This document shows, in pieces, positions 1 through 64,000 of a DNA stretch of 64,000 nt. A model generated the notes under the pieces. It was not told where the DNA came from, did not search any database, and worked only from the letters and a program-made list of their open reading frames with translations. Made by a program: the position numbers and the translations under genes. The stretch is from contig JAJFZO010000049.1 in the NCBI GenBank assembly GCA_021397835.1, forward strand, positions 9,367,001 through 9,431,000. Direction: 5' to 3'. Every line of letters starts with the position of its first letter. The stretch's first letter is position 1. The stretch comes from Moringa oleifera (lineage: Eukaryota > Streptophyta > Magnoliopsida > Brassicales > Moringaceae).

Positions 1-8
1 TAAGTTCT

Positions 9-16
9 CTTATAAC
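9..16. repeat. Target-site duplication, left copy (hAT)
   Basis: CTTATAAC directly precedes the left terminal repeat. It matches CTTGTAAC at 4419-4426 in 7 of 8 positions. The single difference implies some age since insertion. Confidence 0.88.
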
Positions 17-429
17 TAGGGGTGAGCAAAATTCGGTTAAAACTGAAAAACTGAAAAACCGAATTAATTTGGTTAATTCAATTCGGTTTTTTTGGTTTTT
101 GGTTATAAAATAATTTAAAAATTGGTTTTTTTGATTTTTTCGGTTAATTTCAGTTAAATTTTTTAAAAACTGAATTAACCGAAAAACTGATTTTTAATTT
201 TAATAATTAATTAATTTTATTAATTAAATAAATAATTAATATTTATGTTTTTTCAATTACTTTTCAAAAGGACAAATTAGGATTGGGCAATTGGGAAAAC
301 AAACAAACAGACTTCTTCTTTTTCTTTCAATTTGAGTTTTGACAAACCCTAACCTAACCCGTCACCGACTCACCATGCCCATCTATCTTTTGAAGTTTCG
401 AGAATCAAAATTGCCGCAGCCATCGACAC

Positions 430-700
430 CATACACGTATTCGATATCGGTAATCAATTAAACCGCTCAATCCCTTAGGCTTGATATTCTTTCTCTTCAA
501 TTTGAATCCTCTCGAGAGTAACATCGCAGCCACACCGCAGCCACACCGCAGCCACACTCACACGACGCACGTATTCGATAATCAATCAAACCACTCAATT
601 GCTTAGATCCGATTTTTTTTCTCTCCAATTGGAATCTTTCCGATAGTAACGTCGCAGTCACACCGCAGCCACACTTCCTCTTTTTCTTTTCTTTCAACTT
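430..700 (+). repeat. ~130-bp tandem duplication in the hAT 5' region
   Basis: The block beginning CACGTATTCGAT occurs at about 434 and again at about 568. Each is followed by a similar string (AATCAAT..AAACC.CTCAAT, a T/C-rich tract, and ACCGCAGCCACAC). A weaker third relative lies near 785-870. It sits upstream of the transposase start and may be promoter or leader sequence. Confidence 0.6.
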
Positions 701-1335
701 AAGAAGTCGTAACCGTGACTTAATTCGTGCACCGTGTGGTCGTGTTCATTTATCTTGGAGAATTAGCAGCATCACAGCCACACCTACGCCACTCATACAC
801 ATTCGGTATTCCCTTATGCCAAATCTTCTTTCTTTTCAATTTTAATTATTTCAATAGTAGCATGCACTATCTTGCTCTTTAATCTTTCAATTTTTCAAAT
901 CCTAATTTGTAACAATTACACTTAAAAATAAAAATTAGATCATTTTTATGGATTCTCTTTTTGTATTTGGGTAAGTATTATAAATTGTTCTATGTATTAA
1001 CACTTTTTTTTATATATGTGGTATGTATTAGCTATGACATGTAAGGCAAAATAATCCCAGTATTGAAAATGAAAGAGTTAGTTTTTTTAATTCATTTTAT
1101 TTTTGCTTTATATTTTCTCTTTGAATCTTTCTTGATATAATTTAAAGTTGTCAATTATGTTTTTTTTGTAGTAATTCATAATCATATTTTGAAAGGTAGT
1201 GGTATTAACTATTACTATTGAAATGAATTTTTGTGTAATATAGTATTACTATTAAATGTTTTAGAATTTTATCTAACTATTGAAAAGTATTATTACTAAC
1301 TATTTTTAATTGTTATTTATTTCAAAAATTAAAAG

Positions 1336-3334
1336 ATGTCAACTAGGAGTAATGATGTAGATCCTGTGCCTAATGCGACACAACCAAATTCAATCCATCC
1401 ATCATCTGCAAGTTCTAAATTGAAGAGGAAAACGTTTAAGCCCAGATCAGAAGTTTGGAAACATTTCACCAAATTTTTGGATGAACAAGGTGAGCATAAA
1501 ACTAGATGTAATTATTATGATAGGGAGTTTTTTGCTGACCCTAGAAGAAATAGAACAACTGCATTGAAAGCTCATATAGGTACTTGTAAGAAGAGAACAA
1601 ATGTTAGTGTTGATTCTAGTCAAACTGAATTACTTTTTGAATCTAGGAGAGATGGATCTTTAGGTAGTTCGAAGTTCAATCAAGATGCCATTAGAAAGGG
1701 TATAGATGAGATGATCATTATGGATGAATTACCTTTCAAATTTGTGGATGGTAAAGGTTTTTGGCGTTGCATGTCACTTGCATGTCCTAAGTTTCATATG
1801 CCTTCACGGTGGACTATAGCTAGAGATTGTTATCATCTTTATAATGATGAAAAAGTTAAATTGAAATAGTTTTTAAGATCATCCAGTGTAAGAGTATCTC
1901 TCACCACAGACACATGGACTTTAGTGCAAAGAATTAATTATTTGTGTCTTATGGCTCATTTTATTGATAAAGATTGAAAATTGAACAAAAGAATATTAAA
2001 ATTTTATCATATTTCTAGTCATAGAGGTGAGGCCATCGGAAAAGTCATTGAGAAATGTTTGCGTGATTGGGGGATTGATCAGATTTTTACTGTTACAGTT
2101 GATAATGCTAGTTCTAATGATGTTGCAATCTTATACTTGAAGAAAAAATTGAATAATTTAGGAGCTTGCATTCAAGAAGGAAAATATCTTCATTTAAGAT
2201 GCATTGCGCACATTCTTAATCTCATTGTTACAAATGGATTGAAAGAAATGAATGAGTCAATTGCATGGGTTAGAGGGGCTGTTAAATATGTGAAACAATC
2301 ACCTGCAAGGTTGGCCAAATTTAAAGAATGTGCTTTAGTTGAAAAAATTGAAAGCAAAAGTTTGTTGTGTTTGGATGTTAGCACTAGGTGGAACTCCACT
2401 TACTTGATGTTGGATGCAGCTCAAAAATTTGAGAAGGCTTTTGAGGTTTTTGATGATATTGATCCGCATTATAGTAATGAGTTGATAATGGGAGATGGGT
2501 TGCCTGAAAAAAAAAGATTGGGAAACTATTAGGAGGTTTTGTCTTTTCTTGCAACAATTTTATAAACTAACAATCAAAGTTTCAGGTTCTTCATATGTCA
2601 CCTCCAATAGTTTTCTTGATGATATTTGTAATATTTATGCTACTTTGCGCAATTGAGAAACACATTCCGATATTGAGTTAAATGCAATGGCAAAGAAAAT
2701 GAAAGATAAGTTTGATAAATATTGGGAAAATGTGGAGAAGATGAATATACTACTTTATGTTGCTTCTATTCTTGATCCTAGAAAAAAGCTTGAGTTTGTC
2801 AACTTTTGCTTTTTGGAAATGTATGATATGGAACAAGCTTTAATGATGACTAGTAATGTGAAAAAAGCAGTTGAAGAGTTGTTTGATGAGTACAAAAGAA
2901 GTTTACAACCTCAACATGAACAAGTTGGTGAAAGCAGTCAAGTAAGCCAAATTGCAAAGGAAAATGAATTAGGATTGAAAAAGGAGAGACAAGTTCTTTT
3001 ATCTAAGTTCAAGAGATATAAGAAAGAGATCGGAAAAGAAGAAAATAAATCAGAATTGGATAGATTTTTAAATGAAGAGGATGCAAAAGATGATGATAAC
3101 TTGGATATTCTTGATTGGTGGAAACTTAATAGTCATAAGTTTCCTATTCTTTCCCATATGGCTCGTGATGTATTGGCAGCTCCTATATCTACGGTTGCTT
3201 CTGAATCTGCTTTTAGCACTGGCGGACGTGTACTTGATACATATAGGAGTTCATTAACTCCTAAACTTGTACAAGCCCTTATTTGTGCTCAAGATTGGTT
3301 ACGTGGATCTCTATGTTTCGATGCCATTGAATAG
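1336..3334 (+). pseudogene. hAT transposase (BED zinc finger plus hAT dimerisation domain), broken
   Basis: Chosen start ATG 1336 gives a first block of 177 residues with a BED-type finger around residues 35-82 (VWKHFTKF, then C..., T-x-L-x-x-H-I-x-x-C). The second cysteine of the expected CxxC pair is a tyrosine (CNYY), so the finger looks defective. The frame then meets TAG at 1867-1869, TGA at 1975-1977, a probable one-base insertion in the A9 run at 2507-2515, TGA at 2654-2656, and TAG at 3332-3334 just before recognisable C-terminal residues. Between these lesions the family order is kept: the catalytic-core region (VTVDNASSND at about 2095-2125, CIAHILNLIV at about 2200-2230) and the hAT C-terminal dimerisation block (WWKLNSHKFPILSHMARDVL and STVASESAFSTGGR at about 3115-3235). 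In an active element this protein would bind the terminal repeats and carry out cut-and-paste transposition. Confidence 0.92.
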
Positions 3335-4418
3335 GACTTGGTAGAGCTTGAAAAACTTGATATGGGTAATTATTTTATTTATTTGATTATTTTATATTTT
3401 TTTAATTACTAATCTTTATTGGATAAGCTTAATACCACTTTTCTTAATACCAAATTTGATTATGTGTTTATAGATTTGTCAAAAATTGCATTGGATGCTA
3501 CAATTGATTAGTGTGGAAGTGTATTGCTATTTCAAGGTAATTTCTTTTATCACTGTTAGTTTCATATCTTATATAGTTGAGATTTTGGTGGTGGATTGAT
3601 TTTTATTTTTTGATTTTTTTATTGATTGATTATCATAAAAGAGAAATATTAGTTATTAAGATGTTATATGTGAAGCCTAATTATTGTTTGCATATAATCT
3701 TATCATATAATATTTTTGCAGTATCATATCAACTCATTTAGGAGGAGCTTCATTTGGGTAAGTTTTTGTCATATCAATATATAAGAATGCACTTTTTTCT
3801 TTTTTGACATTTTGACATTTGTTTTTTTTTTTTTTTTTTGCTCTTCAGGCATTGGATTAGTTGAAAAAAAAAACTTTTTAAAGAAACTAAAGGCAAAATA
3901 GAAAAAACAAGGATTGCAATCCAATAAAATGTTCCTTTTGATATTGTTAATTTGATAAATGCTAATGTATCATATACCAGTTATATTTTGATAATTTTTT
4001 TTATGATTAAAAGTTTTTATATTCTAAAAGTTGTTATTGATGTATAAAAAATTTTAATTTTTATATATTAAAGATGCCGATTTTCATGTAAGTATATATG
4101 AAAATATTATTAGAGTAAAGTTTAATTATATTTTTCATCTATATGAACAGATTGTTAATGATGTATCATATATATTTAATTTGTAAATTATTATTAAGAT
4201 TTAAAATAGTTTAAAAGTAAAAAATATAAAATTTAAACCTAAATAAATTTTCGGTTTATTCGGTAACCGATTAAACCGATTGAAAAAAAATTCGGTTTGG
4301 TTAATTTGGTTATCTTTTAAATTCGGTCGGTTTCGGTTAATTTATAAAAAAATTTGGTTAATTCGGTTTTTAAAATTTTCAAATCGAATGAACCGAAATA
4401 ACCGAATGCTCACCCCTA

Positions 4419-4426
4419 CTTGTAAC
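4419..4426. repeat. Target-site duplication, right copy (hAT)
   Basis: CTTGTAAC directly follows the right terminal repeat. It pairs with CTTATAAC at 9-16. Confidence 0.88.
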
Positions 4427-6729
4427 TCTCCATCATTGCTTAAAGATAAATTTTTATAGAATCATGCATGTGCATAGTACTTTCAAACAAAAAAGTTTAC
4501 AAAAGTGCCATAGAAAGTTTTAGGCAAACCATTCATAAAGGAACCTTTAAAACCTCATAGAAACTCAAATTTAGAAAAAATACTTGCACACACAAAAGTT
4601 GATTGTTCAGCCAAATTAGTGATCCAACTTGGGTGTATTCATACCTTAAAGAATTATCCAACTTCATAAGAATTCAACTCAATCAAATCATTAATACAAA
4701 TATTTGAATCACATGGAGAGGATTTACAAAATATTAGGCACAACCAAATTCATGTCATAGAAACTATTAATCTTATATGAATAAGCCAAATAAATGACTT
4801 GGTCCACCAAATCATTAAAATTTCAAAAGTTTTTCTTCAACGGATCTATAATTAGGTCAATCAAATTATTTTAAAACGAGTCCAAGTTGTCTTTAAAATG
4901 TGGTTTATGTGACTGACGATCATATTTTCAAAATTTGGTATAAATAACTTTTCAAATTTGATTTTTAGCACGAACTTCATTAGGATTCATTATCTAGGAG
5001 CCAAGGCATCGATTCTCGCCTTTGAATCTTCTCACTTGCATCTCATTTTCATATCTTTGAGTAATCTTGTAAGAAATTTAGAGCTTTCATTGATTGTTTT
5101 CACTCATTAAGAGAGTCGTCTTCTTGTAAGAAAACATAACTTCTTTCTTATGAGAATTGGGTTATAAGGTAAGGATTACCTTATTATATAAATCTTGGTT
5201 GAGTTATAACCAAGCTTCAGGGTAAACATTGGTCAAAACTATCGAACCACGTAAAAAGTACTATTGTATTTGATTTCTCTTCCCTTACTCTTTTTAATTG
5301 AGCTTTTTATTTATTGTTTTTATTGTTATGATAGGTTGAGATTACATTTACGTTTCAAATTCTTGTTAAGCAATAAGATCTTAAAAATCTTAATTTACCT
5401 CCTTTTGGGTTGCCACCTTATGACTTACAATTTTTGTGTGTTTACGCAAAGGCCATAAAAGGTGGTTTGTGTATTTTATACACCTTTTTCATCTAAATCG
5501 TATAGATGTTTAGGTACTTCACCCATCTAACTTACCTCGACTAGCTAGTGATACTTAATGGACTTAATGGCAACTTTGTAGGAGTTAGGAGCTCCATCTT
5601 TTTCTATTGGGATATTTTTCTTTTATTTTTTCTGTATCAAATGTAGCTTAATGCCAACTTAGTGAAAATGGCTTATGATAACCATTATCAATTTCTAACT
5701 GAGAGGAGAATCCCCTTTTTCGTCCCTCGATGAAAAAGAAGGGTTTTTTTTTTTCTTCATAACTTTAAATGGTCTTTGAGCTAACCTTAATATTTAATGT
5801 TTTTCACTCCTTCCTCCAATCTCTTACAAGGCAATTGAGGCAGAGAGATATCAAGCTATACCACATAAATGAGATAATAGACAATGCCTCTTAATCTTCA
5901 ACTTCTTCCAAGTAAACCTTCTATATTGGGTGCTCTACTCAACTCGACAACCAAGTAACTACTTAAAAAGGCTAATTCTTTTCATATTGTTACCTTTATG
6001 GAATCATTAAGTATTTAACTGATCAATATTCTTATAACATGATATGATGTTTTGATGATAACAAATAACTTGTGGAACCAATGATTTTTAAAAGACGTGT
6101 AACATTAGCGAATGTGTGATTCAAGGATATAAACATATCAATAAACAAAAGAGTAGCAAATTGAGAATCAATGAAAACTTAAAGCAAGGCCAAGAAAGTA
6201 CTAATATAAAATTTTCTAGCTTTTACTTAATGTCAAATTCTTTAACTCACTTATGTACATAGTATTTTTAAACAAGTAGTTTTCATTAAGTGTTTCATCA
6301 AATGTTTTTAGCTAAATCAATTAAAAATAATAATAAATTTAAGATTTGATAAGAACTTGAATTTGAAAAATATACAAGTATATATAAAGATAGGTAATTC
6401 GGCTTAAGCAAATTGACAAGTCAAATTGAGAATCCAAATCAATGGAATTTAGTGCTTTAACTTAGAAAAAGTTGATTAAGAATTGGGCGGGTTAGTGGAA
6501 TTCATTATTCAGCTTCATCAAACTATACAGAAAAGTACTAAATAATTATGATTAGTTGAATAGGCAACTGAATAATCTATATCTAATTTGAATCAATCAA
6601 AAATTAAACAAGTTGATATAATCATTGCAATTTCAAATTACTATCTACTTAACATAATATTTTAAAATGTATTTTTATTTTTTAATTATGATTTTATATG
6701 AGTACTCGTCATATTTTTTAAAGGTGGTA
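4427..6729. other. AT-rich interval, probable degraded LTR-retrotransposon sequence
   Basis: No gene is visible. About 4930-5300 reads like the U3/R part of a plant copia LTR: a TATAAATAA box near 4940, then tracts such as GAGTAATCTTGTAAGAAAT and TTGTTTTCACTCATTAAGAG. At about 6050 the string TGATGTTTTGATGATAACAA resembles the 5' start of Sirevirus-type LTRs. No primer-binding site, polypurine tract, gag or pol was recognised, and no matching LTR pair could be delimited. Identification is from pattern memory only. Confidence 0.35.
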
Positions 6730-6744
6730 TAACATTACCAAAAA

Positions 6745-7250
6745 AACCAGATTTAGCGACCGATGAATCTGTCACTAAATTGAAACAATTTGTCGCTAAT
6801 TTTTTTTGCAACAGATTAACGACAGATAAAATTAGTAGTTAAAATCGTTGTCGCAAGAAAAACAAATGACTGAATTTTGTATCTGTCGCTAAGTAGCGAT
6901 AAATTAGAGACCATTAAGGATATATCGCTAAACTAGCGACATATATTAATCTTTCACTAAACTAGTGACAAAAACGAATTATATCGATAAAATATAGCGA
7001 CAGATTCACTTAGTGACACATAAGAATTTGTCGCTATATTAATAAATGATTTATGTCTGTCACTAAGTATAGCGACAGAATCAAATCAATTGCTAAAATA
7101 GCGATAGATTGACTTCTGTCGCTATTTTAACGACGGATTACTGTTCAGTCATTAAATTAGTGATAGAATAGAATTTGTCGCTAATTTAGTGACAAACTAA
7201 TATTTGTCATTATTTTAGCGATTAAATAGTAATATGTGGCTAAACTCAAA
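6745..7250. repeat. Left subterminal repeats of the CACTA-like element
   Basis: Dense copies of a motif such as TAGCGACAGATT, with variants in both orientations (TGTCGCTAA, AGTGACAAA, CTAAACTAGCGAC). This matches the subterminal transposase-binding repeats of CACTA elements. Similar but fewer copies occur at 10958-11215 and one at about 9525. Confidence 0.75.
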
Positions 7251-7449
7251 GGTTTCAATACAAACTGATTAATGACTAATAGATTTGTCATTAATATAAT
7301 TAATTTTTTATATAAAAATAAATTTAAATAACTAAATAAAAATAAAATAAACTCAAATTCATAAAACATAATAAATACAAGATTATGTATTATATTATCG
7401 TAAAATACAATATTCAAACAAAAAATAAATAAAGCATATCTGAAGATCC

Positions 7450-7965
7450 CTCTTGTGGCTAAGAAGTTGTGGCAACCAACTCTTTAAACCATTCCTACTA
7501 TAAATAAAGCATTTTGTTAACTTATTAGCTGAATCGAATAATGAAATAAAAAAAGATAAAATTAAATTTACTTATTAAATATTAAAAACAATAAACTTAC
7601 ATTTACTTTTTTGGAACACTCATCTATGAACTCATCAGAATTAGATTTTTTTGCGTGAGTCCGTTTAAAAAGCTCTATTGTAGTAGGCTCACGATCCAAC
7701 TCCTGTGCCTGAAAAAAATACATAATAAATAATCATAATATTTTCACTTATATTTCTTTAAAAAAATTTAAATATCGTACATACTAAGCGTCGACAATGG
7801 TTCTGCAGTGAACATGAACTGGCACTATGTCGAGAAGGACCCAATCTGAGTCCACTTGTTTCTCCGTCGATTACGAGACATAGTTTCACACTTCTATTTA
7901 TACTCTGATTGGGTCCCTTCTATTTGCCATATTGCTTCGCTTCGTCAATTATGGGACATTGTTCA
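7450..7965 (-). pseudogene. Fragment of En/Spm-type Transposase_24 protein gene
   Basis: On the minus strand an exon at about 7605-7698 reads AQELDREPTTIELFKRTHAK followed by KSNSDEFIDECSKK. This matches the conserved (D)REP..ELF..TH.kk....f.d block of plant Ptta/En/Spm Transposase_24 proteins. A consensus acceptor (TTTTTTTCAG) precedes it and a donor (GTAAGT) follows at about 7595-7600. The next exon-like stretch is at about 7455-7505. Upstream (7780-7900) a piece with NRRRNKWTQIGS recalls the preceding NR..NR.K..H..GS block, but it is interrupted by stops and a local duplication of GACTC/GGGTCC-containing sequence. In active elements this protein is the accessory DNA-binding factor. Confidence 0.65.
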
Positions 7966-8384
7966 CTTCATTTTGTAAAAATTTTGACAACATTTTCACA
8001 CAATTCTCCAAGTACATGACATGTATAGATATGAGTTAGTTTTTTCAATTGAAACACATGCTCATATGTATTAGTATGTACCCGAAGAATAAAGGAGATA
8101 CTACACAAAATTTTTACAAAATAAAATAAACAATAATTTACACGTATGCCGTACATAAATATTACATTTTTAAATTGTCCGATCTAAATAATTCAAGAAT
8201 TATTATTGAACAATTTATTTTAATGCACGTACAAATACGTGACCAATAATAAATATTCACTAATAATTCTCAAATGATGTATCTAAAAAATATGTGTGAA
8301 GTCTACTTTTACTAATGGTAACATTTTGTGATTATCATATAATGGATTAAATTAATTAATTAACATACAAATAAATTTTCTCAA

Positions 8385-9015
8385 CATTAATAATAATCAT
8401 CCAAATGCAAATATGTAATTAACATAAAATAAATTTATTTTAAAAAAATAACAACTCCAAAATTTAATAAATATCTAAGTAAATTAATTTTCATAAAAAT
8501 TAATTAATTAAATTATTTATGTCATGAAATTACAATGTAATTAAAGTATTATCCATGTAATCAATAACAAATTAACTAATTTTATTAACAAATAAAATTA
8601 ACATTTATAAAATTTGATTAACATGTAATTAATTTAAATTTCATAAATTAATATAATTAAATTATTTATCTCAAATTATATTCTAGTTAAACTATTATCT
8701 ATTTAATTTAATATAAACAAAATTTTTAATTAACCTATAAATTTAACAATTATATAATTTAATTAACACCTAACTAATTTAAATTTCATAAAACTATAAT
8801 TAAATTATTTATCTTACATAATAAACTAATTAAATTATTTTCTAAAATAATATAACATAAACTAAATTTATTAACAAATAAAATTAACAATTGTGAAATT
8901 TAATAAATATCTAACTAATTTAAATTTCATGAAAATGTAATTAAAATATTTATCTTAAATTACAATCATATTCAAAAATGACCTAATAATATACCATAAA
9001 TTAAATTTATTATAA
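8385..9015. repeat. AT-rich tandem array, period about 141-147 bp, ~4 copies
   Basis: The block TTTAAATTTCATA recurs at about 8486 (variant), 8633, 8778 and 8919. Each is followed by AATTAAATTATTTATC and preceded by CTAACTAA. The copies are degenerate. It lies inside the CACTA-like element. Confidence 0.7.
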
Positions 9016-9559
9016 TATAAAATAAATAAAAAAAATTTATTTAAAATCTATAATATTTCTATAATTACCAAATATAATCATAATATTTTTATACAATATT
9101 TTTTAATCATCAATATCATCATTAATGATTTCAATAATTAACTACACAAATTATCTAATAAAGAGGAAAGATGAAAATGGCTACTCATAGTGGAGAAAAT
9201 AGAAGAGAAAATGGCACACACCAAGATGCCGAGCAGGGAAAGAGTGGCAAACACTCGGCTCTGAGACAGCAAGATAAATGGGGGAAAGATAGTGCTGCTT
9301 GCTGATAAAAAGAGCAATTTCACAATCCTGATAGATGCCAAGACAACAATCAAAATTAGAGGGAAAATGATTCGAGCGAAAAGGAAAAATTTTAAGAAGA
9401 CAGAGGCAGAGAGAGCAATAGAAAAAGAGAAAACGAAATGGTGCTTGCGGGAAAGAAAAAAAAATTAGGGTTTCAATTTATAAGCACTTTAATGACGAAA
9501 GTAAGTGGTGGTCACTAGAATTGATATCTAGCGACAGAAATGCAGTCCGTCATTGAATC

Positions 9560-10940
9560 CATAGTGAAAAAAATCAAATGAAGGCAATGCTGCCTTCGCT
9601 TCCATGGTTGCCCCTTTGAGGCCATGCATGGGCACTTTCGTGGCAGCCATGGCTATCACCTTAGAAGGCCATGGCTGCCACCTTCGAAGGCCACGACTAC
9701 CTTTGCGGGCATGCATGGACACTTTGGTGGTAGGCATGGCTGCCTTTGCAGCCATGCATGGATGCTTTGGCGGCGGCCATGCATGGAGGCTTTAGGCGCC
9801 ATGCATGAAAGCCATGGCTACCGCCTTCGAAGGCCATGGCTGCTACTTTTGAAGGCCATGGCTGCCACCTTGGAGGCCATGGCTACCACCCTCAGAGGCC
9901 ATAGCAGCCACCTTGGAGGCCATTGCCGCCATGCATGGATGCTTTGGCGACGGCCATGGTTGCTTTTACAGCCATGCATGGAGGCTTTTAGGGCCACCAT
10001 TGCTGCCTTCTCGGCCATGCATGGAGACTTTCGCGGCAGCCATGGCTGCCTTCGCTGTCATGGCGACCATTGCTACCACCTTCGAAGGCTATGGCTGCTG
10101 CCTTTGATGGCCATGACTGCCACCTTCAAAGGCCATGGTAGCCACCTTGGAGGCCATTGCGGCCATACATGGACACTTTGGAGGCAGGCATGGCTGCCTT
10201 TGCAGCCATGCATGGATGCTTTGGCGACAGTTATGGTTGCTTTCGCTGTCACGGCGACCATGCTGCCACCTTCGAAGGCCATAGCTCCCACCTTGGAGGC
10301 CATGGCTGCCACCTTCAGGGGCCATGGCAGCCGCCTTTGAAGGACATGGCTGCCTTCGTGGGCTCCCATGGCTGTGGCTACCTTCATTGGCACTGTAGCT
10401 GGCTTCGTACATTGACTCTTGTTTTTACCTTTGTTGGTGCCATGGCTACCTTTGTGGGCACCGTGGCTGCCTTCATGGGCTGTCGTGGCTGCCTTCGTGG
10501 GCACCGTGGCTGCCTTTGTGCGCGACTGTAGCTACCACTTTCACGGCCATGGTAGCTACCTTCGAAGGCCATGCCTACCTTCCCTACCATGGCTGCCACC
10601 TTCGAAGGCCATGGCTTCCTCCTTTGTGGCCATCGCAGTCACCTTCAAAGGTCATGCATGGCCGCTATGCAGCGCCCATGCATGGCCACCTTCGAATTAT
10701 GGCAGCAAGCTCGCGGCCATGCATGGCTGTCATAGAAGGTCTAACGGCCATCTTGCTTCTGAGGCAATCATGCATGGCTGCCATTGAAGGCAACAAGCTG
10801 GTGACCACCTTGCTTTACCAATGGCCATGCATTGTTGCTTTCCAAGGCGGCATGCTGGTGGCTAGCTTGCTTCTGCGGCACCATGCATGGCTGCCTTCGA
10901 AGGCAGGAAGCTTGCAGCCTTCGCGACTGCCCATGCGGTG
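9560..10940. repeat. GC-rich minisatellite with CCATGG / CCATGCATGG palindromes
   Basis: About 1.4 kb of GC-rich sequence stands out sharply from its AT-rich surroundings. It is built of ~22-bp units like GAAGGCCATGGCTGCCACCT plus palindromic CCATGCATGG modules. A longer-range repeat is also present: the string GGACACTTTGG.GG.AGGCATG occurs at about 9716 and again at about 10171, roughly 455 bp apart. Long open frames exist on both strands in several phases (for example 9624-10340 + and 10073-10504 -). This is the expected by-product of a low-stop repeat, and none has a recognisable domain. It lies inside the CACTA-like element. Confidence 0.85.
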
Positions 10941-10957
10941 ATCACTGGGCTGCATTA

Positions 10958-11240
10958 CCTAAATAGTGACAGAAACCTTATAGTTGCTAATCTTTGATTA
11001 GCTACCGATTAAAATGCAGTTGCTAATCTGTTGTTAAAATAATTAAAAATTTAAATAAATTAATTAAATATAAATTTAACGCAAAGATAGTGTCTGTCGC
11101 TAACGTGTGTCACTAATCTATCATTAGTCAGTCGCTATGATAAAATTTTTATTTTGTAATAAATCTATCATTATTCTATCATTAACGACTGACAAGATCA
11201 GTTGCTATATTGTCTCGTTATTTTTTAATTTTTTTGTAAT
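10958..11240. repeat. Right subterminal repeats of the CACTA-like element
   Basis: Scattered AGTGACAGA, TCTGTCGCTAA, GTCACTAATC and CAGTTGCTA motifs, ending in TTTTTTTGTAATA at the right terminus. They mirror the left subterminal block. Confidence 0.7.
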
Positions 11241-11244
11241 ATAA

Positions 11245-12740
11245 ATTGCTTTTAAATTTTCTTGTAAAGATGTTTTTATGTACTCTCCTATCTTCTCGTA
11301 CACATCACAAAAAATAATAATAATAATAATAATAATAATATGATTAATGGTGCTAATTTAAATAAAAGTAGATTAATTTAATAAATTAATAATATGAAAG
11401 ACTTATAAATAAAAATTAAAAAAAATGATAATTAAAAGTTAGCTTTTGAGTAATGTAAATATCAAAAAATATAAAATACATAAATATAATTAAAATTATT
11501 TAGTAGTTAGATACCCCTTCTTGGATTCAAAAACCTTCCCTTAGGTTTGGAAAAAACAAAATTCTTAATGGAAGTTGTGGGAGTCTTGACTTTTGATTCA
11601 AATTCTGGATGACCGTATCATGGACAAGCTTACCCATACTTGGCCAACTAAATTACTCTTTCATCCTTTCAAAAATGTGTTTAGACTCTATTACATTTCA
11701 TTACATTTAATTGTCCAATATAAAACAATCACATTAAAAATTACAAAATGTATAAATATAAAAAAATTAAAAACATTTTGTAGATTTTAATTTTAATTTT
11801 GTTGTTTCAATTTTTTAATTATATATTTAAAATTTTAATTTAAACTTCAATTCAAATGATTACATAAAATTAATTATTGTATTTTTATTCATAAAATATT
11901 TCAAAAATAACTCAAATAAATTATAAGCTTCACTTTCAGTTTATTTCTCAAATTTTGAATAATTTTAAATTTTTGAATAATTTTTTAATTTTTGATAAAG
12001 TAAAATTTTTAAAAATTTTATTTTTAATATTCAAAAATTTGATTTTTTTGTAATGATAGTTTGATCATTTCTTTATATTTTTGTAAATTTTAAATTAAAA
12101 TTTATTGTATAAAACTTTTACTTTGAGTATTTTTAATTTAAAATTTCTTAATAAAATTTATATGAACTCAAATTAAAAAATTAAATAATAGTTAAAATAC
12201 TAAAGCAATAAAATTTAAATTAAAAAATATTAAATTTCAGAGCCATTCGGTCTAAATGCTACATAAAAAACATAAGTCAAGATGAGGAAACGGAAAGACC
12301 TGAAATGTAGAAGATCATAACATGTGCCCATAAAAAATCACGGAGCCACCCATTAATAGTAATGGAACTCTGCGCAAAGTTTCCTCCCGTGATATGAGTT
12401 ACCATCCCTTGATTAGCTAAAGATATCCACATAGTCTAAAAAAAATAGGAATAAATAAAATTTCTTTGAAAAAATCTGGATATGGTGAACTCCACTAAAG
12501 GCAATTGCTTAATGAGGAAGAACCCATTTCTCTTTCCGGTATCTTCCTTAATGATAAGGCTGGAAGGAACAGCAAAACCCTGAAGGTTAAAACAGTCATT
12601 TCATGGCTTTAATGGGAAACGGAGAGGGAAGAAAATATGACCGTTTGAGGGCTATAGACTACAAATCCAGGCGTTTTCAAATCATTATTTAAATCAGAAA
12701 GTAATTAAATGAAGCAGCAGTAGACAACGGATCCTATTCC
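11245..12740. other. AT-rich intergenic DNA with an (AAT)n tract and the lipase upstream region
   Basis: No gene is visible. A clean (AAT)n microsatellite runs at about 11313-11341. The segment 11345-12240 is A/T-rich without recognisable repeats. Base composition becomes more balanced from about 12240, consistent with promoter sequence of the gene starting at 12912. TATTTAAAT near 12685 is a possible TATA element, but the transcription start cannot be fixed. Confidence 0.5.
11313..11341. repeat. (AAT)n microsatellite
   Basis: About ten uninterrupted AAT units. Confidence 0.9.
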
Positions 12741-12811
12741 ATGTCATGGTTTTCACACAGTCAAAAACCCAAAACAGAAGAAAAGTCTCCTTATATGGTT
12801 TTCACTCTGTC

Positions 12812-12812
12812 C

Positions 12813-12844
<32 letters not shown>

Positions 12845-12848
12845 TTCT
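12812..12848 (+). repeat. (CT)n tract in the presumed 5' leader of the lipase gene
   Basis: A near-perfect CT run about 65-100 bases upstream of ATG 12912. Pyrimidine-rich (CT)n leaders, with GA repeats on the other strand, are common in plant 5' UTRs and can act as GAGA-type elements. The role here is inferred. Confidence 0.75.
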
Positions 12849-12911
12849 GTTGCAGGCAAAGAAACCGAGTAAGGAGAAGGAAGAATAGAAGAGCTGGCGT
12901 TTTGAGTTTCC

Positions 12912-15316
12912 ATGGCAAAACGTGGAGCAGAGGACATGACAAAAGAGGAGGACGAGGCGGTGGCGGTGAAAGAAGAAGTTCACCCATACGCATTTCACGT
13001 GTCGGGTCCTCGCAATGTAGCTTCTCCTAATTGGAGAGACCTTATCAACTCTAGTTGGTCAGTACACATTTCGATTCTCTTTCTTTTTCTCACATAATTC
13101 ATCTGATAAGTTAAAGTCAGTTTGCTGTACTTGTTTATTCGAATCCATGTGATTCTTTTTCCTGAGTAACAAGTTGCTCTATGCGATGGATCCATTTTGC
13201 TTCCTTGGAACATCGCTGGTAGATTTGAAGTTCAATTAGCAGGAATCCTTTTTAGCCCATCTGGATTATACAATACAAAGAATTAGGTAGAAGTTAAAGC
13301 AACGATGTGGAGTTATTTTAAGATTTGATTGATCAACAAGGAAATACTCGCAGAAACAGAGACAGCAACTCAAAAAGGCAAATAAACAGTAATAAGTTCC
13401 GGAGTTGTTTCTAGAATGTTAGAGATCTGGCTGCTTATGGGTGGATGACTGGCCACCAATGTCAGTCAGATTTCACCTGAGGAAATTTTGCTTGACCTTC
13501 TACAAAAGTCAGGAGCCTTTGATCAAACTAGGGAATATACATTTGCAACATTATTAATACAACCTAGAAAATTATGGTAAATGGTATATTTTGAGTAATT
13601 TTCTCTTAGGTCCATTCGTGGGTAACTGTTATGTTTTGGGTAATTTTCTCTTAGGTGAATTCACATTAACTGGTTTATTTTAGATTATGTTCTCTCAGGT
13701 AAATTCATTCCGGCTGCTATATTTGAGGTGATTTGCTCTCATTTGAATTGTTGATTGATCCCTGTCTACAAAATTTGCACTTGGATCAGGGGATTTTCCT
13801 TTTCTTTTGTTTTCTTATTTATTTTCTTTTGGTGAGTAGGGCTGAATTTAGACTATAGTGAGAAAGAAGGGGGCAATAGTTACAGGATGTCGAATTTTGC
13901 AGAAAGCTGGTATTTGTTGCCACAGAAGAAAATTTTATTCTCTTGGCTCTTTGGTGCCACAGGAGAGCACTCATAGCTGGTGCAGTAAAGCCACCCTCCT
14001 TCAGCATTGGGATCCTGGATCCATTCTGTTTCTGTATATTGCATATACAAAAATTGTGTTTTGTTGCCTTGGCTGAAAACCGGTGTTTGGTTCTCTTCTG
14101 CCCCATAGCAGATCCTTTCTTGAGATGCAAAATAAGAACCACTTTTTCTCAATAATTTTCAGTGTGAAGTTGGATTAGAAAATAGTTTAGTGCAATATAA
14201 TTTGTCAAATTCTTACTTCTTTTTTATTTATAGTGGTAGAAATTTTTACTTTCTCCGATGACTCATATATACAGGAAAGATGCAAACTACAAGAGAACAG
14301 TAATTGCTTGCTTCATTCAAGCAGTTTATCTGCTCGAGCTTGATAGACAAGAAATGAGAACAGAAGAAAATGCTCTCGCCCCAAAATGGTGGATACCCTT
14401 CAAGTACAAGCTGGCTCAAACTCTGGTTGATGAAAGAGATGGATCTATATTTGGGGCAGTTCTAGAGTGGGACCGCACTGCAGCATTAGCTGACTTGGTA
14501 CTCATCAGACCCAGTGGAGCACCAAAGGCTGTATTAGCACTTAGAGGAACACTATTAAGAGGCCCAACAATCAGAAGGGATATTGAAGATGACCTCCGGT
14601 TTCTAGCTTGGGAAAGTTTGAAGGGTTCTGTGAGATTTAAGATTGCCCTAGATGCACTAAAATCAGTTGCTCATGGATATGGAAGCAGTAATGTATGTAT
14701 TGCAGGTCATTCCCTGGGGGCTGGTTTTGCTCTCCAGGTGGGAAAGACATTGGCTAAAGAAGGGATGTACGTGGATGCCCATTTATTTAACCCACCGTCT
14801 GTTTCACTGGCCATGAGTTTACGAAATATTGGAGAAAAAGCTGGGTTTGCTTGGAAGAGGCTCAAATCAATGCTTCCTTCAAGTAGTGAAGCTCAGACTG
14901 GCAGTGATGCCAGCAGCAAGGAGGGAGACAAGACTAGTAGCGGTGGTGTAGGATTCAGGAGTTGGGTGCCTCATTTGAACGGAGATAAGACTTCTGTTGG
15001 ACTGAGAAAATGGGTGCCTCATTTATATGTGAATAATAGTGACTATATCTGTTGCTACTACACTGACCCTGATGGAACAGAGGACAAAAATGCTGAGATG
15101 GAGAATTTAGGTCCTACTAACAGGCAAGTTGCAGCGAAGCTATTTGTGATGTCAAAGGGAAAACAAAAGTTTCTTGAGGCTCATGGACTAGAACAATGGT
15201 GGTCTGATGATTTAGACCTTCAACTGGCTCTCCATAACAGCAAGCTGATAAGCAGACAGCTGAAATCCTTGTATAGCTTACCAGCTCAGCGAGCAAAGCA
15301 TGGAGAATCACAATAA
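12912..15316 (+). CDS. Alpha/beta-hydrolase, class 3 lipase-like (At4g10955-type 'GDSL esterase/lipase')
   Basis: Two exons: 12912-13057 and 14275-15316, giving 395 residues. The intron has GT (TTG|GTCAGT) and AG (ATACAG|GAAAG) ends and splits the codon of Trp49, so SSW-KDANYKR reads through. The start at 12912 gives MAKRGAEDMTKEEDE, followed by HVSGPRNVASPNWRDLI, the conserved N-terminal block of this plant family. The nucleophile elbow GHSLGAG is at residues 193-199 (catalytic Ser195), preceded by a strand (NVCIA). Downstream are the paired RSWVPHL / RKWVPHL segments around residues 260-290. No signal peptide or membrane segment is visible, so it is probably cytosolic. These proteins are predicted acyl-ester hydrolases with unknown substrate. 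Despite the database name, the motif is the lipase-3 type and not GDSL. The gene looks intact. The 1217-bp intron contains a 45-bp tandem repeat. Confidence 0.93.
13588..13762 (+). repeat. 44-45-bp tandem repeat in the lipase intron, ~4 copies
   Basis: Units of the form TTTTGAGTAATTTTCTCTTA plus GGT..ATTC. The TTAGGT/TCAGGT/TCATTT landmark falls at 13606, 13651, 13695 and 13739. Copies diverge progressively toward the 3' side. Confidence 0.75.
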
Positions 15317-15597
15317 CAAAACCTTTCTGGCTTCCCCCGCTCCCTAAAATAACTCATTTTCAATTGTCTGTATTTCCGTTCCGGTGTTTGTAATTTGTTG
15401 GTGATGTTTGATTTGATTTGCCTTTCCTACCTGCTTTCTCTTTCTCCAGAATCATCAGCAAGTATATACAAGATCATCTTTATTTACTGCTATATTGTTC
15501 TTCATTCGTATCTGACCTCTTTATGCTTTTGAAATGTGAAGTTAATGAATCCATGTAAATGTGCCTGCCTTCAAAGAAGGCAAAAAAGGAAGAAAAG

Positions 15598-15602
15598 AAA
15601 AA
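15598..15602 (-). terminator. RNA polymerase III T-run for the tRNA
   Basis: Five T on the minus strand, 15 nt downstream of the tRNA discriminator base. This is the usual Pol III stop. Confidence 0.6.
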
Positions 15603-15616
15603 TATTACTGCAAACA

Positions 15617-15689
15617 CGACTCCACTGGGGATCGAACCCAGAATCTCTGGTTCCGTAGACCAGCGCCTTATCCATTGGGCCATGGAGTC
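15617..15689 (-). tRNA. tRNA-Arg (anticodon ACG)
   Basis: A 73-nt cloverleaf on the minus strand. The acceptor stem GACTCCA pairs with TGGAGTC. The anticodon stem CTGGT/ACCAG closes the loop CTACGGA, giving anticodon ACG, and the T arm CTGGG-TTCGATC-CCCAG is perfect. There is no intron. A run of T (AAAAA on the plus strand at 15598-15602) about 15 nt past the 3' end should act as the RNA polymerase III terminator. It lies about 300 bp past the lipase stop codon and converges on that gene. Confidence 0.97.
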
Positions 15690-15699
15690 TTAATGACCA

Positions 15700-17165
15700 G
15701 GTGCTGTATTTACTATTGAAAATTCTATATTATGTAACCAAATCTTATCATGTTTGCTTCTGTAAATATCTTTTACCAAATCAATTGTTATATTTTTATA
15801 TTCTTATAATTGAAATTAATCAAATACTAATAACTACTAGTAATTATTTTAATTAAGTCTCCAACAGGAGTGACTACATTGCACATTTTAGGAAGAAAAA
15901 TAGTGATGAAATAAGCGGACATCGTTTTATTCATTTATCAACTCATACATGAATCAGCAATAACTATTAACAATTGTGACGTTGATTACTAGTTTATTCC
16001 TTTAAATATACTACAAAACTTTAAAGAAATTAACTAGAAAAACTAATTCACTACTGGTTTAAAAGTCAGCATGATTCTTGACTTTGGTTGCGCATTCGTT
16101 GCTTTTTGTGATTTAATTTCATCGTGTTCATATTATTATTGGCGGTAAAATTTAAGCTACAGAACCTTTTTTTATATAATAATAATATTTTATTTATGTT
16201 ATAACTTTAAATTCTCTTTTAAAATAAAAAATTATATGTTGTAATAATAAAAAGTTATTTTTGACATATTAGTTTTAGTGAGAAATTTACCTATCAGAAA
16301 ATCCAACCTCTGCTGTTACAGGGGGAAGGATTATTGAAGATGTTTCAAAATTCACAAAGCTTATAAATATTTTATTTACATAAAATTGGCCTGCACATCT
16401 AATGTTAATAAAAACTAAAATCCTATGGTTTCTTATGAAAGAATTACAAGTAGAAAAATATAATTAATTTAAAAAAATAAAAAAACATAAACTTTAGGTG
16501 AATTTTAGTTTATATTCATTGTTTTAATTTTTTAATTGTATATTTAAAATTTAAAATTAATTTAATTTTATCAAAAAATTAAAATTTAAGGATCTTAAAT
16601 TAAAGATCTATAATAAATTTGACATAAATATTAAGAAAAATTTAATCTGTTGTCATAAAAAATTTGAATTTTTCTAATATCAAAAATAATTTTTTTAATT
16701 TAATACTTTTAAAATTTTAAAAAAATTTATTTAAAATAATTTATAAATTAAAAATTATTTAAATTTGACATAGAAAGTAAAATTTTAAATGTATGATTCA
16801 AAAAATTAAAATTACAAAAGTTAAATAAAAATTCTATTGAAGTTTAATTGTTTGTATTTATTTTTAATTTTATTTAGTGAAATAGAAGAATTCTAAAAAA
16901 ATACTAATTAAAGAAAACTTGATTCTCATCCTTTTTCTCTCTCCTCTGAGAAAACAAAGAGAGACTGTGTGGGAGCTTATGATATGGATCAAATAATGTG
17001 CATAAAGTTTCTCAAAAAAGAAAATTAAGATCAAACCAAGCAAACATCAAATTTTTATAAAGATCGAACTCAGTTACAGGCGTCTTCTCTCAGCTAACAA
17101 AACCAAAACACTACACCATCACCAGTGAATTAATTATACATCTCATTGAAACTAAAACAAAGAAT
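15700..17165. other. AT-rich intergenic DNA, nothing recognised
   Basis: No supported gene, repeat family or transposon end was seen between the tRNA and the small minus-strand gene. Short A- and T-rich runs dominate, and 16900-17170 is probably the 3' flank of the 68-residue gene. Confidence 0.5.
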
Positions 17166-17173
17166 TCAACGAA

Positions 17174-17380
17174 TCAAATGTGGCAGCCGCAGCAGAGAAA
17201 GAAGAAGCATAGAGTAGAGACAAGAACAATGGCTTCCGCCACATAAAGTACTTTGAATACCAGATTGTCTACCACGTTCTTCTGGAAATCCAAGCGCTTC
17301 CATTTCAAGGCAGATAACTTCCAGGGCCATAATTGCTCCTTCCTCACCGCCATCTTCACTGACCACCGATACTTGGCCAT
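17174..17380 (-). CDS. Small single-span membrane protein, 68 residues, function unknown
   Basis: The single open exon from ATG at 17380 gives MAKYRWSVKMAVRKEQ, a basic N-terminal half, one strongly hydrophobic segment at about residues 41-63 (VLYVAEAIVLVSTLCFFFL), and a CCGCHI tail. The same frame is open upstream to an ATG at 17452 (92 residues). I prefer 17380 because the upstream 24 residues look like leader sequence. The regular codon use, the GC rise relative to the flanks and the clean charged-to-hydrophobic layout argue for a real gene. It resembles short plant transmembrane proteins ending in CCGC that I recall, but I cannot name a family. The cysteine-rich tail could be lipidated or membrane-facing (inference). 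Confidence 0.55.
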   Translation of the reverse strand: MAKYRWSVKMAVRKEQLWPWKLSALKWKRLDFQKNVVDNLVFKVLYVAEAIVLVSTLCFFFLCCGCHI

Positions 17381-17459
17381 ATCACACTTAATTAAACCAA
17401 AAACCACTCTTTCTCTGTGTAGATCTCTCTCTTTATGACTCTTGCCTTTCAAGTTGCAG

Positions 17460-19095
17460 TTGTGAGGTTTTTGTAGTTGGGCATTGGTTTCTCCAAAGTA
17501 AAAAAAGGAAATGTGTTGCCTGCTGGCCTGGCCAAATGACTACGACGGAAAAAGCTTAAGGTATAGGCGGGGTATTTTGGGAATTTCATGTGACGTTGGT
17601 GCCGTTAAAACAGTGTCACAGCATATAAAGATTAGTAATAGGACGTATGACATTTAGACTATATATTATAATTTCCCATATAATTAGCGAACCAAATTCC
17701 GTGACTATAGATTAAGTTATATATAACTTTCAAGGAAAACTTGCAATGCTGAATTCCATAGGGTCCTCTCCAGGAAAAGAAAAGCTTGTGACCGTTAACA
17801 TTGGACCCAATTTAATAATTATTCTAATAATTAGATACCATATGAAATGTCGGTCCAATTATAAACTTTTTCTTCCAATGTGTAGCTTTCTGGCATTTGG
17901 AAAGCTAAAGCTTGTTTCCTTGGCAATGCCAGCTCACTCCTCCAAGGCAAAACCAACCAATTTTAAACTTTTTTTATGTCACTAATTTATGGGTACATGA
18001 TACCATTTTTCATGTATTTAAAAAATATTTTTAAAATTTATTTTTTGAAATCAATACAATATCATTAATCAGTAACTAGTTTAAAACTTGAGCTAAGCAC
18101 AAGATATTATTTTAAATTTATTTTTATAATTATAAAAATAAGATTTATATATTATATAATTTAACAAACTTATTATTGAATTAGTTAATAAATATCGTTT
18201 CATAAAATAAATTTTATAAAAATAAATAAATATTTTTCAGAAAAAATTGTTATTTTTATTTAATTTAATTCATGTTATAATTTAAATTAAAACAAAATGA
18301 AAAGTAATTAGTAAAAGTTAAAGTAAATCAACTGAAAATTAAGAAAAAAAAAACAAGTAGCAATTTGAATAAATCATTATAACATCAATAAAAAAGTGTT
18401 ACTTTTCATAAATAAAAAACCAAAAAAATATAAAAGAAATTGCCATTTTTATATTTAATTTCATAAACAGGTCAAATTTTTTTAATTTGTATTTAAATTA
18501 TTTTTTACATTGTCTCTTGATTTGTATCATATATTTCAAAACCACAAAAATCTAATAATAAAATGCAAATTATTTATTAACTTAATCATCAATAATTTAA
18601 TTTCTAATGATAATTAAACTCGCTTATGAGTTTTGATATTTTATTGTACTATGCAATATTTTTTTTACATCAATTAAATTCAATTCCCTTAAAAAATATA
18701 AAATATATGAGATTCATTTTCAATTGAATATTTTTTATAAAATATAAAAATATTTTAAAATTAATGCACCAATTTAAATTAAATCAAACTCTAAGCTAAA
18801 ATAAAGTTCATTAATAAAAAAAAAAATAGTGAAAGCACTTCATAGAAACTATCCAATTATATAAAAAATTTGAACGAAAAATTACTAAAATAATTAATAA
18901 ATGCTTTACAGATGAATAAAGGATCTTAAAAAGCATAAAACAAAATCATAAAAATAATAATATAAATTTCAGATTAACATAATAAAAATTATTATAAATA
19001 ATAATCATCTATTTTTGTGAGGGATTTACAAAATCAAATTTTTTAAAAATTTTTTTCAAGAATTGAGTCCTTTTAAACAATGATACTTTTTCATT
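17460..19095. other. Upstream flank of the small gene, then AT-rich DNA
   Basis: 17460-17640 is moderately GC and probably promoter sequence of the minus-strand gene. From about 17985 the sequence is very AT-rich, with no ORF or repeat structure I can support. Confidence 0.45.
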
Positions 19096-19124
19096 TGGGT
19101 ATGTTCTTTCATGAACATACGTGT

Positions 19125-19645
19125 CTTTTTATCAAAAGATGCATTCATGAAAGATTATATCTTTTTATAAAGTACATGAAAATGCCTATAAATAAAACCA
19201 TTCTCTTTGCAAATTGACATATTTATGAAAAGTGCAAAATTGATTAGCCTTATACTTTCAAAGCACTTCTTTTTTTTTTGTTTACATGTAAAAAGAAATG
19301 AAACAAATTATCTTTTTGTAAAATACTATTAACGTTAGACTTGATTGCGAGTGTGCAAACCGAGTCAAACGTCTTTATTGTATCCTGTAATGAATTCATT
19401 GTAATCTTATTGCATCCAGTGAGATTGAAATTGGTGAAGGCAAATTGAACCAAAGTATGAATTCATGAAAGGTTACAACTTTTCATAAAATGATATTTCT
19501 CTTAACCAAAAACATGAGACTGTCTATAATAAAACCATTCTCTATGCAGATTAACATACTTATGAAGAGTATAAATTTGAACATTGTTATTCTATTGCAT
19601 CCAGTGAGATCGAAACTGGTGGGGGCAAATTAAACCTAAAGCTTA
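19125..19645. repeat. Duplicated LTR-like segment (two ~330-bp-spaced copies)
   Basis: The string CTATAA.TAAAACCATTCTCT is found at about 19186 and about 19524. CATGAAAG.TTA.A.CTTTT is found at about 19146 and 19465. TGCATCCAGTGAGAT.GAAA.T is found at about 19411 and about 19597. A TATA-like box followed by these landmarks looks like part of an LTR present twice. No coding sequence accompanies it, and class assignment is uncertain. Confidence 0.5.
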
Positions 19646-19649
19646 GTGT

Positions 19650-20630
19650 AATCTTACACGCCTTGAAGATTTTGCATATTTTTTTGTTTATCTTTTTGTT
19701 ACAAAAACATCTCCATCAATAATCTTTACATTCAATTGAACATTTTATAAGAATGACTTCTGCAATATTAAGAGATATGACTTCCAACATCGTTAAACTT
19801 TAAAGGTTCGATGGTGGCGACTTCTTATGATAGTAGAAGAAGATGCACTTCCTTCTAATAATATTGAAGGTGGTGTACGTTCTAAACACAACAAGGCTTA
19901 AAGAGAGAAAAATCAAGACCATTACTGAAATTTCTGAAAAACACAAGTAGGAAAATGATAACTACATTTGCATGCGAAGATGCAACAAGTAAGAAATTTC
20001 TTGTTAGTCATCTTCAATAATTATAAGATAACTAATGGTAGGCCTGTCACGGAACAAATGCATGAAATTAAAATGTAGGTGAACTTTGTTCCTAACAGGT
20101 ATATTTGAAGTAAATTAAGGAGGATTGAAACCCATAACGTGTGTATTTCAAACATTAAGAAAGAAGAAAGACGATTGAAATGTTAAAGGCTATATTCGAA
20201 AAGAGAAATGAGAAATTTTTGCTGGGGAATTCACAGTGAACGGAGATTTTAGAGTGAAATGAAGTGAGGTTTTGCACTGTAAAAGGCCTAAACTATACTT
20301 ATCTAGACACTACATTTCTCCTTTTAGTTACTTAATCAAGAAGATAAACAAGACTGAACTAACATAAATAAAACATCAAGATAATATGATTTTTTTAGAG
20401 GGAAGACATCCATATAACGCAAAAATTCTCAAATGCTAGCAAACAATAATAGTTTTGCAAGGTGACTGAAATTAGGGAGTATCATTGTCTGCATACCATT
20501 GATAAAGAAAAAGGAAAAAAATGTTAGTCACTAATTATGAACAAGTAAAGATTTAAGAAAATATATCATTCAATCAATTTATGTGTGTGTATAAGAGTAT
20601 TTATGTATAAAATTAATATCAATCCCGAGG
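19650..20630. other. Intergenic, nothing recognised
   Basis: AT-rich DNA without a supported ORF, RNA gene or transposon terminus. Confidence 0.4.
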
Positions 20631-20633
20631 CTC

Positions 20634-20924
20634 TCAAATTTCTTTCTCCTTCGAATTGGTTTCAACTTTGTTCTGTCCATAGTTTAGAATAATAAAACTT
20701 AACAATTGGTCAAACATCTCTTGAACCTTAGGTACAAACTCCTTCTGCTTTGAGTTAGGAATTGCCCTAGGCAACTGTAGCAAGTAATCTGAAAAATAGA
20801 CAATAGAGGTTGCATAGAATGCAAAAGTTGCAAAGAGGGCAAAGAGCATCAAGCCAGCAAGGAATCCCATCTTTAGATCATTTGTTACCGAAAGGCACTT
20901 GGATAAAAGTGAGAAATAAAGCAA
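20634..20924 (-). other. Unassigned open frame, 96 codons, possible exon relic
   Basis: The minus-strand frame contains a hydrophobic stretch (MGFLAGLMLFALFATFAFYA) and then a charged, exon-like stretch (NSKQKEFVPKVQEMFDQLL). I do not recognise it. It lies at the low-coordinate end of a region full of minus-strand gene relics, so it may be another exon fragment. It may also be chance. Confidence 0.2.
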
Positions 20925-22589
20925 ATAAAGCTAATAAAGCTCCTGTAAACACTCTATTTGAAGATATTATCATATTCCATAACACAACTTCTCTTTGTGT
21001 TTAATGGCTTAATGTAGATGCTTCAAAATAAAGGATATGTTGTAGAGAAGGTAACCATTGAAGGGAATAATCTTTCACTATAGGGATCTGAAATTCAGAT
21101 TATGTAGCCAACAAAACTTTCAATGTGAATTATCATTTGCTTATTGGAATTAAGAATCATTGGAAATGATACTTATTCCCTTAGGCACACAGACATTTTG
21201 CAACATGAAAAGGCCATTATAGATTTGAAGACAATAAATGTAATATAAGAATATCAGTTAGGTTAATTGTCATTAGCAGTGTTATTCATACATACACAAA
21301 TGCATAGACGCACAAGTACATTCCTCCAAGAATAAAAAACCCTTCTGCAGCTAGACAAGCATCATAAGTTTTGGCGGAATTGGTAGTTGTATCTTGTTAA
21401 AGATTCACATTTTAGGTCAGTAAACATATAATAAGAATACACTAGCTAGTTAACTCTTCCTGAAAATTAAACTAACAAGTGCAAAAGTAAGGCCAAGACA
21501 ATATATATGAAGGTTTCAACTAAGCTCATATTAGCTAGTTATTGCCACGGCATATTAGCCAAGAAACAAAACTCTCTTAAACTATAGTGGATGAAGGAAA
21601 ATTTTTATAATAGTAATTAGTGTCAATTTTGCTGGAGCTACCTTTTGTTAATAGGTAAAGCATATGAATTTTCCCATGTAGAAGTGGATGAAGAAAGTGT
21701 TGATTATTGATAGTCGAATTTGAATAAAAATGTTTGCAGTATAAAGTCCAACACCACATTGCCAAACTTCTCAATCTACCATCGAAATACCTATGCGAAA
21801 AAGATATAGCTGCTGGAATCAATATAATTGATGAATTTGATGTTCATACATACTAAAACTGAAATTGGCACTTAACTCCATAACTTAAGTCTGACAAGAA
21901 AGTTAAAAAATATAAAATTATCAAAGAATGTACCTCAAACAAAACCTCAATGGCAATATAGCAATTTTCTGATTGATTATCAATATAACGCTTAATGTGC
22001 TTAACTATGTGTAAGCAAACCTTGTTAGTTTTTATACATCTAAACATACATAGAAACACTCGCAATTACTAACATAATTTTTCAAAAGGCACACCTAGAC
22101 AATAAAACCAAGCAAATATAGAAAACCAACTATGAGCTATGATATAAGCCTTACTAAAGTTGGAGATGTATCGTTTATCCAATAAACTGACAATTTTGCA
22201 AATAGTTTGGTGAGTTTTTCGTTTCTTTTTTTTGCCTTATCTTCATCACTGATATCTAAAATGATAGAAACCTTATCTCTATTTACCTCATACGCCTCCC
22301 CAGATTGCCCATTTTGACAATGGCTTGAAAATATAGTTATGGCAAACACTGAAAAAGTATCAAGATATCATGGATGCACTTTAACTGACTTTAGGGATCA
22401 ATTATCTAATAAGACTAGAAACACCATAGGTAAATTGCTATATCAAACGAGACATTTGTAGTCGTTTAAAGAAACTCCAAGGAATGGTACAAGTGAACTA
22501 TTTCACTCTGCTAACCCGTTCATGACAAAAGTTCATAAATAATAAAAGGCAAAAAAGAAAAGCATATAGGGCATTCCATCATAAGTTTT

Positions 22590-22960
22590 TGTTGAAGATG
22601 TCACAAGTGCACGTAGTGCCTTGATATCGGGTATACTTTTAATAATTGATCCAAAGGGTATTGCCTTAATCTATTATCTAGAGTTATATTATTGACATAA
22701 AAACTCTTGATAAAGTAGAAACAAGTTTCTTTCCAATAGAATTTCCCAACAGTTCAAAGAAATCTATAACCTTGCCAAGAAACATTGCATATTCATCATT
22801 GCATGGAAGTTGGAAATGATTGTATAGTACCATAGCAAGAAAGATTGTTGTGTCAAGATGAGAAAAGTCATGTAAGCCAATAGTTAATCAATCTAGATCA
22901 AGCAAAAAACTTTTCTTTGATTCAGTTATTAGATTATGCTCAAACAATGAATCAAGAAAG
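22590..22960 (-). pseudogene. Unidentified exon-like relics, minus strand
   Basis: Two minus-strand stretches read like protein exons. One (about 22720-22925) includes LYNHFQLPCNDEYAMFLGKV and IDFFELLGNSIGKKL, with a TAG interrupting upstream. The other (about 22575-22660) includes IIKSIPDIKALRALVTSSTK. They look like helical-repeat protein sequence, but I cannot name the family. They lie just downstream (minus sense) of the F-box/SNF2 pseudogene and do not match its known C terminus. Confidence 0.35.
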
Positions 22961-23069
22961 ACTTTTAAGGGATCAATTCAACAATCTCCAAAAGAGAGGG
23001 ATTATCATCATATTCGAATTATCTACTGCAATAATACCAACATTTTAAGTAATGAAGCCCAACTGAAGC

Positions 23070-24190
23070 TGCACCTATAAGAATTCCAGCATTTGCTCTT
23101 CAATTGTACCATGCATTGCCAAAGTTTCCATATGAATAGAAGTGTAGCGTCCATCTTATGAATGCGATTGACAACTTGTTTTTTCATGCTTTTAAATTTC
23201 AGATAAATACATTAGCAATGATCAAAGTTTATTGTATTCAACTAGATGATTGGAATTCTCATAATTTCAAAAATTAGATGCTTCGTGGTAGTCAATAATA
23301 AGCCAAAAATTACCTTTGGCAGATGGAAGCCAAACTTGATAGCAAGATTAACAAAAGCTTTGAGAAGAAAACTACCAATAAGTTTCAAAACACTAAAATC
23401 AGGCGGGGCTTAAACAGGAAACTAAAAGTCAATAAAATTTTTAATGTAAAAGATGGATATCTCTAAGATGTGAGGCGTGAGACTACAATAATATGATACC
23501 TTCAATCCTAGAATGGTTCCATCAAAAACACAGGTTACAAAGCTCAAATCAAGACCTAGGGCATCATTTTCATCCATCAAAAGTGTCCATCAAAAGTGCT
23601 ATACAGTTCGCATCATGTTAGAACATGGCCAACAATTTCATCTTAGCAATTGATAGTAAATTAATTGGAAGTTTGCCACAAAAAGAAAAAAACAATACAA
23701 AGAAAAAGCACAAATAAAAGGGGTGAGAGGAGGATAAATAACTTGTTACTTGAATGCATTAGACTATGCATCCTTGCAAATTTGATGCCAGCAATTGTCA
23801 ACCGGGTAAAAGAGAAAGGGATTATAAACCCCCATAGTTGTGCAATACAAAAAAAAAAAAAAACATAATGCAAAGGTGATAGCACCCTGAGGATACCTGT
23901 TATTCAATGACATGTATATGCTCAAGAAATTGAGAAAATATTATCACTTTCTCTGGAATGCTTTTGTAAGACTCTGCAAAAAACCTTCAAGAGTCCATCT
24001 GGACAAATACATTTGACTTCTTCATTGTGGAAGGACTCAGTTGCATTTTAGAGAGCTGGCCATCATTGTTCTCATGCATAGAATAGTAAATCTTTCCATT
24101 AGTCTCCTCCAACACTTTCAACTACTTAAACTTTACTACTAGATGTTGCTTACCAATCAGGATCCTAAAATGAAGATACATGCCTACAAA
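23070..24190 (-). pseudogene. F-box/SNF2-type helicase (At3g54460-like), C-terminal part, broken
   Basis: Minus-strand pieces in the correct order match the helicase C-lobe of the plant F-box/SNF2 protein family. They are DPDW..TSSSKV at about 24150, PEKVIIFSQFLEHIHVIE at about 23920-23965, LTIAGIKFARMHSLMHSSNK at about 23745-23805, ALGLDLSFVTCVF at about 23520-23565, then QVVNRIHKMDA and IHMETLAMHGTIEEQMLEFL at about 23078-23190. In an active enzyme this part holds motifs V-VI of the Swi2/Snf2 motor. Lesions: in-frame stops (HVIE*Q, EPF*D, EFL*), a small deletion before the LMEP motif and a frameshift before IHMETL. GT/AG-type boundaries and intron-like gaps persist, so it is an unprocessed copy. 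The upstream exons are not recognised. Confidence 0.78.
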
Positions 24191-24199
24191 GAAGTCGAT

Positions 24200-27100
24200 C
24201 CAGACCATTACCTAATTGGACAACTAGGGATGAAAACATATCTTAAAATCATATCATGTGAGACAATTATTTGATTGAACAATAATTATTTTCAAGATAA
24301 TGACCACAGTAATCTCTTCTTACCTTCAATAGCTAGCTTGAAAATGAAAAATAGGGAGTATGCATCTTTTGATCCAACATTAGCAAAGATAAAAAGGTGG
24401 AGGTTAAGATGCAGCCATTAACTCTAGTAAAAAGCAAGTTAGATACAACATTCCATTTATAATTTTGTGATGGTAGCACCATGATGGTAACAAGCAACTC
24501 TAGAATTGTAGGTGGATGGGGCGAAGTAGTGAGGTAGTAATAACCTGTATGCATAAGAATTGGAAGACAGTTCCAATATCAATGTTAGATCTGTACCACC
24601 AAATTCTATGATTTAAAAGCCTAAGCTATATTAATCATAAACTTTTCTTCACAACAACGCAACCAGCAAGAAGATCTAAGTCATCTATGTATATATCTAT
24701 CTACATAGCTGGGCACCTTTGACGTGCATGCAATGCACTTAAGGACATGAGAAGATGATAACCGGAGCTCTAAAAGGCAAATCAAAATTGCTCTGGAGTT
24801 AAGTTTCAAAAAACAAAAAAAGTGGGGCAAAAGTAAAAGGGAAGGTATGACTAAAGGAAAACAACATTAAACTACAATCACAAATAAATTAAAGTAAAAG
24901 AAGTGCAATACTTACCTACTCTTAGTAGCACTAAGCTGCTCAATAAGAACTTAAAGTGAAATGTTTCACAAAATGAAGTTAGATTAAAACCCTTTTTATA
25001 ATTTCTTGATTTATTAGGTCTAAAACATTGATTTCTTTTCTTCATTTAGTTCTCTGTTCGTGGCCCTCCCTTGTGCACTGTTGCATAGCATGATGTCCTC
25101 ACCTTTTTTGTTTTTCAATGAACTTCTTACTTATGCCAGGGGGAGACTAGTAAAAAAGATGAATAACAGTAAATAAACAATCACGGATTCAAAAAAATCT
25201 AGCAAACAAGTATCTAGAGCATAATTAGGACCGACCATCTATTGCAGTTTACCACCATAAGATAGCTATGAAAAACTCAATGCGTTGATACTTTATTTTT
25301 CGCAAATAACCTTAGATTAGCCACTTTCTTGGGCATGGCCACCAATCAATGTAATTACATACACAAGATGCACTTAAGAAGGCAATTTCATAGACAAAAA
25401 TAACATTTGGCTTTTCTTTTACAAAATGACCATTACACAATATCAGAACTTTGCACTTATAAATGAAGTCCTTTAGGCTCCTAATCCTCCATTGCATCAA
25501 AGAGTCACATCTCACCTCAATATTTAAATGTGTAAATATGTTCAACCAAGGTCTATATACATAGGGTGTAAGATACTGAATTGAAAAAAGAGAGTTTTAA
25601 TTTTATCAGGAAAGGACTTAATGAAGATTTTGAATAAGCATCCACAGAAGTATCCAAAGAAGAACATTTGTTTGCCCCAATATATGTGAACACACATGTG
25701 AGAAAGAGGGAGAGAGAAGTGAGTGTGGTAAAATGTTGCAGAGTCCTAAATACGTGTGAGAAAGGCAATCATAATGTAAGTAAGAAATCACATATCTAGT
25801 GAAAGTGATACCGTCAAGCAAAAAAGCCTTTAATTGAGGCATATTTTGTGTAACTCAAATTTGGTAGTTAATAGCAACATTAAGTTCTAGAGCCTTTCTT
25901 AGTTTGCCAACATATGGAAATTAAGATATCCACATAATCAATAAAAAGGATTCGACAAATAAATAAGCAAAAATGATAAACTAAAGATTAAGGGAGGGGA
26001 AAAAAAAAGGTAAACAAAGAAGGAATTCGTAAAATAAAAGTTACCAACATCATCAGTTTCAGATAAACATGAAGTGTTCAATCTTACTTGATGATTGGTA
26101 GCATTAACATGTTTAGCAGGTAAATTTCAAGAGTGGGACCATTATTTGTAAAGTCACCATTTTTATCAGCTTGGGATGCTTTGTAACTCTTTCCATAACT
26201 TAATCAACTCTTACATACATTCACCAACTTTGTAAACAACAGAGGACATTTCAGATTTACCTGAATCACCAAAAGCATTAAGATTTAACAGGCACGCAAA
26301 AGAAAATTAAACTGCACATATGTCTAAGTTCCACCATTAAACACCATTGATGTAATTTTGCCATAGTAGCAACAGTTGATAATTGGAATGAAAACGAAGT
26401 AAGAAATGAAGCCAACAACACCTTAACCATGATATTTGGTTCGAAAAAGATCATGACATGATTAATTCCACATGTCAATTTTTATTCTAAAATGTTATAG
26501 TGGGGCTATAACTTCATAAAATAATTGAAATTAGGAAAGCCATTCAGTCTTTCGTTAAACATTACAAATATAGAAGAAATTTGCTAAATTTCCAATTTTA
26601 ACAATAAGAGAGTTAAAAAAAATATCAAAGGAATCAAAAAATGCCTTTACAAGAGAAAAAACTATCATTAATTCTAGTTTCACTAGGCTTACCTCCATAG
26701 GAAAATGGAAAATAGTATCTAAAATATTGACAATGCCATCAAAAGAAGTGCATACAATTATTTGATTACTTTTAGAAACCAAAATCTAGTGATGCAAGTA
26801 ACACCTTTCTTATGTGATTGTGGTAATTGAAAGACATTCCTCCAGTATTTTTTTTTTAAAAAGCAAAGATAGTGTAATATCATAAAGATTTGAAAAAGAA
26901 AAAGTGGACAAAACATTAAAAAAAAAGGCCATCGAAACTCTTTGTGAACCTTTTTTTTTTTTGTTAGAAACAAAGTAAAACATTAAATTAGTTATGAGTT
27001 ACAAAGGGAATGCCACCCATGTATATAGAATGGGAAGATTGCATTAAAAGAAAACAAAACCAAGATAATACAGTAGAATTTTCAAATGTCTATCCATCCC

Positions 27101-28020
27101 TCTCGAGCCAAGGTCATTCAATGCCAAAGTACTACTAGCCTCTCCCCATTACTCTATCCTATTTGTTCTAATTAATAACTCTAACAGAAAGTATACTCAA
27201 TAGCCTTACACTCAACAATCTCATAACAACCTCAATGTCTTATTCTTTCTAAACTCATATCCAGTCCCCACATAATGGCCAAACAACCAAAGTATCAACC
27301 TCAACACTTAATTGTGTTCAAAAGAGAAAATGGAAAGAAAGTAGTAAGGAGCAAAATTAACTGCACGTTTTTTTAAAATAAAATGGCAATGCCAATAAGA
27401 TTACGCAAAGAATTAGAACAAACATCTAATGAAATACTTTTACTTTTAATTTAAAATCCAAGAAAATGTTCAAACAAACTATGAAAATATTGTCAAACTG
27501 CTGAGCCTAAATACTTTTTATCTAACATCACAAATCACATTTAATGTTAATCTAAAGAAAAGTTATTTGTCTAATCATCAGCACCATTGAGAGTATCTAA
27601 AGGCCACAAATAAGTTCATTTTGTATCAGAGGGTAGGTAAAGGGTAATTAAACTTATGTATAATTACATTAAGTCTATTGAATTGGAAGTTACGTACTTC
27701 ATAATTAAACTGTCTTAAAGATCTCACGCTTTTCTTCTGTTGCATAACATGAGAGGAGCTAATGGCCTTCAGTTCCAAAAATGAAGCTGCTATTTATCAA
27801 AGGAAAATGAATTGATGATATAGTCATCCCATATGGACAAAGCCACAACTACACTAGAAAAAGAAATGGAAGAGCTAGAGAGAATAACAGAAAAAGCCTA
27901 GAAGCAGAAATGGTGAAAATGGAACCAAACTACATCAAAGAATACCATAAATATAGGAAACATAAGTTTAGTGATCCAAGAATTCCAAATTTAATTAACT
28001 GATAGATGCATGATTAGCTT
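24200..28020. other. Degenerate interval with no identifiable gene
   Basis: Scattered minus-strand open stretches (for example 26278-26478 and 26555-26782) have exon-like composition but no family I recognise. 27360-27960 is homologous to 34245-34830 and 40745-41320 and belongs to the large module of the tandem array described below. The rest shows nothing supportable. Confidence 0.4.
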
Positions 28021-28027
28021 GACATAC

Positions 28028-28560
28028 CTTTGATGTGAGAGTATAACCAGTTATACTAAAAAAGTTTGCCTTAGCTATTATTGCAACTGCCTTAGGAAAA
28101 AAGGTTTTACCAATACCAGGAGGACCAAATAGTAATATCCTTTGCAAGGTTGATTAAATCATTACATAATTAAAGAATGCAAAGAACATAACAATAATTG
28201 AAAGTATTGACTAATATTCAATACGTGCAAAAGATCTCCATGAGAAAGAAAGCTTGGGCCTCCTCATACGAGGAATGACTAGTTCTTGCAATGCCTTCTT
28301 CACATCTTTAAGAGCACCTATATATCAAACTTGACACCATTTTCACAAGGATGTGCAACAAGAGAAACAAAGTTTCTTTTGTACTCATCATTTGCAATGT
28401 TTTGCTAGAACTTACATTAGAGATCAACATTCATACATAGCTTTCAAGATTTCTTTATAAAGAACAGTTGATGAAGACACATGCTTTCAAGTTTTGTGAT
28501 GGCTTCCGAGATATTTTTTCTTTCTCCTTCAATCTTATAATTGCAATTTTAAGGCTTCAT
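28028..28560 (-). pseudogene. AAA-type ATPase fragment with intact P-loop text (array module 1)
   Basis: Minus-strand order. First is a piece reading NDEYKRNFVSLVAHPCENGV and KFD at about 28330-28410. Then, after a small frame disruption, comes GALKDVKKALQELVIPRMRR at about 28255-28315, and a frameshifted FSHGDLL. After an intron, the exon at about 28028-28145 reads RILLFGPPGIGKTFFPKAV and ends in TLTSK before a GT donor. This is the linker and Walker A region of the plant spastin/MSP1-like (meiotic-clade) AAA ATPases. The P-loop GPPGIGKT is preserved here, unlike the three other copies in the window. At least two frame breaks and missing downstream exons make it a pseudogene. Confidence 0.8.
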
Positions 28561-28569
28561 ATGAAATGA

Positions 28570-30635
28570 ACAACACTAAATCATGGATATAAAACTACAA
28601 GAAACACATACATAACCATAAATTAAGTACACCTTTCATAAGGTGGATACAACCTCTCCTTTTTAATGAAAAAAAATATGTGAGATGATAAATAATGATT
28701 TATTGCTCCGCCAATATCCACAAAATTAGAAATGAGCAGTCACAAGAGCAAATTACAAAAAATACGTAAAGGCACATAATTACAACGTGAACTACTAAAG
28801 TCGTTTTAGTTTATGAGCATTATATGATGATGTATTATGTTGAAGAACATAACAATATCAGAAGAAACTTAAATAAAGTCGTACATAAATTTGTGTATAT
28901 CAGTACCTTTCCTTCCAATTAAGAAAAATATTTATCAATGAAGAAGATGGGATCCAAACCAAAAATGAGCATAGTATGTGAAAGTGACATCTTAAAAGTT
29001 ATTATGATGAGAGAAGCTATCTAAAAAGTTTTACTAGAAAAACAATATTGAGGAAAAGAAGAATAAGATATCACCAATCTAAAAAGACAACTCAAAATCA
29101 ATTTAAGCCTATGAATGCCAAGCTCCATCCCATATATGATTATAGTGTTCCTTTCTTTTAAATGACTATATGAGGCACAATAAATAAACTCATAGCTTTA
29201 CCATTACTCTCCAAGCCATCACTTAATCAAAGTCGTTGAAAGTGAAGGTTGCTTTAAGATTAAAAAGAAAAAATAAAGGTACCTGAAAGCTATTGCAGCT
29301 AAGAAAGGTGGACTTTATATTTATTAAAGATTCATGTTAATACTCGTAATACTTACAAAATGATTTGTATATGAATGTTTTAATAAGATTAAAATAGTTT
29401 CCAACCTGTAACCTATTGTTAGTAGATTATTTCAGTTAAATAATAGAGGAACTTGTTTAATAGAAAAATCATAATAGAATTAAAAAACTTGGCGTTGCAA
29501 TAACATAGTTATCTGTAGTACTATCCAATCAAAGCAGCATGAATAACTCAAGCTCCAACATGGAAAGTATGAAATTTTTTGCTGGTAATAGCTTACTTGT
29601 TTAGCCAACTTATATCACCACCCTTCAGATTTTACCTGCCTTGTCATCCACTTTTGCTTAGTCATATGCCACGTGTTACTCTTAGGACAGTAAATTTGCT
29701 TTAAGGTCTCTCAAACATTTGACATGTGGTGTGAATAACGGTACATGTGTTCATTCATTAATTCTTAAATGCACTTGTGTTACAATACAGATAGCTATAT
29801 CGTCCACCAGGCAAAGAGATCAACATCACTTAAAGATTAAAACACTACCACTTTGAGGAACAACTCCAAAAAGAAAGAGGTAGGGAGGAAAAAGAATTAT
29901 TACGTCCATCAGCAGAATAAAGTAAAGACCGAATATATACATATACATCCATGGAAGTAGAAGATTTTCAAACTTGGAAGAAATGCACTTAAAAGTAATA
30001 CAAGGAAGAATTGCACTTAAAAGCAAATTATGTACATACTCCTGAACTATTAAATTAAAAAAATTAGAAATTAATGAATTTAAATTTATATTTAATTTCC
30101 CGTAGTGGTGACATATTCTCCAAAAATAAGAGTTTTCAAGTCCCAAAGAGTTGCAAGTCTTTAGTCATGAATACCAAAATTTATCTCTATCTAGAGGAAA
30201 ACAAAGGAGAAGGATAAAGAGAATAATCTGACTAAATAGCAAAGACACCCAAGGATTTGCAGCTTGTTCGATCAAGATTTTGTCAAACAAAGAAAATGAT
30301 AAAATGAATTACATTGCTTTATCCAAAGAAAACAGAAGAAAGGTCATAAAAGCAACATATGTTTAGCAAGTTAACTAAAGCAATACATACTAACTTGACA
30401 TACAAGGAAAACCAATGGCTACAGTAAAAAGAAAAATTTGAATAAAATGAGTTTTTATGCAACTATGACATATTCTTTCTTTTCTTGTCCAAAAGAGATA
30501 GTTGCGTTAAGTGTCAACTAATAACATTCATTCATCTCTATGTGAAAACTACTAATATTTATAAGTGGAACACTGATGGTGAATGCAGTAGAATCCAGTA
30601 CATAGGAAAAAGAAAAAGTAAGTACTCTAAAGATG
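28570..30635. other. Degenerate spacer within array module 1
   Basis: No recognisable gene. The minus-strand open frame 29826-30146 has no identifiable domain. Part of the sequence near 30190-30480 is shared with 32100-32350, 35030-35290 and 41520-41830 (flank of the P-loop exon copies). Confidence 0.4.
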
Positions 30636-30639
30636 TTAC

Positions 30640-30729
30640 CTCTTTTAAATGATCGTTTTATTTGATCTAATAACTCAACTACCTTAGATTTAGATGAATC
30701 ACAGGAGCTCTTCGACTCTTGGAGACCCT
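30640..30729 (-). pseudogene. 90-nt exon, copy 1 (unassigned gene)
   Basis: Bounded by a consensus acceptor (GTGGCAG) and donor (AAAGAG|GTAACAT). Reads GLQESKSSCDSSKSKVVELL then DQIKRSFKRG. It recalls the low-complexity N-terminal part of Ycf20-like precursors but could come from the AAA gene. Open in this copy. Confidence 0.5.
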
Positions 30730-31648
30730 CTGCCACAAGCACAATGCAAAAATTAGAAAATACATCATCGTTCACAATTCATATAGCAAACAAGGACCCA
30801 TGCACAGTTAATTACAATTTCTAAATAAGTGAAACATGTAGATAAAAGAAAGTTAACTGATCACCAGTTGGAGCTAACCTAGTAAAGTTTAATAACAAGC
30901 ATTCCAAACAACTTTCTTCACTAACAATCTACTACAACTAACCAAATTCTACCAATCATTAAAGCTATCCAAGAAAGAGAAAGTGAGCACCAAGAAAGGA
31001 AAGAGCAGCAAGATAGAGAAAGCGAGAGCAAGAGACAAACAGAGAGAGAGAAATAAGGTAGATAAACCTTTAGATAGTAGTAATATAGTCACTAGAAATA
31101 ATTAGGGATGGTGTAAGGGATAAATGTTATCATTCGTGTCCACAAGTAATTTTCTTTTAGACTACAACAGCACCAAAAAGATGATAATCAATTTTCTAAA
31201 TGACATAGCAAGAGTGCCTTGATAAGAACCAACAAATATGATGTGGTAGTATTATGTAATCTATAGTAATACCTAGAAGAAAGTAACATAGAAGAAGAAC
31301 AAGGAAATGATGAAGCAATCAAGAAGATCAGCAGAAAGTGAAAGATGAATATCAAGAATAAGAAACACAGGTTTAGAAAATGTATGGCTTGAAATAACTA
31401 ACAAATATATCTGGTGAAATTTTAAGAAAAACATTTATGTAGGGAAGTTTAAAACAGATTTTATAGAATCATGGTTGTAAAGTAGTGAAGATAGATTTTA
31501 CAAAAAAAAAAAAAAACTTCTTAAAGGATCCAACACAGAGATTTTACAGAAATCATCTCCATAGACAAGTTCACAGAGATATTCCTCCCAGCAAGGAGCA
31601 TGCTGCTTAAAAGAATGCAACAGTTTTGAAGAGTTTTCTGAGGCATAA

Positions 31649-31855
31649 CTAAGTAGCAAGCTTAAAAGCATCGATAAAGAAACCATAAGTAAAATCCATC
31701 TTGAAGTTTTTTAGGAAAGTAACAGGAAAACTTACCTTAATTCGACTGTGATAGGACTTTATAACATGCTCTGTTAGGATAACACATAATACAGCAGCGA
31801 TAATATCACTGACTCCTAAAGCTCTAAATGACAAAGAAATTTTTTCTGCCATTCA
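31649..31855 (-). pseudogene. Ycf20-like C-terminal exon, copy 1
   Basis: Open to the stop, reading SLSFRALGVSDIIAAVLCVI to FFIDAFKLAT. The GGFYV start of the exon is missing. At about 31855 the sequence switches abruptly to module 2 flank (CCAGAAGCAGAAATGGTGAA), which marks a rearrangement junction. Confidence 0.75.
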
Positions 31856-31989
31856 GTATCCAGAAGCAGAAATGGTGAAAATGGAACCAAACTACATCAA
31901 GAAATACCATTAATGTAGGAAACATAAGTTTAGTGATCTGTGAATTCTAAATTTAATTAACTAAATGATGCATTTGTATCTCGACACAC

Positions 31990-32107
31990 CTTTGATATGA
32001 GAATAGAACTAGTTATACTGATAATATTTGCCCTAGCTTCTGCTGCAAGTGCCTTGGGAGTGTTATCGATACGAGAAGGACCAAATAGTAATATCCCTTT
32101 CCAAACA
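31990..32107 (-). pseudogene. AAA-ATPase P-loop exon, copy 2
   Basis: The homologous exon ends at a GT donor after the serine-lysine equivalent. The P-loop is degenerate: the glycine-lysine-threonine is replaced (GPSRIDNTPKALAAEA), so no nucleotide binding would be possible. Confidence 0.75.
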
Positions 32108-32467
32108 GAGAAAAGTCTCACTAAACAGTAAAGAGACCTAAAGATTTACAACTTTTTTTATCAAGATTTTGTCAAACAAAGAAAATTATAGAGATGAGTT
32201 ATGTTGCTTTATCCAAAGAAAAAGGAAGACAGATCATAAAAGCAACCAATGTTCAACCAGTTAATTAAAGCAATACATTTTAACTTGACATGCAAGGAAA
32301 CCAAATGGGTGCAATAAAATGAAAAATTTGAAAAAAATGAGTTTTTCTGCAACATTCATTCATCTTTATGTTAACACTGCTAATATTTATGAGTGGAACA
32401 CCTGTGGTGAGTGCAATAGAATCCAATACAAAGGGAAAAGAAAAAGTAGGTACTTTGAAGATGTTAC

Positions 32468-32557
32468 CTCTCTTCAATTATAGTGTTATTTGATCTAATG
32501 ACCTACCGACCTCAGATTTAGATGAATCATAGGAACTCTCTGACTCTTGGAGACCTT
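32468..32557 (-). pseudogene. 90-nt exon, copy 2
   Basis: Same exon as at 30640. The acceptor AG is lost (CT to TT on the plus strand at the 32557/32558 boundary). Confidence 0.5.
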
Positions 32558-33034
32558 TTGCCATAAGTACAATGCAAATATTAAAAAATAGATCATCTTT
32601 CACAATTCATATAATAAGCAAGGATCCATGCACAATCAATTAGAATTTCCAAATAAGAGAAACAAGTCGATAAAAGAAAGTTAACAGATCACCAGTTGGA
32701 GCTAACCTATTAAAGTTTAACAATAAGCATTAAATTAAAGACGAAGATCAAGAATATGAAACAAAAGTTCAAAAAATATATTGCTCAAAATAGACGATGA
32801 ATATATATGGTGAAAATTTTCAAAAACTATCTACGCAGAGAAGTCAAGATAGATTTTATAGAATTATGGCTGTACAGTAGTCAAGATAGAATTTGTACAA
32901 AAATTTCCATGAGGGATCCAACACAGAGATTTTATAGAAATCATCTTCATAGACAAGTTGACAGAGATATTCCTTCCAGCAAAGAGCATGGTGCTCAAAA
33001 GAATATAACTGTTGAAGAGTTTTCTCAAGCATAA

Positions 33035-33260
33035 CTAACTAGCAAGCTTAAAAGCATCGATAAAGAGGCCATAAATGAAACCCATCTTGAAGTTTTTTAA
33101 GAGAGTAATAGGAAAAGTTACCTCGGGTCTACTGTAATAGAACTTTGTAACATACTCTGTTAGGAGAACGCATGATACAATAGTGATAATATCACGTATT
33201 CTTAGAGCTTTAAATGACAAAAAGATTTTTACTGCCACATAAAAGTGACTTAACAATGAG
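33035..33260 (-). pseudogene. Ycf20-like C-terminal exon, copy 2
   Basis: Fully open, reading HFYVAVKIFLSFKALRIRDI and ending GLFIDAFKLAS-stop. Two hydrophobic segments match the family's membrane helices. It shares several private substitutions with copy 6 at 39556 (both inside the ~6.5-kb repeat). Confidence 0.8.
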
Positions 33261-33771
33261 ATGTAACTTCAATTCCATGGAAACGAGTATTAGAATGAGA
33301 AAAACATTGTACAAAATAACCAAATCTAAATTCAAGATCAAGAAAAAGAATCAACCTTAGGGTGCCTTCTTTGGATACTTAACTCATGGTTATGCAATGC
33401 TGCAATGTTTTCGTTCTGATCACGAAGTAGCTGAATGTTTAGATGCTGACTCTAATTAGAAAATAGGATGCATGTCTAAATTGCAACTCCATCTAAACTG
33501 CTATTATGATGGCTACTGCTGCCCCATCAAAACTGCTACTGCTATTTGCCTACTGCATCAAAACTGTAACTATTACTGCCTTTTGCATCTAAATTACAAC
33601 TGCTATACTCTTACTACAATGCTGCTACTACTGCACTACTATCCTGCTGTTGCTATGCTGCAATACTGCTACTGCTACTTTTACATTACTATACAGCTAT
33701 ACTACTACATTGATATATAAAATGTAGCTAAAACGCTTACCTCAGGTCATGTTTTCACAGCAGTGACTCAC

Positions 33772-33854
33772 CTCAACAACAAATATAATGACAAGAGCTA
33801 GCTTGCTAGCAATGGAGAAAAGAGCCTTTTCAGCTTTCCAACATCTCCAAACCA
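33772..33854 (-). pseudogene. AAA-ATPase Walker B exon, copy 1
   Basis: Starts WFGD and ends just before a GTGAGT donor. The acceptor AG is mutated, and the internal frameshift leading to a TAG (AGC-TAG) found in the other copies is present. Confidence 0.75.
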
Positions 33855-34913
33855 TTTTAACATGATAAGAAAGTAACATAGAAGACGAACAAGGAAATGA
33901 TGAGGCAATCAAGAAAATCAGCATGAAATCAAAGACGAATATCAAGAATAAAAAACAAAAATTCAGAAATAGTATGGTTCTACATAGCCAAAAAACATAA
34001 GTTGTGGAATTTTACGAAAAACATCTTTATAGAGAAGTAAATACAGAATTTAGATAATCATGGCTGTAGAGTAGTCAAGGTAGATTTTAGAGAAAAAATC
34101 TCCATAAATGATCCAACACAAAGATTTTACGGAAATCATCTCCATAGACAAGTTGACAAAGATATTCCTCCTAGTAAAGAGCATGTTGTTCAAAACAATG
34201 TAACAATTGAAGAGTTCTTTAGGCATAATTGACTAGCAAAATTAACCACATGTTTTGTCAAAATAAAATTTCAATGCCAATAAGATTATGCACACAAGCA
34301 GAACAAGCATCTAATGAAATCCTTCAACTTTTAATTTAGGATGCAACAAAAGGTTTAAACAACCTGTGAAAATGTTGTCAAAGTAGTGTGGCCAAATTTT
34401 TTTATCTAACATCATAAATCACATTCAATACTAATCCAAAAAAGAGTTATTTGTCTAGCTATCAACACCATTGAGGGTATCTAAAGGCTACAAACAAGTT
34501 CATTTTAGTATGACAGAGTAGATGAAGGGTAATTAAACTTACACATAATGTTATTCAGTCTTTTAAATTAGAAGTTATATACTTCATAATTAAACTGTCT
34601 TAAAGCTCTCAGGCTCTTCTTCTGTTGCACTACGTGATGAGAACTGATGGCCTTTAGTTCTAAAAATGAAGTTATTATTTATTAAAGAAAAACGAATTGA
34701 TGACATGGCTATCCCATATGGGCATAGCCACCACTATACTAGAAATAGAAATCGTAGAGCCAAAAAGAATAACAGAGAGAATCCAGAAGCAGAAATGGTG
34801 AAAATGGAACCAAATTACATCAAAGAATACCATCAATGTAGGACACTACAAGTTTAGTGATCCGTGAATTTCAAATTTAAATAACTAAATGATGCATTTG
34901 TATCTCGACACAC

Positions 34914-35030
34914 CTTTGATGTGAGAGTAAAACTATTTATGCTGATAATGTTTGGCCCAGCTTCTGCTGCAAGTGCCTTGGGAGTTCTACTGGTACGAGA
35001 AGCACCAAACAGTAATATCTCTTTCCAAAC
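34914..35030 (-). pseudogene. AAA-ATPase P-loop exon, copy 3
   Basis: Reads LFGASRTSRTPKALAAEA. The glycine after Phe-Gly and the P-loop lysine are both lost. The donor GTGTGTC is retained. Confidence 0.75.
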
Positions 35031-35452
35031 AGAGAAAAGTCTGACTAAACAGCAAAGACAACTAAAGATTCATAGCTTCTTTGATCAAGATTTTGTCAAA
35101 CAAAGAAAATTATAAGATGAGTAATGTTCCTTTATCCAAAGAAAAAGGAAGAAAGATCATAAAAGCAACCAATGTTCAGCTAGTTAATTAAAACAATACA
35201 TTTTAACCTGACATGCAAGGAAACCAAATGGCTATAGTAAAATGAAAAGTTTGAATAAAATGAGTTTTTCTGCAACTATGACATATTCTTTCTTTTCCTG
35301 TCCAAAAGAGATAGTTACACGAAGTGCCAACCAACAACATTCATTCATCTTTATGTGAAGACTGCTAATATTTATAAGTGAAACACTTGCGGTGAGTGCA
35401 ATAGAGCCCAGTACATAGGGAAAAGAAAAAACAGTTACTCTAAAGATGTTAC

Positions 35453-35542
35453 GTCTCTTAAATTCTAGTTTTATTTGACCTAATGACTCAAGGACCTCAA
35501 ATTTAGATGAATCACAGGAACTCTTCGACACTTTAAGACCCT
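35453..35542 (-). pseudogene. 90-nt exon, copy 3
   Basis: Reads GLKVSKSSCDSSKFEVLESL. The donor is altered (GAGAC|GTAAC context), the acceptor retained. Confidence 0.5.
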
Positions 35543-36020
35543 CTGCCATAAGCACAATGCAAATATTAAAAAATAAATCATCTTTCACAATTCATATAGT
35601 AAGCAAGGACCCATGCATAATCAATTAAAATTTCTAAATAAGAAAAACAAGTCGATAAAAGAAAGTTAACAGATCACCAGTTGGAGCTAACCTATTAAAG
35701 TTTAACATTAAGCATTAAGTTAAAGATGAACATCAAGAATGCGAAACAAAAGTTTAAAAAATGTATGGCTCAAAATAGACAACGAATATATATGCTGAAA
35801 ATTTTCAAAAGCTATCTATGCAGAGAAGTCAAGATAGATTTTACGAAATCATGGCTATAGAGTAGTCAAGATACAATTTGCAGAAAAAATTTCCATGAGC
35901 GATCCAACATAAAGATTTTACAGAAATCATCATTGTAGACAAGTTGATAGAGATATTCCTTCCAGCAAAGAGCATGGTGCTCAAAAGAATGTAACTAATG
36001 AAGAGTTTTCTCAGGCATAA

Positions 36021-36247
36021 CTAACTAGCAAGCTTAAAAACATCGATAAAGAGGCCATAAGTGAAACCTATCTTGAAGTTTTTTAGGAGAGCAATAGGAA
36101 AGTTACCTTGGGTTGACTGTAATAGAACTTTGTAACATACTTTGTTAGGAGAACACATAATGCAGCAGCGATCATATTAGTGATTCCTAGAGCTCCAAAT
36201 GACAAAGAGATTTTTTCTGCCACATAAAAGCCACCTAACAAGGAGAA
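36021..36247 (-). pseudogene. Ycf20-like C-terminal exon, copy 3 (frameshifted)
   Basis: Same exon, but one base is missing in the GTAACTTTTCC block near 36102, so the C-terminal third is out of frame. The stop codon is conserved. Confidence 0.75.
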
Positions 36248-36758
36248 GTAAATTAAATTTAATAAAAATGAGCATTAAAATAAGAAAACCACTGTACAAA
36301 ATAACCAAATCAAAATTCAATATCAAGAAGAAGAATCAATCTTCGGGTGACTTCTTTGGATACTCCATTAACGGTTATGCAATGCTGCAATATTTTCATT
36401 CTGATCACAGAGTATTTGGACCTCTAGATGCTGACACTAATTAGAAAATAGGATGCATATCTACGTTGCTACGCCATCTAAATTGCTACTGTGATGGCTA
36501 TTGTTGCGTTATGTAAACTGCTGCTGCTACTGCATATCGCACCTAAACCACTACTGCTGATGCTGCCTATTGCATTTAAACTGTAACTGCTATACTCCTA
36601 CTGCAATATTGCTACTGCTGTACTACAATCCTACTATTGCTATGCTTCTACATTGCTACTATTGCTATTACACTATCATACTGCCATACTTGTATATTGA
36701 TATATAAAATGCAATTAAAACACTCACCGCAGGTCATGTTTTCACAGCAGTGACTCAC

Positions 36759-36841
36759 CTCATCAACAAATATGATAAGAGGGGCTAGCTTGCTGGCAAA
36801 AGAGAAAAGAGCCTTTTAAGCGTTTTGGCATCTCCAAACCA
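36759..36841 (-). pseudogene. AAA-ATPase Walker B exon, copy 2
   Basis: Acceptor TTACAG and donor GTGAGT are both intact. The text after WFGDA is out of frame and hits the shared TAG before the aspartate-glutamate of Walker B (IIFVDE is readable in another frame). Confidence 0.8.
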
Positions 36842-37212
36842 CTGTAACATGATAAAAAAGTAACACAGAGGAAGGACAAGGAAATGATGAACCAACCAAA
36901 AAGATGAGCAGAAAGTGAAAAATGATATCAAGAATAAGAAACAAAAGTTTAGAAAATGTATGGTTTGAAATAGCCAACAAATATTCTAATGGAATTTTGC
37001 GAAAAACATCGATGTAGAGAAGTAAAGGCAAATTTTACATAATCATGGTTGTAGTAGTCAAGATAGATTTTACCGAAAAAATGTCCGTAAAGGATCTAAC
37101 ACAGAGATGTTACAGAAATCATCTCCATAGGCAAGTTGATAGATATTTTTCTCCCAACAAAAAGCATGTTGCTCAAAAGAATGCAACAGTTGAAGAGTTT
37201 TTTCAGGCATAA

Positions 37213-37418
37213 CTAACTAGCAAGCTTAAAAGCCGATAAAGAGGCCATAAGTGAAACTCATCTTGAAATTTTAAAAGAGACCAATAGAAAAGGTTACCTT
37301 GGGTCAATAGTACCAAAAATTTGTAATATACACTGTTAGGAGAACACATAATACAACAGCCATAATAACTCCAAATGACAGAGATTTTTTCTGCACATAA
37401 AAGCCATCCAACATGGAG
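37213..37418 (-). pseudogene. Ycf20-like C-terminal exon, copy 4 (deleted in several places)
   Basis: Small deletions at the ATCGAT and GTTCTCC..GACATT-equivalent positions break the frame more than once. Confidence 0.7.
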
Positions 37419-37910
37419 ATGTAACTTGAATTTCATAGAATAAATATAAAAATAAGAAAAACAGTGTACAGAATAAAAAAATCAAAATTCAGTATCAAGG
37501 AAAAGAATCAACCTTTAGGTGCCTTCTCTGGCTACTTCATTCATGGTTATGCAATACTGCAATATTTTCATTCTGATCACAGAGTAGCTGAACCCTAGAT
37601 ACGGACTCTAGAAAATAGAATGCATATTTAAACTGCTACTCCATCTAATTTCCATTGCGATGGCAATTGCTGCCCATCTAAACTGTTGGTGCTACTGTCT
37701 ACTGTATCTAAACTACTACTACTGTCTACTGCATCAAAAACTACAACTACTATACTCCCACTGCAATACTGCTACTGTTGCATGACAATCCTGCTACTTT
37801 TATGCTGCAATATTGCTACTGCTGCTATTACACTTCTATATTGCTATACTGATATATAAAATGAAGCTAAAACACTTACCCCAGGTCATGTTTTTATAGC
37901 TGTGACTCAC

Positions 37911-37993
37911 CTCATCAACAAATATAATGAGAGCGGCTAGCTTGCTCGCAAAGAAAAAAACAGAATTTTAAACTTTTCAGCATCTTCAAACTA
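37911..37993 (-). pseudogene. AAA-ATPase Walker B exon, copy 3
   Basis: The first codon TGG is mutated to TAG, and the shared internal stop is also present. The donor is intact. Confidence 0.72.
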
Positions 37994-38366
37994 CTATAAT
38001 ATGACAAGAAAGTAACATAGAAGAAGAACAAGTAAACGATGAGGCAATCAAGAAGATTAGGAAAAATTCAAAGATGAATATCCAGAATAAGAAACAAAAG
38101 TTCAGAAAATGTATGGCTTGAAATAGCCAACAAATATATATGGTGGAATTTTATGAAAAACATCTATATATTGAAGTCTAGACAGATTTTACATAATCAT
38201 GGCTGTGGAGTAATTAATATAGATTTTACCTAAAAAATCTCCATAAAGCATCCAACACAGATACTTTACAAAAATCATCTTAGACAAGTTAATAGAGATA
38301 TTCCTCTCAACAAAAAGCATGCTGCTTAAAAGAATGTAACAGTTGAAGAGTTTTTTTCAATCGTAA

Positions 38367-38593
38367 CTAACTAGTAAGCCTAAAAGAATCGATAAAGAGG
38401 CCGTAAGTGAAACCTATCTTGATGTTTTTTAGGCGAGCAATAGAAAAAGTTACTTCGGGTCAATTGTAATAGATCTTTGTAACATACTGTGTGAGAAGAA
38501 CACATAATATAGCAGTGATAATATCAATGACTCCTGGAATTCCAAACGACAAAGAAATTGTTTTTGCCGCATAAAAGCCACCCAACAAGGACA
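38367..38593 (-). pseudogene. Ycf20-like C-terminal exon, copy 5 (internal stop)
   Basis: Opens LLGGFYAAKTISLSFGIPGV but the conserved arginine codon of the YYSRP motif is TGA (38460-38462). Confidence 0.78.
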
Positions 38594-39101
38594 TGTAACT
38601 TGAATTTTCATGGAAACAAATATTAAAATATGAAAAATATTGTATCAAATAATTATATCTAAATTCAATATCAAGAAAAAGAATCAACCTTCGAGTGCCT
38701 TCCCTGGACACTTCACTCACAGTTATGCAACGCTATAATATTTTCATTCTGATCGCGAAGTATCTGAACCTCTAGATGATGCCACTAATTAGAAAAAATG
38801 ATGTATATCTAAACTGCTACTCCATCTAAACTGTTACTGCGATGGCTACTGTTGTCCATCTAAACTACTGCTGTTATTGCCAATTGCATGTAAACTGCTA
38901 CTACTACTGCCAACTGCATCAAAAACTGCAACTGCTACACTCCCACTGTAATACTACTACTACTGCACTTTAATTTTGCTATTGCTATACTGTAATACTG
39001 CTATTGTTGCTGTTACACTATTATACTGCCATATGGAGATACTGATACATAAAATATAGCTAAAACACTTATCGCAGGTCATGTTCACAAGAAAGACTCA
39101 C

Positions 39102-39182
39102 CTCACCAACAAATATAATGATAGAGGTAGCTTGTTGGCAAAAGAGAAAAGAGCCTTTAAGCTTTTCAGCATCTATAAACCA
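39102..39182 (-). pseudogene. AAA-ATPase Walker B exon, copy 4
   Basis: The acceptor AG is mutated to AA, the donor retained. Contains the shared frame disruption. Confidence 0.7.
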
Positions 39183-39555
39183 TTGTAACATGATAAAAAA
39201 GTAACATAAAAGAAGAATAATGAAATGATGAGACAATCAAAAAGATCAATAGAAAGTCAAAGATGAACATCAAGAATAAGAAAAAAAAGTTTAGAAAATG
39301 TATGGCTCGAAATACCCAACAAAAATATCTTGCAAAATTTTATGAAAAACATCTATGTAGAGAAGTAAAGACAGATTTTACATAATCATGGCTATACAAG
39401 ATTCAAAATAGATTTTATAGAAAAAATCTCCATAAAGGATCCAACACATAGATGTCATAGAAATCAACCCCATGGACAAGTACCAAGATATTCCTCCCGA
39501 CAAAAAGCATGTTGCTCAAAAGAATGTAACTGTTGAAGAGTTTTTCTAGGCCTAA

Positions 39556-39783
39556 CTAACTAGCAAATTTAAAAGCATCGATAAAGAGTCCACTAGTGAA
39601 ACCCATTTTGAAGTTTTTTAGGAAAGCAATACGAAAAGTTACCTCGGGTCTACTATAATAGAACTTTGTAACATATTCTGTTAGGAGAACACATGATATA
39701 GCAGTGATAATATCACTTATTCCTAGAGCTCCAAATGACAAAAAGATTTTTGCTGCCACATAAAAGCGACCCAACAAAGAGAT
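39556..39783 (-). pseudogene. Ycf20-like C-terminal exon, copy 6
   Basis: Fully open, reading GRFYVAAKIFLSFGALGISD and ending GLFIDAFKFAS-stop. Closest to copy 2 at 33035. Confidence 0.8.
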
Positions 39784-40272
39784 GTAACTTGAATTCCATA
39801 GAAATGAATATTAAAATAGGAAAAATATTGTACAAAGTAACTAAATCTAAATTCAGGATCAAGAAAAAGAATCAACCTTACAGTGCCTTCTATGGATATT
39901 CCACTCATGGTTATACAATGCTGCAATATTTTCATTCTGATCACGGAGTAGCTTAACCTCTAGATGCTGACTCTAATTAGAAAATAAGATGCATGTGTAA
40001 ACTACTACTCCATCTAAACTGCTACGATGCTGGCTACTGTTACCCCATCTAAATGCTGCTATTATTTGCCTACTGCATCTAAACTGCAACTGTTACTGCC
40101 TCATGTATCTAAACTGCAACTACTATACTCCCATCGCAATGCTGCTGCTACTGCATTACTATCCTGCTGCTACTTCTACAGTTACACTACTATACTACCA
40201 TAGTACTGTACTCATATATAAAATGTGGCTAAAACACTTACTGTAGGTCAAGTTTTCATAGCAATGACTCAC

Positions 40273-40355
40273 CTCAACAACAAATATAATAACAAGGGCT
40301 AGCTTGCTGGCAAAGGAGAAAAGAGCCCTTTAAGCTTTTCAGCATCTCCAAACCA
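40273..40355 (-). pseudogene. AAA-ATPase Walker B exon, copy 5
   Basis: Acceptor and donor intact. WFGDAEKLKGLFSPLPAS followed by TAG shows the shared one-base frame disruption. Confidence 0.8.
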
Positions 40356-41419
40356 CTGTAACATGATAAAAAAGTAACATAGAAGAAGAACAAGGAAACT
40401 ATGAGGCAATCAAGTAGATCAGCAGAAAATCAAACATGAATATCAAGAATAAGAAACAAAAATTCAGAAAATATATGAGTCTAAATAGCCAACAAACATA
40501 TCTGGTGGAAGTTTACAAAAAATATCTATGTAGGGAAGTAAAGATAGATTTTAGATTTTACAGAATCATGGCTGTAGAGTAGTCAAGGTAGATTTTACAG
40601 AAAAAATCTCCATAAAGGATCCAACACAGAGATTTTACAGAAATCATTTCCATAAACAAGTTGACAGAGATATTCCTCCCAGCAAAGAGCATGCTATTCA
40701 AAACAATGTAACAGTTGAAGAGTTTTTTTAGGCTTAATTGATTAGCAAAATTAACCACCCATTTTGCCAAAATAAAATGTCAATGCCAATAAGATTATGC
40801 ATACAAGCAGAATAAGCATCTAATGATATTCCTCAACTTTTAATTTAGGATGCAATAAAATGTTTAAACAACCTATGAAAATGTTGTCAAAATGGTGTGG
40901 CCAAATCTTGTTTATCTAACATCATAAATCAAATTCAGTACTAATCCAAAGAAGAGTTATTAGTTTAGTCATTAGCACCATTGAGGGTATCTAAAAGCTA
41001 CAAACAAGTTCTTTTTAGTATGATAGAGTAGATGAAGGGTAATTAAACTTATGCATAACTTTATTCAGTCTTTTGAATTAAAGTTACGTACTTCATAATT
41101 AAACTGTCTTAAACCTCTCAGGCTTTTCTTCTGTTGCACAACGTGACGAGAACTGATGGCCTTCAGTTCTAAAATGAAGTTGTTATTTATCAAAAAAAAA
41201 AAATTGATGATATGGCTATCCCATATGGACATAGCCACCACTATACTAAAAAAAGAAATGATAGAGCTTGAGATAATAACAAAGAGAATCCAGAAGCAGA
41301 AATGGTGAAAATGGAACCAAACTACATCAAGGAACACCATCGATGTAGGAAACATAAGTTTAGTGATCTGTGAATTCTAAATTTAATTAACTAAATGATG
41401 CATTTGTATCTCGGCACAC

Positions 41420-41540
41420 CTTTGATGTGAGAGTAGAACCAGTTATACTGATAATATTTGCCCTAGCTTCTGCTGCAAGTGCCTTGGGAGTGTTACTAGT
41501 ACAAGAAGGACCAAACAGTAATATCCTTTTCCAAACAGAG
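41420..41540 (-). pseudogene. AAA-ATPase P-loop exon, copy 4
   Basis: Reads RILLFGPSCTSNTPKALAAE and ends SITGSTLTSK at a GT donor. The downstream part is the best preserved of the four copies, but the P-loop lysine is lost (SNT for GKT). Confidence 0.8.
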
Positions 41541-41960
41541 AAAAGTCTGGCTAAACAGCAAAGACACCTAAAGATTTACAGCTTCTTTGATCAAGATTTT
41601 GTCAAACAAAGAAAATTATAAGATGAGTTATGTTGCTTTATCCAAAGAAAAAGGAAGGAAGATCATAAAAGCAACCAATGTTCAACCAGTTAATTAAAGC
41701 AATACATTTTAACCTGACATGCAAGGAAACCAAATGGTTGTAGTAAAATGAAAAATTTGAATAAAATGAATTTTTCTGCAACTACGACATATTCTTTTTT
41801 TTTTCCTGTCTAAAAGAGATAGTTGCACAAAGTGTCAACCAACAACATTCATTCATCTTTACGTGAAAACTGCTAATATTTATAGCTGAAACACTTGTGG
41901 TGAGTGCAATAGAGCCCAGTACATAGGGAAAAGAAAAAGTAGGTACTCTGAAGATGTTAC

Positions 41961-42050
41961 CTCTCTTAAATTATAGTTTTATTTGATCTAATGACTCAAC
42001 GGCCTCAGATTTAGATGAATCACAGGAACTCTTCGACACTTGGAAACACT
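41961..42050 (-). pseudogene. 90-nt exon, copy 4
   Basis: Acceptor GGCAG and donor GAG|GTAACAT are intact. Reads CSSCDSSKSEAVESL-type text. Confidence 0.5.
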
Positions 42051-42537
42051 CTGCCACAAGTACAATGCAAATATTAAAAAATAAATCATCTTTCATAATT
42101 CATAGAGTAAGCAAGGACCCATGCACAATCAATTACAACTTCCAAATAAGAAAAACAAGTCGATAAAAGAAAGTTAACAGATCACCAGTTGGAGCTAACC
42201 TATTAAAGTTTAACGTTAAGCATTAAGTTAAAGATGAATCAAGAATGCGAAACAAAAGTTCAAAAAATGTATGGCTCAAAATAGACAACGAATATATATG
42301 CCAAAAATTTTCAAAAACCGTCTATGCAAAGAAGTCAAGATAGATTTTACGAAATCATGGCTATAGAGTAGTCAAGATAGAATTTGCAAAAAAAAAAAAA
42401 AAAAATTCCATGAGGGATTCAACACAGAGATTTTATAGAAATCATCTTCATAGACAAGTTGACAGAGATATTCCTCCCAACAAAGAGCATGGTGCTCAAA
42501 AGAATGTAACTATTGAAGAGTTTTCTCATGCATAACT

Positions 42538-42763
42538 TACTGGCAAGCTTAAAAGCATCGATAAAAAGGCCATAAGTGAAACTCATCTTAATGTTTTTTA
42601 AGAGAGCAATAGCGAAGTTACATTAGGTTGACTGTAATAGAACTTTGTAACATACTCTGTTAGGAGAACACATAATCCAACAGCAATGATGTCACTACCT
42701 CCTAGAGCTTCAAATGTGAAAGAGATTTTTTTTGCCACATAAAAGCCACCTAAAAATGAGATG
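42538..42763 (-). pseudogene. Ycf20-like C-terminal exon, copy 7 (frameshift, stop lost)
   Basis: One base is missing in the GTAACTTTTCC block near 42612, and the terminal TAG has become AAG, so the frame would run into the 3' flank. Confidence 0.75.
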
Positions 42764-43214
42764 TAACTTGAATTTCATAGAAAGGAATATTAGAATAAGA
42801 AAAATATTGTATAGAATTACCAAATCTAAATTCAGTATCAAGAAAAAGAATTAACCTTTAGCTGTGGATACTCCACTCACGGTTATGTAATGCTGCAATA
42901 TTTCCATTCTGATCACAAAGTGGCTATGGTGAATCTAAATAGAAAATAGGATGCATGTTTAAACTGCTACTCCATCAAAACTGCTACCGCGATGGCTACT
43001 CCTACTACATCTAAACTATTACTGCCACTGCTTACTATTTCTAAACTACCACTGGTACTGCTTATTGCATCTAAACAGCAACTGCTATACTCCAACTCCT
43101 ATGCTGCTACAGTGCTACTGCTATTACACTACTATGCTATCATCCTGCTATATTGCTGCATAAAATGCAGCTAAAACACTTATCGCAGGTCATGTTTTCA
43201 TAAGAGTGACTCAT

Positions 43215-43300
43215 CCTATCAACAAATATAATGACAGGGGCTAGCTTGCTGGCAAAGGAAAAGAGAGCCTTTTAAGCTTTCCAGCATCTCCCAACAACAA
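43215..43300 (-). pseudogene. AAA-ATPase Walker B exon, copy 6
   Basis: The donor GT is changed to AT and the acceptor region is altered. The exon body is still recognisable. Confidence 0.65.
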
Positions 43301-43609
43301 TAACATGTGGAAAATGTAACATAGAAGAAGAATAAGGAAATAATGAGGCAATCAAGAAGATTAGCAAAAAGCAAAAAATGAATATCAAGAATAAGAAACA
43401 GAAGTTCAGAAAATGGATGGCTCAAAATAGCCAACAAATATATCTGGTGGAATTTTACGAAAAAATATGCAGAGTAAATTAAGATAGATTTTACAAAATA
43501 GGGTTGTAGAGTAGTCTAGATTTTATAGAAAAAATCTCCATAAGGCAACACCAAAATTTCACAGAAATCATCGATATACAAGTTAACAGAAATAAGTAAA
43601 GTAACTTAG

Positions 43610-43777
43610 TTGATTGATAAAGAGGCCATAAGTGAAACCTATCTTGATGTTTTTAGGAGAGCAATAGGAAAAGTTACCTTGTGCTAAAAATGATAGACAC
43701 TTTGTAACATACTCTATTAAGAGAACATAAAATACAGCAGCGATAATGACAAGCTACCATGCTGCCCAATAAGGGGA
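43610..43777 (-). pseudogene. Ycf20-like C-terminal exon, copy 8 (truncated)
   Basis: The 3' end (DAFKLAS) is deleted and there is an internal deletion around the GVSDII block. Only fragments align. Confidence 0.7.
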
Positions 43778-44199
43778 TATAAGTTGAATTCCATAGAAAT
43801 GAATTAAAAAATGAGAAAAACATTGTACAGAATAATAACCAAATCTAAATTCAGTACTAAGAGAAAGAATCAACCTTCGGGTACCTTCTCTCGATACTCT
43901 AGTCACGGTTATGCAATGCTGCAATATATCCATTATGATCACAGAGCAGTTGAACCTCTAGATGCTGACTCTAATAAGATAATAAGATGCATATCTAAAC
44001 TGCTATGCGATGGCTGCTGTTGCCCCATCTAAAGTGTTACTGCCTACTGCATCTAAAATGTTACTGCCTACTGCATCTAAACGGAAACTGCTACACTCGT
44101 AATGCTACTGCTACTGCTGTATATCCTACTATTACTATGTTACGGCTATACTATACACTATATGCCATAGTATGTCATGCAGCTAGTTTACGTATGATA

Positions 44200-44250
44200 G
44201 TGACTCAATAAACAAATCTAGCCACTAAAAAGTGAGAAAATGCAACATGA
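44200..44250 (-). pseudogene. AAA-ATPase Walker B exon, remnant
   Basis: Only the donor-proximal and acceptor-proximal ends of the exon survive (TGACTCA..AACAAAT and ATGCAACATG). The centre is deleted. Confidence 0.45.
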
Positions 44251-44506
44251 AGAAAATATGAGGCAATGATTTCACAAAACAAAAGTTCAAATGCTATAGC
44301 CAGTGGAGAAAAACATCAAGATAGATTTTACAAAACCATGCTATAGAGTAGTCAAGATAGATTTTACAGAAAAAATCACCATGAAGGATCAAACACCGAG
44401 ATTTTATAGAAATCATCTCCAAAGACAAGTTGACAGAGATATTCCTCCCAACGAAGAGCATGCTCCTCAAAAGAATGTAGCAGTTAAAGAGTTTTTTAGG
44501 CATAAC

Positions 44507-44733
44507 TAACTAGCAAGCTTAAAAGCATCGATAAAGAGGTCATAAGTGAAAACCATCTTTAATTTTTTTGAAGAGCAATAGGAAAAGTTACCTTAGGCTG
44601 ACTGTCATAGAACTTTATAACATCCTCTGTTACGAGAACACTTAATACAACAGCGATAATATCACTGACTCCTAGAGCTCCAAATGACAAATAGATTTTT
44701 TCTACTACATAAAAGCCACCCAACAAGGAGACG
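44507..44733 (-). pseudogene. Ycf20-like C-terminal exon, copy 9 (frameshifted)
   Basis: The LLKNFKMGF-equivalent block carries a deletion that produces TAA. The terminal stop is conserved. Confidence 0.72.
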
Positions 44734-45075
44734 TAATTTCAATTCCATAGAAATGAATATTGAAATAAGAAAAACATTGTACAAAATAACCAAATCTAAA
44801 TTCAGTATCAAGAAAAAGAATCAACTTTCAAGTGCCTTCTCTAGATACTCCACTCACAGTTATGCAATGTAGCAATATTTCCATTCTGATCACAGAGTAG
44901 TTTAACTATCTAAACTGCAACTACCACTGCCTCCTGCATCTAAACTGCAACTGCTATGCTGCTACTGCTGTACTCTTATTGTGCTTCAGCTATGCTTTTA
45001 TACTGCTAATACTGCTGTTACACTGCTATACTACTATACTGCTATACTGCATGTCATGTTTTGATAGGAGTGACT

Positions 45076-45161
45076 CATCCCATCAACAAATATAATGACA
45101 GGGGCTAGCTTGCTCACAAAGAAAAAAAGAGCCTTTTGAACTTTTCAGCATCTCCAAACCA
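45076..45161 (-). pseudogene. AAA-ATPase Walker B exon, copy 7
   Basis: Donor GT altered (GATGAGT context), acceptor ACAG retained, same exon body. Confidence 0.68.
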
Positions 45162-45533
45162 CTGTAACATGTGAAGAAAGTAACATAAAAGAATGAGGAA
45201 ATGATGAGGCAATCAAGAAGATCAGTAGAAAGTCAAAAATGAATATCAAGAATAAGAAACAAAAGTTCAGAAAATGTATGGCTCGAAATAGCCAACAAAT
45301 ATATCTTGTGGAATTTTACGAAAAAAGTCAATGCAGAGAAGTCAAGATAAATTTTACAGAATCAGGGTTGTAGAGTAGTCAAGATAGGTTTTACAGAAAA
45401 AATCTCCATAAAGGATCCAACATAGAGATTTTATAGAAATCATCTCCATCGACAAGTTGACAGAGATATTCCTCCCAATAAAGAGCATGGTGCTCAAAAG
45501 AACGTAACTGTTGAAGAGTTTTTTCAGGCATGA

Positions 45534-45760
45534 CTAACTAGCAACCTTAAAAGCATCGATAGAGGTAATAAATGAAACCCATCTTGAAGTTTTTTAGGAG
45601 AGCAATAGGAAAAGTTACCTTGGGTCGACTATAATAGAACTTTGTAACATACTCTATTAAGAGAACATATAATACAGTAGCGATGATATCACTGACTCCT
45701 GGAGCTCCAAATGACAAAGAGAATTTTTCTGCCATATAAAAGCCAGCCAACAAGGAGATA
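45534..45760 (-). pseudogene. Ycf20-like C-terminal exon, copy 10
   Basis: Open from LAGFYMAEKFSLSFGAPGVS to KNFKMGFIY, then frameshifted by a small deletion at the ATCGAT..GAGG block. It shares this lesion with copy 11. Confidence 0.78.
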
Positions 45761-46193
45761 TAACTTGAGTTCCATAGAAATGAATATTAAAATAAGAAAA
45801 AAATTGTACAGAATGACCAAATCTAAATTCAATATCAATAAAAAGAATCAACCTTCGGATGCCTTTTCTCGATACTCCACTCACGGTTATGCAAGGCTGC
45901 AATATTTCTATTATGATCACAGAATAGTTGAACCAATAGTTGCAGAATGTAATTAAAAAATAGGATGCATATCTAAACTGCTACTCCATCTAAACTGCTA
46001 TTGTGATAGCTATTGCTGCCCCATCCTTGCTGCTACTGCTATGCTGCTACTGCTGTACTACTATCCTGCTACTGCTATGCTGCAGTACTGCTACAACTGC
46101 TGTTACACTACTATACTGCCATACTGCTATACGGATATATAAAATGCAGTTAAGACACTTACTGTAGGTCATGTTCTCATAAGAGTGACTCAC

Positions 46194-46276
46194 CTCATCA
46201 ACAAATATAATGACATGGGCTAGCTTGCTCGCAAAAGAGAAAAGAGCCTTTTGAGTTTTCCACCATCTCTAAACCA
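46194..46276 (-). pseudogene. AAA-ATPase Walker B exon, copy 8
   Basis: Acceptor and donor intact, with the shared internal frame disruption. Confidence 0.75.
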
Positions 46277-46652
46277 CTGTAACATGTGGGGAAAAAAAAA
46301 ACAAAGAAGAAGAACAAGGAAATATTGAGGCAATCAAAAAGATAAGCAAAAGTCAAAAATGAATATCAAGAATAAGAAACAAAAGTTCAAAAACTGTATG
46401 GCTTGAAGTAGCCAACAAATATATCTGGTGGAATTTTCCAAAAAACATCAATATAAAGAAGTTAAGATAGATTTTACAGAATCATGACTATAAAGTAGTC
46501 AAGATAGATTTGCAGAAACAATTTTCATAAGGTATCCAACACAGAGATTTTATAGAAATCATCCCCATCGACAAGTTGACAGAGATATTCCTCCCAATAA
46601 AGAGCATGGTGCTCAAAAGAACGTAACTGTTGAAGAGTTTTTCCAGGCATGA

Positions 46653-46878
46653 CTAACTAGCAACCTTAAAAGCATCGATAGAGATAATAAGTGAAACCCA
46701 TCTTGAAGTTTTTTCGGACAGCAATAGGAAAAGTTACCCTGGGTTGACTATAACAAAACTTTGTAACATACTCTGTTAGGAGAACATGTAATACAGCAGC
46801 GATGATATCACTGACTCCTAGATCTCCAAAGGACAAATAGATTTTTTCTGCTGTATAAAAGCCACCCAACAAGGAGAT
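46653..46878 (-). pseudogene. Ycf20-like C-terminal exon, copy 11
   Basis: Reads LLGGFYTAEKIYLSFGDLGV and carries the same 3'-end frameshift as copy 10, so the two units derive from one local duplication. Confidence 0.78.
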
Positions 46879-47306
46879 ATAACTTGAATTCCATAGAAAT
46901 AAATATCAAAATAAGAAAAACATTATACAGAATAACCAAATCCAAATTCAGTATTAAGAAAAAGAATCAACCGTCAGGTGCCTTCTCTGGATACTCCACT
47001 CACAGTTATGCAATGCTACAATATTTCCATTATGATGACAGAGTAGCTTAACCATCTAAACCGCTACTGCTACTTCTACTGTCTACTGCATCTAAACTGC
47101 CACTGCCACTGCCTCCTGCATCTAAACTGCAACTGCTATACTCCTACTGTTATACTACTACTGTTGTACTACTATACTGCTACAGCTACACTGCTATAGT
47201 ACTGCTGCAGTTACATTGCGATACTACCATACTGCTATGCTATACTGATATATAAAATGCAGCTAAAACACTTACCGTAGGTCATGTTTTCACAGGAAAG
47301 ACTCAC

Positions 47307-47389
47307 CTAATCAACCATTATAATGACAAATGCTAGCTTATTGGCAAAGTAGAAAAGAGCCTTTTAAGCTTTCCAGCATCTCCAAGCCA
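47307..47389 (-). pseudogene. AAA-ATPase Walker B exon, copy 9
   Basis: Acceptor ACAG and donor GTGAGT retained, with the shared internal frame disruption. Confidence 0.72.
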
Positions 47390-47763
47390 CTGTAACATAT
47401 GAAGAAAGTAACATAGAAGAAGAACAAGGAAATGATGAGGCAATCAAGAAGATTGGCAGAAAGTCAAAGCTAAATATCTAGAATAAGAAGCAAAAATTCA
47501 AAAACTGTATGGCTCGAAATTGCCAACAAATATATCTGGTGGAATCTTACAAAATACATTTATGTAGAGAAGTCAAAATAGATTTTACAGAATCATGGCG
47601 GTAGAGTAGTCAAGATAAATTTTAGGGAAAAAATCTCCGTAAAGGTTCCAACAAAAGATTTTATAGTAATCATCTCCATAAACAAGTTAACAAAGATATT
47701 CCTCCCAGCAAAGAGCATGCTGCTCAAAAGAATGTAACAGTTGAAGAGTTTTCTTAAGCATAA

Positions 47764-47992
47764 CTAACTAGCAACCTTAAAAGCATCAATAAAGAGGCTA
47801 TAAGTGAAACCCATCTTCAAGTTTTCTAGGAGTGCAATAGGAAAAGTTACCTTCAGTCGATAGTAATAGAACTTTGTAACATACTCTGTTATGAGAACAC
47901 ATAGTACAGCAGCGATAATATCGCTAACTCCTGGAGCTCTGAATGAGAAAGAGGTTTTTTCTGCCACGTAAAAGCCACCCAACAAGGAGATG
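47764..47992 (-). pseudogene. Ycf20-like C-terminal exon, copy 12 (open)
   Basis: The best preserved end of the array. LLGGFYVAEKTSFSFRAPGV, then VSDIIAAVLCVLITEYVTKF, then KMGFTYSLFIDAFKVAS-stop, all in one frame. Ycf20 (DUF565) proteins are small plastid membrane proteins linked in plants to non-photochemical quenching. The GFY...NF(W)K.G...GLF.DAFKL.S pattern is the family signature. Without the upstream exons and transit peptide this copy is not expected to be functional alone. Confidence 0.78.
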
Positions 47993-48307
47993 TAACTTGA
48001 ATTACATAGAAATGAATATCTAAATAACAAAAACATTGTCAAGAATAACAAATCTAAATTCAGTATCAAGAAAAAGAATCAACCTTGGGGTTCCTTCTGT
48101 GGATACTCCACTTACAGTTATGCAATGCTGCAACATTTCACTTCTGATCACAGAGTAGCTGAACCTCTAGACACTAACTCTAATCAGAAAATTGGATGCA
48201 TATCTAAACTACTACTCCATCTGAACTGCTACTGTGATGACTACTGCTGCCCCATCTAAACTGCTACTGCCACTGCCTACAGCATCAAAACTGCTACTGC
48301 TACTAAC

Positions 48308-51103
48308 CTGATGAATTCTGAAAGCAAATCTTACACCTTGAAGCAGCATATAATCCATGGAAGGATCTTTCTCTGTTGTGGCCTTCGATTGAAGTTCAAT
48401 AGCTACCCTCTTCATGTACTTCTTTGCCAATTTGACTGAACCAAACTTAATCTGCAGCATACAGTGGTCAAGTCTTACACCAAGTTAAAACAAACATTCT
48501 CTAGGAGTGTTGGAGGCTACCTAGAAAAATAAAAGAAAAATAAAACAATGAGTAACCTCAAGAATTTGTATCTTGGCACTAGAGAGCAGATAAAGCTAAG
48601 CAATAAATGGTAAGTTGACAAATTGACTTATGAGTTTCTTCTATGCACATCTGGAGAGATCAATCACTTCCTAGAGAAACCAAGTATTGTTGAATTGCTT
48701 CAGATAACATCTAAGGCTTGATTAAAGCTGGAGGCAGTTGTAGTTTGTTTATGAATTAACATGTCTTTCTTTTTCCTCTCCATCACTTTCTGAAACTTTC
48801 TAGCTTATTCTGATACCTTTTTATATAAGAACCTAGTGGAATCATGTATAGCAAAGAAAAAAATTATAATGTGCAGTTTCAATTTTTGAATTTCAACCTT
48901 AAATGGATAACAAGCTAAATGAAGCATCCTCTGCACAGCCAAGTCAGTGTTTCTTCATGGGAGAAATGACTCAAACAAACACAAATATGATGTAGAGTTA
49001 TTTCATCTTCTGAAAGTGTAGCAATAATTCCCATGCTCATGCTTTAAAATTTCATTCCAAGAAATTAGAAAGCATCATCTCACCTTGCTAATGATCCCAA
49101 TGTCAAGCATCCAATCTGTGGGAAATTGAAATTCCGTGCAGTTGTGCATCAAGGAGTCTCTAGTTCTGAAAAGGTTGTAGACAGTACATTCCATCCTATC
49201 AATGCAAATAAAACTTTTATGCAGTTGCAACTTGGGAAGATTGGTTTTCAGAGATTGCAAAGGGAAAAAAGGGAAAAAGCAATGTTACGATAGTATTAGG
49301 TTCTTACTTCTCAGATAAAGCAATAAGTCCAATATCACAAGGCATTCTTGGGTCATCCTTGTAGTAAGAAACCTCATATTCCAATTTCTTTATATCTCTG
49401 TATCCGAATGCTGCTTCTCTCAAAGTGTCTGCCTTCTTCTCTGGCCAATCAAAGTGCTTTAACACTGCCCTTTCATCCACCTTCACACGGATTCAACCAA
49501 AATGAGGACCACAAGAAAACTGCAGTGATTTTCACAAAATAATACAGTCATCTCTAGAAACCTCAAGCAAGCATGAAGCTCAAATTTTTAGATGTCATTA
49601 GACCATGTTGACATATTTGGCATGCCAACTTCTAAACAAATGTACTACAGCAATCAGTTTAATTGTCTTCAGGACATCTGCAAACAAATATACAACTTAC
49701 CAGAAAGCAAAGTTCATCATCAAGCCACTTCATAAATTCCACAACATCTTCAATGTTCTGATAAACTGTGTTGTTGACCTCTCTTATTAGTGAGTTCACA
49801 AATTTCTCTTGAGTTTCAACATCAGCCTTTATCTACACAAAAAGATACAGATTAAAAACAATGAGGATCCGAAGTGACTGTAAATTTTGAATGTGTAAAA
49901 TCTAAATAAAGAGCAATTCAAATAGAAACTTTTTCCATGCTTAATTTGGCAAGGAAGAAGAGAAGCAGCCTCTTTAATCCTAGCATGCTATAAAATATAA
50001 AAAATTCTTCTTGGCCTGTCTTCTCTTGGTAAAGAGACAAAGCCTGGATGTCATACACAGCCTGAGAAATGCAATCATATATCTAAAACAAAATGTGCTC
50101 CATATAAGTAAGCTTCATATTGTCAAAGGAAGGGGAAACTGGCAAACACTTACTGCAAGAAAATGTGATGATCAATTCTCTATTTCACCAATCATGCTGC
50201 TACGAACATTTGTAACATCTGGAGCATCACAGATTCCTCCACTTGAAGAGTCCTTTCTGGAATCCATCTTCATGAGTGAATGATAAAACTCAACTACTTG
50301 TGGGGCTCGTTGCACCATTCCTGTGCTACTCTTCGACGAGAACTTCGAAGGAGGAGGAGGGGGAGGTGGTGGATGTGGAGGTGGTGGTGGTGAAGGACTT
50401 TGTCTCGAACCTTCCTCTTTAGTCCAGTGGAAATAGAACATGAAGGCCTTGGAGGAGGATTTGGAATTCGCAGAGCTCTTCTTTCAACAGCTAAACAAGT
50501 TATTTTATTAATTTCTTGGCAGTTTCCAAAGAATTGAGGTCTTTCAACTGCACCCATGTCATATCTTTGGGAAGCTGTTGTCTCTGCTTCCTTCTCTATT
50601 TCGTTTGCACTCATAAAGCCATCGGATTGCCTTCTCTTATTCGGCACCCATTCATAAAGGCAGCATTTCGATCTACTTATGGAGTGTCTTCGCCTAGGAC
50701 TTCCATCATCCTCCAAGTGATCCCAGTTTTTATCTAACAGGTTTCCTGAACATTCGTCATTGGAAAAATCTTCACTAGTAATAGGCCATTTCTTCAACTT
50801 TTTAATCAGCTTTAGTCTATTTGCACTACTGCATTCTAAGCCTTCATCTCTGTAATAAGGCAGTGATCGAAGAGGTTCACCATTTTTCTCGACTGAATTA
50901 GGACTTGAAGCCTTCTCAGAATTAAGGGTCGAACATGAATTGCGTAGCTCATCACGCAGACAAGAATTGACCCACCTAAGATATGCAAGCTCCTCAACCT
51001 CATTCAACTGGCTCATTTGTAGACCTTCAACTTGTTTGCACAGATCTTCATTTGTGTGTCTTAGCTTAGATGCCTCAGCTTTAATCAGTGCAACAATATC
51101 GCT
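48308..51103 (-). pseudogene. CHUP1-like (actin/chloroplast-positioning) protein gene, broken, last exon missing
   Basis: Exons in minus order: 50173-51103, 49701-49832, 49308-49480, 49084-49195 and 48308-48451, all with AG/GT borders and compatible phases in the last four. The first contains EASKLRHTNEDLCKQVEGLQ, EVEELAYLRWVNSCLRDELR, a proline-rich run and GMVQRAPQVVEFYHSLMK. Later exons carry QNIEDVVEFMKWLDDELCF, ERAVLKHFDWPEKKADTLRE, DSLMHNCTEF and KFGSVKLAKKYMKRVA, the conserved C-terminal CHUP1 core. Lesions: a one-base loss in the CTAAAG run (50418-50420), a TGA at 50172-50174 where the family has arginine (EIEN-stop-SSH), and a short in-frame deletion before IALSEK. The final family exon (FAGGFDAE.. 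type) is not found before the array begins. In intact relatives the protein links chloroplasts or membranes to actin. A possible first exon with ATG at 51773 (MKASFSWEILS, donor at 51739) is out of phase. Confidence 0.88.
50340..50402 (-). repeat. Polyproline-coding run in the CHUP1-like exon
   Basis: CCACCACCT-type codons encode a stretch of mostly prolines (PSPPPPPHPPPPPPPP). In CHUP1 relatives the proline-rich segment binds profilin. It lies just 3' of the frameshift. Confidence 0.7.
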
Positions 51104-51359
51104 CTGATAAAAGCCCAGTAGACATCACAAATGAGGAAACAGGGGAAGAGAAACCCAAGTAAATGAAAACTTTAACTTCGTTGAAGAAAAGAAAAGAAAT
51201 ATATAACTCAATGAAGATGGAAAAGAAAATTCTGGTTCTAATGGCTGATAATAGAGATGAAATTGAAACAATGATGGAAAACAGACTTTTGTAGGATTCA
51301 TAATTGTCAATTACACAACGAGATAACAATCATTATGTCCTTTCGGTGACCACCATTAT

Positions 51360-51735
51360 CCTTAAAACCATCCCTGGCTCCATTCTATAGCCAAAATCAG
51401 AAGTTTCTAATCAATCACAACCAAATTCAATTTCTTAAGCAATCAAATTAAGAAACCAAATTTTGAGATAACAGCATTCAAATCCTCTGTATATAGCACA
51501 TTATCCTTAAAACCTTGTAACCAGTAATCAAAAGTTTTTAATCAAGCACAATCAAATTCAATTACTTAAGCAACCAAATTCTGAGATCATAACATTCAAA
51601 TCCTCTCTATATAGCACGTTATCCGTAAAACCTTCCCTGCTCCATTCTCTAACCAGTAATCAAAATTTTCTAATGAAGCACAATCAAATTCTAACATAAC
51701 AACATTCAAATCCTCTCCATATAGCATAGAAGAAC
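51360..51735. repeat. ~119-bp tandem repeat upstream of the CHUP1-like exon, 3 copies
   Basis: ATTCAAATCCTCT recurs at 51476, 51594 and 51714 (spacings 118 and 120), with shared flanks (AACCAGTAATCAAAA, AGCACAATCAAATTC, TATATAGCA). If the ATG at 51773 is a real first exon, this lies in intron 1. Confidence 0.8.
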
Positions 51736-51774
51736 ATACCAGACAAAATCTCCCAACTAAACGACGCCTTCATG

Positions 51775-52430
51775 GTCAACTAGCCAAATCGCGCAGCCCA
51801 TTCTCAAAGACTAACAAATTAATTTGAGTTATAATCGTCAAATTTCTCCAAAATTTCTACCTGTGATTTTTCCTCTCAAAATTTCTCTCCAAATTTCTGC
51901 TCTCTAACGCATCTCTCATTTCTCTTCCAATCTACGCAATTTACAGTATGAGCACGCAACGGTCATATTACCGTTATAAGCATTAAATTTTGAAAATCAA
52001 CATAACAGCATTGGTCCAGTGTTGAGCATTTGCCGTTCGTAAGAAAACACTCCTGCGAGTGCGCGTGCACCTGACCTTTCCCCACCGGTTCGGGTCGAGT
52101 ATCCTTCAAGCCATGCCATCTTCCCTGCATAGAAACGGCCTGGCGTTCGCTAAACAGAGGGGGAAGAGAGAGTCTTCTATGCAGACTAATCTCTCTCCAC
52201 TCGTGACTGCGACGAAAAGAGAGAAACATCCCCGTATCAAGCACGACAATAGGCATGGATACATGGGCTTTCTAATTCAGGGAGAAGTTCAAGGTTGCTT
52301 TTGCGTGCATTTTGCGTGCATGAAGTTCAAGGAGGAAGGCTACTGTAGTCATACTGTGTATGTGCGCAGCTCATGTAGCCAAATTACTATCCTCTGTGGT
52401 TCACCTTACTGAAGACACTGGTTTAACCCA
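51775..52430. other. Probable 5' flank of the CHUP1-like pseudogene
   Basis: Base composition rises to moderately GC between about 52000 and 52420. Open frames exist on both strands (52059-52412 + and 51963-52256 -) without recognisable domains. It may be promoter or leader sequence. Confidence 0.35.
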
Positions 52431-53291
52431 ATAGTTTCACGCCAAGTGTTGAAGTTTTTTATATCCTTGCATTTTAATACAGTAGAAAAAGAAAATGTGT
52501 AATGGTAAGGTTTTCTAACATGTGGAGTTGGTGGAATATAAATCTTGAGAATTCTGAGCTTAAACGGGGAGATATGTATGATATATGTTATAATTTAGTG
52601 TATAAAATATGTACATATTTATGTATGTATATACATGTATTTTTATATGTCTGAGCATGTAAGCACTAGCATGCATACTTTATTAACAATTGTATAAAGC
52701 AAAATGAAAACATTCATTTTAATTTGAAAATATTAATTCCAAAAGATTATTAAAAAATGATGATTTATTTTTACTTGAATATAATCAAAGATATGAGTTC
52801 TTCCGAACAATAGATCCATAGTTTTGGATTCAATATCTCAGATAAATAATATATTTATGATATCAAAATTGATTTAATTTATTTTATAAACTTGATAAAA
52901 ATAATAAAATAATAATCAAAAAATATGTAAAGATATATATTTTTTATTTTAATATATATTTATTTTTATTTTGATAAAAAATTTTCTTATTGAATGATAA
53001 CTTATAAACTCCTCAAATGTTTGAAGTGAACTATATAATAATTACATAGAGAATATGAATTTTATTAGCATACCATGGCAAACCATATTTTCTATAAAAA
53101 GATAAGAGTAAAAAGTTAAAAATATTCAATGAAATTAATATATATATGTAAGAAAAAAATTTAAAAAATTAAAGTAATTAAAAGAAAATAGAAAAAATCA
53201 GTAAAAAATCCACCAAAAATAAAAAACAATAAATTAATTAAAACAAAAAAATAGATTTTTTGAAAAAGAAAATAGTAAAAAAAGTAATAGC

Positions 53292-53322
<31 letters not shown>

Positions 53323-55915
53323 AAAAGAATTTAAATGTATAATTTAGAGGAACACATATCCTTGGAGGCAATAGAAAAAGATAAGGAAAAAAATAATATA
53401 AAATTATTTTCCTGGTAATTATAAAGATATTATCCAAATTTTGTTCAAAACAAATGCAAAAAACCTCAAAACATCCAAAATACAAAAAATACAAAACACA
53501 AAAGAAAAGAACAAAAATTCAGAAAAAATCAAAAAATAAAAATCATAAGACACTTTTCATAAACAAAAAAATAAAAGAAAGAAAATAAAAAATATAAGAA
53601 AACTAAAAAAATCCAAGAAAAATAAGGTTATTAGAAGAGAATAGAGAAAGAAATTAAAAATGCACAATAAAATTCTAATATATATATGCAAGAAAAAAAG
53701 AGTTAAAAAAATTCAATAAAAGTCGTGACAATCCATATAAAAAAAGGTAATAGTTAAAAAAAAACAAAACAAAACAAAACTCTTTGCAAAACAAGAAAAT
53801 AGATTTTATTGAAAACAAATAGTAAAAAATAAAATAAAATAAAATATGAAAACAAGGGAAAATAGGTATCAAGAAAAATTATAAAAAATAAAAATATAAT
53901 ATAATATAATAAAAAACTAATAAATTAAAATAAAATCCAAAAAGTAAAGAAATTTAAAAAATTAATAAAGTAAAAGATTAAAAAACTTAAAAAATGACAA
54001 ACAACAAAAAATAATGTGAAATAATCTAAAACAATTCAAGAGTCACTAGAAATTTCATAGAAAAACTTTAAAAAATAATTTTGATTTGCATTGATCTTTT
54101 AAAGAAAAATATAATAAAAATATATCAATGAAACACTAAACAGATAAAAATACAATAAAAATAAAAAAGTTTAAAAGAAATAAATAAAAATATGTGAAAA
54201 AATAAAGTAAAATTCAAAAAATAAAACGAATTAAAAAATAAAAATAACAAAAAACTAAAAACTAAATAAACTAAAAAAATTGAAACTACTTAATGAGGTC
54301 TAATATTTGTTATTTTGCTGAATTAAAGCAGTCAAAAGTACAATCATAAAAATTATTTAGAATCAAAGAAAAAAATGAGATTACTTAAAATTGTTTTTTG
54401 GTAATCATAAAGATATTATCTAAATTTTATTCATAAAAAAATGCAAAAAAACTCAAAAAATCTAAAAAAATACTAAAAATAAAAACACACAAAAAATATA
54501 ACAAAAATACAAAAGATCATAAAATTATTTTGAAAAATAAAAGAAAGTAAAATAAAAGCAAATAAAAAATCTAAAAATAAAATAAACTAAAAATTTAAGA
54601 AAAATAAAATTACTAAAAGAAAATAAAAAATAAATTAAAAATACCTAATAAAATAAATATATATATATATATGAAAAAAAATTTTAAAAAACCTAAAAAA
54701 CTAAAACAAAAGAAGAAAAAAGAGTAAAAAATTCAAAAAAAAAAAAAAGCAAGACAAGCATATGAAAAAAAAAAAAGATCATACATAAAATAGTTTATTG
54801 GGAATACAAGTGAATTTTTTAGAAGTTAGGATAGATCAAACTCATAGAATGAGCCACTTACAACTCTTTACTAATGTCATGTCAAGAGCTTATATCATGA
54901 AGTAAAAGTAAAAAATAGAAAAAAAAACTTTAAAAATAACCACTAAAGTTAAGTCATAATAAGTCAAAGTTTGAAAAAAATATAAACAATATGAAGATAA
55001 ATTTTTTTATATAATTAAACATAAATAAATTTTTGTTAATTTTAATTTTGGAAAAAAATAATACATGCAGTATTAATAAAATATTCTAAGTAACATGTAT
55101 TTGGAATAATGTTTTCATTTTTATTTATAAAACTTCTTTCAAGATTTTTGATTCATTAAATAAATTTAAACTATTAATATATTGTAGCATATCTTACTTA
55201 AATTTTTTCAAGATTATAAAAATATTTTTTAAAAATTATTATCACTAAAAGTTAATAATTTTCTAAATTATACAAAAATATATATACAAAATTAAAATAT
55301 ATTTTAAAAATTTTAATAATAATCTTCATCATAAAAAATTATTATACAATAAATTTAAAATAATTATGTAAATAGAAAATATAAATAAATTTTAATTGAA
55401 AATAATGAATAATTAAAAGAATGTTTTTCTAACATTATCTTGCCATTAATTGTAAAAATTTTATAAAAAATATTAGAAATCAATAAAAATATTAGATTTT
55501 AAATGATAAAAAATTAAAATATTATTAGACTTAAATGAAAATTTAAAAAATATAAAATTTTGTTTTTACCATAAATTTAAAATAAGTTAGAAAATTAAAT
55601 TTATAAAAAATATTTATCTATTTAAAAGTGGGGCTTTCGGTATTGCTTTGGTGTCCTTACCTAAGAACTGGCCTTGCTAAACGTTTTCTCTTTTTTCCTC
55701 TTTCCTGTTCAGCATCATTTGCAAATCAATTGTTTTTTTAATTGATATATTTTTATGTGACGATGAAAAACTAGCCATTCAAATTACTCTATAAAAAAGT
55801 GCAAAAGAAATAAACTTTTTTTTTTATGTCATAATATAAAAAATTATCTTTCCATTATTTTTCAAAAAAATTAAAACTACTTCACTTTTTTATTTTAGAA
55901 AAACTTTTGATGGTT
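52430..55915. other. AT-rich intergenic DNA with A-rich degenerate repeats
   Basis: No gene is visible. 53080-54780 is dominated by AAAATAAA-type sequence. The landmark TGGTAAT.ATAAAGATATTAT recurs at about 53414 and 54399 (spacing ~985), and ATATATATATG.A(A)GAAAAAAA recurs at about 53140, 53680 and 54660. This suggests an old imperfect duplication. A (TA)n tract lies at 53292-53319. Confidence 0.5.
53292..53319. repeat. (TA)n microsatellite
   Basis: About 14 uninterrupted TA units. Confidence 0.9.
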
Positions 55916-55919
55916 TATA

Positions 55920-56416
55920 AATTATATATATAAGTGAATAAACCAATTTTTTTTCCTTTTCTCTATGCCTCAATCAAATATTAGATTACTAATGCTTAAC
56001 TCATGGCACAACTCATATTTATGTCTGTTTAATTTTAAATTATATTTTTAAATAAATAAAAAATGCAAAAATTAGATTAAATTTCATCATTATTTAAATG
56101 TAAATTTGTAAATTATTCTTGTAACTAATTTGATGAACATAAATATAAATTAATATTACTATTTATATTTTTTAATTTATTAAAAGGAATCATATTTATT
56201 TTGCATTAGTGTTATTTATAAATTTTTATGCTTATTGTTTCATTCTTAGGTTTTTTTCTTGTTGCATTTAATTGATGAATCTCTTGTTTATTTTGATTGA
56301 TAAAGTTACATAATGCATTAAGCTATAATATAAACAATATAATATAATTGTTTTTCTTAATAAAATTTTACTTTATTTTTTTAAAAATATTAATAAAAAA
56401 TAAAAAATATTTTTAC

Positions 56417-56453
<37 letters not shown>

Positions 56454-56945
56454 GTAAACCATTTTTTTCCTTTTTTCTATGCCTCAATCAAATATTAGAT
56501 TATTAATGATTAACTCATGGCATAATTTGAATTTTATGTTTCTTTAATTTTAGATTATATTTTTGAAAAAATAAAAAATAATGTAAAAATTATATTAAGT
56601 CCATTATTATTTAAATATAAATTTAAAAATTCTTGTAACTATTTGATGAACATAAATATATATTATATTACTTTTTATAATTTTATAATTTTATTTATTA
56701 AAAATATATCACATTTTTTTTGCATTAATGTTATTTATAAATTTTTATGTTTATTTTTTTTTCATCTTTAAGATTTTTTTATTTGGCATTTAATTGATGA
56801 ATGTTTTGTTTATTTTTGATTGATGAAGTTATATAATGAATTAAGTTATAATGTAAATAATATAATATAATTATTTTTCTTAATAAAATCTAACTTTATT
56901 TTTAAAAATATATAAAATTTATTTTTATATTATAATTAATATAAC
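55920..56945. repeat. ~514-bp AT-rich tandem duplication
   Basis: CTATGCCTCAATCAAATATT occurs at 55963 and 56477. Both copies continue in parallel through TTTTTGCATTA.TGTTAT, TTTAATTGATGAAT and TTTTCTTAATAAAAT. Each is preceded by a TA-rich run; the second run, (TA)n at 56421-56451, sits at the junction. Confidence 0.85.
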
Positions 56946-59900
56946 ACAACATTTAATGAAAAGGAGATAAAAATATTTCGAGCTTCTCAATGTAGCATGA
57001 AGATGTTCATTTAACTATATGTAGTATGTGATGATTGGGATTAGAAGAGAAAATGAATGTGTTTTAAGCAAAGAAAATAAAATTTTAAGAGATGAAAGTT
57101 TCATGTGTTTGTCGCATTTATAATTATGTTTATTTAACTAAAATAAATGATTTTGATTTAAAGTTAACTATTTTTTGATAAAAAATTTTCTCAATATTAT
57201 TTGAGTGTGATACCTTTTACTATTTATTTTTTAATTTCATTTTTAATATATTAAAATTTTTAATTATGTATCAAACTTCATACTATTGGAGTTTGGCCAC
57301 ATATTTGTCTCAATAATCTTAAACCAAGTGGAATGTGACAAAAATCAATAAAATCTACAAGATGATGATGTCTCTTTTGAACCCACCACCTACAATAAAA
57401 AAACTTCAACCAAGTTGAACAATAACTGTGATAGGAATTTTCAATGAAATCATATCTCACCACTTATTTGTTATAGAAGAATATAATTAGGTTACATATG
57501 ATATTAATATTAATTGGTAACTATAGCTTGATTGCCCTTATGGTCTAGATTCACATTATTCAATAAAAGTTAAAAAAGTTACCTATTTGGTGGGTATCAA
57601 AGGATTGATGGAGGCATAGTACCCATCATCACCCTACCAAAGTGCAGATGTACACATAAAACTTGTAACCAAGCAAAAGGTGTAAACTTGGTTCCATTTT
57701 CTTCTACAACCAGTCTTCTTTATAAAGAACAACAAATGTAATCTTTTCCCTGACTAATTTCATGTTGATACATTGATATTATGCTACTTGCCTCAAGTCA
57801 TTAGAAGTAATGAAGATAGAAAAAATCAACAGTAAGAACACCCAACTCAAGCACTAGAGAAGAAAGTATTATAACTTGTCGAATTCATTAAAAAATGTCT
57901 ACATGAAACAATTTGAGCAATGTTGCCTATTCGTTAAGACACAATTGACAAGCATATTCAGTTAAGGAAGTTTCATAATAAGTTGGATTTATTCTCACAT
58001 TACCAACTTAAAAATCATCAAAAATCACATCACTAGTTGAAATCCATGCTTCTATCAGTCTACGTAGCATTTCGACCTACCCCAATAAACAAATTCATAC
58101 TTGAGGGAGTTAGATAATAACACGTAAACATACCACTCTTTAGCTTTATCTGTTTTCCTTGAATATGACAAAATTGTTTATGTTTGAGCATGTTTATCGC
58201 CTCTAAAAAAATAAGATTAAAAATCCTTCTCAATCACTTTGCTCATAGCACATTTTTATAGTCATTACATCACCAATATCATGCCCTCACTCAGATTTTG
58301 ACTAGATCTTTATTGCATTCTTGCTTTATAATATATTCAATGACTATTTTCTTTTTAAAACTTAAAGAAATTGTTTCTATTTGAGGATGTTCACTATCTC
58401 CATGAAAGCTATGTTTCAATATGAAAAATAAGGTCTAAAAATCCTTTTCAGCCATTTTACTCATAGTATTTATGGTCATTAAATCACTAGTATCATGCCT
58501 TCATTCAGACTTTGACTAAGACAATTTGAAATTCAAATCCAAGAGTGGTTTTAATTTGTCTTGAATTTTGGCTTTATTGATTGAAAATCCATATATATAT
58601 TTTTTTCAATATCAATAGAAGGGAAGATTTTCATCTAGTTTGTATCGTTTTAGTGGCATGGATGAGTAATAAGGCGGGGGGTCGCAAATCTTTTTTCCCC
58701 AATTCAAATCTAGGTGTCATTTGATGAATAAAAGACTTCAAATCCCTTATTCAAGCAGAAGAGATGCCCTACAAGTAGACATGGCACGTGACAGCAAAGG
58801 AAGTTTTGGATATAACTCGAGTAGACAGAAAAACAGTGCATTATATTTCACTTAGAAAATTCATCCAAAATTAAACCACAAGCATTATAAAAAAATCATC
58901 CAGAATTAAACAGTTTACATGTTAGAAAAATAAAATAATGTGGGAATTACATTATATCCATGGAAGTAGTTTTGGTCAAGGTTATTACTGGATAACTTTT
59001 TCATTGGCTTCTTACCTCTAAGTTCATGTTATCTAAACAAATTTATCCATACCCTTTTTCCTAGGTCTTAATTCTATTTTCTTTGCATCATCTAAGTTAG
59101 TATTTCAAAGAATTTCAATCCTTTCTTCTCTCAATATTTTTTTTATCACAAATACAAAAAGCAAAACTTTGAACAGATAATTCAAGTAATAATCAATTTG
59201 CATGGCAATGACTGGTACTTAAATCAACTAATTACGAAGCATTTTCCACAACACAATATAATGAGCACTATTATGCTATTGATGACTTTAATCAATAAAA
59301 TAAAGGAACATTGAATCACAAACAATCTAGTACTTGGTGCTTGGTTAGCCTTCTTTTGATAGTCAAGTGGCAAGTGTTTCTTACTCTTCTATGCCTCCCT
59401 CAATGTAGTCTTCTTCTTATTTTTATGTGAAATCACAATCAAGACCTATTCAATTGATAGTCTTATCAGAAGTCTTATGAAATAGATATTAAACATAAAA
59501 ACACCCGTCATTGCTATAGTGGTTTCACATTCATGAATAACCTCAAAATTACAAACCCATAATGTAAATTTAAAGGAAACATAAATTGAAATAATTAACA
59601 CTCACTAAACAAGAAAGTTAGGAAATTTGTAACCAACCTAGACATAAAAAGATTAAAAAATCTTATTAATTCAATCTAAAGCCAAACAACTACAGTTCTA
59701 AAAAAATAAAAAATAAAAAAGCCAAAGATCTTCTGTTACTTTACATGAAAATGATAATAAATTAAAACATTTATGTGATTTCTTTATAAAAAAAAAAAAG
59801 AAAAACCATACCACATCAAAATTGATTATCTTTAAAGATAAAAGTTTCAAAAAGAAAAATATTAAAAATAAAAAAATTATGGTCCCACACAATTCATGGC

Positions 59901-59985
59901 GTAGTGCATCATTCATTAAATTTACATACATTCTTAGAAAGTCCTATATGAAATCATTTGTGAGAATATAGTATTATCACACTGT
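56945..59985. other. AT-rich DNA with a small duplicated block
   Basis: No gene was recognised. At 58165-58525 two related blocks occur (AATTGTTT.T.TTTGAG.ATG at about 58172 and 58369; ATCATGCC.TCA.TCAGA at about 58278 and 58492), about 200-214 bp apart. The minus-strand open frame 57278-57463 has no family I recognise. Confidence 0.45.
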
Positions 59986-60840
59986 TAAAAAGAATGTCTT
60001 CTGCTGCTTCCTATACACAATGGGAAGAGTCTTCTGCTTAATTATCCTAAAATAGAGGGGATCATATTCAGTTCTTTGGCTGGCTATAGAAATGGTAGCC
60101 GTTAGGTTGATTAACCACTATGCTGTTGTGGCTTGGTAAGATTCTACCACTTCAATTGAACTATCCAATCCAGCTTCAAGATCTATGCTCTCAAACAAGA
60201 TCTTCCATGCAGCTCTGACATCCCTGTAGCGTACGAGACACATTGTTCCTGCATGTGGATCATAAAGACCCTCCAAGAAAAGCATAGAAAAATTACTATA
60301 AGCCTTTCCAACAAGTGCTAATTGAGCTGACATGTTCAGAAGAAGCTGCTTTTTGGTATACCTAGCCTTGTTGTCATAAGGAATCTCCTCTTCTATAGTA
60401 AAAACGTTTTTAATAAACCAATATCGCCCAAATAAGTGACGAAGAGAAATAATGTCCATTGGAACATTTGTTCTTGGAGAATGAAAATTATCGGGAATCG
60501 TAAAAACATGAAGGGTGAGATCCTCTAAGAGCACAAAAAGGCTATTTAAAAATTCCTCTGCATCTTTTAGTTTTGGATACTGTAGCAATAATTTCTTTGT
60601 GACGGTCCTAAAACTAAAAGCTTCATGCTTTACAAAAACCACACCAGCTAATGCTATTTTGAGTAATTGTACTGCCAAAGTAATTCCACAGCTCTGTAGG
60701 CTGCTCTGGCTTTTCAAACGATAGAGGGAAGTACGATGTTTTACTTCTATCAATGCTAGAAAAATTGCCACAAATTATGCTTCTTTGCTTTAAGGAAAAT
60801 GATATAGGAATATATAGACAAACACAAAAGTTGCAGCTAC
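59985..60840 (-). pseudogene. DUF2921-family membrane protein fragment, broken
   Basis: Minus strand. The upstream part (about 60680-60835) reads LKQRSIICGNFSSIDRSKTS then FPLSFEKPEQPTELWNYFG. After a frameshift at about 60655-60680 the frame continues IALAGVVFVKHEAFSFRT, LSAQLALVGKAYSNFS-type text, LEGLYDPHAGTMCLVRYRDV and RAAWKILFESIDLEAGLD. A TAG at 60118-60120 falls where the family has arginine (TTA-stop-WLINLTATI), and homology continues for about 40 more codons (SQRTEYDPLYF). This is the soluble domain that precedes the multi-pass C-terminal half of plant DUF2921 proteins. The membrane half is absent. Function of the family is unknown. Confidence 0.75.
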
Positions 60841-60844
60841 TTCT

Positions 60845-61495
60845 TTCACTTGTATTGTTAAACATCATTATGCATAATGCTATAAAAAATGGTGCCAATA
60901 TTTCAATAGATAGTTTGTAAATTCAAAAATTTTCCTCAAAAAGAAATTTAAAAGTTACTATTTCAAGTTTTAAAAATATTCAAATTAGGCCAAAGATCCA
61001 AATCAACCATAAAATAATTGGCCATTCTCAGACCATTATTAAATGTAGAAGGCATCTTCACAATAATTCTTTATGATGTTGCACTGCTTAAAGCATACGT
61101 GAAACTTTGTGATCCTATATGTTACTCAAGGCATATTTCGATCCTCCAATATAATAAAATCAAGAAACAAATGAAATCAATTCACTTCCAAACATTTAGA
61201 AACACGAATGGAAGTGACATATTTCGTCATTAAAACTTAAAAAAATTGCTCCAATGCAATATTTTCAATAGACATGAAAATTGCCACTTTATCCAAATGT
61301 GATCCAGACCATCATTCTGTACACAAACATAATTAGCAGTACTACATGAAAAGTAAATGTCACTCAAGCAGAGAAGAAAAATCCAATTCAAGATAAAGGT
61401 TACTTCACCATTGGTGTCAATAACATAGAAAAATAAAGTTCAAAACATGATAGAAAGAATGAATTGTGAAAGGCATAAAGAAATTTAACTAAACT
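60845..61495. other. Spacer between two pseudogenes
   Basis: No exon of either neighbour was recognised. The expected last part of the pseudouridine synthase (the VHEGRNHEVRE-type motif) is not seen here. Confidence 0.4.
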
Positions 61496-61499
61496 TGGA

Positions 61500-63600
61500 A
61501 AGATAAAATATGCCACAACGTGAATGCGAGGTCTTGGTATATCAAGCTAGTAAGGCAGTAACTCCACAGAATCCAGAATGCAGTTATTGCCCTCTATGAT
61601 CGTTCCTTCACTGATGGCAACAAAATGTCACTTATTTGTAATACCAACAATCGTTGCAATATATTTGCCACCTTACAATGTTAAAGCATAGATCATCAGC
61701 AGAAACACGAAACCAGCTTCCAATATCATCATATCAAATAAGAAGAATAAATAAATAAAATTATCTATAATACTTAAATGAAAGGAAAAGAACAATAACT
61801 AGAATTAGAAGTCCTAAGTTATAACATAGCGGGCAGCTAAAAATCCAACTAACTGATTATATCCAGCATTGTTTAGTAAGGAAATCCATTGGTGTAGCCC
61901 ATTTATTAGACCATCAAAATAAAACTAACAGATAATAATTCCTCAACCATTTCCCTGGAAATATTACTAAGTTTATTGTCGAATGCAAAGCATAAACCAT
62001 TCTTTCTAAACAGTCAAAAACAATAAGTTACAAAAAATAATAGAACATGTTAAACCTTTAGTAAGTTGAAGGAAGGATGTGAAAGTTTTTAGGCAAAATC
62101 TCCTTAAAGAAAAAAAAAAGAAAATAATAAGAAATACAGTAAGATGAACCTGCTCAGCTTCAAGTGTACAACTATAAGCAATGTGTGGTTACATATGCAG
62201 CAATATGTATACCATCATTAGTCAAAATAATTATATCATTTGTGGCAACATCAAGGCAATTAATGGTAAATAGTCATGGTTTGGGTATTCCTAGATTTCT
62301 TTTTGTCCTAATTTGCAAAAACAAAGATATCAAAAAATCATTTAATGTAAATATCTTCACATTGGTCATGGCTTTCTTTCCATTTTGGTCAAGTAAATTA
62401 ATAAGTAGGAAATTTACAATAACTTAATGTTAACATAACCATCTCTTCAAATAATCCTCAAATAAACTTAAAAAACATCTAAACTCTTTTCACCATATGA
62501 GCAAATATATCTATCATAATATGATAGTATTAATGACTCTAAAATGTCAAACATGAAGATAACCTTTAAAAGTTACTAAAAATCTACAACAGCTCGCAAC
62601 AAACTCTGTTGACTTGTTCAGAACAAGATCTGCCTTTGGGAGGCAGTCTCTTTAGGAGACGGTTGCCATTAACATAAATAAGATCCCTTACAGGGGTTAA
62701 CTCGAGCCTGCATATCATCACAGCAAAGAAAGCTTATAAACTTAGGAATTATATGTCTCATACTCAGAGAAGCAGTAAGTAAGATATAACAGAAAAAAAC
62801 CATCTTTAATAAAACAAAGGATTGCAATTTGCCAAGAGAACTACGGGCTGACCTGGGGAGTGTTGCATATAGAGCCATTAATAGTGAACTTACCATAAAA
62901 AATAAGCTCTTCCTTGCTCCTTCTTGATGCCACTCATAACACCAGAACCATATAATTACGAGACCTCTCAGACCACTACTACAAGAAACCATTAAAAAAA
63001 ACTCAATATAAACTTCTCTACAGGCATAAAAAGTAATAATACAAATTGGATGACGAATACACATAAATATCAGATGAATATATAGAATTATGAGGGTAAA
63101 CAGAATTGTAGCGTGCATTACCTCCAATAGCAGCTAGGACCTTACAAAAGTGCTGGGGACACTCCCTGAAGTTTTCATTATAAAACCTTTGCGCTGCCTT
63201 GTATAGCTTTGGCTCTACAGATGCAGGCTCCATTTTCTTCTTTTTCTCATTCTTCTTTGCATTACCCCACTTGGCATCAGTAAGCGTGTGGACAAGATGA
63301 GCAGGAGGGTGGGCCTTGAGCTTGAGGTTGCCATCCTTACCACACAATCTGAGAAATGAAAAGCTGCTGCCCACCACCAGCACCATTAATAAAAGCTACC
63401 TCTTTTCCTTGTTCTTCTACATCCTTTAATCTTTTCGGTTTTTTGGGTTTGAATTTTGATGGTGCAAATGAGATGTCGAATTCTAGCAAAGAAGAAGAAG
63501 AGACAATAATGAGAGTGAGAGTATTGGTAGGATAAACGAATGGAAGAGAGTAGGTGTTTCGCTCTTGAGGAGTCAAGAAGAGAATTACAGTGTAGCTGCA
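61500..63600 (-). pseudogene. Plastid rRNA pseudouridine synthase (SVR1-like), intron-bearing pseudogene
   Basis: Minus-strand exons in order. Exon 1 (to 63122): EFDISFAPSKFKPKKPKRLK, HPPAHLVHTLTDAKW, YKAAQRFYNENFRE and KVLAAIG. Exon 2 (62853-62932): VASRRSKEELIFYGKFTING and SICNTPQ, the S4-like RNA-binding domain. Exon 3 (to 62707): IYVNGNRLLKRLPPK. Exon 4 (about 62180-62320): GIPKP-stop-LFT then CLDVATNDIIILTNDG, the region equivalent to the catalytic GRLD motif, where the family sequence is already degraded (NCLDVAT). Exon 5 (about 61500-61690): YIATIVG, VAISEGTIIEG and DSVELLP. Lesions: frameshifts in exon 1 (about 63342) and exon 3, and TGA/TAG stops in exons 4 and 5. The initiating ATG of the transit peptide is not obvious. 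Splice sites between exons 1, 2 and 3 are intact and in phase, so this is a DNA-level duplicate, not a retrocopy. Confidence 0.82.
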
Positions 63601-63604
63601 ACAA

Positions 63605-64000
63605 TGAATGCCAAGCTTGGAAATTATGTCTTTCTATTATGGATAAGAAAAATAAAGGAGGGATTTGTTGAGGTTTTTGGTCTTTGTTTCCTTTTAAAAT
63701 AGTCGTTCCTGCTCTAGTTTTACGAAGTAAGAGCAATAACTTTTGTGACCTGGCTTAGATAATTGAATAAGGAGTAAATCAATCCATTGGGCACTCACAT
63801 AGAAAAGGAATTGGTTGAATTTGGGCTTAACTTTGGCAAGTAAAATTTTCTATAATAAACTCAAAATAGTATGCAACCTCAGCCTTAAGAAAAGGATATC
63901 TATGGGTAAGCCAGTTCTCCATGTTCTCATTTTATAGATTGAAAAGTGAATTTAAAATCTTTAACACAAAAACAGTACCAATCACATGTTCATGCACAAA
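63605..64000. other. Upstream flank of the SVR1-like pseudogene
   Basis: No gene or repeat recognised. Possible relic promoter. Confidence 0.35.

Follow-up and report, generated by a model that had tools for sequence, protein, structure and literature searches.

The origin of satellite monomers can rarely be traced. Higher-order-repeat satellites of the alpha-satellite kind provide one known system for comparison with tandem arrays. Gene-fragment mosaics provide others. Helitrons have a 5' TC and a 3' CTRR end with a hairpin and are inserted between A and T (PMC3288121), and the rye B chromosome is described as composed of A-chromosome sequence in mosaic form, along with a gene family that has been amplified (PMC11549084). 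Here we describe an array in Moringa oleifera for which likely source genes (Ycf20 and AAA), partial mosaics, a duplication junction, a monomer deletion and higher-order amplification can be read within one genome, a worked case of ordinary genes turning into satellite DNA. A full-text literature search, judged on titles and abstract openings, found no description of such an array.

In the 64,000-nucleotide stretch analysed (the window), a diverged direct-repeat array spans approximately 30.2-48.3 kb (30218..48304, minus strand), its copies about 76-94% identical to each other and its right edge a simple CTG-type tract beside a CHUP1-like exon. Repeats are mostly spaced 1.03-1.19 kb apart, with additional block duplications of ~3 kb and ~6.5 kb, and form tandem head-to-tail monomers in large arrays, as is characteristic of a satellite. 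The 1.1-kb monomer reads AAA Walker-B exon, biotin-carboxylase exon, Ycf20-like exon; the last unit of the window's array lacks Walker B and carboxylase. Exon queries run by tblastn (E<=1e-3) gave matches in the window within 27,998-48,164 only, namely 12 Ycf20 copies (15 HSPs), nine Walker-B, four Walker-A, 11 carboxylase and four LQES ORF copies, and the identical queries gave one match across 20 block-shuffled windows. Homologous sequence extends leftward to ~26.9 kb. An earlier sequence-only reading had proposed a large tandem array, all on one strand; such an array does exist and exceeds the size suggested, with parts covering 28.0-48.2 kb and every exon match in the window on the minus strand. 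The window holds one array of many: array-type matches to DUF565 number 100 across four contigs, including those in the window.

The Ycf20-like (DUF565) C-terminal exon occurs between 31652 and 47973 (minus strand) at 31652-31852, 33038-33244, 36024-36229, 37235-37402, 38370-38576, 39559-39765, 42539-42744, 43613-43747, 44509-44714, 45559-45741, 46678-46860 and 47767-47973. Pfam identified DUF565 (Ycf20) on both copies scanned (E=5.9e-16 and 1.9e-12), and the window copies are DNA-homologous to an intact gene (L012:4062-4529). The AAA Walker-B exon lies between 33745 and 47363 (minus strand) at 33745-33837, 36729-36815, 37884-37976, 39081-39173, 40246-40329, 43185-43292, 45049-45144, 46167-46259 and 47280-47363, and together with its flanks is 83-91% identical in DNA to the AAA gene L034. 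Walker-A exons (minus strand) are found at 31960-32094, 34884-35018 and 41390-41524, inside the interval first proposed for the array (30600..48310), and outside it at 27998-28138, where Pfam recognised AAA (E=1.7e-8). The latter copy belongs to a terminal, intron-containing AAA piece (27332..29463, minus strand), 82% identical to L034 over 2.2 kb. Pfam gave no match for the decayed Walker-A copy at 41390-41575 or the Walker-B piece at 46050-46268, so that their AAA identity rests on similarity to L034.

The biotin-carboxylase exon, probably of an acetyl-CoA carboxylase judging from its homologues, is present on the minus strand between 33353 and 48164 at 33353-33436, 36338-36421, 37510-37593, 38686-38769, 39874-39957, 42867-42920, 43872-43955, 44823-44903, 45850-45933, 46969-47049 and 48081-48164. 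The single window copy scanned matches carboxylases weakly (best E=0.19) and no Pfam family; its homologues in L037 and L036 match acetyl-CoA carboxylases, at residues that adjoin each other. Several open copies exist, C3 and C25 among them, and an intact parent was not identified. The LQES ORF (minus strand: 30623-30778, 32451-32606, 35436-35591, 41944-42099) lies upstream of the AAA exons at C473 and C12, and its 35235-35591 version found no match in Pfam or PDB. To the left of the array, a segment at 26866..27275 (minus strand) directly follows the AAA-carboxylase mosaic at C473 (L038).

At 48.3 kb the array adjoins a decayed fragment (48311..51124, minus strand) which we take to be CHUP1/IPGA1-like, with exon pieces at ~50294-51124, 49662-49832, 49313-49492, 49078-49195 and 48311-48451. 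The reading frame of its large exon seems broken, and a search with a presumed query sequence did not find its last exon in the window. Upstream of it lies a further segment (51309..52683, strand not assigned), whose core (51700-52680) recurs beside 23 arrays, the window's included, and at further mosaic loci. The same 23 places, on C583, C563, C21 and C22, carry the pair of array and CHUP1-like exon; beside two arrays (9.476 and 9.517 Mb) no CHUP1-like match was found. In four CHUP1-like copies, two of them 99% alike, pairwise identity is 92.5-99.4% in exons and 93.5-98.7% in introns. Exons thus diverge like introns, and we reject these copies as functional genes; three of the four have a frame shift in one exon in common.

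Elsewhere in the genome, C533 carries an intact stand-alone Ycf20 gene of 155 aa, and C100 an AAA gene whose ATPase-domain exons are open. Among 120 listed of 422 relatives, all 149-218 aa long in a search whose length filter would mask much longer fusions, PF04483 is the sole precomputed Pfam domain, and matches to an array ORF (120 listed of 271) cover just its Ycf20 part (71-72%). Because Ycf20 stands alone here and in these listed relatives, we reject a natural AAA-Ycf20 fusion gene; the sequence-only reading had named such a gene in relatives as a finding that would overturn it. That reading held that exons of two unrelated nuclear genes had been fused and then amplified. Fusion followed by tandem amplification is supported, but more than two genes took part: besides AAA and Ycf20, the pieces include a biotin-carboxylase gene, the LQES ORF and a CHUP1-like gene. 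AAA does lie upstream of Ycf20, but a carboxylase exon, overlooked at first, separates them at all nine places; Walker A and Walker B precede Ycf20 in normal order at two, and Walker B stands alone at the other seven.

Mosaic loci lie on C473, C73, C572, C12, C51 and C517. Partial mosaics preserve other orders: Ycf20-LQES-Walker A-Walker B on C51, where Ycf20 is single-copy and upstream of AAA, Ycf20-LQES on C572, and LQES-Walker A-Walker B-carboxylase on C473. The complete ancestral order was seen at no examined locus, since C51 lacks carboxylase and C473 a DUF565 match. The AAA-to-Ycf20 order of the array is best read as a head-to-tail tandem-duplication junction, because the single-copy Ycf20 sits upstream of AAA. 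The carboxylase-Ycf20 junction (47915-48040 in the window) falls at ATC(C/T)C, with microhomology of 3 bp exact or 5 bp with one mismatch, and is spanned by all 40 scored matches (of 152 candidates), all on C583, C563, C21 and C22. The monomer deletion falls within T/C tracts, and both junctions examined look like short-homology joins.

We consider it probable that the array is non-coding and satellite-like, and arose from a mosaic of host gene fragments through tandem duplication, deletion and en-bloc amplification. The order of events, the initial joining of the pieces and unequal exchange as the motor are what we infer. Pieces of the AAA-ATPase, biotin-carboxylase and Ycf20-like 3' end, introns and flanks included, would have been brought into one mosaic in the order Ycf20-LQES-AAA(A,B)-carboxylase. 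A head-to-tail duplication would then have brought the carboxylase intron up against the Ycf20 exon, the join falling on short microhomology and giving AAA-carboxylase-Ycf20, and a deletion from the Ycf20 3' flank to the polypyrimidine tract that precedes the Walker-B exon would have produced the 1.1-kb monomer, multiplied by unequal exchange. Blocks of monomers may later have been duplicated en bloc with the adjoining CHUP1-like pseudogene to the 23 places. Against this account stand the brevity of the microhomology, the absence of the full ancestral order from the loci examined, the two arrays with no CHUP1-like match beside them, and the window's last unit, which is without Walker B and carboxylase and needs an extra deletion.

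Higher-order structure is visible between arrays. In a tree in which C563 is represented by one unit, units 1-4 of the C583 array at 9.476 Mb each join, in sequence, their counterparts in the array at 9.650 Mb (four forks, all starred); same-position monomers of these two arrays are thus more alike than neighbours. The window's own units mostly lack position-matched pairing, and array units are not gathered into a single clade separate from other loci, which tells against the account above. A separate satellite of ~575 bp surrounds neighbouring arrays on C583; three of its ORFs scanned for a source gene gave none above cut-off, and its genome-wide search scored one of 211 candidates.

The sequence-only reading had invoked Helitron or Pack-type capture. 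A mosaic built within a transposon that captures genes (of Helitron, Pack-MULE or CACTA type) and tandemly amplified later would explain why pieces of four or more genes lie together in the same sense, and why the 51.7-52.7 kb segment is common to loci with different cargo, like a common transposon end; stepwise capture of several fragments is documented in maize Helitrons (PMC3288121). We nevertheless regard this origin as unlikely. Neither strand of the window contains a hairpin-CTRRT end under one strict definition, and five pairs of block ends show no exact inverted repeat >9 bp within 150 bp, 9-mers at most. Homology to C572, C51 and C523 stops at differing positions, no Rep/helicase or transposase was recognised by Pfam in or beside the array (19 selected window ORFs), and the sole transposase found (hAT) is ~25 kb away. 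A transposon may conceivably have captured the pieces earlier, at a stage whose traces have since been erased. Retroposition as a processed pseudogene is rejected: the AAA piece retains introns and no A-tract follows the Ycf20 piece, which indicates copying at the DNA level.

That the units form a functional chimeric gene family, with a CHUP1-like promoter and with CHUP1-like exons joined by splicing to array-derived ones, agrees with the single sense of every piece and with the AG acceptor ahead of the Walker-B exon, retained in six of the seven units displayed, but is very improbable given the CHUP1-like divergence and frame shift and the behaviour of the Ycf20 exons. The latter look neutral by sequence comparison: divergence by codon position is 0.171/0.154/0.154 (ratio 1.06, 95% 0.77-1.46; 22 of 30 copies kept) and exon identity is 84.0% against 83.1% in the flanks. 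Pooled pN/pS between copies, 0.70 (0.142/0.204) rather than 1, is alone in pointing away from neutrality, and transition bias may explain it. An in-frame stop is absent from 23 of 30 copies (projected frame, insertions ignored), and in 18 of 30 the exon alignment is interrupted by a gap. A protein-coding array is rejected, purifying selection on reading frames being found in neither the Ycf20 nor the CHUP1-like copies. Collapse or duplication of one locus by the assembler is hardly credible: C22 copies are >97% identical to C583 copies and C21 scores equal or nearly equal those of C583, so both may be haplotigs, but the window's units differ among themselves by ~6-24% and the arrays lie in the interior of two contigs, 10.8 and 13.8 Mb long.

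The window array has 68 of 757 exact 21-mers in common with the intact Ycf20 gene and its 3' flank, and 42 of 70 with the intact Walker-B exon. It is a doubtful but conceivable extension that protein-coding genes are a main source of (peri)centromeric satellites in this genome, with several chromosomes bearing blocks of AAA-carboxylase-Ycf20, 2.1-kb carboxylase and perhaps 575-bp repeats that are heterochromatic and may be centromeric, and that small RNAs from the array could reach parental genes through common 21-mers. The array offers a test case for whether gene-derived repeats reach centromeres or yield small RNAs against their source genes.

As in the maize Helitron mosaics (PMC3288121), several unrelated gene fragments are likewise combined in one element, whereas here no Helitron ends were found and amplification was tandem instead of by dispersed transposition. 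The rye B chromosome similarly intermingles and amplifies host-derived pieces, with local microhomology suggested for its duplications (PMC11549084); in contrast, the amplified pieces here look non-coding, and neither a B chromosome nor drive is indicated. The same genome holds a satellite with a 2.12-kb repeat (L037, C100) that also has carboxylase exons in tandem and in protein order, but its units are ~92% alike and ~2.6 units gave no AAA or Ycf20 match in blastn. As in alpha-satellite-type arrays, the monomers of one array differ from each other but match those at the same positions in a second array; unlike in alpha-satellite-type arrays, the monomer is ~1.1 kb long and consists of exons, intron pieces and the 3' flank of three host genes.

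Self-comparison of the window shows a diverged array of direct repeats at about 30.2-48.3 kb, which bears out the tandem amplification proposed by the sequence-only reading. The basic unit, repeated on the minus strand, runs carboxylase, Ycf20, Walker B. At E<=1e-3 the window holds 12 copies of the Ycf20 exon (from a DUF565 plastid-protein gene), 11 of the carboxylase exon, 9 and 4 of the AAA-ATPase exons Walker B and Walker A, and 4 of an ORF termed LQES; at this threshold no copies occur on the plus strand or beyond 27,998-48,164. The sequence-only reading had recognised the AAA and Ycf20 exons but overlooked the carboxylase. Two units carry LQES and Walker A between Ycf20 and Walker B, and two further units at the left array end have both after Ycf20; Walker B is missing from the unit at 44.7 kb, and the carboxylase from that at 31.8 kb.

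The genome searched comprises 279.5 Mb in 669 contigs, with the window at C583:9367001-9431000. A profile search of the contigs places DUF565 at 104 sites. Three of them (C1, C533 and C583:79182) lie in open frames of 157-176 aa, C572 has a lone copy, and at least 100 copies are of array type (C583 46, C563 34, C21 16, C22 4), a lower bound because only 8 of the 12 window copies reach the threshold. The Ycf20 gene on C533 is intact, with a single exon of 155 aa; array units retain its 3' end, with roughly 75 codons, the stop codon and ~310 bp of downstream flank. A gene on C100 is the likely AAA parent: the window is 82% identical to it across 2.2 kb, introns included, and in the 5 kb compared (L034) the exons on either side of Walker A and B are open; for one exon of this gene the nearest solved relatives are ATAD1/Msp1-type and spastin chains.

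The third component is harder to name. Taken alone, the window copy is a poor match to known carboxylases (best E=0.19) and matches no family in a Pfam scan. Its homologue in L037 (C100:179000-184500) resembles human acetyl-CoA carboxylase 2 at positions 281-310 of chain 3gid_A (E=1.5e-4), and the next exon, in stretch L036, at positions 310-358 (E=2.6e-6); as these stretches meet, the two exons adjoin in the protein. Because methylcrotonyl-CoA and pyruvate carboxylases likewise match, the Pfam ATP-grasp match of L036 is under the cut-off and the top NCBIfam matches (urea and pyruvate carboxylase) are far under it, biotin carboxylase is the safe name; more specifically it is probably acetyl-CoA carboxylase, a name that leans on plant sequence. 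L037 is itself a satellite with a 2.12-kb unit, in which biotin-carboxylase exons follow the order of the protein; its units are ~92% identical, and similar matches occur on many contigs. The exon query behind it had 565 genomic candidates of every type, with the Ycf20 arrays among them; 150 of these were scored.

Two partial mosaics survive elsewhere, and the window array joins both orders. C51 reads Ycf20, LQES, Walker A, Walker B (C12, compared over part of its length, is a 96% identical partner), and C572 has Ycf20 followed by LQES. C473 carries a strongly decayed LQES, Walker A, Walker B, carboxylase and then a segment present at 26.9-27.3 kb in the window, with no DUF565 match in the genome profile search. 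Loss of LQES and Walker A gave the short monomer, through a join of the T-rich tract before the Walker B acceptor to a T/C tract of the Ycf20 flank. At the unit junction a carboxylase intron meets the Ycf20 exon with ATC(C/T)C on both sides, as would be expected from head-to-tail duplication. The same junction was sought elsewhere with a 126-bp query (152 candidates): all 40 scored matches span it, all on C583, C563, C21 and C22, which argues for one founding event. This reading is weakened by the unit tree (25 rows), which does not set array units apart from other loci as one clade. In the order of events that we infer, the pieces would have been joined through microhomology, with unequal exchange as the presumable amplification step.

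Amplification proceeded en bloc. In the unit tree, each of the first four units of the C583:9.476 Mb array pairs with the unit of the same number in the 9.650 Mb array, every fork starred; this amounts to a higher-order repeat at least four units long. A gene fragment, which we take to be CHUP1-like, adjoins the right array edge from 48.3 kb onward; its exon has no match above cut-off in profile libraries and 29 in the genome. Besides the window, 22 matches adjoin arrays (C583 8, C563 9, C21 4, C22 1), none of them beside those at 9.476 and 9.517 Mb on C583. A 94% identical match on C533 is the likely parent, and five more are more distant. Among four CHUP1-like copies, exons diverge about as much as introns and a common frame shift occurs in three, so that these copies look like pseudogenes. 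On C563 (4.285-4.301 Mb) two arrays ~9 kb apart lie in opposite orientation and could possibly be a source of double-stranded RNA. Another satellite (~575 bp per unit, units ~80-85% alike) occupies much of C583:9.442-9.571 Mb (L021-L033), surrounding further Ycf20/AAA arrays.

The Ycf20 copies look neutral in their divergence. Thirty copies cover most of exon and flank, including 10 of the window's 12; removal of eight >97% identical to a kept one left 22, two of them from the C572 and C12 loci. Among these, codon positions 1/2/3 diverge by 0.171/0.154/0.154 (positions 1+2 to position 3: 1.06, bootstrap 0.77-1.46), and identity among copies is 84.0% in the exon and 83.1% in the flank. When the copies are compared with the intact gene, this ratio is 0.65 (0.45-1.01), which is what constraint on the gene, but not on the copies, would produce. 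We read the copies as non-coding. Two figures count against this reading: the pooled pN/pS between copies (0.142/0.204), which transition bias may explain, and the lack of in-frame stops in the projected frame of 23/30 copies, although an alignment gap falls within the exon in 18 of the 30.

Elsewhere in the window, hAT transposase pieces lie on the plus strand at 1333-3334, ~25 kb from the array (2657-3334: Dimer_Tnp_hAT E=1.6e-32, hAT RNase-H E=6.6e-20). A 21-22/43-bp minisatellite of the GCCATGGCTGCCACCTT type (9582-10941) leaves several frames open over long stretches on both strands. The protein at 14.2-15.3 kb reaches at most 83% identity among the matches listed, the best of which include Carica, Manihot and Ricinus; the plant is therefore probably a rosid that lacks a close relative with annotation. 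A minus-strand tRNA-Arg (ACG) at 15617-15689 is the window's sole Rfam match at gathering threshold. The region 53000-57000 is very AT-rich (GC 16% at 54-56 kb) and homologous to C572 and, in partly inverted form, to C51.

The segment at 51.7-52.7 kb recurs with different cargo, which leaves room for the first mosaic having come from a transposon. Of its 46 genomic matches, 23 lie at the same 23 CHUP1-like/array places (91-100% identity); the other 23, less identical or shorter, include C572, C51, C12, C53, C73, C473, C517 and C125. The window nevertheless holds no positive terminal evidence for a transposon, and the Helitron or Pack-type capture suggested from sequence alone finds no terminal evidence there.

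A satellite with a monomer fused from exons of three genes and with surviving partial intermediates was not found in the literature searched, a weak negative. Higher-order-repeat satellites and gene-capture mosaics are each already known; the present array behaves like the former and is composed like the latter.
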